Below, one piece after another: positions 1-64,000 of a stretch of DNA of 64,000 bases; the stretch's first letter is position 1; each line of letters opens with the position of its first letter. Below the pieces are notes generated by a model, which was not told the origin of the DNA, did no database searches, and saw only the letters and a list, made by a program, of their open reading frames with translations. Source of the DNA: Trissonchulus latispiculum (taxonomy: Eukaryota > Nematoda > Enoplea > Enoplida > Ironidae); assembly GCA_030248195.1 (NCBI GenBank), contig JASAND010000868.1, forward strand, positions 1 through 64,000. The letters are read 5' to 3'. The translations under genes were made by a program, and so were the position numbers.

Positions 1-26
1 CAACCCAAACAGGTGGTACACCTATG
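1..26. mobile_element. Right end of a hAT-type MITE (cut by window start)
   Basis: The first 26 bases, ending in GGTGGTACACCTATG, match the right terminus of the complete MITE ending at 14717 (AACAGGTGGTACACCTATG). The left end lies outside the window, so its target duplication (expected to be CCCGAAAA at 27-34) cannot be confirmed here. Confidence 0.6.
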
Positions 27-299
27 CCCGAAAACTTGATTGCCAACATGTTTCTGAGTCCAGAATAAGGTCAATATTGAGTCTAGAAGTCCATAAAACC
101 GTTATAAACATATAATTCTCGCGATAATAAACACGTTAAGCTAAAAATTGGGATTTTTGAAAAATGTTGCAAAATTAAAAATACCTGCTAAAAATAAAAA
201 TTAAATTAAAAATTGAAAAATTGCAAATGCAATGCAATGCAATGCAAAATTAAAAATAGCTGCTAAATATACCCAATTTTTGGTCAATTGTCGGCCCTC

Positions 300-1400
300 C
301 CCAGTTGGGGGCATTAGGTGTGGCTGGGCAAAAAATCTGGGGGCAAAAGTCAAACACGTTCGTCAAGTCAGCAGAACAGGGTGGCGCTTGCATTGATTGA
401 TGTAAAATTTGGACAGATTGTCAAATTTTGACGAAAGTTGGAGACGACGAATTTTGAAGTGGGTATAGTTTGGTTACCTACGGGGCAATTTCGCGGCGAA
501 ATTTCAGCAACTGAGAACACGTAATTGGGTAACTACCATTATGGCTTAGCAAATCGAAATTTCAGGACAGCTCCGTATAATTATTTAGAATATGCTTGGT
601 GAAAAAGCATAAAAAGAGGTTTACAACGATGTGCATATCTCGTCTGTACGTGGTTGTTGAATACATGGCAAAATTTCGTTGACCATTCCAATTGCGAATG
701 GCAAAGTAAAAACTAAACGTTCGAAAATGAATTTCACAGGGTTTTTATTGATGCGTTTGTGTTGGATTTGTTTATGATTTTATGAAATACACTAGGAAAC
801 TTATCAAAAGCATAATGTATGCGTAAAACAGAAGCGACTAGTGCGAAATTTTTCAAATTTATTTTCTCATATATGCTTCAGCCAAGCTTGCTCAAATTTT
901 GCATGTACGTTTATTGGTGAGGTGCGCATGGGCAATTTTTTTAGTTTTTGTTTAAAACCTGTAATCCGTGAAATATTGATTTTCAAAGTTTTTGAACATA
1001 AATAACTTTCTCAAAATTGCATATACCGAGAAACGGAAAAAATTGTCTCTGCATTAGGTCTATTTATACACTTCTGCAAAATTTGTGTTAATTTCATTTA
1101 GCCGTTAATGAATGACACTGTTTTGAAAATTTAAACTTTTCCCTGTTGTATAGGTAGCAAGCCAATCACTGGATTCTTCATATTCTATAAATCGCGAGTA
1201 TTTGAAACCAGCTACCACTGCTGAAAGTTTGAAACGGTTTGGTTGACAAATGAACTCAGGAGAACCGTTCCCGATAATGCAAGCGCCGGTGGTGATTCCT
1301 TTTGGGCACATATTTTTGATTGACGGTTCAAATCAAGATGAAATTTGGTGAAACTTCCCAAAACAAGTTCTTTTAGCATAATACACTCCGCGCAATTCCG
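300..1400. other. Anonymous AT-rich DNA with a MITE-like end
   Basis: No gene is recognised. Near 311 the sequence CATTAGGTGTGGCTGGGC resembles the left end of the MITE at 5406-5628 (CATAGGTGTGGCTGGGC), but no matching right end is visible. The short open frames have no recognisable domain and biased low-complexity composition. Confidence 0.4.
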
Positions 1401-2560
1401 CTTTAAAACTTCGACGTCTCCGTTCAGGGCGGATTTTGTCAATTTTTGACAGGTAGTTGCTGTACAACTATGCATTTACTATGCAAGCTAGATGGTTGTC
1501 ACTTACTGGACGTGTTTTACACTAAAATACCCAGGGACCTTTTTTAGTTGTCCTGATTGCTGCTTTCTAGCTAAAGTGGTCGCTTGCTAAAGTTTGGAAA
1601 AGTAGGCAAAATCCAGGTTGCGCACACATTTCAGCATATGTCTCTATAACGAAGAGCGATTTCCAATACATAAAAAATCGTCCCCAGCTGTTTGATAGTG
1701 GAATAGAATGATGTGGTCGATGCCTCACGAAAAAATTTACTTTAGTCTGCAAAAGATCTGGAAAATTAAATTATTTCGAAAATGCAGTAAAATAATTTCC
1801 AAGAACTAAAGTTAGTTTCACAATTTGCAATCCAATTTGCACAGTTCGCAATCCCGATTCACAAATTCGAGGTTTCCTGTCAGGGTGGTTTTTCCAAATT
1901 TCTGAACGTTTGGCAGCAGCTATACAGTTACGACTATATTTATGCGAAAGATCTTTTTGAGCTTCATATTTTTGCTTTTTATTTTCTTGTTTTGTCGTCG
2001 AAAACTTGTCATTTTTACAGAAATCAAGTAATCCATCATTTCTTTAACTATGCAAGCCGTAAAATCAAACTAAGGGCGTCGATCTGAAGGTGTCATAGGG
2101 GCAAATTATCCGACGCATGATCGTCTTCCAACAGCTATCCCGTAGGCTGCTATCATAAAAATGTAGTTTTTGCAAGAACACGAAAAATTTCTTCCAAAGA
2201 TTGTGGAGCATTCACCATACAAGCTGGAGGGCTGCTACTTAACAGATGTTCTGCACAAATATATCAAATGACGTTTTTTAGTTGCCTCGATTACAGCTTT
2301 GGAAAAAGTAGGCAAAATAGTGGTTACGCACACATGTCAGCTTATTCCTCCATAACGAAGAGTGATTTAACAATAAATAAAAAATCGTCACCACTCACCA
2401 GCTATTTGATAGAAGTATCGAATGATATAACCGATGTCTCACGAAAAAAATTAATTGTCTGCAAAAAACCTGGAAAATTGTATTTATTCTAAAATGTGTT
2501 AAAATATTTTAGAAAAACAATATTAGTTTCATGGTATGCATTGTTAAGAAAATGTTAAGC
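1400..2560. repeat. Diverged dispersed repeat, two direct copies
   Basis: Two diverged copies lie in direct orientation at about 1480-1830 and 2210-2550. They share blocks such as AAAGTAGGCAAAAT, a CACACAT(T/G)TCAGC block, TAACGAAGAG(C/T)GATTT, AAAAAATCGTC and CTCACGAAAAAA. A third relative occurs near 47540-47850, inside the GATTAA-array element at 46894-49303. This suggests that the left end of the window holds decayed copies of that element's interior. Open frames here (for example 1567-1752 minus) are short and not supported as genes. Confidence 0.6.
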
Positions 2561-2899
2561 TGCATTTTGATATAAAAATGGCGTTTTAACTCCAAGTAAT
2601 GGTTTAGTAATAATGGTTCAAAGTTGATGTCTCCAAAAGGAGTCACCACCTTAAATGCAAGTTATAATTTTGATGTCACTGTGCAGAATTTTGTAATTCT
2701 AATAAAGATAATTTGATTTTCAAAAAAGAGTTGCAAGTTCGTGAATGAGTGTTTCAATGTCTGATTACTCCTACGCTTAACCGCTAACCAACTAAATAAA
2801 AGACGACACAGCCCTATCTAAATTGTCACAAATTTACAAAACTGGACAAAAATCCGAAAGGATACGAAACTTTCACAAGAATACAAAAGATTTCCTTCC

Positions 2900-4087
2900 A
2901 AAACAAGCATAGGATAACGTGGGGGGGAATGGGGGGTGCAGACCCCCCCCAGACCAACAAAAAACGGGTAGACCCCCTCAGCGAAAAGGAAAAAAGGGCA
3001 GACCCTCTCGTCCAAAAAGGAAAAAAGGGTAGACCCCTCAGCGATTTTTACCAAAAATAGGTAATTTTTTAGCAAATTTTAGCGATTTTTTCAAAAAATT
3101 TCTTAAAAATCGCTAAAAATTGTCAGTTTTTTACTAAGTTTTGGTCAAAAACGTTAAAAATTCGCGTTTTTTGCTAATTTCGGGGCAGACCCCCTTAAAA
3201 TTTTGGAATTTTTCAGGGGTAGACCCCTCGCCGAGGTCGGGGTAGACCCCCCCAGAGTCGGACCCCGTGTTAATGTATGAAAACAAGCAAAACAAAATTG
3301 GGACAAACACTTTTATACACAAGACTCAAAAACTGAGAGGACAACTCAAAGACCCAAGAAGGGAAAACCCCAAATTATTTTCCCCCCAAATTGCCCAAAA
3401 ACGACACAAACCTAACATGGGATTTGAGAGAGAAAAAGGCCGGTGACTCCCAGAGATTCAGCATAACTACTGACTAAAAGTTACGCCAAATTGAGAAGAA
3501 AAGTGAATTAGCTATGTCCTACCTTGGACAATACACAAGAGTAGAATTTAGGTTGATTTTTCATGAAGTTAGCACTCACTTTTGAATATTTTAAAGTGAA
3601 ATCAAGGAAATATTCTACAACTGGATAGCCCTCAATTTGTATGTAGTATGTAGAAGTCTGTGTACGCTTTCCTTTGAATTTGTACTTGTAAGGTTAATGA
3701 GAAATTAGCGTTTGAAATTCCATATCTTTAACATGTGGAACGTTCGTTTTTCTAGCATATGTGAGTGTCACGTGTCCATTAATCTGAGTCACATGTGCAG
3801 CAGAGACTATACTGCATACGTCTTATGTGTTAAAGATGTGAAATTTCAAACGCTGATTAAGCATTAATTAAGTTAAAAACACTGTGTAATGTTAAAATTA
3901 CGTAATGATTAATGATGTTTTTCGGCATTTTTGGACTCTCCCTCCCCCCACTTTTGGCTCCCCCCCCCCCGAACTCCCCAGCACTTTTTGGGGCCAAAAA
4001 GTTAGCTAAATTCGGGGGTTGACCACCAAATTTTCGAAGTTTGCCCCCCCAACCAAAATTTCCAGGGAGATTATGGCCCTCCCCCCA
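2900..4087. repeat. C/G-rich low-complexity repeat remnants
   Basis: Runs of C or G alternate with AT-rich text. A GGTAGACCCC-type motif recurs between about 2940 and 3260. The open frames here are glycine/proline/phenylalanine-rich artefacts of homopolymer runs. The 3350-3850 part is anonymous. Confidence 0.5.
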
Positions 4088-4095
4088 AATGGAGG

Positions 4096-4917
4096 CATAG
4101 GTGTACCTTGAGAAAACGTTGGGGGATGGGGTAACCGAAATTATGGTGGGTGGGGTCAGCCGTTTTGCGGTGGGGTGGGGTCCGGGAAAATCGAATTTGG
4201 GGGGGGGGGGGGTAAAAAATTTTTTGTTCAAAAATTTAGAAAAAATTCGCAAATTTGCTAAAAAAGCGTTATTTCCAATTAAGAAATCAACAATATTTCT
4301 TCATTTTTGCTAATTTGTTCGAAAAAACTTGGATTTTTTTGCAAAAATTTAGAATTTTTTCAAAAAATTTCCAATTTTCACTAATTTTGAGGCAAAATTT
4401 TCAAAATTTTGATGGTGGGGTCTGGCAAATTTGGGTGGGTGGGGTCTGGGATTTGGCCATTTGGGGGTGGGGTCCATAGTTTCCCTGGAACTTAGGGTCT
4501 CGGGGGGGGGGGGTAAATCTTGGCTGACCTCCGAAATGTGATGGGGGGTAGTACCCCCCCCGAACCCCCCCCCCCCCAGAATTTGGACCTCAGAAATTTC
4601 GAAAAATGGCCAAAAATGCAAAATTTTCTGTAATTTAGCCCTCTTTTCTTCAAAACAATGCTTATTTTTAACGTTTTAGGCAATTCTGCACCGTTTTAAA
4701 GCGATTTTAGGTCAAAATTTTATAAAAATTTTTCAAAAAATGACCATTTTTCGACCAAATTTAGCTAACTTTTTGGGTCCAAAAATCGGTGGGGGGGTTC
4801 GGGGGGGGTAGCCAAAAGTTGGGGGAGGGTAAGTCAAATAATCTGGGGGGGTAAATTTGGTCGAAAACTTTGGGAGGGGACACCCCCCCCACCCCCCCCC
4901 CCCCAGGTACACCTATG
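4096..4917. mobile_element. hAT-type MITE, 822 bp, 8-bp TSD AATGGAGG
   Basis: The terminal inverted repeats are CATAGGTGTACCT at the left and AGGTACACCTATG at the right. They are bounded by perfect 8-bp direct repeats AATGGAGG at 4088-4095 and 4918-4925. The interior is G-rich and C-rich stretches separated by AT-rich text and encodes nothing. An 8-bp duplication with short inverted repeats beginning CA fits the hAT superfamily; that assignment is inferred from structure, since no transposase is present. Confidence 0.85.
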
Positions 4918-4925
4918 AATGGAGG

Positions 4926-5397
4926 AGTCGCAGGCCCTCCCCCTAAAAATTTTTCTACCCCTTCCCCCAGATCGGCCTTCGCCCGACCTCCCCCCTAAAA
5001 ATTTTCAACCCCCTACCTAGATTTTTGCAAATTTTTAGCCAAAAATTCGAAAATTTTCAAAAAATCAGCGAAAAATTGCAAAAATTCGCCTTATTACCTT
5101 AAAAATCGCTAAAAATAGCTGACAATTGAGAAAAATTTTCAGTTTTTTTAGCGAAAAACCGATTTTTCTCGACCCCCCCTCAAAAATTTTTCTTACCCCT
5201 CCCCCCAAATCGACTTTTTCTCGACCCCCCTCCCCTTTTTTGCCAGACCCCCACCCCCACTTTTTTCGCCATCCACACCTATATATGCCTCAAAACCCTA
5301 GTTTTCCGGGCACTTTAAAGTTCTTGGGGGAGAGGGGAAGGCCCGAATCCTGGGGGCCCCCCTGTAATAAAAAGCCAGCCAAGCCAAATCCCCGTTA
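4926..5397. other. C-rich low-complexity DNA between two MITEs
   Basis: Poly-pyrimidine text such as CCTCCCCCTAAAAATTTTT recurs. At about 5273-5286 the sequence CACACCTATATATG resembles a MITE right end, but I see no left partner. No gene is supported. Confidence 0.45.
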
Positions 5398-5405
5398 CTC
5401 CTATG

Positions 5406-5628
5406 CATAGGTGTGGCTGGGCAAAAAATCTGGGGGGGGGGGGGGTTCCCGACGGAGGGTGGGGGACCCCCCCTAATTTTTAGATTTTATGCCATTTTTG
5501 ACCACTTTTTGGCCAAAAATCTGGGGGGGGGTAGCAAAAATCCGAAAATCTGGGGGGGGGGTCGCCAAAATTTGTCATTTTGGTGGGGGGGTCCCCCCCC
5601 ACCCCCCCCCCCCCCTAACACATCTATG
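5406..5628. mobile_element. hAT-type MITE, 223 bp, 8-bp TSD CTCCTATG
   Basis: The left end CATAGGTGTGGCTGGGC and right end AACACATCTATG form an inverted repeat. Perfect 8-bp direct repeats CTCCTATG flank it at 5398-5405 and 5629-5636. The interior is dominated by G runs then C runs and could fold back on itself. It is non-coding and belongs to the CATAGGTG-ended family seen at 4096-4917 and 14218-14717. Confidence 0.85.
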
Positions 5629-5740
5629 CTCCTATGGTGGTCGACCCAAGAATTGTGATGGGGGTATTGGTATATACCCCTCCAATCCCCCCCCCAGAAG
5701 TTGGACCTCAGAAATTTCAAAAAACTGGATTCAAAGAATT

Positions 5741-6160
5741 TTACTCAATGAAAAAATAAGCAGAAAAGAAACAGAATGCGTAATACATACAGAAACTAAA
5801 TAACATATATATATACGTATAGTAGTTAGTATATATACCGTAAATGACAAAAAAGAAACAAACAAGCTGAATAAATTCGAGTCTTGAAACGGACCAGGAG
5901 GAACAATCGTGATCACCTAACCTTCGCCCCCTGAGAAAACTTGTTAAACCTAAATTGGCCTGACGATCATTAAATACTCTGAGACTTTTTGCTTCGTCGT
6001 TTTTCGGTAGAGTATTCCAAGCTCTTATAACCCTATAAAAGAACAAATTTTACAAGAAAGTTCTGCCTGTATTAGGAGGAACTTGCCTTGTACTTCATGA
6101 TTTTTGGATAAAGCTCTTCAACACCTGTGATATGACACCTAAATCTCCAAAAACGGCTGA
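5741..6160 (-). pseudogene. 5'-truncated LINE, C-terminal RT-tail fragment
   Basis: On the minus strand the frame starting near 6046 reads NLFFYRVIRAWNTLP, then KNDEAKSLRVFND. This is the signature found just downstream of the reverse transcriptase in many invertebrate non-LTR elements (F-x2-R-x3-W-N-x-L-P followed by a basic F-K/N helix). No RT catalytic motif is present, so this is a heavily truncated 3' fragment. An in-frame stop lies directly upstream, showing decay. The hAT-type element at 6169-6909 is inserted next to it and its target duplication lies in this sequence. The fragment at 24355-24808 carries the same signature with a different sequence. Confidence 0.6.
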
Positions 6161-6168
6161 CTGCAGCA

Positions 6169-6909
6169 CAAGGTTTTTTTTAGGCCATAGCTTAGGCCAT
6201 GGCCTAAATTTATGAGTCGATGGCCTAAAAAATTTTGGCCGTTGAGGCCATTTGGCCTAAATTTTTCGACGAAAACCCAGTTAAATTTTATTGATTTTTA
6301 AGTAAAAACAGTAATTTTCTGAAAATTTTTCGCGCCTTCGGCGCGAATTTATACATTTTCACTTGTATTTCTGGGCTACGCCTGCCGCCAGCTATATAGT
6401 TACATTGTCTATTTGCATTTATATATAAATACCAATTCAAGTTATAATTTTATTTACTGTTATGAAGATTTCATCGAAGAAATTCTATTTTTAGCAGCTT
6501 AACAATTTATTTCTATTAGTTTAATTTTCTTTCTGTGGTTCTCTATACTCGTATGCTTCTGTATAGCTGTTTTAATTTTCATTAAAAATTCATTAATTCA
6601 TTATATGTATAATACTGTCGTGCACTAGTATTTCTATGCTAAAAAGTTTCTGTTTCTGCCATTTTATGTAAAAAATGTAGTTTTTCTAGTGTGTTAAAGA
6701 GTGACGATGGCGATTTTTCTTGTTAAACAGCGATTTTTGAATATATAACGCATGAATACATGATAACTGTAATTTTAACAATGCGTACAATAACGTGCAA
6801 CCTAAAAATCAACAAAATTTGGATGGCCTAAATTTTTTGGGTGATGGCCTAAAAAATTAAAGTCGTTGAGGCCATTTGGCCTGAAGTTCGGCGACCAAAA
6901 AAAACCCTG
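6169..6909. mobile_element. hAT-type MITE, 741 bp, 8-bp TSD CTGCAGCA
   Basis: It begins CAAGGTTTTTTTTAGGCC and ends CAAAAAAAACCCTG. Perfect 8-bp direct repeats CTGCAGCA flank it at 6161-6168 and 6910-6917. Subterminal GGCCTAAA / TTTGGCC motifs recur near both ends in opposite orientation (GAGGCCATTTGGCCT near 6243 and 6868). It is non-coding. Its ends resemble those of the CAGGGTTTTTT MITEs at 14208-18438 and 31713-32489. Confidence 0.88.
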
Positions 6910-7264
6910 CTGCAGCAAAAGGTTTCTTCGAAAAACTACTACACTAATCAACTACTTATAGTCAAGCGGGAAAAAAACCCATTTTAATGTGCGGGAAAAA
7001 AACCCACCTCCAGTGTGGGCTTACCGGTATGAGCTATATAGGATTTTAATAGCCTATCTTGAAGAGCATCCAAAATAACCCAGGAGGGTGTATTATTGTC
7101 GCTCCCACTGCTTCCCAGAAAATTTTTTGGGACTTTGAAATTTTCGAAAATTTTGGTCCGTCCAAGTGCCGAAATTTGGCAAACTTTGCCTGGCCACCCT
7201 GAACTACTGGAAAGACTTAGACCAAAGCGGATAGTATGTATGTGTAGGGCATCTGTTGCGCTTC

Positions 7265-7280
7265 ATGATGATATATGCCA
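7265..7280. repeat. 5' target-site duplication of LINE-1 copy
   Basis: ATGATGATATATGCCA here is repeated exactly at 11542-11557 after the retrotransposon's GAT-repeat tail. Half of the 16 bp overlaps the tail's own repeat, so at least the final 8-9 bases are unambiguous duplication. Confidence 0.85.
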
Positions 7281-7559
7281 AACCAAATCGAACCAAATCC
7301 GGGTCCGCGATGGCCTTGTGCAGTCTGCGGGCTGCCGGTCAGCCGTCGCTCCTACTCCATCAGTTGCACAGTCTGCCAGCTCTGGGTGCATGATGGAATG
7401 TGTAGTGGGATCTCACCTGGCAGTTTCAGCCGGGGACTGCCTCAGCGGACTATAGACACTTTCCGGTGCAGTCGCTGCACCAGACCTGATCACTCCCAGG
7501 CTCCCACTCCCCTCCTACCACCTACCTCAGTGGTACCTACGCCAGCCCCCGTGCAGTAA
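7275..7559 (+). pseudogene. LINE ORF1 fragment: 2A-like motif plus PHD-type zinc finger
   Basis: The product begins with MPNQIEPNPGP and then a Cys-rich segment: C-A-V-C, then C-T-V-C, W-V-H-D and a final C-S-R-C, spaced like a PHD finger. The IExNPGP core matches the 2A/CHYSEL ribosome-skipping motif (consensus D-V/I-E-x-N-P-G-P), although the usual Asp is Gln here. 2A motifs next to PHD-like fingers are known in several invertebrate non-LTR elements. The ATG at 7275 lies in the target duplication, so the host supplied it, and TGA precedes it in frame. The frame ends at TAA 7557 before a Pro/Thr/Ser-rich stretch and a 28-bp tandem repeat. Confidence 0.7.
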
Positions 7560-7560
7560 G

Positions 7561-7644
7561 GCCTAGCCCGCCCTCCACCACGTCAACCGCCTAGCCCGCC
7601 CTCCACCACGTCAACCGCCTAGCCCGCCCTCCACCACGTCAACC
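7561..7644 (+). repeat. 28-bp tandem repeat, three exact copies
   Basis: The unit GCCTAGCCCGCCCTCC...GTCAACC (28 bp) occurs at 7561-7588, 7589-7616 and 7617-7644. Because 28 is not a multiple of three, each gain or loss shifts frame. It sits between the finger region (frame 0 by position modulo 3) and the endonuclease (frame 1); two copies instead of three would bring these into the same frame, though the TAA at 7557 would still intervene. Confidence 0.9.
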
Positions 7645-7701
7645 AACACGACAGGCTCCGTCAGTCGCCGCGGTGAAAACGTTCGCCGGCCCCGCAGCGA
7701 G

Positions 7702-8829
7702 CTCAGATTCCTACAGTGGAACGCGGGAGCCCTCTCTTCCGCCAAAAGGCTATTCCTCCGGAAAATCCTGGAGGAAGAACAAATCGATGTTGCCGCTATC
7801 CAGGAAACCTGGTTAACAGAGGGAGACCAGTTGCGACTTCCGGACTTCAACGAAGAACACTGCTACAGGAAACGGGACCGGCGACTGACTACCCAAAAGC
7901 CCGTCGGAGGCGGTACCGCCCTGCTCGTGCGGAAGGGCATCGAGTATCTGCGTATCGACACTTCACTGACTGCGACCTCGGACGACTCCACTGACGCCGT
8001 TGCGGTGCGACTTCAAGTAAACGGGAACCTTATACCAGTCACCTCCGTGTACGTACCTCCGATCATCCGTACCGCGGACGACCAGCGCTCCCAGTCCTTC
8101 GACCCTGGACCCCTCCCCAGCACCAGCAGCACTATCCTCCTGGGCGACTTCAATGCCCATAGTGTGCTGTGGGATCCATTCCAGCCGACCAATAGCACTG
8201 GCGAGGATCTGGAGGACTGGATCACTGCGAACAATCTGGTGGTCGCCAACTCTGGAATCTCAACTAAAGCTACAGCCCAGTCGGTGCCAGACCTGACGGT
8301 TCTGGGGAACAGATGGGATGGGAAGTTTGTATGGTCATTGCTCGAAGATACAGTCTCCGACCATATGCCCATCTGCCTACGCCTGAACTGCGTCACCAGC
8401 CACAGAAACCAGAAGAAGCCCATGCGCTACAACTTCAGAAAAGCAGACTGGGCTAAGTTCCGGAAAATACTGGACGACCAGTTGTCCCTTCGCCTACCGC
8501 CTGAAGAAGAACAAACTGCACACAACCTGATGTCCGCCATCTCAGTATCCTTCCAAGTAGCCGCGAAGGCTGCAATTCCGAAAAACCGCCGGAAGGACGC
8601 CAAAGCATTCTGGTGCCCTGAACTCAGCGACCAGGCAAGACTGTGCAGGAACCTGCGAAAGCAGGCCAACAACGATGATCAGGCGAAACGGCAATGGACT
8701 GCTGAGACTCGGAAGCTGGCTGCGGGAGATGATCGTCGCTGCCAAACGCGAGGACTGGAGGAATTTTGCATCCGGACTGAGCCTACGGTCAGATCCGGCC
8801 AAGGTAATGAGGACGATTCGAAGTATTGA
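7702..8829 (+). pseudogene. LINE endonuclease (EEP fold) with broken C-terminal junction
   Basis: Open from about 7702, this encodes an exonuclease-endonuclease-phosphatase domain that would nick target DNA to prime reverse transcription. Visible motifs in order: LQWNAGAL (metal/phosphate Asn), IQETWL (catalytic Glu), GGGTALLVRK, VTSVYVPP, LLGDFNAHSVLWD (Asp/Asn pair) and SDHMPICLRL (C-terminal Asp-His). After KRQWTAETRKLAAG the frame loses homology and runs to a stop at 8827-8829, while the next frame takes over from about 8700 with REMIVAAKREDWRNF. This marks a single frameshift of an originally continuous ORF. The domain itself keeps all expected catalytic positions that I can see. Confidence 0.85.
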
Positions 8830-9265
8830 TGGAAAATGCTCCAATGACTCCAGTGGTGCCATCATCAAATCCGGAAGGCATCTGCTCACGGATGCCGCAA
8901 AAGCAGAAGCTTTTGCTTCGGAGTATGCCGCAGTCAGCCGGACGAACCCGGGCCGGGATGCAGTGATCATGAAGAGAAGAAACAGATCATTGCTGAAGAA
9001 CCCGTGTCCCTGCGGCATGCCGGAACAAAACATCTGCAGCCCCTTCTCACCTTCGGAGCTGGAATCAGCCATCTCGTGCCTTAGAACTAAGAAGGCGCCG
9101 GGCATGGACGAAGTCACAAATGAAATGATCAGGAACTCAACGCCGCTATGCAGGGAATCCCTCCTCAGGCTATTCAACCGTTCCTGGACCCACAGCGAAA
9201 TCCCAGCCTCCTGGAAGAAGGCAATGGTGGTTCCCATTCTCAAAAAGGGAAACAGGCTGAATTGA
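8700..9265 (+). pseudogene. LINE linker and RT N-terminal region (shifted frame)
   Basis: This frame carries the segment between endonuclease and RT core: KREDWRNFASGLS, FSPSELESAISCLRTKKAPGMDEVTNEMIR (the conserved K-A-P-G-x-D block that opens non-LTR RT domains), then PASWKKAMVVPILKKG. It ends at a stop at 9263-9265. The protein continues in the next frame as KQAELISSYRPISLT, so a second indel lies in the A/G-rich run at about 9241-9250. The same polypeptide would cover 7702 to 11496 without the two indels. Confidence 0.85.
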
Positions 9266-11496
9266 TCAGTTCATATCGCCCGATCAGCCTGACCCCTGCT
9301 ATATCCAAACTCATGGAGTCGATGGTCAAACGGCGTCTCCAATATTTCCTGGAATCGAGGAACTTCTTCACTCCAGCGCAAGCTGGATTCAGGATCGGAG
9401 CCTGCACTGAAGACCAGGTGCTCAGGCTTTCACAATCAGTCGTCGACGGATTTTCCAACCAGAGGAAGGCCAAGCGAACCGCATTAGCCCTCATTGACTT
9501 CTCTCGTGCCTTCGACACCGTGTGGAAAGACGGGCTCATCAATAAACTAATTAGATCTGGCCTGCCTATTTGCACTGTCAAATGGATTCATCAGTTTCTG
9601 GTGGACCGGAGGGCATGTGTGAAAATTGGAAGAAAACGCAGCAGTTTCCGGGCTATGCATCAAGGGGTCCCTCAGGGCAGCAGCCTTTCACCCCTCCTCT
9701 TCATCGTCTACATCAACGATATACTGGACAGAATGCCCGAGGGAGTGTCCGCCTCACTATTCGCGGACGACCTAGCCCTCTGGACACAAGATGAAGACCT
9801 GGGTGCTGCCCAGGAACTGCTCCAGTCAGCCCTGAATGTCCTCCACAGATGGTCCAGGAAGTGGCATATGCAGGTCAATGTGGGAAAATGCGAATCGATG
9901 GCCTTCACTACACACAATGCAGAAGCCAAACGCCGTCTCAGCCTCGATTTCAACGGAGAACCGATCCCTTGTCGGGACACCGTCACCTTTCTGGGTGTCA
10001 CCTTTGACCGCCTCCTCAACTTCGGATCGCATGTCACCAACCTCAAAGCCAAGCTGACCTCTCGGATGCGCGTGCTGTCGTCCCTGTCTGGGAAGGACTG
10101 GGGACTGACCAAAGAGGATCTCAGGACCGTCTACGTCACTTTCGTCCGGTCTGCCCTTGAATACTGTGCGGGCGTGTGGGGCCTCAATGCAGCCTCCACC
10201 CACACCTGCACGGCAGAAAAGATCCAGAACAGGGCGTGTCGACTGATCACTGGTTGCCACAGTGCGTCTCCTCTTGAGGCCCTGCAAATGGAAGCAGGGA
10301 TAATGCCACTCAAACTCCGGATACAGTTTCTGGCAGCGAAATCGTATGAAAAGAACCAGCGCCAGCCAGAAAACAGCCACCAGTTCCGGACAATCCAACC
10401 GCCAGCCGGCCGCCAACGAACTCTCAAATCCCAGCCGAGCTGGCGATCCAAGGCGCCGGCAACCTCTGAACTCACCGGACTAAATAGACTCCCAAGAGAA
10501 CCTCTGTGCAGACTTCCCCCAATGCCTCCCTGGGGACAATCAGCACATCTCGTTACCGATGACTCGCTCCGCCTCACGTGCCCTAAGGACGCGCCCCCTA
10601 CGGAGAAGAAGAAAGCTGCACAGGAATATTTGACCAGGTTACCACCGGCAGACTATACCCTATGGACAGATGGTTCTGCCTCTGGAGGGACAGAAAGAGG
10701 CGGATGTGGCGTCTATGTCATGGAATCAGCCACCGGCCGACGGAGGCACCTCGCCTACCCAGCTGGATCCTTCTGCTCCAGCTACCGGGCAGAAGTTCTT
10801 GCCATTAGGCAGGGCCTACACTGGCTCCAATCCAACGCCCGCTGGTCCTCCACCAAAACCGTTCGAATCTGCACTGACTCTCTGTCTACGGTGCAGCGGT
10901 TTGCTTCTGGTCCCAGAACTATGTGCACGCGAACCGAATCTGACATCTGGACCTCTCTCAACTGGCTGTCGTCATTTGGGATCAGCTTCTCCGTGGTCTG
11001 GGTGCCCAGCCATTGTGGCATCTACGGCAATGAGCGAGCTGACCATCTAGCCCGCAACGGTGCCCGGATGCGACAGGAAGCGGTTCCTGTCGACTACGAC
11101 ACAGCTGTGGCTGTCACCAGGAGGAAAACTATCTCGGAGTGGTATTCAGGTCTTTCCCATGCACGCTCCAAATCCATCTACCGGGATAAAGGCCCAGTTC
11201 CGGCTAAATCAGAAGCTGGTCTCCTGAAATCGGAACGAACTATGCTATCCCAACTGCGATCTGGGAAGTGTCTGCTGCTGGCGCAGTACCGACACCAGGT
11301 CAATCCCACCCTCTACCCATCCCCCCTCTGCCCAGACTGTCTCCAGGATGAGGAAACTTTGGAACATCTTCTCCTGGAGTGCCCTGCTAAAGATAATCCC
11401 CGGAGGCTCCACCTTGACTGCAGCAATGGATTGGCTGTCCTCTGGGAATCCCCAAGGGGAGTTGTGGACTTCCTAAGGGGTACCGGACGTCTCTAG
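9250..11496 (+). CDS. LINE reverse transcriptase, RNase H and C-terminal knuckle
   Basis: The open frame runs to 11496; the part homologous to RT starts at about 9250 (an ATG at 9148 is out of register with the upstream protein and is probably not used). RT motifs: SSYRPISLT, ALALIDFSRAFDTVWK (motif A), QGVPQGSSLSPLLFIVYIND (motif B), SLFADDLALW (motif C with catalytic DD near 9760-9780) and TFLGVTFD. RNase H follows: LWTDGSASGG, YRAEVLAIRQGL, ICTDSLSTV, VPSHCGIYGNERAD, giving the D-E-D-H-D set. The end has CPDCLQDEETLEHLLLECP, a C-x2-C-H-C knuckle typical of this branch. The catalytic residues are intact, but the copy is cut off from its endonuclease by the indel near 9245. Confidence 0.9.
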   Translation, partial: KQAELISSYRPISLTPAISKLMESMVKRRLQYFLESRNFFTPAQAGFRIGACTEDQVLRLSQSVVDGFSNQRKAKRTALALIDFSRAFDTVWKDGLINKLIRSGLPICTVKWIHQFLVDRRACVKIGRKRSSFRAMHQGVPQGSSLSPLLFIVYINDILDRMPEGVSASLFADDLALWTQDEDLGAAQELLQSALNVLHRWSRKWHMQVNVGKCESMAFTTHNAEAKRRLSLDFNGEPIPCRDTVTFLGVTFDRLLNFGSHVTNLKAKLTSRMRVLSSLSGKDWGLTKEDLRTVYVTFVRSALEYCAGVWGLNAASTHTCTAEKIQNRACRLITGCHSASPLEALQMEAGIMPLKLRIQFLAAKSYEKNQRQPENSHQFRTIQPPAGRQRTLKSQPSWRSKAPATSELTGLNRLPREPLCRLPPMPPWGQSAHLVTDDSLRLTCPKDAPPTEKKKAAQEYLTRLPPADYTLWTDGSASGGTERGGCGVYVMESATGRRRHLAYPAGSFCSSYRAEVLAIRQGLHWLQSNARWSSTKTVRICTDSLSTVQRFASGPRTMCTRTESDIWTSLNWLSSFGISFSVVWVPSHCGIYGNERADHLARNGARMRQEAVPVDYDTAVAVTRRKTISEWYSGLSHARSKSIYRDKGPVPAKSEAGLLKSERTMLSQLRSGKCLLLAQYRHQVNPTLYPSPLCPDCLQDEETLEHLLLECPAKDNPRRLHLDCSNGLAVLWESPRGVVDFLRGTGRL

Positions 11497-11530
11497 TCCG
11501 GCTATATGGATTCGCTCCGCCAGGCCCCAC

Positions 11531-11557
11531 CGATGATGATGATGATGATATATGCCA
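11531..11557 (+). repeat. GAT-repeat 3' tail plus 3' target duplication
   Basis: GATGATGATGAT runs into ATGATGATATATGCCA (11542-11557), the second copy of the 16-bp duplication. The target already contained ATGATGATA, so tail and target share the repeat. This is consistent with microhomology-assisted priming. Confidence 0.8.
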
Positions 11558-13345
11558 CACTGCTCTAACCCCTCTGGTGCGACCTGGGGGTGACCTGGAG
11601 TTGGCGGGGAAAAAACCCATCGGCGGGAAAAACCCACTTTTCAAAATTGAATATTTTTCTAACCGTTAGCAGGAAAGGTCAAACTAATACATACATTTGT
11701 TTAATAGAGCCTATAGATTAAATTGGTATAGGTTTTACCAGGGTTCGTTCTGTTATGGGTGGTCCAGGGGGTCTAAATCGGACATGGTGCCATTTCAAGC
11801 CAAAATTTCAATTTTTGCCAAAAATGCTTATTTTTGCCTTAAAATGGGTCTAGTTTGGCTCTAAATACAGGAAAAACACGTTTTCTACACGATAGGATGC
11901 TTAAGGTGCTGGTATCGCTTTGTGTAAATTTGACCCTATAGCCTTTAATTCTTTATGAAAGTGGATGAAACTTTCCAAATATACTATTTCGGTGCTCTTT
12001 AACATTCTGGGACCAGTCCCGCATTTTTAGGTGCAAAGATAAGAAAGTTTTGGTTTTTGGCCTTAAGCGCCCAGTAGGTAGACAAGACACGGGATTGGTT
12101 GGTATGGCTGGAAAGAGGGCACAAAAATGAACATTTTTGCTTTTACAACTTTTGAGCTATCTCCAGTGGTTAAGTCAGTATAAGCAAAAAACGATTTTTT
12201 TGGGGTCCAAAAATGGCCGTTTTCAAGAAAATCAGTTTTTTCAAAATTACTGCCAAATCGTACGGACAATTTTGGTTTATTTATACTCGATCGATATACA
12301 GTCTCATTGCACATTTTATCAATGCCTATTAGCCGGAGTTTGTGCTCTAAACTAAAGATTTGGCCGAAAAACCATTTTGGCAAAACTGCGATTATTTTGT
12401 TTTGAACATCGATTTCTCAAAAACTACCCAATGGATTCGCGTGATTTTTGGCAGAATGAGAATTCGCACTATTGCGGAGGGACATTTTTCTTGGTTTGAG
12501 CTAAAACATATTCAGTTGTGAGAAAACTCAATGCAAAGTTGCGAAATTTTGTGTCACCGCACATTTAATGGATTTTCTTTACCGTTAAGTCCTGCTGAGC
12601 CAAATCCAAAAAAATGTCCCTCGGCCCGCATGTCCTTTATAGGACAGCACAAGAAAATTTTTTGGCCGATTCCACAGTTTTGAGAAATCCATGTTCAAAA
12701 ATTTTTGGTCTATATTCAGCCTGTCAGATATCAGTATGTCAGAAAATTTTAGCTATTATTTCCGGATTTTTACTAGTTTCGTACTCTCACGAGAATCTGC
12801 AGATTATAAGCTTTAAAATGATGTATAAAGCTCTTTCCAACTCACAAAATTGCGAAAGTTATGGCGTTTCAAAAAATACCCACAAAAGCACTGCACAAAA
12901 CGATACCAGCACCTTAAACTGCCAAAAATAAACACTTTTAAAAAATTTCCAAAATTAGCCTATGTTTATGTGTTAAACATACAAAATTTTGAAAATTCAA
13001 TTTTTTCTGAAATTTTTCAAAAATGTTGGTATTTTTCGATGTAGACCTACTAAAAACAACCCGCTCTTTCGAATGGCACCGTCAAAATTGTTCTGGCACG
13101 CTCCCAGCAAAAAATCCGGGTGGGTTTTTCCCCGCCGATGGGTTTTTTTCCCGCATTGGGTTTTTTTTCCCGACACGGAAAACTTTAATTTCTCCATAAC
13201 GGCAGGGTCTAGAGAGACAAACTATACCTCATTCGAAAGCTTAGGGCAAACCCTAATTAAATATAGTATCAAAGTCGTGCTAACCCAAACCAGTCGAAAG
13301 TTCTGGTCCAAGAAAAAAAAATGTGGGTTTTTTCCCGCTTGACTA
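11558..13345. other. Right interior of the CGGGAAAAAACCCA element
   Basis: AT-rich text with fragments repeated in inverse orientation and no supported gene. Open frames at 12063-12383 (minus) and 12614-12931 (plus) have no recognisable domain and lie in opposing arms of the foldback. Confidence 0.5.
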
Positions 13346-14199
13346 TATATAATCACTTTTATGGCCCTGGCGTCGCTGCTGTTTTGAAATAGAAGTGATT
13401 ACAAATCTTAATTTTTCAACTTAATGTCAGTATTGTTCAATTTATATGTGCTACTGTTTTATATTGTAGCTTGTGCTGTGAATGAATGATAACCGTACTG
13501 TTGGTGGATGTTCACAAGAGCAGTCATTTCGTGATCCCTCATTTTATCCATTTTGGCATCATTATGACTTTGTTCAGAAATGGAGGTTAAAGCACATACG
13601 TGTTTCCAATAACGTGGCCTGTTCACGTCTAAAACAAGGAAGTTCATTTTCTAGCATTATCAATGCTCAGCCTCAGCATATTTCTTCAACTGTTTCGAAG
13701 GATTCGCTATGCAGCATCGATTCTGATATGATAGAATTTTTTCGGCGGACGGCGGATCATAGGAGGCAGCGTTAGTTGCATTTTGTTTTATTCATGCCTC
13801 GATTATGGGCCAGTATAAAAAGAGAACGCGGAACGGCGGGAACGTCTTAGGACGCGGGAGTATAAAACGCGGAAGCGGCCACGAGATATATATAAAAAGT
13901 GGACGCGGATGCAGTGCATTTGTCGTAATGTCTGTATTCCGTAAATACTGTATTTACTAGCCGTATATAAATACGGCATTTATATACGTATATATACTTA
14001 CTAACAATGGTATTTCTTTAAACTTCCCATCTTTATGCGTAAATACCATTTTTACTGAAACTCGTCCAGTATATATATAAATTCTGTATTTTCTAGTAAA
14101 TTTTGTATTTTATCTTAAACGCCTTTGTCTTTGTGTGTGGCTAGGGAAACAAAAAGCATGCCAACGTCATTTAAAGTCAAAAGTAGGTAATGTATAATC
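13346..14199. other. Anonymous DNA
   Basis: A short plus-strand frame at 13482-13775 shows no recognisable domain. Between 13800 and 13920 the motif ACGCGGA / GAACGCGG recurs several times, and TATATA-rich text follows to 14110. No gene or element end is supported. Confidence 0.35.
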
Positions 14200-14217
14200 A
14201 CAATATGCAGGGTTTTT

Positions 14218-14717
14218 CATAGGTGAACCAGGCTACAGTTTGCCCCCTGTGAGAACCTCCCCCCACGAGAAGGCCAGACCCCCACCCCCATACCCGACCT
14301 CGACTACGCCCCCCAAGCCGAGCTCAGACCCCCCTCCCCCCCATACCCGACCTCGACTACGCCCCCCAAGCCGAGCTCAGACCCCCCTCCCCCCCTAAAA
14401 TGGGGTTCAAACAAGAGGAAAAAATGCCAAATTTTTGCAAAATTTTTTGGAATTTTTCGAAAATTTTCTGAAAAAATTGGCTGAAAATAGATTAAAACAC
14501 TAAAAAATAAACTCTAAAACGCAATACGAGTAGTTTTTGAGTAGATTGATGTCGAAAATAGCAGATTTTATGTCCAAAAAGGGCTATTTTTAGCTGATAA
14601 AAATTTGGGTACAGTTTGGGTACAGTTTTTTCGAAAATTTCCGATTTTTTAGACCCCCCCAAGCCAGATTTGGACTTTTTACTCCCCCCCCCAACCCCAA
14701 CAGGTGGTACACCTATG
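14218..14717. mobile_element. hAT-type MITE, 500 bp, 8-bp TSD GGGTTTTT, nested
   Basis: The ends are CATAGGTGAACCAGG and AACAGGTGGTACACCTATG. The flanking 8-bp repeats GGGTTTTT lie at 14210-14217 and 14718-14725. The target is the terminal repeat of the larger MITE that starts at 14208, so this insertion hit the second base of its neighbour. The interior has a tandem duplication of a C-rich unit beginning CATACCCGACCTCGACTACG near 14290 and 14342. Confidence 0.88.
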
Positions 14718-15155
14718 GGGTTTTTTGAAAATTGGACCTGCGTAAATTTTGCGTATTTTTGTTGTCGAGTGCGTATTTTTAATTTCGACTGCGTAAAATT
14801 ACAAAAATCGCTTCTCAACGTTATAAAAGCTATAAACGCATTTAGCGTCGAATTATATAATGCTGTTTTTAAGAGTTTTAAACAACGTTAAGAATCTTAG
14901 CTCGAGTTTAAATTGCGTGCTCTCTCTGTGGTGTAAGACTATGAATGAATAGGTGTACGAAAAATACATAGATACGCTGGGGGTGCCCCCCAGAAGTTGA
15001 AGAAAATTTTAAATTTCGGAGTAAATTTGCTCTTAAAACTTTGACTTCTTTGCCTTGAACAGTTTAATAGTTAAGCCAATATTTGGTTAGACAAATAGAG
15101 TTACCTACTGTTCCCTTGATTGAACAAACACACATATAAGATTTTAATTGATATA

Positions 15156-15360
15156 AGGGGTCGCGGTAGCGACCCCTATAATATGAGTCAAAACGCCCCA
15201 ATGACAGCCTTCAGAGGCGCTGCGCAGAGGCTGCGCAGATTCCTGCGCAGATCCTGCGCAAATTTTGTGCGCAAAAGAAAGTCCGTGTCGAGTTTAGTAT
15301 AATTGGAAAATTTCATCCCCTTATCACTTACCGTTAAAAAGTTGCACCCGCCGGCAGTTA
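15156..15360. repeat. GC hairpin start of the large insert
   Basis: The insert inside the MITE opens with GGGGTCGCGGTAGCGACCCC, a perfect 8-bp-stem hairpin, followed by TATAATATGAG. Similar hairpin-plus-TATAATATGG or TAGAATAGGG junctions occur at about 34183, 35228 and 39247. The text at about 15270-15345 resembles the inverse of about 34983-35045. No coding region is supported. Confidence 0.6.
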
Positions 15361-15790
15361 TGCCGGCAATGTTTTTTTTCCGGTGTCTCCGTTTTACCCT
15401 CGTATGTCACCATTTTGTAGCCTCTTTCACAGAATGTAGCGACGTTCAGCCACCTATTGCGGTATATCATCAATATATATAGGTTAGTAACTTTCGATAT
15501 ATGTGGTCGCCGCCGCGCCACAGTGCCCCGCAGCGCCGGCGCCACAAAGTCGGCTCAGAACGTTGAAATGGCCGACAGTATGCCTGGGATTAGCTTCTTT
15601 CCAGCTCTTTGTGCAAATACAAACCAGACAAGTTATATATAATGGTTGATAAGGACATATATCCGGATTATGACGTTTGAAGTCGGATTTTTGATATGTT
15701 GCGCCACAGCGCCACAGTGGCCCGCCAAAGTTGGTGAATGTTGGGTCCGCTTTTGAACTTAGTTTTTTCGCTTATTTTTCAAGATAGACT
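15361..15790. other. Anonymous GC-richer DNA within the insert
   Basis: It contains two GCGCCACAG-type segments (near 15513 and 15701) but no gene or further element boundary that I can support. Confidence 0.35.
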
Positions 15791-15794
15791 TATC

Positions 15795-16405
15795 ATATCA
15801 TATCATAAAGGTTTTTGGGGACGGCGAATCCATTCCCGCCATCAGTTTTGCTGCCCGATTCACCCAATTTGTTGGGCTGGTTCCACTTGACCGTCTGAGG
15901 GATCAGGTCGGTAACCACTTCCGGGAGGTCCATAGTAGGCTTTACTTGGCATCTCAAAACATTGTCTATAGGGGTTTTCTGGTACGCCCAGCTCATTCCC
16001 GGTCTCCGTTTTGCCGTCCGACCCACCCATCATGCTGGGCTGGTTCCAATTTGCCGTCTGGAGGGTCCGGTCGGTACCGACTTCCGGGAACACCATATAG
16101 AACTGTACATAGGTAGCTTCTCAAAACATTGTCTATAGGGGTTTTCTGGTGCGCCCAGATCATTTCCGGTGTCCGTTTTGCCGTTGGACCCACCCATCTT
16201 GCAGTGCTGGTTCCACTTTGCCGTCTGGAGGGTCCGGTCGGTACCGACTTCCGGGAACACCATATAGAACTGTACATAGCCTCTCAAAACATTGCCTATA
16301 GGGGTTTTCTGGTGCGCCCAGCTCATTCCTGGCATCTCTTTTGCCGTTGGACCCACTCATCTTGCTGTGCTGGTTCCACTTTGCCATCTGGAGGGTCAGG
16401 TCGGT
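15795..16405. repeat. Tandem repeat, about 165 bp x 4
   Basis: The block GCCGTCTGGAGGGTC recurs near 15887 (variant), 16053, 16219 and 16382, giving a period of about 163-166 bp. Each unit also has TATAGGGGTTTTCTGGTGCG and GGGAACACCATATAGAACTG in the better-preserved copies. The minus-strand open frames here are repeat artefacts, reading the same peptide several times. Confidence 0.85.
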
Positions 16406-16414
16406 GGGAGGTCA

Positions 16415-17000
16415 TGTGGTCAAAAATGAAATTTTTCAAAAGTGGTCAAATTTGGTACCAAATGAAAGCCCTAAGCGAGCTGAGCAACTTCTGTCATAGA
16501 ACTGCATGCTCAAAGTGGCTGTAGAGTGCTGTGGTGGGGTGGGGTGGGGACTTAGGCGATTTTGGGTCGAAAATCAAAATTTTCAAAAGTGGTCATTCAA
16601 ATTTGGTACCAAATGAAAGCACCAAGTGAGCTGAGCAACTTTTCTCATAAAAGTGCATGCTCAAAGTGGCTGTAGAGTTCTGTGCTGGGGTACGGGTGGG
16701 TACTTAGGCGATTTTGGGTCGAAAATGAAAATTTGCAAAAGTGGTCAAATTTGGTACCAAATGAAAGCACCAAGTGAGCTGAGCAACTTTTCTCATAAAA
16801 GTGCATGCTCAAAGTGGCTGTAGAGTTCTGTGCTGGGGTACGGGTGGGTACTTAGGCGATTTTGGGTCGAAAATGAAAATTTGCAAAAGTGGTCAAATTT
16901 GGTACCAAATCAAAGCCTCAAGTGAGCTGAGCAACTTTTCTCATAAAAGTGCATGCTCAAAGTGGCTGTAGAGTGTTGTGCTGGGGTAGGGGTGGGGGGA
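16415..17000. repeat. Tandem repeat, about 150 bp x 4, carrying the GGTACCAAATGAAAGC core
   Basis: Copies begin near 16435, 16577, 16735 and 16888. Each holds AAATTTGGTACCAAATGAAA, GAGCTGAGCAACTT, CATAAAAGTGCATGCTCAAA and GTGGCTGTAGAGT. The same core appears in arrays at 29255-29640 and 40100-40790. Confidence 0.88.
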
Positions 17001-17186
17001 AAACTAAGCTTTTATCATGAACCACTTACCCTAATTTGCTGTGGAGCGGTCTGGTGTGGGTGTCAGGGTGGAACTGAGCCAATTTGCCATAGAACCACAC
17101 ACGTGAGTCTGAGTATTTAGTGCATATATAATGCTTAATGATTCTTTAACGCTTTTATGTCAACGACATGTAAAAAGTGAATAAAC

Positions 17187-18122
17187 AAGAAATAAAAATG
17201 CTCCTAAAGAGCAAAGAAAGGAATATGAGTCAACATGGAACATGTAAAATGCTAAATATTGTCGGTTGTAAATTAAGAATAAGACAAGCATGTAAAATGC
17301 TAATATGAGTCTGGTGAGGTTGGAAAGTGCAGAAGACAAGTTTGTACACGCACCAATATGAGTGCATGCCCAAAAGACTCATATTGGCATGATGCATTAA
17401 AAGAACAGTATAGGACGGGTAAAAAACACCTGGGGAAATAAAGCTCCTACTTATTCCGTATATATAAGCCCTAGAAAACTCTAACTCATATTGGCGTGCC
17501 TTCAAAAAACAATGCATGCATCCATTGCGGAATTCTAACGGATATATTTCTACGCAGGAGTTAAGACGAATAAGTAGCGTTATTGACGTCACATGGATAT
17601 CCCAACCATGGTCAACATTGTCAACTTTTCTCCTTAGGAATCTGTTAAACCGCTGTTAGTCAACAATGCGCCGACGGACGGATATATATTTTTGCATACA
17701 ATACATTTTTAATAGGCGTTTGTATAACTCATGTATTCAGAGACTCAAAGTTAAATCTGATGTTAACTTTCGTGACATATATACGTATTACGTATATACG
17801 TGCGTAACCTGTGTAGCATCCTGTCATCCACCCTAAAACTACCCTGTCTCGTCTTGCTGACATTACGTGAGTGATATATAACCGAAATTCGCAACCACTT
17901 GCCTTCAGAATACTAATAATGCCAATATGAGTCTATTTGGCATGCACTCATATTGGTGCGTGTACAAACTTGTCTTCTGCACTTCCAACCTCACCAGACT
18001 CATATTAGCATTTTACATGCTTGTCTTATTCTTAATTTACAACCGACAATATTTAGCATTTTACATGTTCCATGTTGACTCATATTCCTTTCTTTGCTCT
18101 TTAGGAACATTTTTATTTCTTG
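17187..18122. mobile_element. Foldback element A (arms about 205 bp)
   Basis: The left arm 17187-17394 and right arm 17922-18122 are near-perfect inverse complements. The ends read CAAGAAATAAAAATGCTCC on the left and the inverse on the right. Next to the ends is a small hairpin, GCTCCTAAAGAGC. ATATGAGTC and CATATTGG motifs recur inside the arms. The loop (17395-17921) is non-coding. The paired open frames at 17230-17592 (minus) and 17927-18148 (plus) are mirror images of the arms. The ends are shared with element B at 37423-38121. Confidence 0.88.
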
Positions 18123-18446
18123 TATATATATATACTATATCAAATTAAACAGAAAGAAAAGCATCGCATGGTACACCGTGGGCTTAGGCAGAAAGTATAA
18201 TCAACTGTAGACGAAAGGAGAATCGAAGAGATATTCGGGGGTCTGGGGGGCGGAAGCCCCCCAGAAGAAGCCAGAGCCCAAACTACGGTAAATTGTCTCA
18301 AGAAATTAATTTAGAGCACTCTAGAAATTCCTACTACCAAATTTTTCGGCTGCGTATTTTGGTGCGTGTTTTTGTTTTTGACTGCGTATTTTTAAGCTCG
18401 ACTGCGTAAATACGCAGTATTTTACGCAAAAAACCGTGACAATATG

Positions 18447-19190
18447 TAGACATAGACAATAGGATGCATGATGATAAACTTTAGTTTAGATGAGGTTTAA
18501 AACATTAGTTTATAGATTTAAAAATACTTTAAATATTTACTATAAAATAAAACTACTTTAAAATGAAAACTTTTCGTCAAAACAGGTAAAAATGCAAAGT
18601 TTTGGCCCATCTCCTGAAAACTACAGAGCGAAATTAAGAAGTCGCCCTCGTTACTTTGTGCGCATAGACCGAAATAGCTACTAGCCTGTGAAAAAAAAGT
18701 TGAAGTGCGAAGTGCCAAAATAGCGAAAGTTCTATTTCGGAGCCAAAATTGGCCGAGTGCCAAAATGAACTTCGTTTGGTAGCATGGGGGAAACTGTCTA
18801 CCATCTTATAATAAATAGTAGCATTGGACCGATATGCCCACATCGTTCCAACACTTCGCTAGAAAGTGCACTTCGGATTAGCGTTGTATATAACTATCGC
18901 CAATTGCAAAAATTTGAAGTTTCGAATTCGAACCAAAAGTACGGTGGTACTTGTAGTACTACTCGAGTACTTTACGATTGTAACATTTTTGGCCGCCTAG
19001 GGCCGCGCACGCGCCTTTACACCCATATTATGTACGTAAACGGACATTTAACATTTTGTAATTAGCAACCCGGTTGCGTTCACTGAAACGATCAAAAACC
19101 GTGAGCACAACTACGAGTCTCTTCTCTATAGCTTTGTAAACAGATGCGAATACATGAGGCCGAAGGAATCATTAATGAAGCAGAAAGAAT
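18447..19190. other. Anonymous DNA right of the nested MITE
   Basis: No gene or repeat boundary is recognised. Short frames at 18518-18763 (minus) and 18784-19065 (plus) lack domains. Confidence 0.35.
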
Positions 19191-19518
19191 CAGTATCAGC
19201 AAAAAACTGAAAAGTTCGCGCGAATAGGGCGGACGGAGGGAATCCCCTATTCGACGCACAGAGCTGGTTTCGATTATTTTAGTCGCCGAGTAAACTCCCT
19301 ATTTGGCACACAGAACTGGTTTCGATTATTTTAGTCGCCGAGACGATTCCCTATTCGGCACACAACGCTGGCTCTGGTTTCTGTTATTTTAGTCGCTGAG
19401 AAACGGCATTTTTCCGCCTCAGCAGAATCTCAATCGTAACCAACCGTGTATTTAACATTCAAGTCTTTTCCTTTTCTACCAAAGTTGGTTGCCCGTCGAG
19501 GACATTTCCCCACTAGAC
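19191..19518 (+). repeat. Solo arm of the CTAGGGGGGAAAATGCCC foldback family
   Basis: This stretch matches the right arm of the foldback at 41394-42898. It has GTTCGCGCGAATAGGGCGGA, then three units of about 50 bp with ATTTTAGTCGC(C/T)GAG and CCCTATT(C/T)GG(C/A)GCAC, then GTGTATTTAACATTCAAGTC and a terminal CCGTCGAGGACATTTCCCC. No inverse arm is found nearby, so it is a single, diverged arm. Confidence 0.8.
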
Positions 19519-19532
19519 TTTTTTGAATTTAC

Positions 19533-19672
19533 AGTACAAAAGGACCTTGCCGACCCTTTGGAAAGTATTTGTCCTTATTTTAAGGTGATCTGGAGAAGTC
19601 GTCAGCCGGAGTCAATACAGAAGCTAATCACTGGTTTCTGCCAAAATCTGCTGATTTTGTTTTGGCATCAAA
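19533..19672 (+). CDS. Possible coding exon of unknown gene (weak)
   Basis: Between an acceptor-like TTTACAG (ending about 19532) and a donor-like CAAACG|GTATGT (about 19673) the frame reads VQKDLADPLESICPYFKVIW followed by RSRQPESIQKLITGFCQNLL. The composition looks like protein rather than repeat, and the frame is uninterrupted across both candidate splice sites. I do not recognise the family. It lies just after a foldback arm and 0.7 kb before a retrotransposon, so it may also be part of an unrecognised element. A link with the exon-like frame at 22690-22902 is possible but not shown. Confidence 0.3.
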
Positions 19673-19798
19673 CGGTATGTTTAATAAGCATTTTCTATTT
19701 CCTCTGATTGTCGCTAAGCTATTGCAGAAGAAACGTATATTACACTTTCTGCTTAGAGCTTCATACAGCCACGCTTTTGCTTTTTTAGATGGGGGCAT

Positions 19799-20003
19799 TA
19801 TAGTAAATAGACTACGCTCGTTTCAATGGGCATATTTTCGACTGAACCCTGGTCACTACGTCTGGGGATACCACATGTCAAATTCCTTACAGTTTTTGGG
19901 ATTTTGGGTGGCATCTAGTAAATCGACTACGCTCGTTTCAGTTTGCATATTTTCAAAACCGATGAACGTGATCACACGTCACTACGTCTGGGGATATCAC
20001 TGA
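19799..20003 (+). repeat. Two-copy tandem duplication, about 120 bp
   Basis: TAGTAAAT(A/C)GACTACGCTCG, then GCATATTTTC and CACTACGTCTGGGGATA occur at about 19799-19880 and again at about 19915-20001. The rest of 19673-20354 shows nothing I can assign. Confidence 0.75.
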
Positions 20004-20354
20004 TCGCTGGTCAAATTCCGGAACGGATCGGAGCCATTCATAAAATTCATTGCTTGAACAGATTCTTCCAAAAATTGAAAGATGGACAAGTAGGAAAATG
20101 CTCCTTGCAGTCGCATAAAAATGCAATATGAGCTGTGAGTTTTACATTTTAAATATGTCTGGGAAAGAATTTAAAATGCCTAGCGAGCATCTAAATAATA
20201 GTAAGGGGCAATAAACTACGTCAGCGACTAACTACGAAAACGTAAGCCGCTACATTTCTCTTTAGCTTGTATTGACTGAATTTGTGGACTGAATCTGGAT
20301 TTAGAAAAACAAACAGGATTCACAGAGAATTTCGAAGATTGTGTTGGATTAGGT

Positions 20355-20368
20355 GAATGATACAAACT
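20355..20368. repeat. 5' target-site duplication of the second LINE
   Basis: GAATGATACAAACT here is repeated exactly at 22361-22374, directly after the AGA-repeat tail. Confidence 0.93.
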
Positions 20369-22360
20369 GGGGCGATGTGGAGTCCCGATGTGCTGCGTGA
20401 AGTGGATCCACGAATTCTTATCTGACCGAAGAGGCAGTGTCAGGTTCAATGGAACCAAAGGGAAACGGAAGATTTTTTGGCAAGGAGTCCCCCAGGGCTC
20501 AGTCCTGTCACCAACACTTTTTATTGTATTCATAAACGACTTCCTGGAAGAACTTCCACAGGGAGTGGAAGCCAGTATCTACGCAGATGACCTTGCCCTG
20601 TGGACTTCCGACTCCGACCTGGCAAAGGCTGAAGAGAAACTACAAGCAGCACTGACAGCGATCGAGAACTGGTCGCTACGATGGAAGCTGAATATCAACA
20701 CCGATAAATGCCAGTGTTGCATTTTCACAACACAGAATAGCCAAGCCAAACATATCCCTCAGCTAAGCCTATTCCAGCGGCCTCTTCCATATGATGCTAA
20801 CCCTGTATTCCTCGGAATTACCTTCGACTGGAAGCTGAATTTCAACCAACACATCCGGAATCTGAAGGAACGCTGCATGCCCCGACTAGCCATACTAGGT
20901 GCTCTAAGCGGTCGACAATGGGGACCATCAAAAGAGGATCTGAGAATAATCTACATTGCCTACATTAGATCACTGCTGGATTACAGTATGGGTTCATGGT
21001 ACCCATCTGTCCCACCCAGCTGGGGAGAGCAGCTGCAGAAGATACAGAACACAGCTGCTCGTAAAATCACTGGCTGCCTCAGATCTACCCCCACTGACTA
21101 CCTGCACCTAGAGGCCAACCTACCTCCTATCAAACTAAGAGTCGAAGAACTCACTGCTACCAGCTACCAGAAAGCTATCAGACTGCCAGAAGATAATCCA
21201 CGGTTTGAAGCTGTGCAAGCAGAAGTGAGACAGCGGCTGAAAACTCAGGATTCCTGGAGAGAAAGAGGAAAGTCGTCGGCTAATGAGTGCGGCCTAAGTA
21301 ATTTTCCGGTTGAACCTCTACGTCTGCAAGCTTCCGGCGGATCGTACATCGCAGATGCCAATGCCGATTTCTCAGACTCCCTTACCCAACGACTGCCATC
21401 AAAACGGCTCTGCTCACCAGACGAACTCAAATGCGCCGCTATGGAAACTCTGTCACGCCTACCGCCTGCCAACCTGATCATCTGGACCGATGGTTCAGTC
21501 ATGGACTCATGTCGAAACGGAGGGAGCAGTGCTGTTGTCTTCGACGGAAACGGTCACCAGCTGGCTAACCTCTCATCGCCAGCCGGACTGCTCTGCTCGA
21601 GCTTTAGAGCGGAAATGAATGCAATCAGAATTGGACTGGAGTGGGCAGATCGGCGAAAGCCCCAACGGCAAATAATTCGCCTATGCTCTGACTCCCAGTC
21701 CGCTGTTCGGCAACTCAGTGCTGGACCATTGGCTCAGAAACTAACAATTGCCATAGAAATCTGGAATCTCATCAAATCTCTGAGTGATGCTGGCAACCAG
21801 CTAACCTTCCAGTGGATACCCAGCCATGTGGGAATCACAGGAAATGATCTAGCCGATCAAGTTGCCAAAGAAGCATCTGAGATGGACCAAGCGGCCTGCG
21901 CCATCGACTTTACAACGGCTAAGGCTGCGGTAAAATTGCTGACACGAGGAAAAATCCAGGCGATGAACGAGCGGACAAACTCAGACCAGATATTTTACAA
22001 CAACAAGTCAGTGGACCCAAACCTCGAGTCCGGACTTACTCGCAGAGAACGCGTTACACTCTCCCAGTTGCGCTCCACGGACACTCCTCGATCCTACGCA
22101 GTTACCAACACAGGGTGGGGCAGGCAGAGACTGATGTCTGCCCTGACTGTCAGGCCGAACCCGAGGACCTACGCCACCTCCTCATCAATTGCCCTACCCA
22201 CGCCACCCAGAGGTCCCGGTGGTTCGGGCGAAGCCCGGCTCTAGATGTCCTTTCAAGGGTCCCTTCCCAGGTGATTGGCTTTCTCCGGGATGTGAGGCGG
22301 CTCCCGCTGCCTCAACCATATTGAGCTCGCTCAGACGGTCCAGGATCAGAAGAAGAAGAA
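20369..22360 (+). mobile_element. 5'-truncated non-LTR retrotransposon, about 2.0 kb
   Basis: The element begins abruptly inside the reverse transcriptase and ends in (AGA)n. Perfect 14-bp duplications flank it. It has the same domain order as the element at 7281-11541 (RT, RNase H, Cys-His knuckle) but clearly diverged sequence and a different tail repeat, so it is a second lineage. 5' truncation with a target duplication is the usual product of incomplete reverse transcription. Confidence 0.93.
20370..22324 (+). pseudogene. LINE RT (partial), RNase H and knuckle, one frameshift
   Basis: The open frame from about 20370 to 22244 starts at RCGVPMCCVKWIHEFL, downstream of RT motif A, which is missing. 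Present are QGVPQGSVLSPTLFIVFIND (motif B), SIYADDLALW (motif C, catalytic DD), VFLGITFDWKLNF, then RNase H: IIWTDGSVMDS, FRAEMNAIRIGLEW, LCSDSQSAV, IPSHVGITGNDLADQ. A frameshift near 22110 (in a GGTGGGG run) moves the C-terminus to the frame ending at 22324, which holds CPDCQAEPEDLRHLLINCP. Without motif A, enzyme activity is not expected. Confidence 0.9.
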
Positions 22361-22689
22361 GAATGATACAAACTAACAAAATCTTCGATTTTGTTGTAAT
22401 TGCTGGTTACTTATAAAGTAAACGACTTTGTTTGTTTGTTTGTTAATTGCATATATATTCCGCGCTAGTCGCTTAGCTTAGTGCAATCAACTTTATTCTC
22501 TTAGCTCATATTGTATTATTCCTGCTAATCTGCTGCGTGGAGCATTGTTCCTTTTGTTACATAAATATAATTATAGCAATAATGACCATACATAATAATA
22601 CATAATACCGTACTTTATATTTTGAACCAAGTTTTTGTCAGGTAGTTTCGATTGTTTTGATTTAGTTGCTTTTAATCAGTGGGCTTTTG

Positions 22690-22902
22690 CTTGCTTTAGT
22701 TGGAATTCATAATGCCGATGTAAATTCCGTCAAAGTTCCTGCTAAAGACGGTCTTATTGCCAAACGTGAACAGTACATGAAATTGTATGGCTCCGCTTGG
22801 AAAGATGTTGTTAATATAGAAACTGATGTACAGATGAAGTTCGACGAATCCTTGGATGAGACTGACGCTCCTTTGTGGCCTAACATTCCTTTGTTGTTAT
22901 AG
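22690..22902 (+). CDS. Possible 3'-terminal exon of unknown gene
   Basis: After acceptor-like sites (AATCAG near 22679 and GCTTTAG near 22700) the frame reads GIHNADVNSVKVPAKDGLI, then AKREQYMKLYGSAWKDVVNI and ETDVQMKFDESLDETDAPLW, and stops at TAG 22900-22902. Charged, balanced composition and lack of repeats make it look like real protein sequence. I do not recognise the family. It would be the last exon of a plus-strand gene whose earlier exons I cannot identify; the retrotransposon at 20369-22360 would then lie in an intron. Confidence 0.4.
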   Translation, partial: LALVGIHNADVNSVKVPAKDGLIAKREQYMKLYGSAWKDVVNIETDVQMKFDESLDETDAPLWPNIPLLL

Positions 22903-23250
22903 TGATTGGAGTAATTGAGCATAAACACACTGCCGTGTTAGTTATGACACCATGACTGTTGGCAGATCGACAACTTTATTTAGTATGATTACTGTTTATT
23001 GCTCTCCGATAATATGCTATTTCGAGTCGAGATCGAATTTTTTGTATATAGATGCGCATGCATGTACAGATTTTCTTGTTTAATAGAGTATGTATATGGT
23101 ACTGTATTTCAGAATCTTATTAAATGTTGATTTTATGTTGAGTGTTTAAAATGCAATATTGTAGCTGTAGAAATAAGGTTATCAACTGACAGCAGATGTT
23201 CCTGTAACATTTCTTCTTCTGTTACCTGAATGAATTTCTCTAAAGAAAGG
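22903..23250. other. Anonymous DNA downstream of the candidate exon
   Basis: AT-rich, no gene and no repeat boundary seen. No unambiguous AATAAA signal was found for the candidate exon. Confidence 0.3.
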
Positions 23251-23860
23251 TTGGGCTAGCATCTTGATCCGGGTTGAAACCTTAATCTGGAGGGAGTGAA
23301 ACTTCTAGACCAATCCTATTATTATGGGGTTGATCTTAATCCGTATTTTAAAATAGAGGTTCAATTCGGGTCGAGCACTCCATCCAAATCCAGGCTTATC
23401 AGTAAACCACGTTTAAAATATGAAATTGAAACCACCTGATTGGACTGATTGGAGTGGGTTAATCAAGTTAAACTAAGTCACATTTAGGATAAGATTGAAC
23501 CTTTAGTTGCTTTGGAGAGAAATAATAGTTGGATTGGATCATGGGCAATTTAGTTGAATATAGGGTTGAATGCTCTGGATCCGGATTAAGCTATCGATTC
23601 TAATAGGATTGGATTGAAGACGGGATTAATTAGGGCCGTATTCACCAAGCTCTGGTAACCTACCAGTGGTAGCTTTTAAAGGTTACCAGTGGTTAAACCA
23701 ATTGGTTAGTTACATAGACTCATTTCACCAAACTTTTCTAACCAGTGCTAGCATACAACTGGTATCTTACAGAGAGTTATTTTGCTAACCAGCCTTTGGC
23801 GTGGTTTGCAGTGTATATTCTGGGTGTAACGGTTTTCTTGTTAATTTTTCGGCCCTTATA
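23250..23860. repeat. Motif-array region with a GGGCCGTATTC element end
   Basis: From about 23260 to 23635 GATTGGA / GGATTGGATT / TTAATC-like words recur. At about 23631 a GGGCCGTATTCACCAAGCTC terminus starts a second array of ACCAGTGGTA / TAACCAG words up to about 23810. It resembles the left ends at 26480, 38298 and 55225. No matching right end was found. Confidence 0.5.
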
Positions 23861-24354
23861 AAAGTCAATCCAGGAATTTTGGGGACAACCTCAAAATTGT
23901 GTTCGAACCGGATCCAACTCAACGCCATATTGATAGGATCGGCCCCTGCACGAGATTATTATTACGGATATTATTGATTTTCTATATACTGCCAGGGTTT
24001 TTTACTACGTCCGAAATTGCTCACGAAATTACCTCTCCCCCGAAATCGACCCCCTACCTGAATTTTTTAATTGCCCAAATATTTGCCAAGAATGGTTAAT
24101 TTACAAAAGCTTTCCGGGGTTGCATTTCAAATAACTTCTTGTTATCCTCCATCCTTGAACTTTAGCGTTTCTCTAGTCAAAACATGCAAAAATTACCAAT
24201 CTCGGTTAAGGGGGGGGGCTACTAAAATCGACTTGCCCCGACTTTGTCCGATTGGCCTACTTTTTGACGAAGATATAGAGCATGGGTGTGGTCAAAAAAT
24301 ATCGGGTACTGAGATCTTGGTTGCCTTCCAGCCATGTGCAGCCGTCGCGTTTAT

Positions 24355-24808
24355 TATTATTATTATTATTATTGATTAAACAAACAATAACAAGGTTACA
24401 GACAAGTGCAACATTTCTGCACTAAACATCTACAGAAAACAATGTCTCTCGCAGTGCCCTCTTGAAAGAGGGAAGCGAAGCTGAGTTGACTATACCATTA
24501 GGTAAGGAATTCCATTCATTGATAACTCTATTATGAAACAAATTTTTGACTGAGGTCAGGTTATTTTTCGTAACTCGAATTTTAAAACGATGACCTCTAG
24601 TATTTCGCATAGATATATTGGCTTGATACGTGAAAAGCTCGTTGAAGTCAATGGCAATAAGTCCACGTACAATCTTGTACATTAGAACTAAATCTTTATA
24701 ACGTCTACGTTTTTCTAAAGTTAGAGTCCTGAGATATCGACATCTGTGGTCATAATCAAAATTTAAATTTGGAAGAATTCTTTCTGTAAAACGCCTCTGA
24801 ACGCTTTT
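24355..24808 (-). mobile_element. 5'-truncated LINE with ATT/AAT tail, TSD CGTTTAT
   Basis: On the minus strand the fragment ends in an AAT-type repeat (the TTATTATTATT run at 24351-24373). Direct repeats CGTTTAT lie at 24348-24354 and 24809-24815. The opposite palindrome arm carries GTCGCGTTTATGTGCCC uninterrupted, which is the pre-insertion site. Confidence 0.88.
24422..24807 (-). pseudogene. C-terminal end of a LINE reverse transcriptase polyprotein
   Basis: The frame reads SVQRRFTERILPNLNFDYDH, then RCRYLRTLTLEKRRRYKDLV, LMYKIVRGLIAIDFNELF, TRGHRFKIRV, and NLFHNRVINEWNSLPNGIV with a final SLPSFKRALRETLF. This order (QRRFT, L-x3-LE-x-RR, YKI-x-G, F-x2-R-V-x2-W-N-x-L-P, F-K) is the conserved tail of many CR1/Jockey-like invertebrate LINEs. 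The RT catalytic core was lost by 5' truncation at about 24808. It differs from the RNase H-bearing elements elsewhere in the window. Confidence 0.85.
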
Positions 24809-25893
24809 CGTTTATGTGCCCGACCCCCCATTTTTCGCAACTACCAACATAATTAATTAAAAATTTCTACTGACTGCTAGGCCCAAGCTTCAAAGCTGTC
24901 ATTCGCCAATATGATTTGGCACATATGCCCCTACATGTAGAAAAATACTAGATGTCTGTATCTTATCTGCATCTAATGGAATTACTCTTCAAAGTTGAAG
25001 TTTCGGCAAAAATTTAAAAAATTTTGGCTAACGAAAGGAAAATTTTATTACTGGTGCGAGCTATAAGGCTGTAATTTGACATAGAAGGAGGCCCTATAGG
25101 AGTACTCATTTGTGCCAAATGGCAACAAATTCTGCCGAGTGAAAAAATTTTTATGGCAACTTTAATCTTCAAAAATTGCCGAAACCGCCATTTTCAGTCT
25201 GTCGGATTTTGTGTAGAGGCTTTCTGCAGCCATAGAAGTCGCAAACCTTCACTAATTGAGCTGAAATCTTTTGTGGGGGTGTTTTCGACCTCGCTGAGTT
25301 CAAATATCTCAAAAAATTTTAATTTCAAAAAATTTGATTTTTTCCATATCTGGGCTACCATTCCCCAAAAAAGGCGTTTTAGGAAATTTTTGAAGATTAA
25401 AGTTGCCATAAAAAATTTTTCACTCGGCAGAATTTCTTGCCATTTGGCACAAATGAGTACTCCTATAGGGCCTCCTTCTATGTCAAATTACAGCCTTATA
25501 GCTCGCACCAGTAATAAAATTTTCCTTTCGTTAGCCAAAATTTTTTAAATTTTTGCCGAAACTTCAACTTTGAAGAGTAATTCCCTTAGATGCAGATAAG
25601 ATACAGACATCTAGTATTTTTCTGCAGGTAGGGACATATGTGCCAAATCATATTGGCGAATGACAGCTTTGAAGCTTGGGCCTAGCAGTCAGTAGAAATT
25701 TTTAATTAATTATGTTGGTAGTTGCGAAAAATGGGGGGTCGGGCACATAAACGCGACGGCTGCACATGGCTGGAAGGCAACTAAGATCTCAGTACCCGAT
25801 AGTTTTTTGACCACACCCATGCTCTATATCCTCGCCAAAAAGTAGGCCAATCTGACAAAGTCGGGGCAAACCTTTAGTAGCCCCCCCCCTTAA

Positions 25894-26477
25894 TTTGGCA
25901 AAAACCTTTCCCCTTCCAGTACCAGATTATCTTTTTGCAAAGACAGCATGCGTATTGGATGATAAGTTCAATGGCTCCGGTTTTCCGTTTCTTCTTCCTT
26001 GGCGCCAATCGGAGCGTGTCCATATAATAGGGAGCCTCCACCTGCCCGTCCACCACACGTCTTAGCAAACCAGACCACAAAGCGGGAACCCGGAATAGGG
26101 CAACAGAAGAGGCCCACCCGCTCGGTAGTATACTTTGAGAACAGGGAGTATCCAGCCCCGACAGACTGAAGATAGAAAACAGAACTGGGAAGCATCAGCC
26201 ATGACCCGCAGAATTGGAAACCATTTAGCGCCGGGGACACCTGTGGAGATCTCCATCTCGATGGCTGATCCTTATCTTATCAGCTGTTACGTTTCCACTG
26301 ATATCCGGGGAACAGAGTTCCCAATGTCATAGTCTATATGTACATCCGCCAGGGCCATCTCCTTTCCGTATAGCTGGTTGGTTCAACTGGTTTATCCTGG
26401 AATCCACTCCACAGCTTGGTTCCTGGGTGGTGGCTCAACGAGCCGTTTCCAGAAATCTCAGATTATACGGACTACCA
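25894..26477. other. Unassigned GC-richer DNA, possibly decayed coding
   Basis: Several overlapping frames on both strands are open (25968-26240 minus, 26135-26332 plus) and the base composition is more coding-like than the surroundings. I recognise no domain and cannot choose a frame. Confidence 0.3.
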
Positions 26478-26714
26478 GGGGCCGATTTCATAATAAGTTA
26501 CAAGTGTTACAAGTCACAAGTTACAAGCGATTTTGGTTTCACTAAGAGTTGATGACAAGTTACAAGGTACAAGCTACAAGCTGTGTTTTCACAAGTGTCC
26601 TACAAGTACAATTTCCAGTTCCCGTTTCACGAACCCACAAGTTACAAGATACAAGTTCACATGCAACTAAAATATCCTTACAAGTTTACAAGTCGAAGGT
26701 TGTCTTTGTAGGCT

Positions 26715-27170
26715 TTTTTTCTGTACGCCCCACTCCAGTTGTTTTTACACCGGTTAGGAGCAGTGTCAGCTCGGAGATAATTTTGAAAACTTTTGCTGGG
26801 TATTGCTGACACCGAATAATTGTAGTCACAATTATCCGAGGCGTTCATAAGGGTAGCGACTTATCCTTCGCGGACGGTGCGATGAACGTGCCGCGGCAGG
26901 TCCACCCGACGGCGGCCGCCCCTTAACTCGCGGTTAATTGCATACAGTGGGGGGGGGGAATAATCTGTTAACGGCAGGTACCAGAGAAAACAATTCGAAA
27001 GGGGATTCTGGTCCAGCTGGACCAACAGTAGGGGCTCATAAAAGCAGAAACAGACGTATACAGCAAATAACATTCACAGAAACCATAGAGTAAAAGTGAA
27101 AGATGTTTCTCTGTGATTTGATCCTTTGAGCTCATCTTTGAATATTACATAGTTGTATATACATGTTGTA
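26715..27170. other. Anonymous DNA with a GC-rich patch
   Basis: A GC-rich stretch at about 26866-26935 (GACGGCGGCCGCCCC) stands out from its AT-rich surroundings. I could not match it to rRNA or to any gene. Confidence 0.3.
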
Positions 27171-27176
27171 ATATAC

Positions 27177-27562
27177 CAGGGTATTTTTTAGGGATTTTTT
27201 TCCGGGGGGGCTTCGGGGGCCCCCCCCCCCCCCCCGGGGGGGGGAAGAAATTTTCGGGGGGGGGGGAGAAGATTTTTTGCCAAAATGAGCTAAAAAATAG
27301 TATTTTTTGGCGTATTTTGCATGGTGAAACACAAAAGTTCTCAAAAATGCCAGGATTTAAGGTATAAATAGCCATTTTTACGAAAAAATGCGGCGAAGCC
27401 GAAAACATTTTGAAAATTTGTATTTTGGAAAAAATGTGAACCTCATTAAGGGGGCAGACAAAAATCCCAAGGGGGGGGGCGATTTCGGGGGAAGGCGCTC
27501 TTTCGGGGGGGGAAGATTCAATTTCGGGGGCCCCCCCGCCCCCCCCTGTAAAAAATACCCTG
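27177..27562. mobile_element. MITE with G/C-run arms, TSD ATATAC
   Basis: The inverted repeats are CAGGGTATTTTTTA and TAAAAAATACCCTG. The 6-bp direct repeats ATATAC are at 27171-27176 and 27563-27568. Long G and C runs face each other across the centre. The 6-bp duplication differs from the 8-bp ones elsewhere in the window, so the superfamily is uncertain. Confidence 0.75.
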
Positions 27563-28004
27563 ATATACATAGTTGTCTGCCTCAAGTTGTTTCCATCGAA
27601 AACAATGCCTGGAAAAAGAAAGGGGGAGCAAGTTGGAATTTTGCAGCATCTTCCGGCTTAGCGGTGAGCTCTTTTTTACTTTGGTTGTGAAGGGGTAGTA
27701 TTGTGGTTCAGTTGCTGAAGGAAGTCTTAATACGTGACGAGACTGTTCTCCTTTGCTTACTTATTCCAAGGTGCTGGCCTTGTAGGCTTATATTCTGCAA
27801 ACGTTTGATTGTCTGCTAGTCGATTTTAGTCCGTTAACTTTTGCTAAATTTTGAAATTTGTGTTATTTCATTTGTTTTGATAACTTAAACTTTTAATTCT
27901 AATTTTCAATTTTTTATTCATTTTCAACAACACTAACAACAGTAGCAGCAGAAACAACCGAATTTAATCCAAACTAGCAAACACGTTTCAACTATATATT
28001 CTTT

Positions 28005-28541
28005 CTAGGACGTAAGTTTGAACCTTTTTCCAAGTTGCCACTGGGATCTTGGCACTTCGTTATATCCAAAGGTTTCTGCGAATCCTGGCAACGCTTCGGC
28101 GGCAGGTGGAAAGGACTGATAAGCTTCAACTGCAGCAGCGGCACCACTTCCACTAGATCTTTCTGAAATAGGAAACCGATGAGGCAGACCCAAAGAATTT
28201 TCTAGGTTCCAGTTTTCCAGCTTGAGCTTGTAGTTTTTTAGTCGTAGGTTTTCCAATTCGGCACCCATTTTTTCCACCTTCATTTCGTTCAATCGGCTAT
28301 CACATCGGACCGCTGTAGGTGATACATTGTCTGTTAGGCTGTTTGGCTGATACACCACTGTTAGGCGGCGAATGTTAGGCCAAGATGTGTCTCGAACATA
28401 TGTGTAGTCCTTTTCCTTCGGGAAAGCAATACCAATTGATAGGCAGTTGTTGTAAATCTCCTTCCAGCAATTAACTCTGTCTTCCTTGGTAAGAGTTGAG
28501 CTAAAGGATCCAGTCAATTTGTCCTTATTTTCAATAAACTC
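28005..28541 (-). CDS. Myb/SANT-like DNA-binding protein exon with C-terminal coiled coil
   Basis: On the minus strand the frame is open from about 28541 (a TGA lies just upstream) to a stop at 28005-28007. It starts EFIENKDKLTGSFSSTLTKE, then DRVNCWKEIYNNCLSIGIAF and DTSWPNIRR. The spacing of the aromatic residues (F, W, W) and the phrase L-x-G-x-F-S-x-T-L-T-x-E-D fit the Myb/SANT-like trihelix domain of Harbinger-derived and zeste-like proteins. A Leu/Asn-rich helix follows (KMGAELENLRLKNYKLKLEN). The C-terminus is low in charge and ends KRFKLTS. There is no in-frame ATG, so an upstream exon or a decayed start is likely. It could be host or transposon-encoded. Confidence 0.55.
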   Translation of the reverse strand, partial: EFIENKDKLTGSFSSTLTKEDRVNCWKEIYNNCLSIGIAFPKEKDYTYVRDTSWPNIRRLTVVYQPNSLTDNVSPTAVRCDSRLNEMKVEKMGAELENLRLKNYKLKLENWNLENSLGLPHRFPISERSSGSGAAAAVEAYQSFPPAAEALPGFAETFGYNEVPRSQWQLGKRFKLTS

Positions 28542-28546
28542 TCATT

Positions 28547-28900
28547 AATAAATAACTTTCAATAAATCGGACAAACTGTAGTTTTTGGCTAAATGTGGCT
28601 GAAGTATGGGAGCCCATGGATAGTCAAATTAATTATATATGCAATAATGAAATTCTAAATTATAAAATCAAAAAATCATGACCATAACTGTTTTTAACGT
28701 GCTAATTTAAAATTTCTAGTGCAAGTGCACAATGAAATTGTTGGCTTAAAAAAGTGGGATTTTGAAACGATTAAATCAACTTCAAAATTAGGCAATGACA
28801 AATTAGGAAATACAAAAAAGCAACAAAAACTAAAAACGGGACAGAATACGAAAGCTAACACTGCAGAAGTAATACACTCCTTTAACTGAGCAATAACTGC
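28547..28900. other. Anonymous AT-rich DNA
   Basis: Upstream of the minus-strand Myb/SANT frame. I see no convincing first exon or promoter. Confidence 0.3.
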
Positions 28901-29042
28901 TAAGAAAATGCAGCTGAGCAAGAGCATTTTACAGCTTGTAACTTGTAGCTTGTGGTTACAAGTCAAAGAAATTATTGATGAAACCGAATCTAGCACAACT
29001 TGTAGTCACAAGCTAAGTGACACGACACAGCCACTTGTAGTC

Positions 29043-29147
29043 GAAAATTTTGCACATATATATGATCTAAAAAGTGTAGAAATTGTTGTTCAAAAATTGC
29101 TTCAGTAAGCGAATTTACACAGGATTTGAAAATAGCACAATCATTAA
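29043..29147 (+). repeat. Duplicated TDP2 upstream segment, copy 1
   Basis: This ~105-bp segment (CGAAAATTTTGCAC, AGAAATTGTTGTTCAAAAAT, TTCAGTAAGCGAATTTACAC, ATAGCACAATCATTAA) is repeated in direct orientation at about 31018-31122, just upstream of TDP2 exon 1. The two copies bracket the foldback at 29148-30733. Confidence 0.85.
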
Positions 29148-30733
29148 ATTAAAATTAAATCCGGATTTAAAATTAAGTATATAATTCATAGTTGTATAAT
29201 TGAGATCTAGATGTTTTTGTGTTTAACATCACGACTGAGGCGACCAGCGGCAAAACCAATTTTGAAATGAAAGTGAGCTGAGCAACTTTTGTCATAGAAC
29301 TGCATACCCAAAATGGCTGTAGAGTGCTGTGGTGGGGACTTAGGCGATTTCGGGTCAAAAATGAAATTTTTCAAAAGTGGTCAAATTTGGTATAAAATGA
29401 AAGCCTAAGTGAGCTGAGCAACTTATGTCAGAGAACTGCGTACCCAAAGTGGCTGTAGAATGCTGTGTTGGGGTGGGGACTTGGGCGACTTGGGTCAAAA
29501 ATAAAATTTTTCAAAAGTGGTCAAATTTGGTATCAAATGAGAGCTCAAGTGAGCTCAGAAACTTTTGCCATAGAACTGCGTGCCCAAAGTGGCTGTAGAG
29601 TGCTGTGGTGGGACGGGGCGGGGACTTGGGTCAAAAATTTGTCGAAGAACTTTCGACATGGAACCATCCACCAAAAGTCGTTTATGCCTTTATATACTGT
29701 CTCAACCGGAATTTAAAGGATAGACATAGACCCAACACACATATTATCCCCTTTTGTGCGGAGCATTATTGTTACTTGTATATATACATACTACATGTAT
29801 CTCTGAGAATTTCAGCATGTTCAGTTAGCACGTATATAAGTGATGCGAAAAAAAGCATGTCCGTTAGGATAGACGGACCTGCTAGTGGTGGCGGGGGGTA
29901 TATATTACATTACCTCCAAATTCTAGAGGTAGAAGTGGAACCCGCATCGAATAAATATGTTCATGGGGCACAACCCTCCAATCCATATCACTACTTGCTG
30001 TGGTGTAAACAGCTTTAGAGCGGGAGTACTGGCTCCGCTTACTGACGGACTTAGTCACTCACTATATACATAAGTTATGGACCAAAGGCTTTTCTGGATT
30101 GAACTGGGTTGCACAAACAAGCATGCACTGAGGCGAGCCATTTTAATTAACTTTCAGTCGGGCTATTGAATCTGGAATCCCGTATGTACCACACGTAGTC
30201 CGCAGTGGCGTGGCCAGAAAAAAATTTCGGGGGGGCACATCCAAAAATTTTTAACATCTACCCTGATTTTTCAAAATCGTTATTCGCTCGTTTCAGGCTT
30301 TTTTCGCATCACTTATATACGTGCCAACTGAACATGCTGAAATTCTCAGAGATACATGTTGTATGTATATATACAAGTAACAAAAAATGCTCCGCATAAA
30401 AGGGGATAATATGTGTGTTGGGTCTATGTCTATCCTTTAAATTCCGGTTGAGACAGTAAAGGCATAAACGACTTTTGGTGGATGGTTCCATGTCGAAAGT
30501 TCTTCGACAAATTTTTGACCCCAAGTCCCCGCCCCGTCCCACCACGGCACTCTACAGCCACTTTGGGCACGCAGTTCTATGACATAAGTTGCTCAGCTCA
30601 CTTTCATTTCAAAATTGGTTTCGTCGCTGGTCGCCTCAGTCGTGATGTTAAACACAAAAACATCTAGATATCAATTATACAACTATGAATTATATACTTA
30701 ATTTTAATTCCGGATTTAATTTTAATTTAAACG
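29148..30733. mobile_element. Foldback element C (about 1.6 kb)
   Basis: The left arm (about 29148-29855) and right arm (about 30297-30733) are inverse complements. Shared blocks include AATTAAGTATATAATTCATA, GTTTAACATCACGACTGAGG, GGATAGACATAGACCCAACA and GTATATAAGTGATGCG. The left arm holds three copies of a ~140-bp tandem repeat where the right arm has one, so the left array expanded after the palindrome formed or the right one contracted. The loop contains CAGTGGCGTGGCCAG (30203), a hAT-like terminus without partner. Confidence 0.85.
29255..29640. repeat. Tandem repeat, about 140 bp x 3, shared core
   Basis: Units centred near 29283, 29421 and 29562 hold GAGCTGAGCAACTT, CATAGAACTGC(A/G)T, AAAGTGGCTGTAGA(G/A)TGCTG and CAAATTTGGTAT(C/A)AAATGA. 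They are the same family as 16415-17000. Confidence 0.85.
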
Positions 30734-31017
30734 TGTGTATATATACTTGCAGTTGCAAAAACTAATAGAAAGAAAATCCCAGATCCAAGACCTGCAGCAA
30801 CAATCATAACAATAGTAAAAATTGGATAACTCAAATTTTGGATTGATTTGATATTGCCTGTGCTTCTACTACTAATTAAGAATGAGCAGAGGTCAGACAT
30901 ATGCAGGAGGGGAAGTTTTGAGGGAAAACCGGATCTTTCCGGTTTTTTGCCTAAAAAACCGAAAAAATCCGGATTCTGGGGAGGGGTGAGCTCCAGAATT
31001 CGCCTATTTTAGATAAA

Positions 31018-31122
31018 GATCGAAAATTTTGCACTTATGATCTAAAACGTGTGTAGAAATTGTTGTTCAAAAATCGCTTCAGTAAGCGAATTTACACAGG
31101 AATTTAAAATAGCACAATCATT
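31018..31122 (+). repeat. Duplicated TDP2 upstream segment, copy 2
   Basis: Direct repeat of 29043-29147. It lies about 130 bp before the TDP2 start codon, so the copied piece comes from the 5' flank or untranslated region of that gene. Confidence 0.8.
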
Positions 31123-31248
31123 AAGCTACGTAGTCCACTTGTCGTTTAAAACTTGTCAAACTCGTGCTATGCTAAATCTTGCCCTTCTGTCCGCTTCCAC
31201 ACAACGATATTTCCGGTTTTGTGTGTTTTTGTATTCTAGATCATTCCA

Positions 31249-31389
31249 ATGAGTCAATCGTCAGAGTCAGATGGCGATGTGCCTTCTGCTGCAGAGTGCT
31301 CTAAGTTATGCGATCAGTTTGCCGCCATTACTCAAACAGATACGGCCTTAGCCCATTTCTTTCTTCAGGATAACAAATGGGATCTTCAA
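31249..31389 (+). CDS. TDP2: TDP2, exon 1 (UBA-like domain)
   Basis: TDP2 removes 5'-phosphotyrosyl adducts left on DNA by trapped topoisomerase II, in the nucleus. Exon 1 starts at ATG 31249 after an acceptor-like TTCTAG (31240) and reads MSQSSESDGDVPSAAECSKL, then CDQFAAITQTDTALAHFFLQ and DNKWDLQ. The A-x-F-L-x-D-N-x-W-D-L phrase is the second helix of the N-terminal ubiquitin-associated domain of TDP2. The donor CAA|GTAACA (31390) is in phase 0. Joined to exon 2, the UBA domain continues as LGLNCFFAAN, as in other animal TDP2 proteins. The ends of the exon are my inference from splice consensus and homology. Confidence 0.8.
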
Positions 31390-31712
31390 GTAACAATTGT
31401 GGTAGCTCGATTCGTATTAGTAAGAATAATCTTTTAATCGGCCTTATGCTAATGCATGAGCGCAGTATTTCAGTGTTAAGATGGGTTGCTTTCAATCAGT
31501 TGGAATGCTGTTTAGAACTGGGTATCTTTGCAGTGGTGGGGGCTCTCTCTAAATAACCTCCAGTATTATTGGTTCTTCCTGGAGTTATTTGGTTGCCTAT
31601 TCAAATATGTGCAATTGGGCACATTTTCAAACACTTTTGGTCAGGCGGTTTTTGGGTACCTTTTGCGTTTCTCCATGAAAATACTCCTGAAATACTAATT
31701 TTGTTGCTGTTT

Positions 31713-32489
31713 CAGGGTTTTTTTTGAAAATCGGACCTGCGTAAATTTTGCGTATTTTTGTTTTCGTGTGCGTATTTTTAATTTCGACTGCGTAAAATTA
31801 CAAAAATCGCTCCTCAACGTTTATAAAAGCTATAAACGCATTTTGCGTAGACTTAATGCTGTTTTTGGAGAGTTTTAAACAACGTTCAGAATCTAGACGA
31901 TCAGCAGCCTTGCGTGCTCTCTCTGTGGTGTAAGAGTAGGAATGAATAGGTGACGAAAAATATATAAATACGCAGGGGGTCTGGGGGGCGCAGGCCCCCA
32001 GAAGTTGAAGAAAATTTTAAATTTCGGAGTAAATTTGCTTTTAAAACTTTGAAATCTTTGCCTTGAACAGTTTAATACTTAAGTCAATATTTGGTTAGAC
32101 AAATAGAGTTACTGTTCCCTTAATTGATCACATATATATATATATATAAGATTTTAATTTAGATATCACTATATCAAATCAAACTATATCAAATCAAATA
32201 GAAAGAAAAGCATCGCATGGTACAACGTGGGCTTAGGCAGAAAGTATAATTAACTGTAGACGGAAGGAGAATCGAAGAGATATATGGGGGGTCTGGGGGG
32301 AGAGCCCCTCCAGAAGAAGCCAGGAGCCCAAACTACGGTAAATTGTCTCAAGAAATTAATTTAGAGCACTCTAGAAATTCCTACTACCGAATTTTCCGGC
32401 AGCGTATTTTGGTGCGTATTTTTGTTTTTGACTGCGTATTTTTAAGCTCGACTGCGTAAATACGCAGTATTTTACGCAAAAAAACCGTG
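31713..32489. mobile_element. CAGGGTTTTTT hAT-type MITE, complete, TSD TGCTGTTT
   Basis: The ends are CAGGGTTTTTTTTG and GCAAAAAAACCGTG, flanked by perfect 8-bp repeats TGCTGTTT (31705-31712 and 32490-32497). GACTGCGTAAA/TTTACGCAG words cluster near both ends. It is non-coding, lies in TDP2 intron 1 and is the uninterrupted sister of the nested copy at 14208-18438. Confidence 0.9.
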
Positions 32490-32615
32490 TGCTGTTTTCT
32501 AAAATTTCTTCCCCCATTCCCGGACCCGTGGGCCTCCTCCCGACAAATACATTGTTAAAATGTTAGGGCTAAAGCGTGATTAATTTAAATTTATAATTCA
32601 TATGGTTTTACTTAG

Positions 32616-32866
32616 CTGGGTTTGAACTGTTTCTTTGCTGCAAATTCTGTGGAAGATTCACAGCAGCAGCCTCCATGTAAAGTACCAAAGATTGTTGAAA
32701 TTAGCGATGACAGTTCCGGTCAGGATGCAGCAACCTCGTCGAAATTGCCAGGTCCAGAGAATTCCGCTGGTCCCATAGAATTCAGTGTTCTTTCCTGGAA
32801 TATTGACGGCCTGGATCCTGGAAATCCGGGTTCGCGTACTCAGGCAGTTATTGCAATTTTGCAGAG
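32616..32866 (+). CDS. TDP2: TDP2, exon 2 (UBA end, linker, EEP start)
   Basis: After the acceptor ACTTAG (ending 32615) the frame reads LGLNCFFAANSVEDSQQQPP, a Ser/Asp-rich linker with VEISDDSSGQD (which resembles a SUMO-interacting motif), then IEFSVLSWNIDGLD, the first strand and metal/phosphate-binding Asn of the exonuclease-endonuclease-phosphatase domain. The exon ends AVIAILQ plus two bases at the donor CAGAG|GTGCCA (32867). The N-I-D-G-L-D phrase is diagnostic for TDP2 within the EEP superfamily. Intron 1 (31390-32615) is about 1.2 kb and contains the MITE at 31713-32489. Confidence 0.88.
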
Positions 32867-33129
32867 GTGCCACTTGCACTTGCATAATAATGTATACACG
32901 CATGCCACATAGCTTTTTGATAGTTTGCACTTTCTAAATTTGTTTTTAATACTAAACAGTTCTCATACATATGTTTCTAGAAGAAAACGGCAGTTTCTTA
33001 GTAAATATTTATTTTTAGTAAAAGCCAGGACTACCTTTTTTCTAGAACTTTCAACAAGGTAATGATTTCTATTTGTCGTATTTGTCATCATTTGGTTATC
33101 TGTTTAGGAGCTCTTTTGGTTTGTTTTAG

Positions 33130-33367
33130 AGGGTTATATGATGTGATATTTCTGCAAGAAGTTGTTTCTGGTTCTCTGTTTCTTCTCAAGAAATTCTGTG
33201 ATTCCATCCCGGGTGATCGTTACCAGTTGATTGAAGGATTGCTTGATGACCCTTCCGTTCGTCCTGGATATTTCACTGTAATTTTGATTCGTGAGAAAAC
33301 GGTTACCTTATGTGATAAGGCTGTCATACCCTTTCAATCCTCAGTTATGGCACGGGTCATCCTAGAA
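33130..33367 (+). CDS. TDP2: TDP2, exon 3 (EEP core with catalytic Glu)
   Basis: From the acceptor TTTTAG (ending 33129) and completing the split Arg codon, the exon reads GLYDVIFLQEVVSGSLFLLK, then KFCDSIPGDRYQLIEGLLDD and PSVRPGYFTVILIREKTVTL, ending SSVMARVILE. FLQEV carries the catalytic metal-binding Glu (human Glu152), and G-Y-F-T matches the TDP2-specific strand. The donor GAA|GTAAAAG (33368) is in phase 0. Intron 2 is 263 bp. The next conserved block (T-H-L-E-S and G-D-x-N-x-R-D) is not found directly downstream. Confidence 0.88.
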
Positions 33368-33724
33368 GTAAAAGTATGCATTTAAATCGTCTAGCTTGCT
33401 TAGATAGTGGTCTATATGTGTATCATTGAGACGGGAAAGACAAAAATTGATTGGGCATTTTAGGCTAATGCAAAGTAGTATAGGGGAGGGGCACCGCAAT
33501 GCAGTAAGAAAAGAGCCGCGTTGGGTGCTCCTGTGGATTTTTAAAAGCATCGTGGTAGCGGACTATCGAAGCACTTAAATGTCCGGTGAACGGTGGACAG
33601 GCAAGACCTTAATAACTGACATGGTTTCTGCTTTCCGCTTCTCCATTAATACTGATCTGAAGTGTCCTCATCCTCTGAAGCAGACTTTACTAACAGCCAA
33701 TCAGAATGAGCCAAACTTAGCTTG

Positions 33725-33895
33725 CTTGAGCGACCCCCTCCCAAACGGGGACCTCTTTCAGCGACCCCCGCCCAAACGGGGACCTCTTTCAGCTACCCCC
33801 CCCCCCCACCGCACGGGGACTACTTTTGGCTACCCCGTCCCCACCAAACGGAGGGGTGGTATACCTGTCGACCCCCCCCCAACGGGAGGGGGACA
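33725..33895. repeat. C/G-rich tandem repeat in TDP2 intron 3
   Basis: The unit CAAACGGGGACCTCTTTCAG with a CGACCCCC lead occurs about twice exactly, followed by two to three degenerate versions (GCACGGGGACTACTTTTGGC). Open frames across it are proline/threonine artefacts. Confidence 0.7.
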
Positions 33896-34180
33896 TTGGC
33901 TTATTGTGGTAGGTGCATCGTTGCGCAATGCCAAGAAGAGGAGCCCTCTAGTGGTTTACTCCTCTTCTAATATTATAGATGAAAATCATGGACTCTTGAT
34001 ACGACGTTTTCGTGTTTTTTGTCAATCGTTCAGGATAACAGAAAGAGTACTGCAGGTCTTGTTTTATTATGGTCCAAAAGCAGCCGATTTTCCAAAATTC
34101 TTACTTTGAGAATTCACAAAAAAATCCGTCGTTCAATGGAATTGCACTAAAGTAACTCTTCGCACTCTGCAATATTATAG

Positions 34181-34888
34181 GCTCTCGCGCTCCCCTATAA
34201 CATGGGTGTAAAAGGCTCAGTGCGGCCTTTGGATACTAATTCGAGCTCCGTGCCAGCTAAATACTCAACGAAACTACACAATTTTGGTATCGTTAGAATC
34301 TACACGACGAGTACTACAAGTCGCAAAAAAGCTTTGGTCAAAATTTCCAACTTTGAAAATTTTCGCTTCCGGACAAGTTAGGTCCGTTTGTTTTTTTCCG
34401 TGTAAGTCACGCTTGGAAAAATGCAATTTTCTGTCGGAGTGTTAGAACGATCTGGGCATTTTCAGCAGGCGAAGTTTTTTCTGAACGTATTAGCCCAAAA
34501 GTGAACCTTTTGATATTTTTTCGCTGCCCGGCCAGACCAGCCGTCTGTACGGCCGGCCAAAAGTGGACTTGGCGCTAAAATGGCCAAAAATGGCCAATTT
34601 TTTGTCAAAGCTACAGGACTCAGGGAAGATGCTAGAGAGACGCAGTTTGTTGCATAAGGATCTTCGGAAGGGTTTATATGTCCTAACTAGGGCGATTTTC
34701 GATATCTGTCCCGGATCGTTCAGGCGGCCGGCCCAAAGTTGGTCCGGCCAAACAGCCATTTTCGGAAAATTTCTAAGTCCCAACTCTACAGGAAATAGTC
34801 AAAAATAGGCCTAAATATGCTGTTTTGGGCCATCTAGTGGGACGCATATAAGGGTTATCCGGGTCGCTGAACACGATGAGCATAGTTA
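34181..34888 (+). repeat. Dispersed repeat with GC hairpin junction, copy 1
   Basis: It runs from GCTCTCGCGCTCCCCTATAA through GGCTCAGTGCGGCC, a GGCCGGCC-containing centre and ends near GATGAGCATAG. A near-identical direct copy lies at about 35232-35945. The minus and plus frames at 34490-34808 are matched in the second copy (35496-35868) but differ by indels. They show no domain. Confidence 0.88.
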
Positions 34889-35231
34889 TTCAAGCTACAA
34901 AACACCCTTGTGAGACATCAAAAGAGAGAAACCCGAAAAAACATCACTTTCGTAAGCGATTTTTGGCGCAACTTTTTAACGGAAAGTGTTAGTTACGGGG
35001 ATGAAACATCCCACATATACTAAACTCGACACGTCCAAATTTTTGCGCATATATATAATTCGGGTGGAGCTTCCTTAAATGGTGTTCAATATTTTAGAAG
35101 GGTATAATATGGGAAGGAGAAAGAAAGGGTGGAGAAGAAAAAGTTTGGAAATTTATTGATGGGGAAGTGTGAAAATGGTGGGGGGTTGATGTGAGAAAAA
35201 AATTATGGGGGGGGTTGTTTGGTTTTAGAAG
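34889..35231. other. Spacer between the two long direct repeats
   Basis: Part of it (about 34983-35050: TTTAACGGAAAGTGTTAG and ACTAAACTCGACACGT) resembles the inverse of about 15270-15345. The rest is purine-rich with no gene. Confidence 0.45.
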
Positions 35232-35945
35232 CGCGAGAGCGCTCCCCTATAATATGGGTGTAAAAGGCTCAGTGCGGCCCTTGGAGACCCGTTCGAGCTC
35301 CGTGCCAGCTAAATACTCAACGAAACTGGACAATTTTGGTATCGTTGGAATCTACACGACGAGTACTACAAGTCGCAAAAAAGTTTTGGTCAAAATTTCC
35401 AACTTTGAAAATTTTCGCTTCCGGGCAAGTTAGGTCCGTTTGTTTTTTTTTCCGTGTAAGTCACGCTTGGAAAAATGCAATTTTCTGTCGCAGTGTTAGA
35501 ACGATCTGGGCATTTTCAGCAGGTGAAGTTTGGTTTTTCTGAACGTATATACCCCGAAAGTGAACCTTTTTGATATTTTTTCGCTGCCCGGCCCGGCCGG
35601 CCACCTGTACGGCCGGCCAAAAGTGGACTTGGCGCTAAAATGGCCAAAAATGGCCAATTTTTTGTCAAAGCTACAGGACTCAGGGAAGACGCTAGAGAGA
35701 CGTGGTTTGTTGCATAAGGATCTACGGAAGGGTTTATATGTCCTAACGAGGGCGATTTTTGATATCTGGCCAGGATCGTTCTGGCGGCCGGCCCAAAGTT
35801 GGTCCGGCCAAATAGCCATTTTCGGAAAATTTCTAAGTCCCAACTCTACAGGAAATAGTCAAAAATAGGCCTAAATATGCTGTTTTGGGCCATATAGTGG
35901 GACGCATATAAGGGTTATCGGGGTCGCTGAAAACGATGAGCATAG
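35232..35945 (+). repeat. Dispersed repeat with GC hairpin junction, copy 2
   Basis: Direct copy of 34181-34888 at high identity (differences visible every 20-40 bases). It starts at GCGCGAGAGCGCTCCCCTAT and ends at the same GATGAGCATAG. Immediately after it, unrelated sequence begins, so the shared boundary marks the element end. Confidence 0.88.
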
Positions 35946-36239
35946 TCGCAGCGCTGTGCGGTGCTGCTATCGTGCTGTACTGTTATGCAGCAACCATAGC
36001 ACGCTGTCTGTAGACTTACTGTAAACGGCTAAACATATGAAACTTGGTGAAAAGTATGTCTGTAGTAAGGAGGAACTGTAGCTATGTTAGTTAGTGCACT
36101 CTGTAGCTTCCACCGTGCTGTATGTGCTGCCCCAAACACAGCACAGTCGATAACAAGTAATTCATTCGTCACTGGTATTTGAAATTCGGCATACAGATTG
36201 TTTAGGACATGACAAACTATTATAGATACGTTTTGTATA

Positions 36240-37215
36240 CTTATTACGATGTTACTATGTGGTTGCGCTGTAGTGGAGTGCTGCAGAAGTACAGCACGGC
36301 CTGTAACTAACTACAGTTAAGTTGCAATCGCCCGAAATTTTGCACACAAGTGCGGCAGAGCATTGCAAATCGTGCCGTATGAGTTTCCTTCACCGACAGT
36401 AAAGTTTGCATGTGGTTGCGCTGCAGTAGAGTGCTGCTGAAGTACAGCACGGCCTATAACTAACTATAGATAACTTGCAATCGCCTGAAATTCTGCAGGC
36501 AACAGCGGAATAGCATTAGAAATTGTGCCGTGTAAGTCTCCTTCTTTGGCATTGACGTTTGCGTCTGGTTGCGCTGCAGTAGAGTGCTGCTGAAGCACAG
36601 CACGGCCTATAACTAGCAACAGACAAACAGCAATCGCCTGAAATTCTGCAGGCAACTGCGGAAAAGCATTAGAAATTGTGCCGTGTAAGTCTGCTTCTTT
36701 GGACATTGACGTTTGCGTATGGTTGCGTTGCAGTAGAGTGCTGCTGAAGTGCAGCACGGCCTATCACTAGCAAGAGACAAAGAGCAATCGCCTGAAACTT
36801 TGTATACAAGTACGGAAGAGCATTGGAAATCGTGTTTTATGAGTTTCCTTCACCGACAGTAAAGTTTGCATGTGGTTGCGCTGCAGTAGAGTGCTGCTGA
36901 AGTACAGCACGGCCTATAACTAACTACAGATAACTTGCAATCGCCTGAAATTCTGCAGGCAACAGCGGAATAGCATTAGAAATTGTGCCGTGTAAGTCTC
37001 CTTCTTTGGCATTGACGTTTGCGTCTGGTTGCGTTGCAGTAGAGTGCTGCTGAAGACTGAAGTGCAGCACGGCCTATCACTAGCAAGAGACAAAGAGCAA
37101 TCGCCTGAAACTTTGTATACAAGTACGGAAGAGCATTGCAAATCGTGTCTTATGAGTTTCCTTCACTGACAGTAAAGTTTGCATTTGGTTGCGCTGCAGT
37201 AGAGTGCTATATGCT
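36240..37215 (+). repeat. Satellite-like tandem repeat, about 153 bp x 7
   Basis: GGTTGCG(C/T)TG(C/T)AGTAGAGTG recurs near 36261, 36411, 36566, 36719, 36871, 37025 and 37177. Two unit types alternate irregularly: one with GACAGTAAAGTTTGCATGTG and one with GGCATTGACGTTTGCGTCTG. The order is A A B B A B A, which suggests recent unequal exchange. The paired minus-strand frames are repeat artefacts. The flanking 35946-36239 is similar in style but unordered. Confidence 0.88.
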
Positions 37216-37422
37216 ATATACAGTAACTAAAACTATTGCAGCCATGGGTACTGGATGTTGGATTTCTGTCAAAATAGAGAAAAAGGAAGAAATTGGAACT
37301 TTTCAAGCTTCTTTGTTCTGTACTTTCGGTTGACGATTAATGATTGGCGGAATTTTTAAAGTTTCTTTCACACAGCTTTAACGTTTTTGCTTTTTACTGA
37401 GAACCTTAAAAATGAAATAGGA

Positions 37423-38121
37423 CAAGAATAAAAATGCTCCGGTGGAGCATGAAAAATGCAATATGGGTGACATTAGGTTGTAAATGGACAGAGGACTAGG
37501 TTTTAAAACGTTAATATGGGAGGGGCAGGTTGTAAATGCCAGGAGGACTAGGTTAAAAGCGCACTAATATGGACCAGCTTCGCTGAACAACCCATATTCG
37601 CGGTCACTCATGCTCCACTCCACATGACATACGAGTAAGATCCTGCATTCTTCAACTTTCAAAGCAAGCGGGACGATTTTGAAATATTAAAGCTTATTCC
37701 AAATAAACAATGCAGTTCTGGTAGAAAGGTGTTCAAGGTGTTTTTTCTGCAGTGTCAGCGCAGAATCTTGTATTAAGTTGATGCGAAAAGCAGTTGACAT
37801 TATGTACGTGTATTATTAAGTTGTATAATAAAGGAGCACGACCACATATACTTGCAGGCCGTGCTGACATATCGTACAATTTTTCGAAGAACTGCCAATA
37901 TCAACAGCAAGCAGCAGCCGATAGAAACTCTGGACAGTTTTCGCGAATATGGGTTGTTCAGCGAAGCTGGTCCATATTAGTGCGCTTTTAACCTAGTCCT
38001 CCTGGCATTTACAACCTGCCCCTCCCATATTAACGTTTTAAAACCTAGTCCTCTGTCCATTTACAACCTAATGTCACCCATATTGCATTTTTCATGCTCC
38101 ACCGGAGCATTTTTATTCTTG
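37423..38121. mobile_element. Foldback element B (arms about 178 bp)
   Basis: The arms 37423-37600 and 37942-38121 are nearly perfect inverse complements. They begin CAAGAATAAAAATGCTCC, then a hairpin TGCTCCGGTGGAGCA. ATATGGG and CAT(A/T)T words recur and GGACTAGGTT occurs twice per arm. The loop is non-coding. Termini match element A at 17187-18122, so both belong to one family; the arm interiors differ. Confidence 0.9.
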
Positions 38122-38297
38122 TATACGTAAACCCTCTCTCATTTTCGAATCTTTTCTCATTTAGACATTTGTTGGTTATCCCCTGCTTGCAAACAACTTT
38201 ACGAACCTTCAATGTCTATAGAAACTGACTTCTCCGAAATTTATGTATAGGTCGGTAGGTATACAGACAGACAGATATCACTTCCCACCCGCTACCT

Positions 38298-38887
38298 GGG
38301 GCCGGTTCCATAAAACTTCGCCTCGCATCCTAGTACTAGCATGTGAGAACTCTCAGTGCTAGCGCTTGTCGTCGAGTCAAGTGTACCATAAAACGTTTTA
38401 GCGAACGAAATTAGCTGAGCGAGTGCCGCAACTCGACAAGCTAGCAGTGCTAGTGCGAGCACTAGTGCTGCGAGTGCGAGTTAGAATGCAGTGTATCATA
38501 ATTATTTAAAAAATTGTGACTCTTGACTACTTTAATCATACTACAATTCAGTAATGAGTAGAAAATAATAATAAATAACCATAAAAATTTGAGCACAAAC
38601 TGACGAAGCAAAAAAAGTAATTAAATGTTTTTCGATCAGTTCTCTAGTCAAAATAGACTAGAGAACTAGACGGATGCTAGCAGCGTACTAGCAAGGCAAG
38701 CCAAAAGTTTCATGGAACCCGATTAATCTGCTAGTTTTCAAACTTGCGAGAACTAGACTCGCAAGTTGAGTGCTAGCAGCAACTCGACAACGAGGGTTTT
38801 ATGGTGCAGTTGTTGCGCTAGACTCGACAACTAGCATGGATCTAGCTGTCGAGTCTAGTACTCGCAAAGTTTTATGGAACCTGCCCC
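38298..38887. mobile_element. GGGGCCGGTTCC MITE with CTAGC/ACTCGA arrays
   Basis: The ends are GGGGCCGGTTCCATAAAACT and the inverse GTTTTATGGAACCTGCCCC. Both halves are filled with CTAGCA, ACTCGACAA, AGTGCTAG and GCGAGTG words in both orientations. It is non-coding. A CCTGG repeat may be the target duplication (38295-38299 and 38886-38890) but overlaps the termini. It is structurally like the elements at 26481, 46894 and 55225. Confidence 0.75.
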
Positions 38888-38989
38888 TGGTGAGCTGATA
38901 ACGAGGCCTCTCCGCAGATATATTCATGATCGGTAACTTCGGGCCGGGCTTTCCCCGCATAGAAAACTGAACCAGGTAATTACCCTCTG

Positions 38990-39240
38990 TACCTTTGTAT
39001 GTCGTCAAGTTGGACAAACTGCTCAAAAACAGCACAGATGGTTAAACAGTGACAGTGTGACACTTCAGCAAAGAGCACCGATGTGGTTGACCCATTGATG
39101 CGGTACCTTCCTGTTATGGTCGAGAACCTTTTGCCCATTTCTGTTACCTCAAACTTACCAGAGAGCGGTAAGGGTATTGTGTGGTGCCGTTGTGTGCTGC
39201 CAGCCACGGGCGACATTTTGGTAATATAAATTTTTTCCAT
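38990..39240 (-). CDS. Possible coding exon on minus strand in TDP2 intron 3 (weak)
   Basis: From ATG 39240 the minus-strand frame reads MEKIYITKMSPVAGSTQRHH, then TIPLPLSGKFEVTEMGKRFS and TITGRYRINGSTTSVLFAEV, up to LDDIQR with a donor-like AAAG|GTACAG near 38993. Balanced composition suggests protein, but I recognise no family. A neighbouring frame continues NYLVQFSMRGKPGPKLPIMN up to the MITE boundary at 38887. It may be a remnant of a mobile element rather than a host gene. Confidence 0.3.
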
Positions 39241-39243
39241 TAA

Positions 39244-39275
39244 TTAGGGGGAGCGCGTTAGCGCTCCCCCTAGAA
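39244..39275. repeat. GC hairpin GGGGGAGCGC/GCGCTCCCCC
   Basis: AGGGGGAGCGCGTTAGCGCT continues into CCCCCTAGAATAGGG, a perfect ~11-bp stem with a 4-base loop. Related hairpin-plus-TA(T/G)AATA(T/G)GG junctions occur at 15156, 34183 and 35232. It is probably the terminus of one element family. Confidence 0.7.
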
Positions 39276-40099
39276 TAGGGAAAATTTGACGCAATGTGTA
39301 TAATCTGGACATTGTTTGGCCTGTGGCCAACGGAGGAGTGGACCGATCGGGCTCAAACTTGGTGTGTGAAGAACCTGTGGGCAGAGGTACATGCTGTGAA
39401 AATCTCAGCCGGATCGGCCGGGTAGATCTTGAGATATGATAATAGGCCCTCCGAGCAGGTCGCGTTTCTCTCCATTTTTCCCCCCAGGGGTGCAGGTCGG
39501 AAGACCCTTCAGAGCCGTACTATTTTAGGTTTTTTTGTACAAAAAGTTCCGCAATTCCGGGGAAATTACTTTCCGCGGTTCCCGGACCCCCCCCCAGATG
39601 GCCCGTGGGGGGGACCCCCCAGGTGACCCCCGAAAAAAAACCAAGTCCGAAAATAATTGCACTTCGAAATAGATCGGAGCGAGCGAAGCCGGGCTCTCAT
39701 ATTGGGGTTTTGGCATGACCCAAGGGTGGACTACTGCATAGGCTATATTAGATGTCGGCAGGTCTCCTGTGGCGCCCTGGCCAGGGGTCAAAAGTTAACG
39801 TGTAAAAGGGGGGGTCTGGGCCTACGGAGTAGGCAGCCCTATACATAAGAGCTGCTGGGCTGAGGTTTCGTATTCGAATAGGAACCCCTATATGGTGAAT
39901 CTAAATGGCCCATTAGTTTCGCTCTAGGACCTATCCATGTGGCTGGGGGGCACCCTGATGGTGGTGGGCCCTACCGTGTCGCAACTCCAACTTTAACCTC
40001 TTCTACAGAAATATCTGCAGTGAGCAGGTCTCTCTTATTTGGGGTTTGGGGTGGGGTGCGGGAGCACTACAGCATAGGCTATAGTAGGTCTCGCCCGGA
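39276..40099. other. Anonymous intronic DNA
   Basis: Includes a C-run region at 39580-39625 and no recognised gene. The frame at 39429-39626 is open but compositionally biased. Just before 40100, text resembling the first repeat unit of the following array begins. Confidence 0.35.
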
Positions 40100-40790
40100 C
40101 CCCTGTGGCGCCCTGGCCAGGGGTCCGGACCGGGGACCGGGTCCAAAATGGCCAAAAATCGATTTTTCCAAAAGTGACCAAGTTTGGTATCAAATGAAAG
40201 CCCTTGGTGAGGCGAACATTTTTTGTCATTGGAGGACCCCTCCAAAGTGGACCCAGCGGCCTGTGGCGCCCTGACCAGGGTCCGGACCGGTCCAAAATGG
40301 CCAAAAATCGATTTTTCCAAAAGTGGCCAAGTCTGGTATCAAATGAAAGCCCTTGGTGAGGCGAACATTTTTTGTCATTGGAGGACCCCTCCAAAGTGGA
40401 CCCAGCGGCCTGTGGCGCCCTGACCAGGGTCCGGACTGGTCAAAAATCGGTTTTTTAAATAAATTTCCAAGTTTGCTATCAAATGAAAGCCCTTGGTGAG
40501 GCGAACATTTTTTGTCATCGGTGGACCCCTCCAAAGTGGACCCAGCGGCCTGTGGCGCCCTGACCAGGGTCCGGACCGGTCCAAAATCAATTTTTTTTCA
40601 AGTTTGGTATCAAATGAAAGCCCTTGGTGAGGCGAACATTTTATCTCATTGGAGGACCCCTCCAAACTGGTCCCAGCGGCCTGTGGCGCCCTGGCAAGGG
40701 GTCCTAATTGGTCAAAAATCAAAATTTCCAAAAGTTGTCAAATTTGGTTTTAAATGAAAGCCCAAAATGAGCAGAGCAACTTTTGTCATG
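40100..40790. repeat. Tandem repeat, about 130-155 bp x 5, shared core
   Basis: CTGTGGCGCCCTG(G/A)CCAGGG recurs near 40103, 40262, 40412, 40551 and 40682. Each unit also has TTTGGTATCAAATGAAAGCC (or close variants), GGTGAGGCGAACATTTT and GGAGGACCCCTCCAAA, a short hairpin. It shares the ATCAAATGAAAGCC core with arrays at 16415 and 29255. The long minus frames here are artefacts of the repeats. Confidence 0.88.
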
Positions 40791-40849
40791 TATATATATA
40801 TATAACTGCATATCCAAGATTACGGTGCTGGTTGGCTTTTAAAATAGCC

Positions 40850-41250
40850 TTCCTGCCTAAGATAACGCACCGTGTAAAAAGTTCTGAAAAGGCCATGAAC
40901 AGTGGCCTTCCAGCCTAAGATAACGCTCCGTGTATAATGTTCTGTAGAGGCCATGAACCGTGGCCTTCCAGCCTGAGATGACGCACCGTGTAAAAAGTTC
41001 TGAAAAGGCCATGAACAGTGGCCTTCCAGCCTAAGATAACGCTCCGTGTATAATGTTCTGTAGAGGCCATGAACGTTGGCCTTCCAGCCTAAGATGACGC
41101 ACCGTGTAAAAAGTTCTGAAAAGGCCATGAACAGTGGCCTTCCAGCCTAAGATAACGCTCTGTGTATAATGCTCGGTAGAGGCCATGAACAGTGGCCTTC
41201 CAGCCTAAGATGACGCACCGTGTATAAAGTTCTGAAAAGGCTATTAACAG
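40850..41250. repeat. Tandem repeat, about 59 bp x 7, alternating types
   Basis: Each unit holds GGCCATGAACAGTGGCC (a hairpin) and GCCTAAGAT(A/G)ACGC. Units with GTGTAAAAAGTTCTGAAAAG alternate with units with GTGTATAATGTTCTGTAGAG, a two-unit higher-order repeat of about 118 bp. Confidence 0.88.
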
Positions 41251-41393
41251 ACATTTTTCCGTTTCAGCAAATACATTCAGTTGAACTAGAACGTTTTCAT
41301 CCAGCTTGTTTGCGGTAGCTAGCTTTGCTTACATTGTATATAAATGCAACTTCTCTGACATGATTTTCTCTGCAGCGGAAAAATAAGCGAAAC

Positions 41394-42162
41394 TAGGGGG
41401 GAAAATGCCCTCGACGGGCAACCAACTTGGTAGAATAGGGAAAGACTTGAATGTTAAATACACGGTGCATGGTTACAACTGAGATTCTGCTGAAGCGGAA
41501 AAATGCCGTTTCTCAGCGACTAAAATGACAGAAACCAGCTTTGTGCGCCGAATAGGGAATCTACTCGGCGACTAAAATGAAAGAAACCAGCTTTGTGCGC
41601 CGAATAGGGAATCTACTCGGCGACTAAAATGAAAGAAACCAGCTTTGTCGCCGAATAGGGAATTCCCTCCTTCCGCCCTATTCGCGCGAACTTATCGTCT
41701 TTCGGGAGGAAATATATAGGTAATTATTCTGTTAGGAACTGCAAACGTAAGCATTGCGCTCAATATGACATTTCCCGTACCGGTTGCGTGGATTCTAGGG
41801 CTGGGGTGGCGCTAGATTAATTTCTTTTTGAGCTACCTAATCCGTAAATATTTTATGCATACAACCGCTAGCAGGACCAACAGAAAGCAACAATAAGTAT
41901 ATATGCAGTTTAAACAATTTGTGGTCGACAGTCCTTGTGCTAAAACATATACAATCAATCGCATTTCATTTAATAATATTATCAATTCCGCAATCAGCAC
42001 AGAGCACACCTATTTCATTTTATATAACCACTGGCGCGAATAGGAATCACCGCAAAAAAATGTCTGAATAGGGAATTCCCTCCTTCCGCCCTATTATGTG
42101 TTGCTTTGCTGAATAATGAGAGAGCTCAGCAAGAATCAGAATGCACAGAGCACACGTAACAA

Positions 42163-42228
<66 letters not shown>

Positions 42229-42898
42229 GATTCCCTATTCGGCGCACAAAGCTGGTTTCTATATATAGGTGTGCTCTGTGCTGATCTTGCCGAGAATTGA
42301 TACAATCAAACATTATATGAAATGAAATGCGATTGATTGTATATGTTTTAGCACAAGGACTGTCGACCACAAATTGTTTAAACTGCATATATACTTATTG
42401 TTGCTTTCTGTTGGTCCTGCTAGCGGTTGTATGCATAAAATATTTACGGATCAGGTAGCTCAAAAAGAAATTAATCTAGCGCCACCCCAGCCCTAGCCTC
42501 CACGCAACCGGTACGGGAAATGTCATATTGAGCGCAATGCTTACGTTTGCAGTTCCTAACAGAATAATTACCTATATATTTCCTCCCGAAAGACGATAAG
42601 TTCGCGCGAATAGGGCGGAAGGAGGGAATTCCCTATTCGACGACAAAGCTGGTTTCTTTCATTTTAGTCGCCGAGTAGATTCCCTATTCGGCGCACAAAG
42701 CTGGTTTCTTTCATTTTAGTCGCCGAGTAGATTCCCTATTCGGCGCACAAAGCTGGTTTCTGTCATTTTAGTCGCTGAGAAACGGCATTTTTCCGCTTCA
42801 GCAGAATCTCAGTTGTAACCATGCACCGTGTATTTAACATTCAAGTCTTTCCCTATTCTACCAAGTTGGTTGCCCGTCGAGGGCATTTCCCCCCCTAG
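41394..42898. mobile_element. Giant foldback D (arms about 610 bp) with AT microsatellite centre
   Basis: The left arm 41394-42005 and right arm 42283-42898 are nearly perfect inverse complements, ending CTAGGGGGGAAAATGCCC and its inverse. Each arm includes three ~50-bp units with CTTTCATTTTAGTCGCCGAG. Between the arms a further partial repeat (CCCTCCTTCCGCCCTATT near 42070) and an AT dinucleotide run (about 42163-42226) occupy the centre. No coding region and no clear target duplication are seen. A solo arm lies at 19191-19518. It sits in TDP2 intron 3, 170 bp before the last exon. Confidence 0.9.
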
Positions 42899-43067
42899 TT
42901 CTGTTATGAAACTGCATGTTCAGTTGTTTAGATCTGGAACTTCTGTCGACATGTCACTAATTCCAGTATATATGTGGAATGAAGTCCAGAACTGGGCGTT
43001 GAAAAGCACAAATTCTAAATTGAATCATTTGCATACGTACATATATATTGTGTTTTGCTTTATTCAG

Positions 43068-43352
43068 TTTGACAAAGTGAAGTCAGAATCTGATAATGTT
43101 AAAGATCTTTGGGAAGCCTGTGGTGCTTCACTAGATACCAAATACACCTGGGACAGACTACGAAATGACAACCTTGGTTCTGATGGAAAGTACAAACCTC
43201 GTGCCCGATATGACCGTCTATACTTTAGTGAGGTTCCTGACTTTCCATTTCACCCGACCTCTTTCAGTCTTGTTGGATGTCAACGGATACGATCCTGTTT
43301 ACGATTTCCTAGTGATCACTGGGGAATTATGTGTAAATTTATAAAAAGATAA
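43068..43352 (+). CDS. TDP2: TDP2, last exon (EEP C-terminus)
   Basis: After the acceptor TTTATTCAG (ending 43067) the exon reads FDKVKSESDNVKDLWEACGA, then SLDTKYTWDRLRNDNLGSDG, KYKPRARYDRLYFSEV and finally LRFPSDHWGIMCKFIKR, with stop at 43350-43352. D-L-W-E, Y-T-W-D, R-x-D-R and the terminal S-D-H-W-G with the catalytic His are the standard TDP2 C-terminal landmarks. The exon begins in phase 0, the same phase in which exon 3 ends. The catalytic G-D-x-N-x-R-D segment that should precede it is not in this exon. Intron 3 as defined here is 9.7 kb and full of repeats. Confidence 0.9.
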   Translation, partial: FDKVKSESDNVKDLWEACGASLDTKYTWDRLRNDNLGSDGKYKPRARYDRLYFSEVPDFPFHPTSFSLVGCQRIRSCLRFPSDHWGIMCKFIKR

Positions 43353-46300
43353 TTTGTGACATTGGTTTGACCTGCTTTATTTAGTAACTCGTTGTTTTCC
43401 TGTTTTTATACTTGATTTATACTGGTTTATACTGTAATTTCATTATAAATAATTTAGTGTAATATGTATTGATATCATCAAAGATAAGCTGCAGCAGGAG
43501 CTGCTGCACGTTAGCATAGCGGGCCAAAATGCTTTGTTCACTGGACTTTTGGTTGTGGGGGTCAGCCATTATTTTCCGAAAAATGTCCGCATGCTGATAA
43601 CTGTGACTGCCACCCTTTTAGTTATATATTATGTACTCTTAGTTATTGTTATTTTCATTGAATATTTGAAAACGTTTTGGAAAAATTTAATTTATTAGAA
43701 TGGTACAAATTACTTAATTACCGACTTTAATTAATGCCTCAGTTTGTACATAATTTTCTGTTTATTTAATCTCTCTCTGGTGGAAATGAAATGGAGCATA
43801 CAACTATATTTGTTTAATTTTTAGTGCTCAGATCATGCGTCCAGGTCTTTGCAAGGTTATAGAGGATTCTTCAACAGTTACTACTTTCTATTTCCCTAAT
43901 TTAATCCTTAATTGAGGGCATTTTTCATGTTTGGATGTGTGGGGGCATTAATTATTGAACAGTCTGGGTATGGAGAGTGAACTTGAAAGCTTTTGATTTC
44001 CTTCAGTTCTGTTCTTGCAGCCTCGCTGACGTGAAAGTTTTCTCTGGGACACAATAAATCAGAAGACTTGAATAGCATAGTCATAATTGGGGTTTAAAAA
44101 GTTAATTTAAACCTTCTGAATTGCTTTCGGGTCTGGAACTTCTTGTTTGAAATCTGTATGTGTTTATATATTCCTGGTGGCTTTAGATGGGAAGGGGCAG
44201 AACTTTGCTAAAAATAATAAAATTCTTACTTCGGCTGACAGCTTAATTAAGCGTTAGTTTAGGATTTCCTCTATTTGAACAACCCGGCTGTTTGAATTTG
44301 CTATGCTAACCCTTCTCCCGTATCTGATCCGGCTGTTCCTGTGATGATAAACTGAAGTTATAAATAATCAAGACTAACATCTTGTCGCAACTTTGAATTT
44401 TAGTGCGAAATGTTACGAACAAGTTGGCTTGTAAACGTTTTCTTTCCATCGTATGAAAAAAACCAGGAGTTAATAATCAGCTTTGCACACAAGAGTAGTA
44501 AACCACTTGCGTGTCCTAGGTTTAACTAGAACGATCCTTTGGTCAGCACGCACAAATTTTTCTAGTTGTGAAAGTTTGACATTTTATGCCCCTTCCCAAT
44601 TTATGGAACGGGGTGGGTAGAATGGCGATTTTTTAAAATTTTATTACCCTACATTAATCTAAGTTCTCTACAGTCTAAATGACTGTTGACTTATTCATAA
44701 AAAAGGGGAGAGGGGCAGTTTTGTCGAGCCCCCATATTCTGGTCAGGACATCGTCATGTAATGGTAAGAAACGGAATGTGGAGGCTCAAGATAACATAAT
44801 TATGTCTTCTTGATAAGTAGCTATGATACTGATTCAAACTTATTTCGTAGATAGACAGCTGAGTAGCATTCAAAGATGAAACCGGATCACTATTTCCTGA
44901 CCTGCCGACCTCTTACCCGGTGACTCGGTATATTTGAAATTTCAAAACAGATGTTGGAAACAAGTAAAACTGTATAAATGGTTTCGAGGTGAGGGCTATT
45001 TAGTGTTGAAATGAATTTTGTCTCCTTTGAATGAATCTCCAAACTTTGAAATAGACAAACGTTATGTTTCAATCTTGTAGATCTTTGTGAGTGCTTTGGA
45101 ATGACCATAAGTTTCTCAGTGCATGGTAGAAATAGTGCAAACTTTGGCGGATTAAATACTTTTCTGAAAACAGCAAACTGTTTCACCGCGATTGTTGCGA
45201 AATATTCTTTCAGGTTAAAAGATGTATATAAACGTATTGAATTTACACTGCAAATTTCACGAGCTAAGCTGACAGCAGACAATAATAACTTCACAATCAG
45301 ATCCAAATGTTTCATCTACATTGTCAGTGACAAAACAAGCATTTGCTGACCATGTTCGAACCCTTTCAAATACCTGAAAGTTACAGTGGAATGATAATTG
45401 AAGTTTTTAGGCTTTCATAATCGGGTAAAAATTCTAAGCCCATTGTGTAGTCAAAATTACTAAAATTAAGAATACCGGTCCAAGGAATCGGATCCTGTCT
45501 ATATATAATGATCCGAGCTGACCCGGTGGCCGGGTAATCCACTGACCCGGTTTCTTCTCTGGCCGAATAATAATCTTTATTACGCATTATTCTGAAAGGT
45601 AGTTATACGTGGTGGGACACTCGTGGTTGCTATCTTTTTAGCTCTTTTTCCAAAATGTTTCCATGGTGTTGTTTTTAAGGAGGAGATCTGAATTGTTTTT
45701 CAGATTTGCTTTCTTTGTGAACTGAAACTAGAACCACTGGTGATAAGTTTTATTTCATATCTTGTCTTCACTAACCATATTACTTGGGTTTGCCGTAGCT
45801 GGTTTCTGGAGGAAATATTTGTGCTTACTTGTTTTGCTTTAGCTTATTTTTGACTACACGTTAATCTATTAGTCAATGTGTCAACTTTTGTCTAGTCCAG
45901 TATATATACGTATATATACAGGCTTATATACTTATATATGTATATACAGGCCCTCACCTAGGGGGTTTCAAGGGGTCAAGACCCTCCTTTTGGGAGTGCC
46001 AAAATGGAAAATTTTTTATTTTTATTGCAAAAACAGCTATTTTTAACAAACTTAAAAAGCGATAATTTACTTTTTGCAAGAAATAAACATTCAGTGTACT
46101 ATTTTTGGGTAAAATATATATATTGTTAGTTTCTTGAAGCATTAGCCCAGCTACATAATCGGTATTGAGTTTGACCTGTCCTATACTTGGAGTCATACTA
46201 ATTTTTGTAAGAACAGCTTTTATTGATAACTCCTTTTTTCCTGTAATGTGCTTTCTTTTGTATGCTGGTTGCGGGTGGGACTGAATAGACACTGTGAGAA

Positions 46301-46893
46301 CTCTTTGTGGAGGTTTTGTGAAAGCTTGATTTTTTGAAACAGATAACATAACTTCATTATTTGTTCAGGATTCCACCATTCAGTGGAACATCTCTCTAAA
46401 TGGGATAAGTCCTAAAATGTTTCTTGGAACTAATAAATCGCCTGGAGACTTTCTCAGGAAGCAGACGTTCCACAAATTTGACTACGAGTCTCACTGAAGT
46501 TATGTACTTACAAAAGCAAATGTCCCGGCGTCCCTTCTCCTACTCAAAAATTATTCATGAACAGCGCCTTAAATTTTGGTTACTGATTGACTATGTATAT
46601 GACTAGATTCATTTTCAGAGAATTGTTGTATTATTGTCATTAAATTCTAACTTGGTTAGTTCTTCAAGTTCAAATGCACAGATGATGGGACAGTCGGACA
46701 CATGCCCAATGTAGCAATAAACAGCAGTACAGTTCATTTAATCTATCTAGTTCATATTTTTGGAAAATATTTAATTTTTCTGTATTGTAAGCAGCGTCAC
46801 AGTGTATATTGTACAGGTTCTTGGTTTGTTTATGTAGTGTCGTTGTGCTCAATTTTGGTTTAGGTCTTCGCGAAAATTAGCAAAGCTTTTCTA
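43353..46893. other. Anonymous DNA downstream of TDP2
   Basis: No gene with recognisable domains on either strand. The longest frames (44890-45315 minus, 45954-46349 minus) lack family features. Short GC-rich words (ACCCGGT) recur near 44915 and 45517-45550 but do not form a defined element. Confidence 0.35.
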
Positions 46894-49303
46894 GGGGTCT
46901 ATTTCTTTAAAGATTAAACGGATTAGATTAAAATTAATCCACATTAAAGAAATAGCTAGCAGGATTAAACGGATTAAATTTTAATCCTGCGAGTTAAACG
47001 AGTTAAACGAGCTGCTTTTAATCCGACCTTTAATCCTGTTTCTTTAATCATGCAGGATTAAAATATTTAATCCAACCCTATTTCTTTATTATTTCGCAGG
47101 ATTAAAAATGAGAGAGTTAATTTTAATCCGGCCGCCGTAATTTCTATTTCTTTATGGATTAATTTTAATCCGTTTAATCCTGCTGGCTAGTTTTGAACTG
47201 ATTTTTAATCCCCGTGCTGCTACGGAGGTTAAACGGATTAAAAACTAAAACAGCGAAAAGTTGCATTTACAATCAGCAACTGCATATATAGACGGCGCTG
47301 TCACTGCCGTAATGACACTTGCTACATTTTCATTGGACATTTGATGTTAGTGTTGAGCTTAGCTATTCTTAAAAACATAACGTTTACGTTAGTTAAATAA
47401 GATTCTGCTAAAAAATACAAAAGTTATTTTCTCAAAATTGCTAACCGTTTTAAAAACTGTTAGCAAACCAAAGCAAAGTTTATAACAGTTTTTTATTATA
47501 TACATATTTCTCCTGTTACTCAAGCCGGACAATAGAAGCAAGGTGTCATCGCACAGGCAAATTAACCGAGTCGTTTCTAATTTTTAGTCACTGTCTCATC
47601 CATAGGCTGTAAGATTAAAAACGTTTATCCCTAATTGCGACCAGCATTTTCAGCGATTCTGAAGTATCTACCATGCAAGCGGAAGGGTTGCCATTTAGCA
47701 CAAATGTGTTACACACACATACCCCGGGACTCCTTTTTATTTGCTCCTCTTTTTTCGCTTTCTAGCTAAAGTGGTTGCTTGACAAAGTTGGGAAAAACAG
47801 GCAAACTTCAGGTTGTGCATACATTTTAGTTAATTTCCAGATTTCCAAACGACCAAATTTTTGTGTCACCAAACCCGTGTCACCTAGAAATCAATTGGCC
47901 AACGCCTAACAGTGGTTATTTCGAAAAAAGCCAAAAAGACTGTTGTTTGCTACTATTATGTATTCGGACTTGCTAATCTTGGCCAACATTTTCGTGTTGA
48001 TTACTTTGCTAACCGAAATGATATTTGATATAAGTCATATTAATTACAGATTCTCAGATTTTTCCTTTGACATCGGACTGCCCCAGCAGAGTTGGCGGTG
48101 GGTGCCGCGATCCGTCCAGGTCCGGACTCAAACATAGAGAAACCATAAAAATTTAGTAAACTTAGGTATTTGCAAGAGTTTATAATAGGAAGAGTAAGAC
48201 ACTCAGTTCTTATAGAATAAGCTTGCAATATGCTCGAAGCATCAAGGCCGAAATCTCGGGGGGGTCTCAGAGTGTAAACATGCAACGCTGACCTTTTTCA
48301 AAAACGGGCGTTTTTGCCAAATTAAATACTACAACATGGGCTAGCAAGATCGCACAGTAATAATTTTTATATGATTATGGTGCGTTGAACGAGATCTTTT
48401 TAACGGTATAAAAACTATGTAGTTAGTTTTAGTCAATCTCTTACAAAACCTCCTTTCTACGAATTCAATTCAATAGTTCAATCGGCAGTTCAATAAATAT
48501 TGTCGAGATACGATAAGTTTCCGCTTCGAAAATCATTTTTAGAGTTTTTGAGATTTTTTAGGAAACAAAAGATGGCATTTTTATGCGAAGAAGGCCTGGA
48601 AGAAATAAGAAGTTCGTTGTAATCTATTCTGCTGAAAAGTTCTGATTTAGGAGTCGTGAAGCATAATGGTGCTCTGACATTCGATTTTTGATTCAGCTGT
48701 TCATTATTTACTTTCATGCTGTTTTTACTCCGTTAGTTTATACTAAAGTTATAAAAAAGCTGGATAGCAAACGGTCTTTGATACAGAAACCTTTTTTCAC
48801 GAAATCGGTGACAAATTTTTTGGTTATTTTTGGTATACAATTCTTGCAAATCGAAGGAACTAGAATAAACTGAATTTTTCGAAATAAAAAGACATTATGT
48901 TGCCATTCGCTTTAGTGCTACTGGAAGCACACCCACACCAAATTTCAGGGCAACTGGCAAGTTTTGCGCTTTAAGTAGTGCAAGGGCTAATTCGTAGTTT
49001 CCAAAAACTATTTCCAGTTAACTAATCCCAGCAATAAAGAAATAGCGTTTGAATTAGTTTTTGACCCGTGGATTAAAATCCTGCAGGATTAAAACTTTTA
49101 ACTTCTATTTCTTTATTGCAGGATTAAACGGATTAAAATTAACTCGTTTAATCTGCGAGTTAAAACAGCAGGATTAAACGAGTTAATTTTAATCTGTTTA
49201 ATCCTTTTAATCCTACAATAAAGAAATAGAGGTTAAAAGTTTTAATCCTGCTGGTTTTTAATCCGTTTAATCCGACCATTTTAATCTTTAAAGAAATAGG
49301 GCC
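46894..49303. mobile_element. GATTAA-array transposon, 2.4 kb
   Basis: The left end GGGGTCTATTTCTTTAAAGA and right end TCTTTAAAGAAATAGGGCC are inverse repeats. Inside each end is an array of GGATTAAA / TTTAATCC / GAGTTAAACG words (about 46910-47215 and 49060-49290). The central 1.8 kb has no recognisable gene but is related to 1400-2560. A CTA next to both ends may be a 3-bp duplication. The right ~35 bp is identical to the left end of the short element at 55225-55714, making the latter a probable deletion derivative. Confidence 0.75.
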
Positions 49304-52053
49304 TAGGACTACTAAAAATTAAAAATAGAAAGAACTTTTACACGTAACAGCCCCAGATAGGCCCAAACCGATAGGTGTCCGACCGCCAGCCTGAGCACCA
49401 CACGACACCTCGGCCGGCCGCCGTCTAGCCGTCTGGGCGACAAACACTAATGCAGACCTTGCTGTGTTTATGTTCAATCCTAGAAGGATTTAATTCAAAT
49501 CCCGTATAGGCTCTCTTCAAATGACTACTTTTCTACCTGATTTGGCTTTAAGATCATTGTTTGAGGAGCCTTTCTGTGTAATAATGAACTGTACTGTTTG
49601 TGAATATTTGCCAGCAAATTTCTGCTATAAATATTTCAAACGTTTACTGGAAGAATGATGAGAACTGGTATCCCTAAAGTCTTAACTCAAATCCTCTTTT
49701 GTGTCTAAGCCTTACCAGCTTACGCAAATCTCCAAAGTGAGCAGTCCTGCTGCTGTAATGTTTTGTTTTGGCTGTGCACATTTGTATTGTAATTATAGTT
49801 GATTTCTTTTGTCCTGGAATTCGAAATTAAAACAGTTGTCTTTTCCAGTCCTTGTGGCAACGGTATTAGGCATCGCTAGTATAGCCTGAAAAGAGTAAAA
49901 GGGAAGAGGTGGGAAAAGAATTTTTATCTTTCAGTGTTCAGCTTCAAGGTTGTCGCAGCTTTGAAAACGGCATTCTCCACAAATTGTTAAAAGACCGCAC
50001 AGACAAAGCCTTGCAAATAATTCCTCACAGGTCTTGTCTTGTCAGCTCTTCAAATTAGGCGTCTCTGTCAAAAATATCTAGGTCCCAACTCCCAATCCGA
50101 TCGATCCTTTGAGACTAAACTTCCGAAGTGACGGGACGGAGTCTTAGTTGTCAGTCAAAACGTCGAATATTTTTTGCGACATCCCAGCTGTGAGTTCCAA
50201 GCATATGGAATTATTATAAAAACATGAACTCGGAATGATAACTGAAAACCCAGTTGGTCTAAAAAATCTAAAGTTAGCATCTCTGAGAACGTCAGAAACT
50301 TCCCTGCCAGGATATGGAAATTATTTGTGACTCACAAATTCAAAATCTCTGTGGTTATAATTCTTAAATCATATGTTACAGCTACAAGTTTCTGTTCAAC
50401 TCAAATGTGAAATATTTTCCGCTTGTGATTTATTGGGTTTTCTTTCGACATTCAACTTCAATATCGATTCGATTATTTCACATCTGGTTTGCCTGTGTTC
50501 AAAGTCTCAATTTTTCTTAAAGCAACCTTTTTTTAAAGCTTTTAAGGTTTGTACGACTGATTTGGAAGGCGATTAAATTCATGCTAGCCTAATCAATGTC
50601 TTGGTCGGAAAAAACTGCTAGATGTCAGGTCTACTGCTCTTTCAGCTACGAATCCCTCAAAAGCAAAGAGACAGAGCTAAAAATATTAGAACGTGATGAA
50701 CGTGATGCGGTTGACTGATCGGACTAACTTGAAACTTTTTGTATATACAAACTCAAGTTATAAAATTGTTAACCGATTGACAATAACAGTGACTCGCAAA
50801 AATGAAAGTTGACCGTTTCATTTTTAATTCCATCCCATCCATGAAGAAACAGAAATTCCATCATCATAAATTTGATGTGAGCAATCTGCTGTGTTTCATT
50901 CAGCCTGCATGTTAGTGATATGAAAATTGTATGTTAAAAGAGGAGCGATTAATTGGAACCAGGGAAATTTGTGTAGCTGGAAGTAAATTGAAATACTCAG
51001 GCTAGTTAAGCCAACATTCCATCAATCAGGGAGAGCCAGGGCTTCCTTCCATCTCCCCTTCATTGGCAGTATCAGTCCCCTCTCATTCTTTTCCCAGTTG
51101 TTCTTCTATTAAGTCAGCCCAGTTTGAGATTTAAAGTTGAGATTAAACAAAAGTTTCTCCATATTCTGTGATTTGTTTACTCGATTTGTCTGTTAGGTTT
51201 CGCCACTTCGTCAATGCATTCATTCGGTCATATATATGCTTATTCCCGATAACCAGTGTGCGCGCCTCTTTTCAAACCTTTCTTCTTCCTGTTTTGGTGT
51301 TCGATCCTTTCTTACTGCAGTGCTTCCTGCTTCCTTTGTTTGAGTCATGCTTGAGTACGTCAGCGTAGACGATCTCAAACGTCGGTGAGACCTCATTCGT
51401 AGGAATACCTAGGAGGTTTGTGCCAAAGAAAATGGCTTCGGTGTTATGCAATATTGCAAACGACGTCGGAACACTCTATCTCTTTTTTGTCGATCTGAAG
51501 AGGCATGGGATCTGCAGTCCGCCTGCACCCCTCCCTCACATTATATATCCCATACTTGTAGCATTTTTCTGCTTTTTAAAAAATTGTTGCATAAAGCATA
51601 AATTAGCAGGATTTTATTATGCAACAGTTTTGGAAAGAGCAGAAATATATAATGCTGCAAAGTTATCAAATCAGCTTTTTAATTTTATTATAGCTATAAC
51701 TAATTGATAAAATAAATAATAAACTACTAACCGTAAGCCTTGAGCTATTATAATTAGCAAAATGGCGAGCAGACAAGCGTTTACACTAAGGTTTGTATTT
51801 AATGCAAAGTGAGACCCCGGCAGTTACGGAGGGCACGAGTTAACGCACCGAGCGTGCCTAGCATGCCAGTTTGTAGGGTTTCAGGTCATAGCGTTCACAC
51901 TTCACATCAAGTTCATAGAAGTGTTGAGAGTTTCTTACTCTTACCTATTTTGCACTCTTGAAATTATTAAAATGGGTAAATTAGATATATAAGGGTTCAA
52001 GTTGAAAACAGCAATAGCTTTATGTAGAATATGCCGTTGCATATGCATGTAAG
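49304..52053. other. Anonymous DNA
   Basis: A short GC-rich patch lies at 49380-49440. No protein family, RNA gene or element end is recognised on either strand. Open frames are under 100 codons and AT-biased. Confidence 0.35.
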
Positions 52054-53138
52054 CAGAGTTGTTCTGATGGGCCGGGTCCGGGCCCACTGACTGACTCTTC
52101 TGGGCCGAGCTCGGTGCCGGGTCGGGCTCGGTCTGGACACGGCCCGGACGGTCCAAACCAATCCCGTCATGATACGAAATCCAAAATCTGACAACTCAAA
52201 TTTACACATAAATTTACTGGAATTTTTTTATGCAAACAGCTTTTAAAAAACATATGGGTTAAGATATGGGTTATGGTTTTAGCACGACAGTTTATCAGGC
52301 TGAGCCTTATCTTATACTTTTCGCCTTGCCCTTAATGTATCTATAGTGTCGGAAAAATTTAATTTTATGTGAAAGTGTTAAGTTTTATACCGTATACCGT
52401 TGCAACAAATGTTTTACCTACCTTTATTCACGATTGTGCTTAACTTTTGAAACTTGATTTGTTGCATCAGAATGCAAAATATCTGCTTCGATTTATGCGT
52501 TTATGACACCTTCTAATTTCCTGGAATTCTACTTCGACTACTCTCAGCTCCTAAAAGACACTTCCTCTCATCTGTGATACTGATATTATGCCTTCAAGGG
52601 ATCGCTCAATAAGTAGTAGTAATATATAATAATTGAAATAACAACCTAGGTTCCGTTGTATTAGACATTGCAAATAAACTGCTTGAAAGTGCAAGAATAA
52701 ATTTGGACTACTTTGTCTATATGCATGCTTTCAGGCTGTCATGCTTGCCGTAGAAGAGTTGTGCCGTAAGAAATCTTCCGGGCTGGGCCCGGGCCCGGGC
52801 CTGCTGAACCGACCGGCCCTTGCCTTGGGTCGAGCCCGGAGGCCCGATTCAAGGCTTGGTAGGCCCGGTCGGCCCGGCGGCCCGATGTAGGCCCGATCGG
52901 CCCGGCGAAGGCCCGGCATACAAAATACAGTGACAAACAATAGATACTAGATAGTGCCATTTATTACAACCTAAGCAACTCCTGGAAGCTTAAATTCGAC
53001 TAATGCAGAGAATTTGGAAAAATTATGACATTTGCACAATAAAAATTTGACCGGGCCTGCTGATCCAAGAACCTGCTACAGGCCCGGCCCGGGCCCGGCC
53101 CGGAGCCCGAGGCCCGATTCAAGGCCCGGGCACAACTG
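52054..53138. mobile_element. GGCCCG-array element
   Basis: AGTTGTTCTGATGGGCC at 52054 and GGCCCGGGCACAACT ending about 53135 form an inverted terminus. GGCCCG / GGGCCG words form arrays at 52068-52150, 52780-52920 and 53050-53130, very GC-rich against an AT-rich centre. It is non-coding; the frames at 52731-52960 are array artefacts. No target duplication was resolved. Confidence 0.6.
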
Positions 53139-55224
53139 AGTAGGTACCTATATAACTCGCCTTACTGTTGCTACGTATATACGCTTGGTCGACCAATTAG
53201 TATATAACTTCTTATTTTGAAAACACACAAGTGCAGCACACATGTTATCTGGCAGCTCGCACTAAAGCAATTTGCTTCAACAATACATACCACTGCTAAT
53301 TTGTCAATCGTAGATGGATGCTCCTTCAAGTTTTTACATCATATCAAAGCATTGACAGGAATATAGCGTTAATTGTAGACGTTTTTGATTAAAGATTTAC
53401 TGATGTCAAAGTCAAACTACCTCATATTAAGCGTAATAACGTGTATTTGCAAGTTTGGAAAATATGTCGCATTGTATATACACATTTGCAGTACCGCAGC
53501 ACTCGAGACGCCATTCCTAGTTCCTATAAGGGTGATATTCCTTCATTGGTCTTGGGGGTTAATATGTAGACGAAATCCTGAGACGTGTAAATAAATCAGG
53601 GCTGTACGATGAATATAATAAGGAAAGGATGTGCGTGCAATGCAAACCGCATAATTTTAACGGCACTTATTCTTAACTATTAAGGGGGGCTACTTGGGTC
53701 AAAAACCCGACCCTCTCCGATTTCGCTCAAATTGTGTATTGATACTCATCTCATCAGGGTCCTACACATACCATTGAAATTTGAGGCGATTTCGTCCAGG
53801 AACAAAAAAGTTACAGTCATTCAAAATTTCCAATTTTTATTGAAAAGTGGCCCAAAATAGGAACTTTAGATTTTTCGCTTCTGGCATTACGATAACTTAC
53901 TCAAATCAAAACCGTTCGAACCGCTTTATGCCTCATTTTGTAGCTAAATAAAATATCTAAAACTTGTTGAAGAGATTTTTTTCAAAATTCGGTTTTTGAC
54001 TTCTGTCGTAATCGTTTCTGTGAGACAACCCCAAAAATAACTGAAAATTATTCTCGATCGATCGATCCTGCTGCATACTTAGCTGCCATGTAACGAGACA
54101 TTCCTTCAAATAATTAGGAGTTGCTGATGCAAACGAGATTTAAATTTTGCTTCCCGTTCACCCATGTTCTTGAATGAAATAGATTTCAAAGACTGGTGGA
54201 TTATATTCTACTTTATGAGGCAGTGTATGTGTCAAAAGACAGTTTACTATTATTCGAGAACTAGAGCTGAGCTGACAGACGTCATGATGAAAGCTTACAA
54301 TTAAAGTATCCTGCATTGTCAAAGTTGGCAAAATTACGCACGTAAGCTATACCTCAAGTTAGCCCTTTTTAAATAGCGTTTTAGAAAGAATTGCAATTAT
54401 TCTTGGTTTTCAGTTTCCACCATTTCTTACAATTAAGATTCAGAGTTTCCTCCTACTTAAATATATATTAAACATTGTGGACAGCTGGAATATATGTGTA
54501 AATTATACAAAGAATTATACAGACAAGACGGCATTCTAATTATTTGAGCTAAGTTTGGAATAGTTTTGCGAGACTAGATTTCTAAGAGAAATGACCCAAT
54601 TTTTCCAATCACGGTTCATTTACAGCCTGATTAAGGTGTTACCCTTTTCATGATGTTTTTTGAGGGCATCTGTCCGCTTTCGCTATAAATTAGGGCTAAG
54701 ACAGCGTACTTGAACTGAGGAAGAAGTATAACGGAGGGAATTAATGACCATGCGAAATTGGTTTAGTTAACTCACGCATCGTCTGTTCTCTAAACTTGCT
54801 CAAATTTACCAGATATTTTTTGCTTACCTTTTTGTCATTAGTATCTGAGATAATTACTCAAATATTTCTGCGTGTCTGAGTAAGTAACCTGAATCAGTAA
54901 ATGTCGCCACTTACGGCGCAGTGCCCCATTGTGCATATCCTTTACCAGGTCCGAGTACAAAATCCGGGTACCTGATATAACCCTGTAACTTGCCCTGTTC
55001 AAATATCGTGACTACTTTTTGAAACTTTAGCTATTTCTGTTTATGTGGCTGTTTTTGTTAAACTGATATGTAAATCAACTACACTTAATGGACATTAAGG
55101 GAGCCAATTTACTGCCTAATGGCGAGTTATGAATGTAGTCGTTGCTGTGAGTTGCTTTAGAGTCTTCTTTTTGATATTTCAAATATACCTGACTGGCAAT
55201 CCAAGCTGCTGAAGACAACACTTT
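53139..55224. other. Anonymous DNA with a TTAAGGGGGG element end
   Basis: At about 53680 TTAAGGGGGGCTACTTGGGT resembles the TTAA-bounded end of the palindrome at 24210 (TTAAGGGGGGGGGCTACT). The following ~330 bp is the text style of a decayed DNA element. The right end was not found. The rest is anonymous. Confidence 0.45.
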
Positions 55225-55714
55225 GGGCCTATTTCTTTAAAGATTAAAATGGTCGGATTAAAATATTAAAAATCAGCCGGATTAAAATGTTAACGGCTGT
55301 TTCTTTATTGTAAAATTAAGCTGATTAAATTTAACGCATTTAATCCGAGCATATCTAATCCTCTGATTTCCGCCAACTTTTAATCCTTTTAATCTGCGTA
55401 GGCTTGAAAACTAGTTGAAAATACCGGAGACGGGTTAAACGGACTAAAATTTATATTTAAAGAAACATCGCTTAAGCAGGTCGGATTAAAATTAACTCTT
55501 GCATTTTTTAATCCGAAGAGGGAAAAAACTGGACTAGATTAAAATTTTAATCCTAGGTGCATTGAAGAAACAGGATTAATTTTAATCCATTTCACTCGTT
55601 TAACTAGCTGCATTAATTTTTAATCCGTTTAATCCGAGGTATTATGTATTTCTATACTGCAGATTAATTTTAATCTAATCCGTTTAATCGTTTAATCTAT
55701 AAAGAAATAGGGCC
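55225..55714. mobile_element. GATTAA-array MITE, 490 bp
   Basis: The ends are GGGCCTATTTCTTTAAAGAT and ATCTATAAAGAAATAGGGCC. The interior is GGATTAAA / TTTAATCC words throughout, with AAAGAAA spacers. It has no coding capacity and is related to 46894-49303 by its terminal sequence. Confidence 0.85.
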
Positions 55715-57768
55715 ATAGTTTCTAATATATATCTGATCCATTCCCGGAGCCCGATACAAGGTCCAGAAACGACCCTATTCTAACTTGGACTTCGACTCTG
55801 CGCCTCTTAATTTCATTCGATTTACTCCCGTTAACCCGTTAGCGCGCACTTGCTTCAATACAGGATAAATCGTGCATTATGTATACTTTATAGCACACCT
55901 TAGTGTGCATTCACTGATTTATACGCACGCCGTGTGGGAGGCTCCGAGTGTGGGGCACGAGTGCGCGAAGCGCACGAGTGCCACGCACGAGGGCTTCCCA
56001 TACGACGTACGCAGTAGAAATTAGTGAACAACGCTAAGGTGTGTTGTAAAGTACTTATACAACGATTCAACCTCTCATTAATTGATGAAACCTTACTCAT
56101 TTATGTTGCAGCTGACAGCTAAGTTTAGACAAAATTTCAATATAAAGTGGCAGCAACTTATTGCTTGCCGTGGCTGGGAGCCCTACCATTTGGTGTTCAG
56201 CAGAGCTGTCTAGGTTGGAGCTCTGCTTTACACACTGCTGTAGCACGCAGGCAATTGTATGCTACAGCAATTTCGATGGGACCGGCTTCACAGCATGCAG
56301 CGTGCGTATAACTCAGTTATACGCACGCTGCACTGTGCATTATCTGATTTATATGCACAGTCTTTACACAGTAAAAGTGCAAAAGAGTTGTATAATTATT
56401 ATTAGAGTACTGTTAGCGCGCAATTCCCGTTAACGCGCAAGTCCCATTAACGCACACATTTGTCATATGGAATATTATTTACAATTCTAAAACTTCGAAA
56501 TTTCTGCAACAGTGAAGACTTTAACAGAAAATCAGTAAAACAACTATTATAAATACGGCAGCTGTAATATATCAAAATTATAAAGTTTATTACCGTCGAT
56601 TTAAAATTAATACAAGTGGAATTGCAAAACCAAGCTATTCTTGCACAAACAAACGTTATTAATATAAATTTTATACAATCCCAAGCTTTTGTGATCTACG
56701 ACAACCTGTACAGTGACGACTGACGACTCATTATTTAGTTAATGTTCTGAATTTAAAATCACTATATACTGATTTAATTTTTTAATGAAGTCATTTTGAA
56801 TGAAGCTTTTCCTAATGAAGTTTTCAAGTTAATTTTAAACAATTTTAATTATGTAGAAATAAATAATTCAAAGACTGTTAAACGGGCCTTTTGTTAAAAC
56901 GAAAGGTTAACGTGCGCGTTAACGAGACTACAATCAAACATTTTCAGGTTTTGACGACGTTGTTGAGTAACGACACCCTTCGTCCTGCCTCGCGCCTTGT
57001 CCGACAAAAGAAGTGGTTGGGTGACTATTATTGCTCGTATAATTTAGCTAACATTTATTGTTCACAACTAAAGTATTTGTTCAAAACGACAACAAAAACC
57101 AGTTAATATACATTTGTAAAACGTTAAATTTGATGTTGAAGTTGACTGTGACAGGTATATACATATAGGTTACCTGAACGTCTGAAAACGCTCGAAACTT
57201 TGAAAAATTCTAAACATTTTTATTTGAAACGAATCCAGATTCTATATTTCTGAAGTGAAGATGCTCAATTTTGAGTGTTTGTAACCTTACTCCTTTTTAC
57301 GTTCCCTTTGAAAAAACAATCTCAACGCATTCGAAGACACAAGCTGATGCTTTTATTGTCTTTAGAGAGTCGGAGTAACCCCTAATGAGAGCTTTCACTT
57401 TTTGGAGGACTATGTCAATCTGTTGAAAACTTACAAATTGGCCTCACTCAGAGGCTTTGCTTTGTCTTTTTGGCATTCCGGTACTGGTATGGTATCCCAC
57501 TGTTTCATTTTCAAGCCTAGCTCTTAGACCAGGCCTAATTGGATCTTTATTTGTGGGAGACTCTTAGAGCCAGTCTTAGTCTCGTCTTCACAGTTTTCAA
57601 ACTTAGATAGACCCACCCATATTACCTAAAATTTTATTCTGTTAAAACAAATAGCTTAGTTTTATTTAGCTGTTGACAAACCGATTGCTAGCCTCATTAT
57701 AAAACTTTAACCAACTAACTCACTGTTTGCTTGCACAGAGTTCAATCAACTTCCTTTTCTATGTATGT
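55715..57768. other. Anonymous DNA with GTTAACGCGC words
   Basis: GTTAACGC / TTAGCGCGC words occur at 55836-55850, 56412-56455 and 56908-56925. A TGCGCGAAGCGCA hairpin lies near 55960 and an imperfect palindrome GCGTGCGTATAACTCAGTTA near 56298. These may be scattered remnants of one more motif-array element. No gene is supported. Confidence 0.35.
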
Positions 57769-58492
57769 ACACTCTTAAAAAGACTACTTTAGAAATTGCA
57801 GGGATTCTTGTAGTTTTCTGCAAAAGTACTCCTGTGCTTTCAGTCACTAGTATCCTGTATTTTCCACAAAAGTAACTTTTGTACATTCTGCCGACCTCTC
57901 GAATAGTAAAAATCACAGGAGTTTCCTGTATAAAATATTAAGGAAACCGGTAGTTTTTTACCGGAGTTTCCTGCAGAAAATGCTAAAGAAACCTGTAGTT
58001 TATTCAGCTTTTTCTACAATCCTAAGACTGATACCAAACCTCACTGGAGCGAGCTGTTAATGGAAAAGGGGGCAGTTGCGGGGAGGGGGCGGCCGCTCCC
58101 AAAATAGTTTCGGCATGGAGCGGCCGTTACACAAATTCACCCACGGGGTGATGAAAGACTGAAAATTTGAAAACATTCAAAAAATTCCAGCCTTCAAAAA
58201 TTATGTATGATCACTGTCGCCCTTATATATACTGAGTTAGCCTTATCAGCGTATCGAGTAATAACATGTAAATGAAAACTACAGGTTTCATTTGTATTAA
58301 ATACAAGTCGATCTTTCGATTAATTCATTGTACCCACCCAAGTACCCCCGCTCCTGGTAAGAACTACCAACGATGTCTAGCAAAATCTACAAGACATAAG
58401 CTGTATTTTCTACAAAAGCTTTTGTATATATATATACTCTTGTCATCTACAAAAGTGATCCCCGTAGTTTTTACTGGTACATTTAGTGTAGT
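57769..58492. repeat. Dispersed repeat with CTACAAAAG / CTTTTGTAG words
   Basis: It opens with TACACTCTTAAAAAGACTAC and ends near ATTTAGTGTAGTAC. Interior words TTTCTACAAAAGCTTTTGTA, CATCTACAAAAGTGAT and TTTACTGG recur. A second copy of its right part is at about 59640-59790, ending in TAAGAGTGTAC, the inverse of the opening. Confidence 0.6.
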
Positions 58493-59230
58493 ACTTAAAC
58501 TTTGTTCAGCAATAACTTTTATTATTTATTTATTTGGAACATTTCCCGTTACTGCTTGCTTGCTTGCAAATGATTATTTAACTACAGATTTTGTTTTATT
58601 CAAAAAATTGTATAACTATCTAACGAATTTGCCTTTGCCATGAACGTAAGAAGATTCTGTTGCTGCTGACGTGTTTCGCTAATAACTTAGTGTTAACCTG
58701 TTTAGCTTAATGACGAGACAACCAGCTCCTCGGGCCAGGTTCATTCGTTCCGCAACAGCTGAGTACAAATTTTGTAACTAACATACAGCACAGCAGAGTT
58801 TACCAAGAACAAGATTGAGCAAGAATAATTTAATTTAATTCTGATTGCTTCTTTTGATACCTCTACGAGTAGAGGAAGGAATAGCAAACTGAGAGCTCAT
58901 TAGATAAAATAGAACAGCTGTTTTGTGAAAATTGGTCGGTGGCAGATTGTTTTAATTTGTATGTTTTTGTGCTGGTGGCTGGTTTCCTTCGTTTGCATTA
59001 GTTTAGTTTGGAAGAATTCAACTTATAGTAAGCTTTTAATCTTTTGTGATACCTATAAACATGGCATGCGGTTTTATATATTCAACTTCCTTCCACAGCT
59101 CATTTTCAATTCTCTTCTGAAAAGGGCTTCTGACAGTGGTGAACGTGATAGTAGTGAAAATAGTGAACATTTGGATCTTAAAGAAAGCCTACTGCATGAC
59201 ATACTTATTACCCCTGTTTATCAAAAAATT
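58493..59230. other. Unassigned DNA; open frame 58925-59281
   Basis: The frame reads through a hydrophobic N-terminus, then LLKRASDSGERDSSENSEHL and DLKESLLHDILITPVYQKIY. A TTCCACAG acceptor at about 59097 could start an exon there. The last 50 bases belong to the palindrome starting at about 59231, so a host exon is doubtful. Confidence 0.25.
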
Positions 59231-61258
59231 TACAGTACTGACCAAAAAGTCTTGGAACCGAAATGTGAGCGACTGTCCTGAGTTATCATTTGAAGGTAGC
59301 CTATATAATGTATATGTTACGTGCAATATTGAAAAGCGTGCAATTTTGAAATTGCACGATGTTTCCGTGCAATTTTGAAATTGCACGGTTTTATCGTGCA
59401 ATTTTAAAATTGCACGGAAACTACCGTGCAATTTTGAAACTGCATGGAGTTTCCGTGCAATTTTAAAATTGCACGGGCGAAACCGTGCAATATTGAAATA
59501 CAAAATTTCAAGCCTCTGGTTTTAATTTAATTGTATAAATGAGAGCCCCTCAAAAAGAAAATTTGCAACATTTATTGAATTAATTTGTAGTGTCTTCCAG
59601 TTTTGGTTTCATTTGTGCTGAATGCTGGTCTAACTTGTAATCAATTCTACCAAAGTATGTCCGGTAAACACTACCAACGACGTCCTGTATAAATTACAAG
59701 ACTCAACCAGCATTTTCTACAAAAGCTTTTGTATTTATCATCTACAAAAGTGATTCTTGCAGTTTCTACTGGAACATTTCTAAGAGTGTACTTGACACTA
59801 ATGTTTTTCATACTATGATTTGGATTTTTATATTAATGTTGATTTTTGTTGTAAACAGTCAATAGCAGGAACACTTATTCAACTTTTAACCAAAAGTTAA
59901 AACTTGTTAACGTAAATTAATTTGCTAAATGCACAAATGTTGCAAATTTTCGTGTTGAAAGTTAACATTTATACAAACAAATCAAAACCAGAGGCATGAA
60001 ATTTTGTATTTCAATATTGCACGGTTTCGCCCGTGCAATTTTAAAATTGCACGGAAACTCCATGCAGTTTCAAAATTGCACGGTAGTCTCCGTGCAATTT
60101 TAAAATTGCACGATAAAACCGTGCAATTTCAAAATTGCACGGAAACATCGTGCAATTTCAAAATTGCACGCTTTTCAATATTGCACGTAACATATACATT
60201 TTTAGAATCCTCAGGAACTCGAGATTTCGAAAATCCGAAAAATGGGAAATTCCGGATATCATTCACGGAAAATTTAAAATTTTTAGTTTTTCGCCCAATT
60301 TTTATCACAATCAAAATTTGGTTTCGACAGTTGAATAGAGCTGGTCCCGCTACACATTTTTGCTCTTAGAAGCTTTTCACGAAAATGCACCCAATTTCCG
60401 GAATTCCGGGTTTTCAAAATTACCGGATTTTAAAAATTTCCTCCAATACCCACAAGATGGGTATCATTCAAAAGCTCTTATCGGGCTGAACAACTTTTGT
60501 AATAGAACGAACTCGTGAAAATGCACTCAATTCCTGGAATTCGCGAAAATAGGATTTTCAGGATTTAAAGAATTTTCTCCAATACCTGCAATATGGGTAT
60601 CATTCGAAAGCTGTTGATGAGCTGAACAAATCTTGTAATAGATCAAATGTCCAAAAATGCATAAAATTCCCAAAATTCACAAAATCCGAATTTCACTCTA
60701 GCTTGGAAGTTTTTCTTGAATTCCGAAAAGTGGGCTCATTTCTGCGAGTTGGTACCATTAGAAACTTTGCTCAGCTCATCAAGAGCTTTCGAATGATACC
60801 CATATTGAGGGGTATTGGAGAAAATTTCTAAAATCCGGAAAATCCGGTTTTCGCTAATTCCGGGAATTGAGTGCATTTTCAAGAGTTCGCTCTATTGCAA
60901 AAGTTGTTCTCCTCGATCAGAGCTTTCGAAGGATACCCGTGTTGTGGGTATTGGAGAAAATTTTTAAAATCCGGTAATTTTGAAAACCCGGAATTCCGGA
61001 AATTGGCTACATTTTCGTGAAAACCTTCTAAGAGCAAAAATTTGCAACGGGAGCAGCTCCATTCGATTATAAAAACCTAACTTTGATTGCGATAAAAATT
61101 GAGCGAAAAACTAAAAATTTTAAATTTTCCGTGAATAAAATCCGGAATCTTGGGTTCCTGAGGATTCTAAAAATATATACATTATATTGGCTACCTTCAA
61201 ATGATAACTCAGGACAGCCGCTCATATTTCGGTTCCAAGAATTTTTGGTCAGTCGTCA
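59231..61258. mobile_element. Mariner-like palindromic element split by a nested foldback
   Basis: The left end TACAGTACTGACCAAAAAGT and right end ATTTTTGGTCAGTCGT recall Tc1/mariner termini. The left arm is 59231-59320 plus 60193-60690; the right arm is 60700-61258. Inside, CGGAATTCCGG, GGTATCATTC(A/G)AAAGCT and TGAACAACTTTTGTAATAGA are mirrored. The text from 59320 to 60192 is absent from the right arm and is a second element. No transposase is present. Confidence 0.75.
59321..60191. mobile_element. Nested foldback with tandem GTGCAATTTTGAAATTGCAC palindromes
   Basis: The ends are TTACGTGCAATATTG and CAATATTGCACGTAA. Each arm (59321-59512 and 60003-60190) is a tandem series of about five short palindromes of the form GTGCAATTTTGAAATTGCAC, separated by GG(T/A)-rich spacers such as GGAAACTACC. 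The flanks suggest a short TATA-type duplication (TGTATATG / CATATACA). The interior 59513-60002 holds a partial copy of the repeat at 57769-58492. Confidence 0.85.
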
Positions 61259-62900
61259 GTTGATATAGTTCAAAGAAGCTTATGACTGCTGTTTGTATGC
61301 AATATTTTTTAAATCCTGTTTTGTAAGATTCTCATTATTTCATTATTCTTTTAGATACCTAATTACCTATGTACCATGTCTTATTATGTTCATGTGTTTG
61401 TTCCGTTTTTATTTAGTTAACAATGGCCCTATAACTTAAAAATGCATTACACAACCATCCGGCAGCTTTTGGCATTACAAAAATAAATTAATGAGACTTT
61501 AGGAAGTCCCTCTTTGGGCAATCTGAATTCTGATTTTTTCTGGTAGCATAAAAATCTATTAATGACACCATTAAGGGTACGTAAAGCGCGAAATCAAAAC
61601 GAAATCATTTTCTTAATGTACTTGCTCTAAAGCCTATCCTTATAAACTAATAAATCTTTTTTCCGTCACTTTGTTTGGATGAACCAGAAGTCTGAAGACG
61701 TTATTTTGATATGCCTTTTCAATCTTCAATATTATATATAGTTTTAAAAGTAAAGATTGTGGCTTTTTAAAAGGTAAAGTTTCGCTTTCCCAGAATAAGA
61801 AAATTAATTATGCTTTTAAAATCCATTGTTTTTCACTTCTACGGAGTACTCGATATCCAACAGATGGAGAGGAGATGTCTTTAGTACACAAACCTGCATT
61901 AGACTGTCAGTCTTTGAATAAATAAAACGAACAAACTCAGTAGTGGTGGAGCACTCAAGCTTATCCATTTGTTAAGTTTAGGTAATCTTATATAAGTTTC
62001 TTGAAGATCCAAGACCAACTCTTTTCTTAGCCTTCTTAGCCTGATCAGTTTGGTCAATATACAACTTCCTACAATCCCAAATCCCGTAGGTACAAAAGTG
62101 AAACATTATCTATGGGACTATAGATTATTAACGAAAATTCTTGTTTCATAAATTTTTTATCTTTTTCAAATATATAATGATTCTAACTACTATTTGGAAC
62201 TTTTGTCGTAGTTTTTCTGAATCTCCTAGCGTTTTTTGGTAGCCTCCTTAGCGAACTTTCGGTAGCGTGTATAACATTAGCTGCTGTCTCTGAATTTGTT
62301 GAATCTGAATCTGAATCTAGTAGAGAAGTTCTATCCAGTGGAGGGTTGATATTTTAATTTCATTTCAAAAATCTTTGATTTCCGTCAACGGGGTGCGAGG
62401 CAACGACTTTCTGTAGATGTTGACCTTACCAACTTCGTATCGAAATAATCACCATAGAAGACACTATCGAAGTATCTCATATTTGTGGCTTTGCGTAACC
62501 GAGTACATAACTGCATTACCTATAAACTACGTCTCTCACATGGTTTAATAAATAATATTTGCTTGTGTATAGTAAAATCATGCATTCTTGGTATATAATT
62601 ATAGCATATTTAATTTAAAAACCGCAAGGAAAATTTAGGCTTGCTTGTTACCTTACTCGCATCAGACTTCTTCCGTTATACTTACACAGCAGTTGTCGCT
62701 TTACCTGAAAAGAGTACCTACAAATTTCAACCATTTTTTGCTTTACTGATTACCATCGGTTAAGCCAATAATAAAGGGAACATTCATTTGTGGTTTATTG
62801 TCTCAATTGCACCACTAAAGCGTCTGGCGCAAATTAACCATAAAGTGTAAGGGAAACAGGCATAGGAAAGATTGATAAGCCTGATGTCGGAATTCAGCTG
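61259..62900. other. Anonymous DNA
   Basis: AT-rich, no recognised gene or element on either strand. Confidence 0.35.
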
Positions 62901-62902
62901 AT

Positions 62903-62980
62903 GGCCCTGTGATGTGTGTGGGTGGATTAGCACGTCTATCCCGGGATCAGAAGGTCCGTGATTCGATCCCCGGCTGGGCC
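62903..62980 (+). ncRNA. tRNA-like sequence, probable tRNA-derived SINE head
   Basis: The ends GGCCCTG and CTGGGCC pair at six of seven positions like an acceptor stem. GTGT...GCAC with GGGTGG between them resembles a D arm. GTGATTCGATCCCCGG resembles a B box and T arm. The anticodon arm (about TCTATCCCGGGATCAGA) lacks a good stem and a clear anticodon, so a working tRNA is unlikely. The downstream 62981-63060 would be the SINE body. Confidence 0.55.
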
Positions 62981-63383
62981 AATTCTTTACTTTCAATTCT
63001 GAATGAAAAGCTGAATCTCCCTCTTCCCTTCTCTGTTGTTCTTGGTCCACCTGCCCTTGTATGTGGTAGATGTTATTAGATTAGAGCACAACAAATTATT
63101 ATAGAACGCTTGTTCGTCCGAAAATCTGACTGCAACAACGGTTTCAATTGAAGAGTGTTTACCTAGTGAGAAAAGCTGAAAAGCTAGTGTACTAAATAAA
63201 AAGTCATGTTAGAGTGCTCAATCTGTCTTGAAAACCAACAACGGCTAGCGCTAAGGATTAATTCAGAAATTTCCCTCGACCAACATTTCTGTTGTTTACA
63301 AATTCATTTTACTGAAGACTGTATCTTTCTAGTTTTACTGTTGCAGGGCAGGACAAAGCGATTAATATTCCTGATCCAGGGCG

Positions 63384-64000
63384 ATGACTGACGTTTGCAA
63401 CTATGAGCACCGAGAAGCCTTTATTGAAGAAAAGTTAGCATTTGTTGCCATTTTTGGGTCAATCTTGTCGGCGATTGGGGTCATTTCAAACATTGCCTTG
63501 GCCTTTGTGTTTCTTCGTCGTGCCAAATTTCGTCGCTGCTACGTTCTACACTTAGCAGTCCTGGCAATGCTGGATGTTTTGGTATGCGGCTGCTATGTGC
63601 CCATTTTTAGTTTAGAAATTCTATGGAACTACTACGATAACTATATCATGTACTACATATGGCATCTGTATCTACCGTCCGTTTTTGCCTTAAGTCGAAT
63701 CGCCGGTACCGCTACAACCTACATGGTGATTGCTGTAAGTGTGGAACGATACCTTATGGTGACTTATAGATGGATGCAACAGAAGTGGGGTACTCTGCAG
63801 AGGCTTGTGATCATTGTTGTAGTTCTGGGATTTTCAATTGCTTCAAGAATCTCATTTTACTGGGAGTTAGAGCTGGTTTACAATACAACTTGCGATGGAG
63901 AGTTCGGTTACATAACACTGAAACAATCAGCCCTAGCCAAGAACTACTACTACAGTACCTACTACTCCCTATGGTATTCAAATGTGATAAACGTCTTTCT
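63384..64000 (+). CDS. Rhodopsin-family GPCR, N-terminal 206 residues (cut by window end)
   Basis: A seven-transmembrane receptor expected in the plasma membrane, coupling ligand binding to G proteins. From ATG 63384 the protein starts MTDVCNYEHREAFIEEKLAF. TM1 is about residues 18-42 with the conserved Asn in GVISNIALAFVF. TM2 has LHLAVLAMLDVLVCG (the LAxxxxD motif). TM3 is about residues 88-118 and ends SVERYLMVTY, the D/E-R-Y switch. TM4 is about 133-151. The second outer loop has TTCDGEFGY with one Cys. TM5 begins near the window end. HLYLPSVFALSRIA and the post-TM4 FYWELEL phrase recall nematode orphan and neuropeptide receptors. An acceptor-like TTGCAG lies 35 bp upstream at 63349, so the 5'UTR may be spliced. 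Ligand unknown. Confidence 0.8.
   Translation, partial: MTDVCNYEHREAFIEEKLAFVAIFGSILSAIGVISNIALAFVFLRRAKFRRCYVLHLAVLAMLDVLVCGCYVPIFSLEILWNYYDNYIMYYIWHLYLPSVFALSRIAGTATTYMVIAVSVERYLMVTYRWMQQKWGTLQRLVIIVVVLGFSIASRISFYWELELVYNTTCDGEFGYITLKQSALAKNYYYSTYYSLWYSNVINVF

Follow-up and report, generated by a model that had tools for sequence, protein, structure and literature searches.

Nuwa/PIF-Harbinger-like elements with family-private word arrays at their ends in the nematode Trissonchulus latispiculum

Elements and word arrays in the window

The window, that is, the whole stretch of DNA analysed here, comprises 64,000 nucleotides (positions 1 to 64,000 of contig JASAND010000868.1, assembly GCA_030248195.1) from a genome of 734 Mb in 21,732 contigs. 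That the DNA is eukaryotic is indicated by two LINE-type copies, which match endonuclease, reverse transcriptase and RNase H, and by many foldback repeats; the best named protein matches of one LINE are to a barnacle, a nematode and a spider. Five elements (E1 to E5), which fall into four families, were examined, and the original observation of their places, of the resemblance of their ends and of arrays of short repeated words was confirmed:

23634..23854, forward strand: E1, a short element with ends GGCCGTATTCACC and GGCCGAAAAATT (right, read inward)
23630-23632 and 23856-23858: target duplication TTA/TTA of E1
26480..29015, reverse strand: E2, left end GGCCGATTTCATAATAAG, flank CCAGG
26499..26692, forward strand: left word array of E2, 11 TACAAG and 10 ACAAGT
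26724..27778, unstranded: internal stretch of E2, 1.06 kb without counterpart in the full-length relative L050
28005..28600, reverse strand: remnant of a Myb/SANT-like gene in E2 (open piece 28008-28541; upper limit approximate)
28935..29039, reverse strand: right word array of E2, 5 TACAAG and 4 ACAAGT
38300..38885, forward strand: E3, ends GGCCGGTTCCATAAAA and GGCAGGTTCCATAAAA (right, read inward); words CTAGCA, CTCGCA and ACTCGA; inner end motif CCATAAAA in five copies
38295..38299 and 38886-38890: target duplication CCTGG of E3
46896..49302, forward strand: E4, a 2.4-kb element with ends GGTCTATTTCTTTAAAG and GCCCTATTTCTTTAAAG (right, read inward)
46962..47242, unstranded: left word array of E4, 13 copies of GGATTAAA
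49070..49273, unstranded: right word array of E4, 10 copies of GGATTAAA
46891..46895 and 49303-49307: target duplication CTAGG of E4
55226..55713, reverse strand: E5, 10 copies of GGATTAAA; flanks CTTTG and CATAG, which mismatch

The end frame GGCC-NN-TTYC is common to all five elements; the start as first described, GGGCC-NN-TT(T/C)C, fits E2, E3 and E5 but not E1, which has GGGCC-G-TATTC, or E4, which starts with GGGTC. Exact matches to GGGCC-NN-TT[TC]C number three in the window (26479, 38299 and 55225), and because this lies within the maximum of 5 in 100 simulations (expected 1.07), the bare pattern is not significant alone; what sets the elements apart is that inverted ends, short duplications and arrays occur together. 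Matching target duplications flank E1, E3 and E4, and in E2 only the left CAG is visible. In the 5-bp duplications (E3 CCTGG/CCTGG, E4 CTAGG/CTAGG), the first G of GGGCC is part of the duplication, and the element itself starts with GGCC or a similar sequence. A sixth candidate surrounding E1 (23248-23945), with a right end GGATCGGCCC next to CTG, had no matching left duplication and is not claimed.

Word counts were compared with those of 300 dinucleotide shuffles, the words having been picked after inspection. ACAAGT occurs 10 times at the left end of E2 (expected 0.61, shuffle maximum 5), 4 times at its right end (expected 0.29, maximum 3) and not at all in its middle, where TACAAG is found twice against an expected 1.0. 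E3 contains 11 copies of CTAGCA (expected 0.67, maximum 4) together with 7 of CTCGCA and 5 of ACTCGA. In E4, GGATTAAA is confined to the two end arrays, with 13 copies on the left, 10 on the right (expected 0.06 and 0.07, maximum 2) and none between them; the 10 copies in E5 compare with an expected 0.13 and a maximum of 2. The words of E1, ACCAGTGG and TAACCA, are weak, and ACCAGTGG has only 2 copies. When the commonest k-mer of each whole element was set against the commonest k-mer of 200 shuffles, a stricter test, the shuffles were exceeded by E3 (6-mers, 11 vs a maximum of 7), E4 (8-mers, 23 vs 17) and E5 (8-mers, 12 vs 7), and were not exceeded by E1 (4 vs 5) or by E2 taken whole, in which a poly-G/C insert dominates. 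In E2, E3 and E4 the words stand in both orientations and at uneven spacing, all 11 TACAAG of the E2 left end pointing in the same direction, and Tandem Repeats Finder returned just short rows within the arrays (scores 42-66). A tandem or microsatellite origin was therefore rejected, given the fixed element ends, the mixed orientation, the irregular spacing and the shortness and low scores of the tandem rows.

Gene-bearing relatives and gene-less copies in the genome

Judged by its alignments, E2 is a transposase-deleted, inverted derivative of a full-length family seen at two genome loci, L050 and L053. Three of its segments correspond to the L050 element (28354-29015 to 53-711, 91% identity; 27779-28333 to 2747-3302, 95%; 26480-26723 to 3284-3527, 97%), and in this comparison a counterpart of the outer 52 bp was not recognisable at the right end. 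The internal stretch of E2 includes a poly-G foldback at about 27165-27570. Both full-length copies are 3.5 kb long, with 24-bp perfect ends and 13 copies of TTACAAG each, and in both the exons of a Myb gene flank the transposase on either side (transposase frame of L053, 376 aa). L053 is flanked by CCTGG/CCTGG, and L050 by GCAGG/CCAGG with an inner CAG/CAG. In the protein database, the transposase of this ACAAGT family is matched best by a HARBI1-like protein from the nematode Romanomermis (50% identity). Relative to L050, the Myb remnant of E2 has a frame-shifting insertion near its start and has lost the transposase-holding intron; its identity to the L050 and L053 exons is 89-95%. A protein-database search with the remnant yielded 187 candidates, all with E above 10. 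Its single-sequence fold (pLDDT 36.6) was uninformative and was discarded; the first ~27 residues of the folded peptide were in a frame that L050 shows to be wrong. In a PDB comparison, entries below rank 4 were unrelated folds. Pfam searches of 10 of the 12 frames of the E2 and E4 middles gave nothing but one weak, irrelevant match, and no coding sequence was recognised in E4.

Positions 154-471 of E5 match 13-349 of E4 in reverse (72%), and 1-122 match 2277-2409 in reverse (81%), so that E5 is an internal-deletion form of the E4 family in the opposite orientation. Because these two elements are one family, the word varies per family and not, as had been proposed, per element; the accompanying claim of a dense word stood for E2, E3 and E4/E5 and is weak for E1. 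A 20-base E4 end, allowing up to 2 mismatches, has 2,753 forward and 2,681 reverse matches in the 734-Mb genome (5,434 together), against 26 and 16 (42) for its reversed control. From the places listed, 20 end pairs were picked, long ones being preferred, and with E4 and E5 they make a set of 22. The adjoining 5 bp are identical in 15 of these and the inner 3 bp in 17, with neither identity in L012, L014, L020, L021 and E5. The 5-bp duplications (CTAAG, CTTTG, CTATG, CTGTG, CAAAG, CTAGG and others) describe a C-NNN-G target, CTNAG fitting only part of the 15. GGGCC itself, which in the window stands in direct orientation at both ends of E4/E5, was considered as a 5-bp duplication and was rejected in the light of the 20 further copies, which place the duplication outside it and show the asymmetric base to belong to the element ends. 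Nested in one copy (L010) is an element from a different family, whose ends read GGCCTTTTCGCGAATGGGT, which is flanked by the duplication CTAGG/CTAGG and whose end set has the word GAGTTAAA 16 times. A scan for end pairs in the first 10 kb of 20 contigs (C5 to C400) together with the window found 8 pairs, compared with 0-2 in five simulations; three of the eight carry arrays, namely E4, L049, which belongs with E4, and L047. The last represents a new family: its ends read GGCCTATTTCATAAAAC, it is flanked by the duplication CCAGG/CCAGG, and it has 21 copies of ACAATTGTA.

Genome-wide, there are at least 144 matches to DDE_Tnp_4 (150 of 194 candidates scored) and 40 to Myb_DNA-bind_5; when the two tables were compared by eye, 15 of these 40 were no more than 3 kb from a DDE match, in all 15 cases on the opposite strand. 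The full-length sample consisted of eight DDE loci, picked by score or by a nearby Myb match. DDE_Tnp_4 E-values were 3.6e-41 for L053, 4.2e-38 for L052, 1.3e-34 for L054, 1.3e-33 for L055 and 6.8e-31 for L056, and Myb/SANT E-values 5.3e-9 for L052, 1.8e-6 for L054, 4.8e-18 for L056 and 4.1e-17 for L057. The Myb/SANT match of L050 (E 0.02) is below the cut-off, and its protein can be aligned with those of L052, L054, L056 and L057. Three of these loci have ends of their own, both genes and a word of their own: CTACTGAA in 19 copies (L052), TACTGATTA in 24 (L054) and CTTATAA in 15 (L056). L055 combines a transposase with L047-like ends and word, its Myb gene being incomplete (later exons only); L057 has a TTA/TTA duplication, both genes and a weak word; and L051 has a transposase without an array or ends of its own. 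Three further loci, L058, L059 and L060, are Myb-linked with one end read each, L060 running into a contig end and L058 having a broken Myb/SANT frame.

The expectation that full-length copies carry a DDE nuclease and a Myb/SANT protein was thus borne out for the ACAAGT family and, between other words, for families sharing the frame (L052, L054 and L056), but no coding partner came to light for E1, E3 or E4/E5; the link to the PHIS superfamily through transposase-bearing copies accordingly holds for E2, with E1, E3 and E4/E5 placed by their ends and duplications. Duplications are CTG in E3 and L053, CAG in L050, L047, L054 and L056, and CTGG in L052, and the flanks of L055 read CTGGG vs CCTGG. 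The predicted TWA appears as TTA in E1 and L057 only, the rest being CWG or C-NNN-G. Neither unrelated transposases or duplications nor bare microsatellites, the outcomes named beforehand as contrary, turned up among the copies read.

A shared inner motif and private words

Between the words, the inner part of the terminal repeat recurs, as TATTTCTTTA in E4, CCATAAAA in E3 and TTTCAYNA in E2. The motif TTKCAYNAA, chosen after the ends had been seen, was counted in 16 end sets against 200 shuffles, and equalled or exceeded at least 197 of the 200 in L050, L053, L058, L052, L054, L059, L060, L056, L055, L047 and E2. It is weak in the L010 inner element and E1 and absent from L057, E4 and E3, the inner motifs of these sets being different. 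A matrix of 15 words by 16 end sets, on the other hand, is almost diagonal. The exceptions are ACAAGT, common to L050, L053, E2 and the sister L058 and found once in L055; CCACAAG, twice in each of L050, L053 and E2; TTACAAG, three times in L056; GAGTTAAA, three times in E4; ACAATTGTA, in both L047 and L055; and CTAGCA, a 6-mer with one or two copies in each of six other sets.

That one word recurs in L050, L053 and E2, and another in L047 and L055, speaks against the idea that the arrays have no function and arose through slippage and unequal repair of the element ends. Local tandem stretches do exist (AATCAGTAATCAGT in L054, besides the short low-scoring rows), but the mixed orientation, irregular spacing and confinement of the words to the ends in E2, E3 and E4 argue against this explanation, which we regard as the least probable of those considered. 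Hardly more probable is that the words are sites for host transcription factors, the arrays driving expression or tethering the elements to chromatin. In its favour, the words are short and the arrays are kept in gene-less elements, and GGATTA presumably resembles a homeodomain site; the words are nevertheless private to families and present at both ends, and in the sister pair L050/L058 ACAAGT is kept while the two preceding bases have changed and the Myb protein has diverged to 68%.

The words could also be bound by the transposase itself through an N-terminal HTH, as in Galileo, whose long ends are described as holding multiple transposase sites (PMC3688188), with the Myb protein acting elsewhere, for example in nuclear import only. 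Weak HTH matches, below the cut-off, in the L054 and L055 transposases (HTH_23 E 1.8e-4; HTH_Tnp_4 E 2.6e-4 and 1.1e-3) count in favour of such binding. However, L059 and L060, each read at one end, share the inner motif GTTGCATAAA with L052 and have other words, which makes the inner motif the likelier binding site of a conserved transposase, and the demonstrated binder of a subterminal motif in Harbinger3 is a Myb-like protein. Binding by the transposase therefore seems unlikely to us, though less so than either of the two preceding explanations. The words are instead natural candidates for Myb sites, and the inner motif and GGCC may be the sites of the transposase.

Known systems and a proposed mechanism

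By sequence, the elements are best classed as Nuwa/PIF-Harbinger-like members of the PHIS superfamily. A pair of genes, ends in GG(G), and targets of the CWG and C|TNA|G types were already known for it (PMC4482050). Apart from ISL2EU and Spy, its groups, PIF/Harbinger, Nuwa and Pangu among them, have a second gene with a Myb/SANT domain. NuwaI, found in animals, has a CWG duplication, ends that are usually GGG, a DDE transposase and a Myb/SANT gene (PMC4482050); going by that description, the E2 family, E3, L047, L054 and L056 resemble it in CWG and ends and, where genes are present, in the gene pair. They differ in that the duplication reads as 5-bp CCWGG in E3, L053 and L047 and in having private word arrays at the ends; the main text of that paper does not use the term 'subterminal'. 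The E4 family and the L010 inner element can be set beside NuwaII as described, with its C|TNA|G target, 3- or 5-bp ambiguity and GG ends (PMC4482050), and share the ambiguity and the ends. Unlike in NuwaII, the targets of the E4 family are broader (CTTTG, CTATG, CTGTG, CTAGG), and a coding copy was not found. The TWA duplication of PIF/Harbinger sensu stricto is lacking in E3, E4, L047, L050, L053, L054 and L056.

In the zebrafish element Harbinger3_DR, a Myb-like protein recognises a 9-bp motif in the subterminal regions (PMC9710019), and Harbinger3 and mPing are reported to need two proteins, of which the Myb-like one attaches to the ends and takes the transposase into the nucleus and onto them. 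The two genes, and the TTA duplication of E1 and L057, are points of likeness; in contrast, a word here reaches up to 13 or more copies at one end, and each of the many sister families in this genome has a word of its own. Galileo, of the P superfamily, as described also has many short binding words near both ends. The same is true of CACTA/Ac elements, and the transposases, ends and duplications of Galileo and CACTA/Ac are unrelated to those found here. Among titles and abstract openings, with subscription papers and Repbase reports largely outside, no description of family-private word arrays was found. As far as this search reaches, the presence in one genome of many sister families, each with a dense private word, is new, as is a shared inner motif beside a changing word.

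Taken together, the elements are best explained, with a probability of roughly 0.8 for the account as a whole, mechanism included, as two-gene cut-and-paste PHIS transposons and their gene-less offspring. Across families they share the frame GGCC-NN-TT(T/C/G)C and 3-bp duplications, often within C-NNN-G; their private words lie densely, in both orientations, in the outermost ~200-350 bp on either side; and full-length copies carry two genes that point in opposite directions, one for a DDE_Tnp_4 transposase and one Myb/SANT-like. The Myb/SANT protein would bind the word of its own family, many times per end, and bring the transposase into the nucleus and onto both ends; the transposase would then cut at GGCC and insert into C-NNN-G. 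Copies that lack genes and retain both ends (E3, E4 and L047) could still be mobilised in trans for as long as they keep the frame, the inner motif and the word. When a family splits, the word and the Myb protein would change jointly, with no change in the frame that the transposase reads, and the private word would keep the families apart. We infer both the binding of word by protein and their coevolution; correlation tests of Myb against word divergence gave mixed results.

A bolder extension, to which we give somewhat less than an even chance, is that the group forms a self-documenting recognition code, in which dozens of cassettes of reader and word, each with its own gene-less followers, change jointly under a constant frame and are blind to one another. 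Readers of the Myb/SANT kind (trihelix, MADF, Zeste-like) are common, but to our knowledge little is known of the code by which they choose sites. Should the inference hold, each element prints the word beside its reader's gene, so that genomes would yield the code directly for checking in vitro, and this transposon group would be a natural test of how DNA-binding proteins choose their sites. It would also point to a route by which families separate within a superfamily, the frame and inner motif staying while the address word and its reader move.

Viral contigs were scanned for relatives and none was confirmed; the one match in a Bacteroidetes contig, with no words in the 1.1 kb read, was taken as chance. 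Single ends of further kinds were seen at three genome loci (L038, L040 and L045).

Array-built elements with other ends

The large foldback at 59237-61253, inside which lies an array of palindromes like CGTGCAATTTTGAAATTGCACG, has ends that differ from the GGCC type, and array-built elements therefore extend beyond the GGCC-ended group. Closer to the left edge of the window, a possible sixth array element spans 23248-23945; this candidate holds the words GATTGGA (4) and GGATTG (5), its right end reads GGATCGGCCC|CTG, its left end is indistinct, and E1, one of the five Harbinger-like elements of the window, is inserted into it.

Other foldbacks were also observed. One, at 41391-42900, has 585-nt arms (99%) and repeated CCCTATTC words, and a partial second copy lies at 19200-19500. 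In L010, an E4-type copy elsewhere in the genome, a foldback of AGGAACAG words (3140-5575) is nested at the third level and contains a TTCTAGAA array.

Ends and coding units in the genome

In 14 short E4-type copies (L016-L029), GGCC at one end is set against GCCC at the other (TCCC in L029), an asymmetry which follows element orientation. Three E4-family end pairs stand in tandem on contig C771 (21409-23211), spaced by 615 and 634 bp, and at another locus (L051) an E4-family end at 5755 is located 2.3 kb away from an intact DDE_Tnp_4 frame. Two transposase-plus-Myb units, separated by 3,156 bp, occupy 31718-36414 of contig C20104, arranged as if by tandem duplication.

A neighboring host gene and retrotransposons

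Further features of the window are as follows.

7567-11496, LINE-type retrotransposon copy (matches: endonuclease, reverse transcriptase, RNase H)
20361-22244, second LINE-type retrotransposon copy (matches as in the first)
31257-33385, + strand, host gene exons (UBA_4 match, E 8.2e-9)

E2, the transposase-deleted derivative of the L050/L053 family, sits ~2 kb upstream of the host gene. A Pfam search of one piece of this gene, 33005-33385, returned no match; the pieces following the UBA_4 match are presumably TDP2 (tyrosyl-DNA phosphodiesterase 2)-like.
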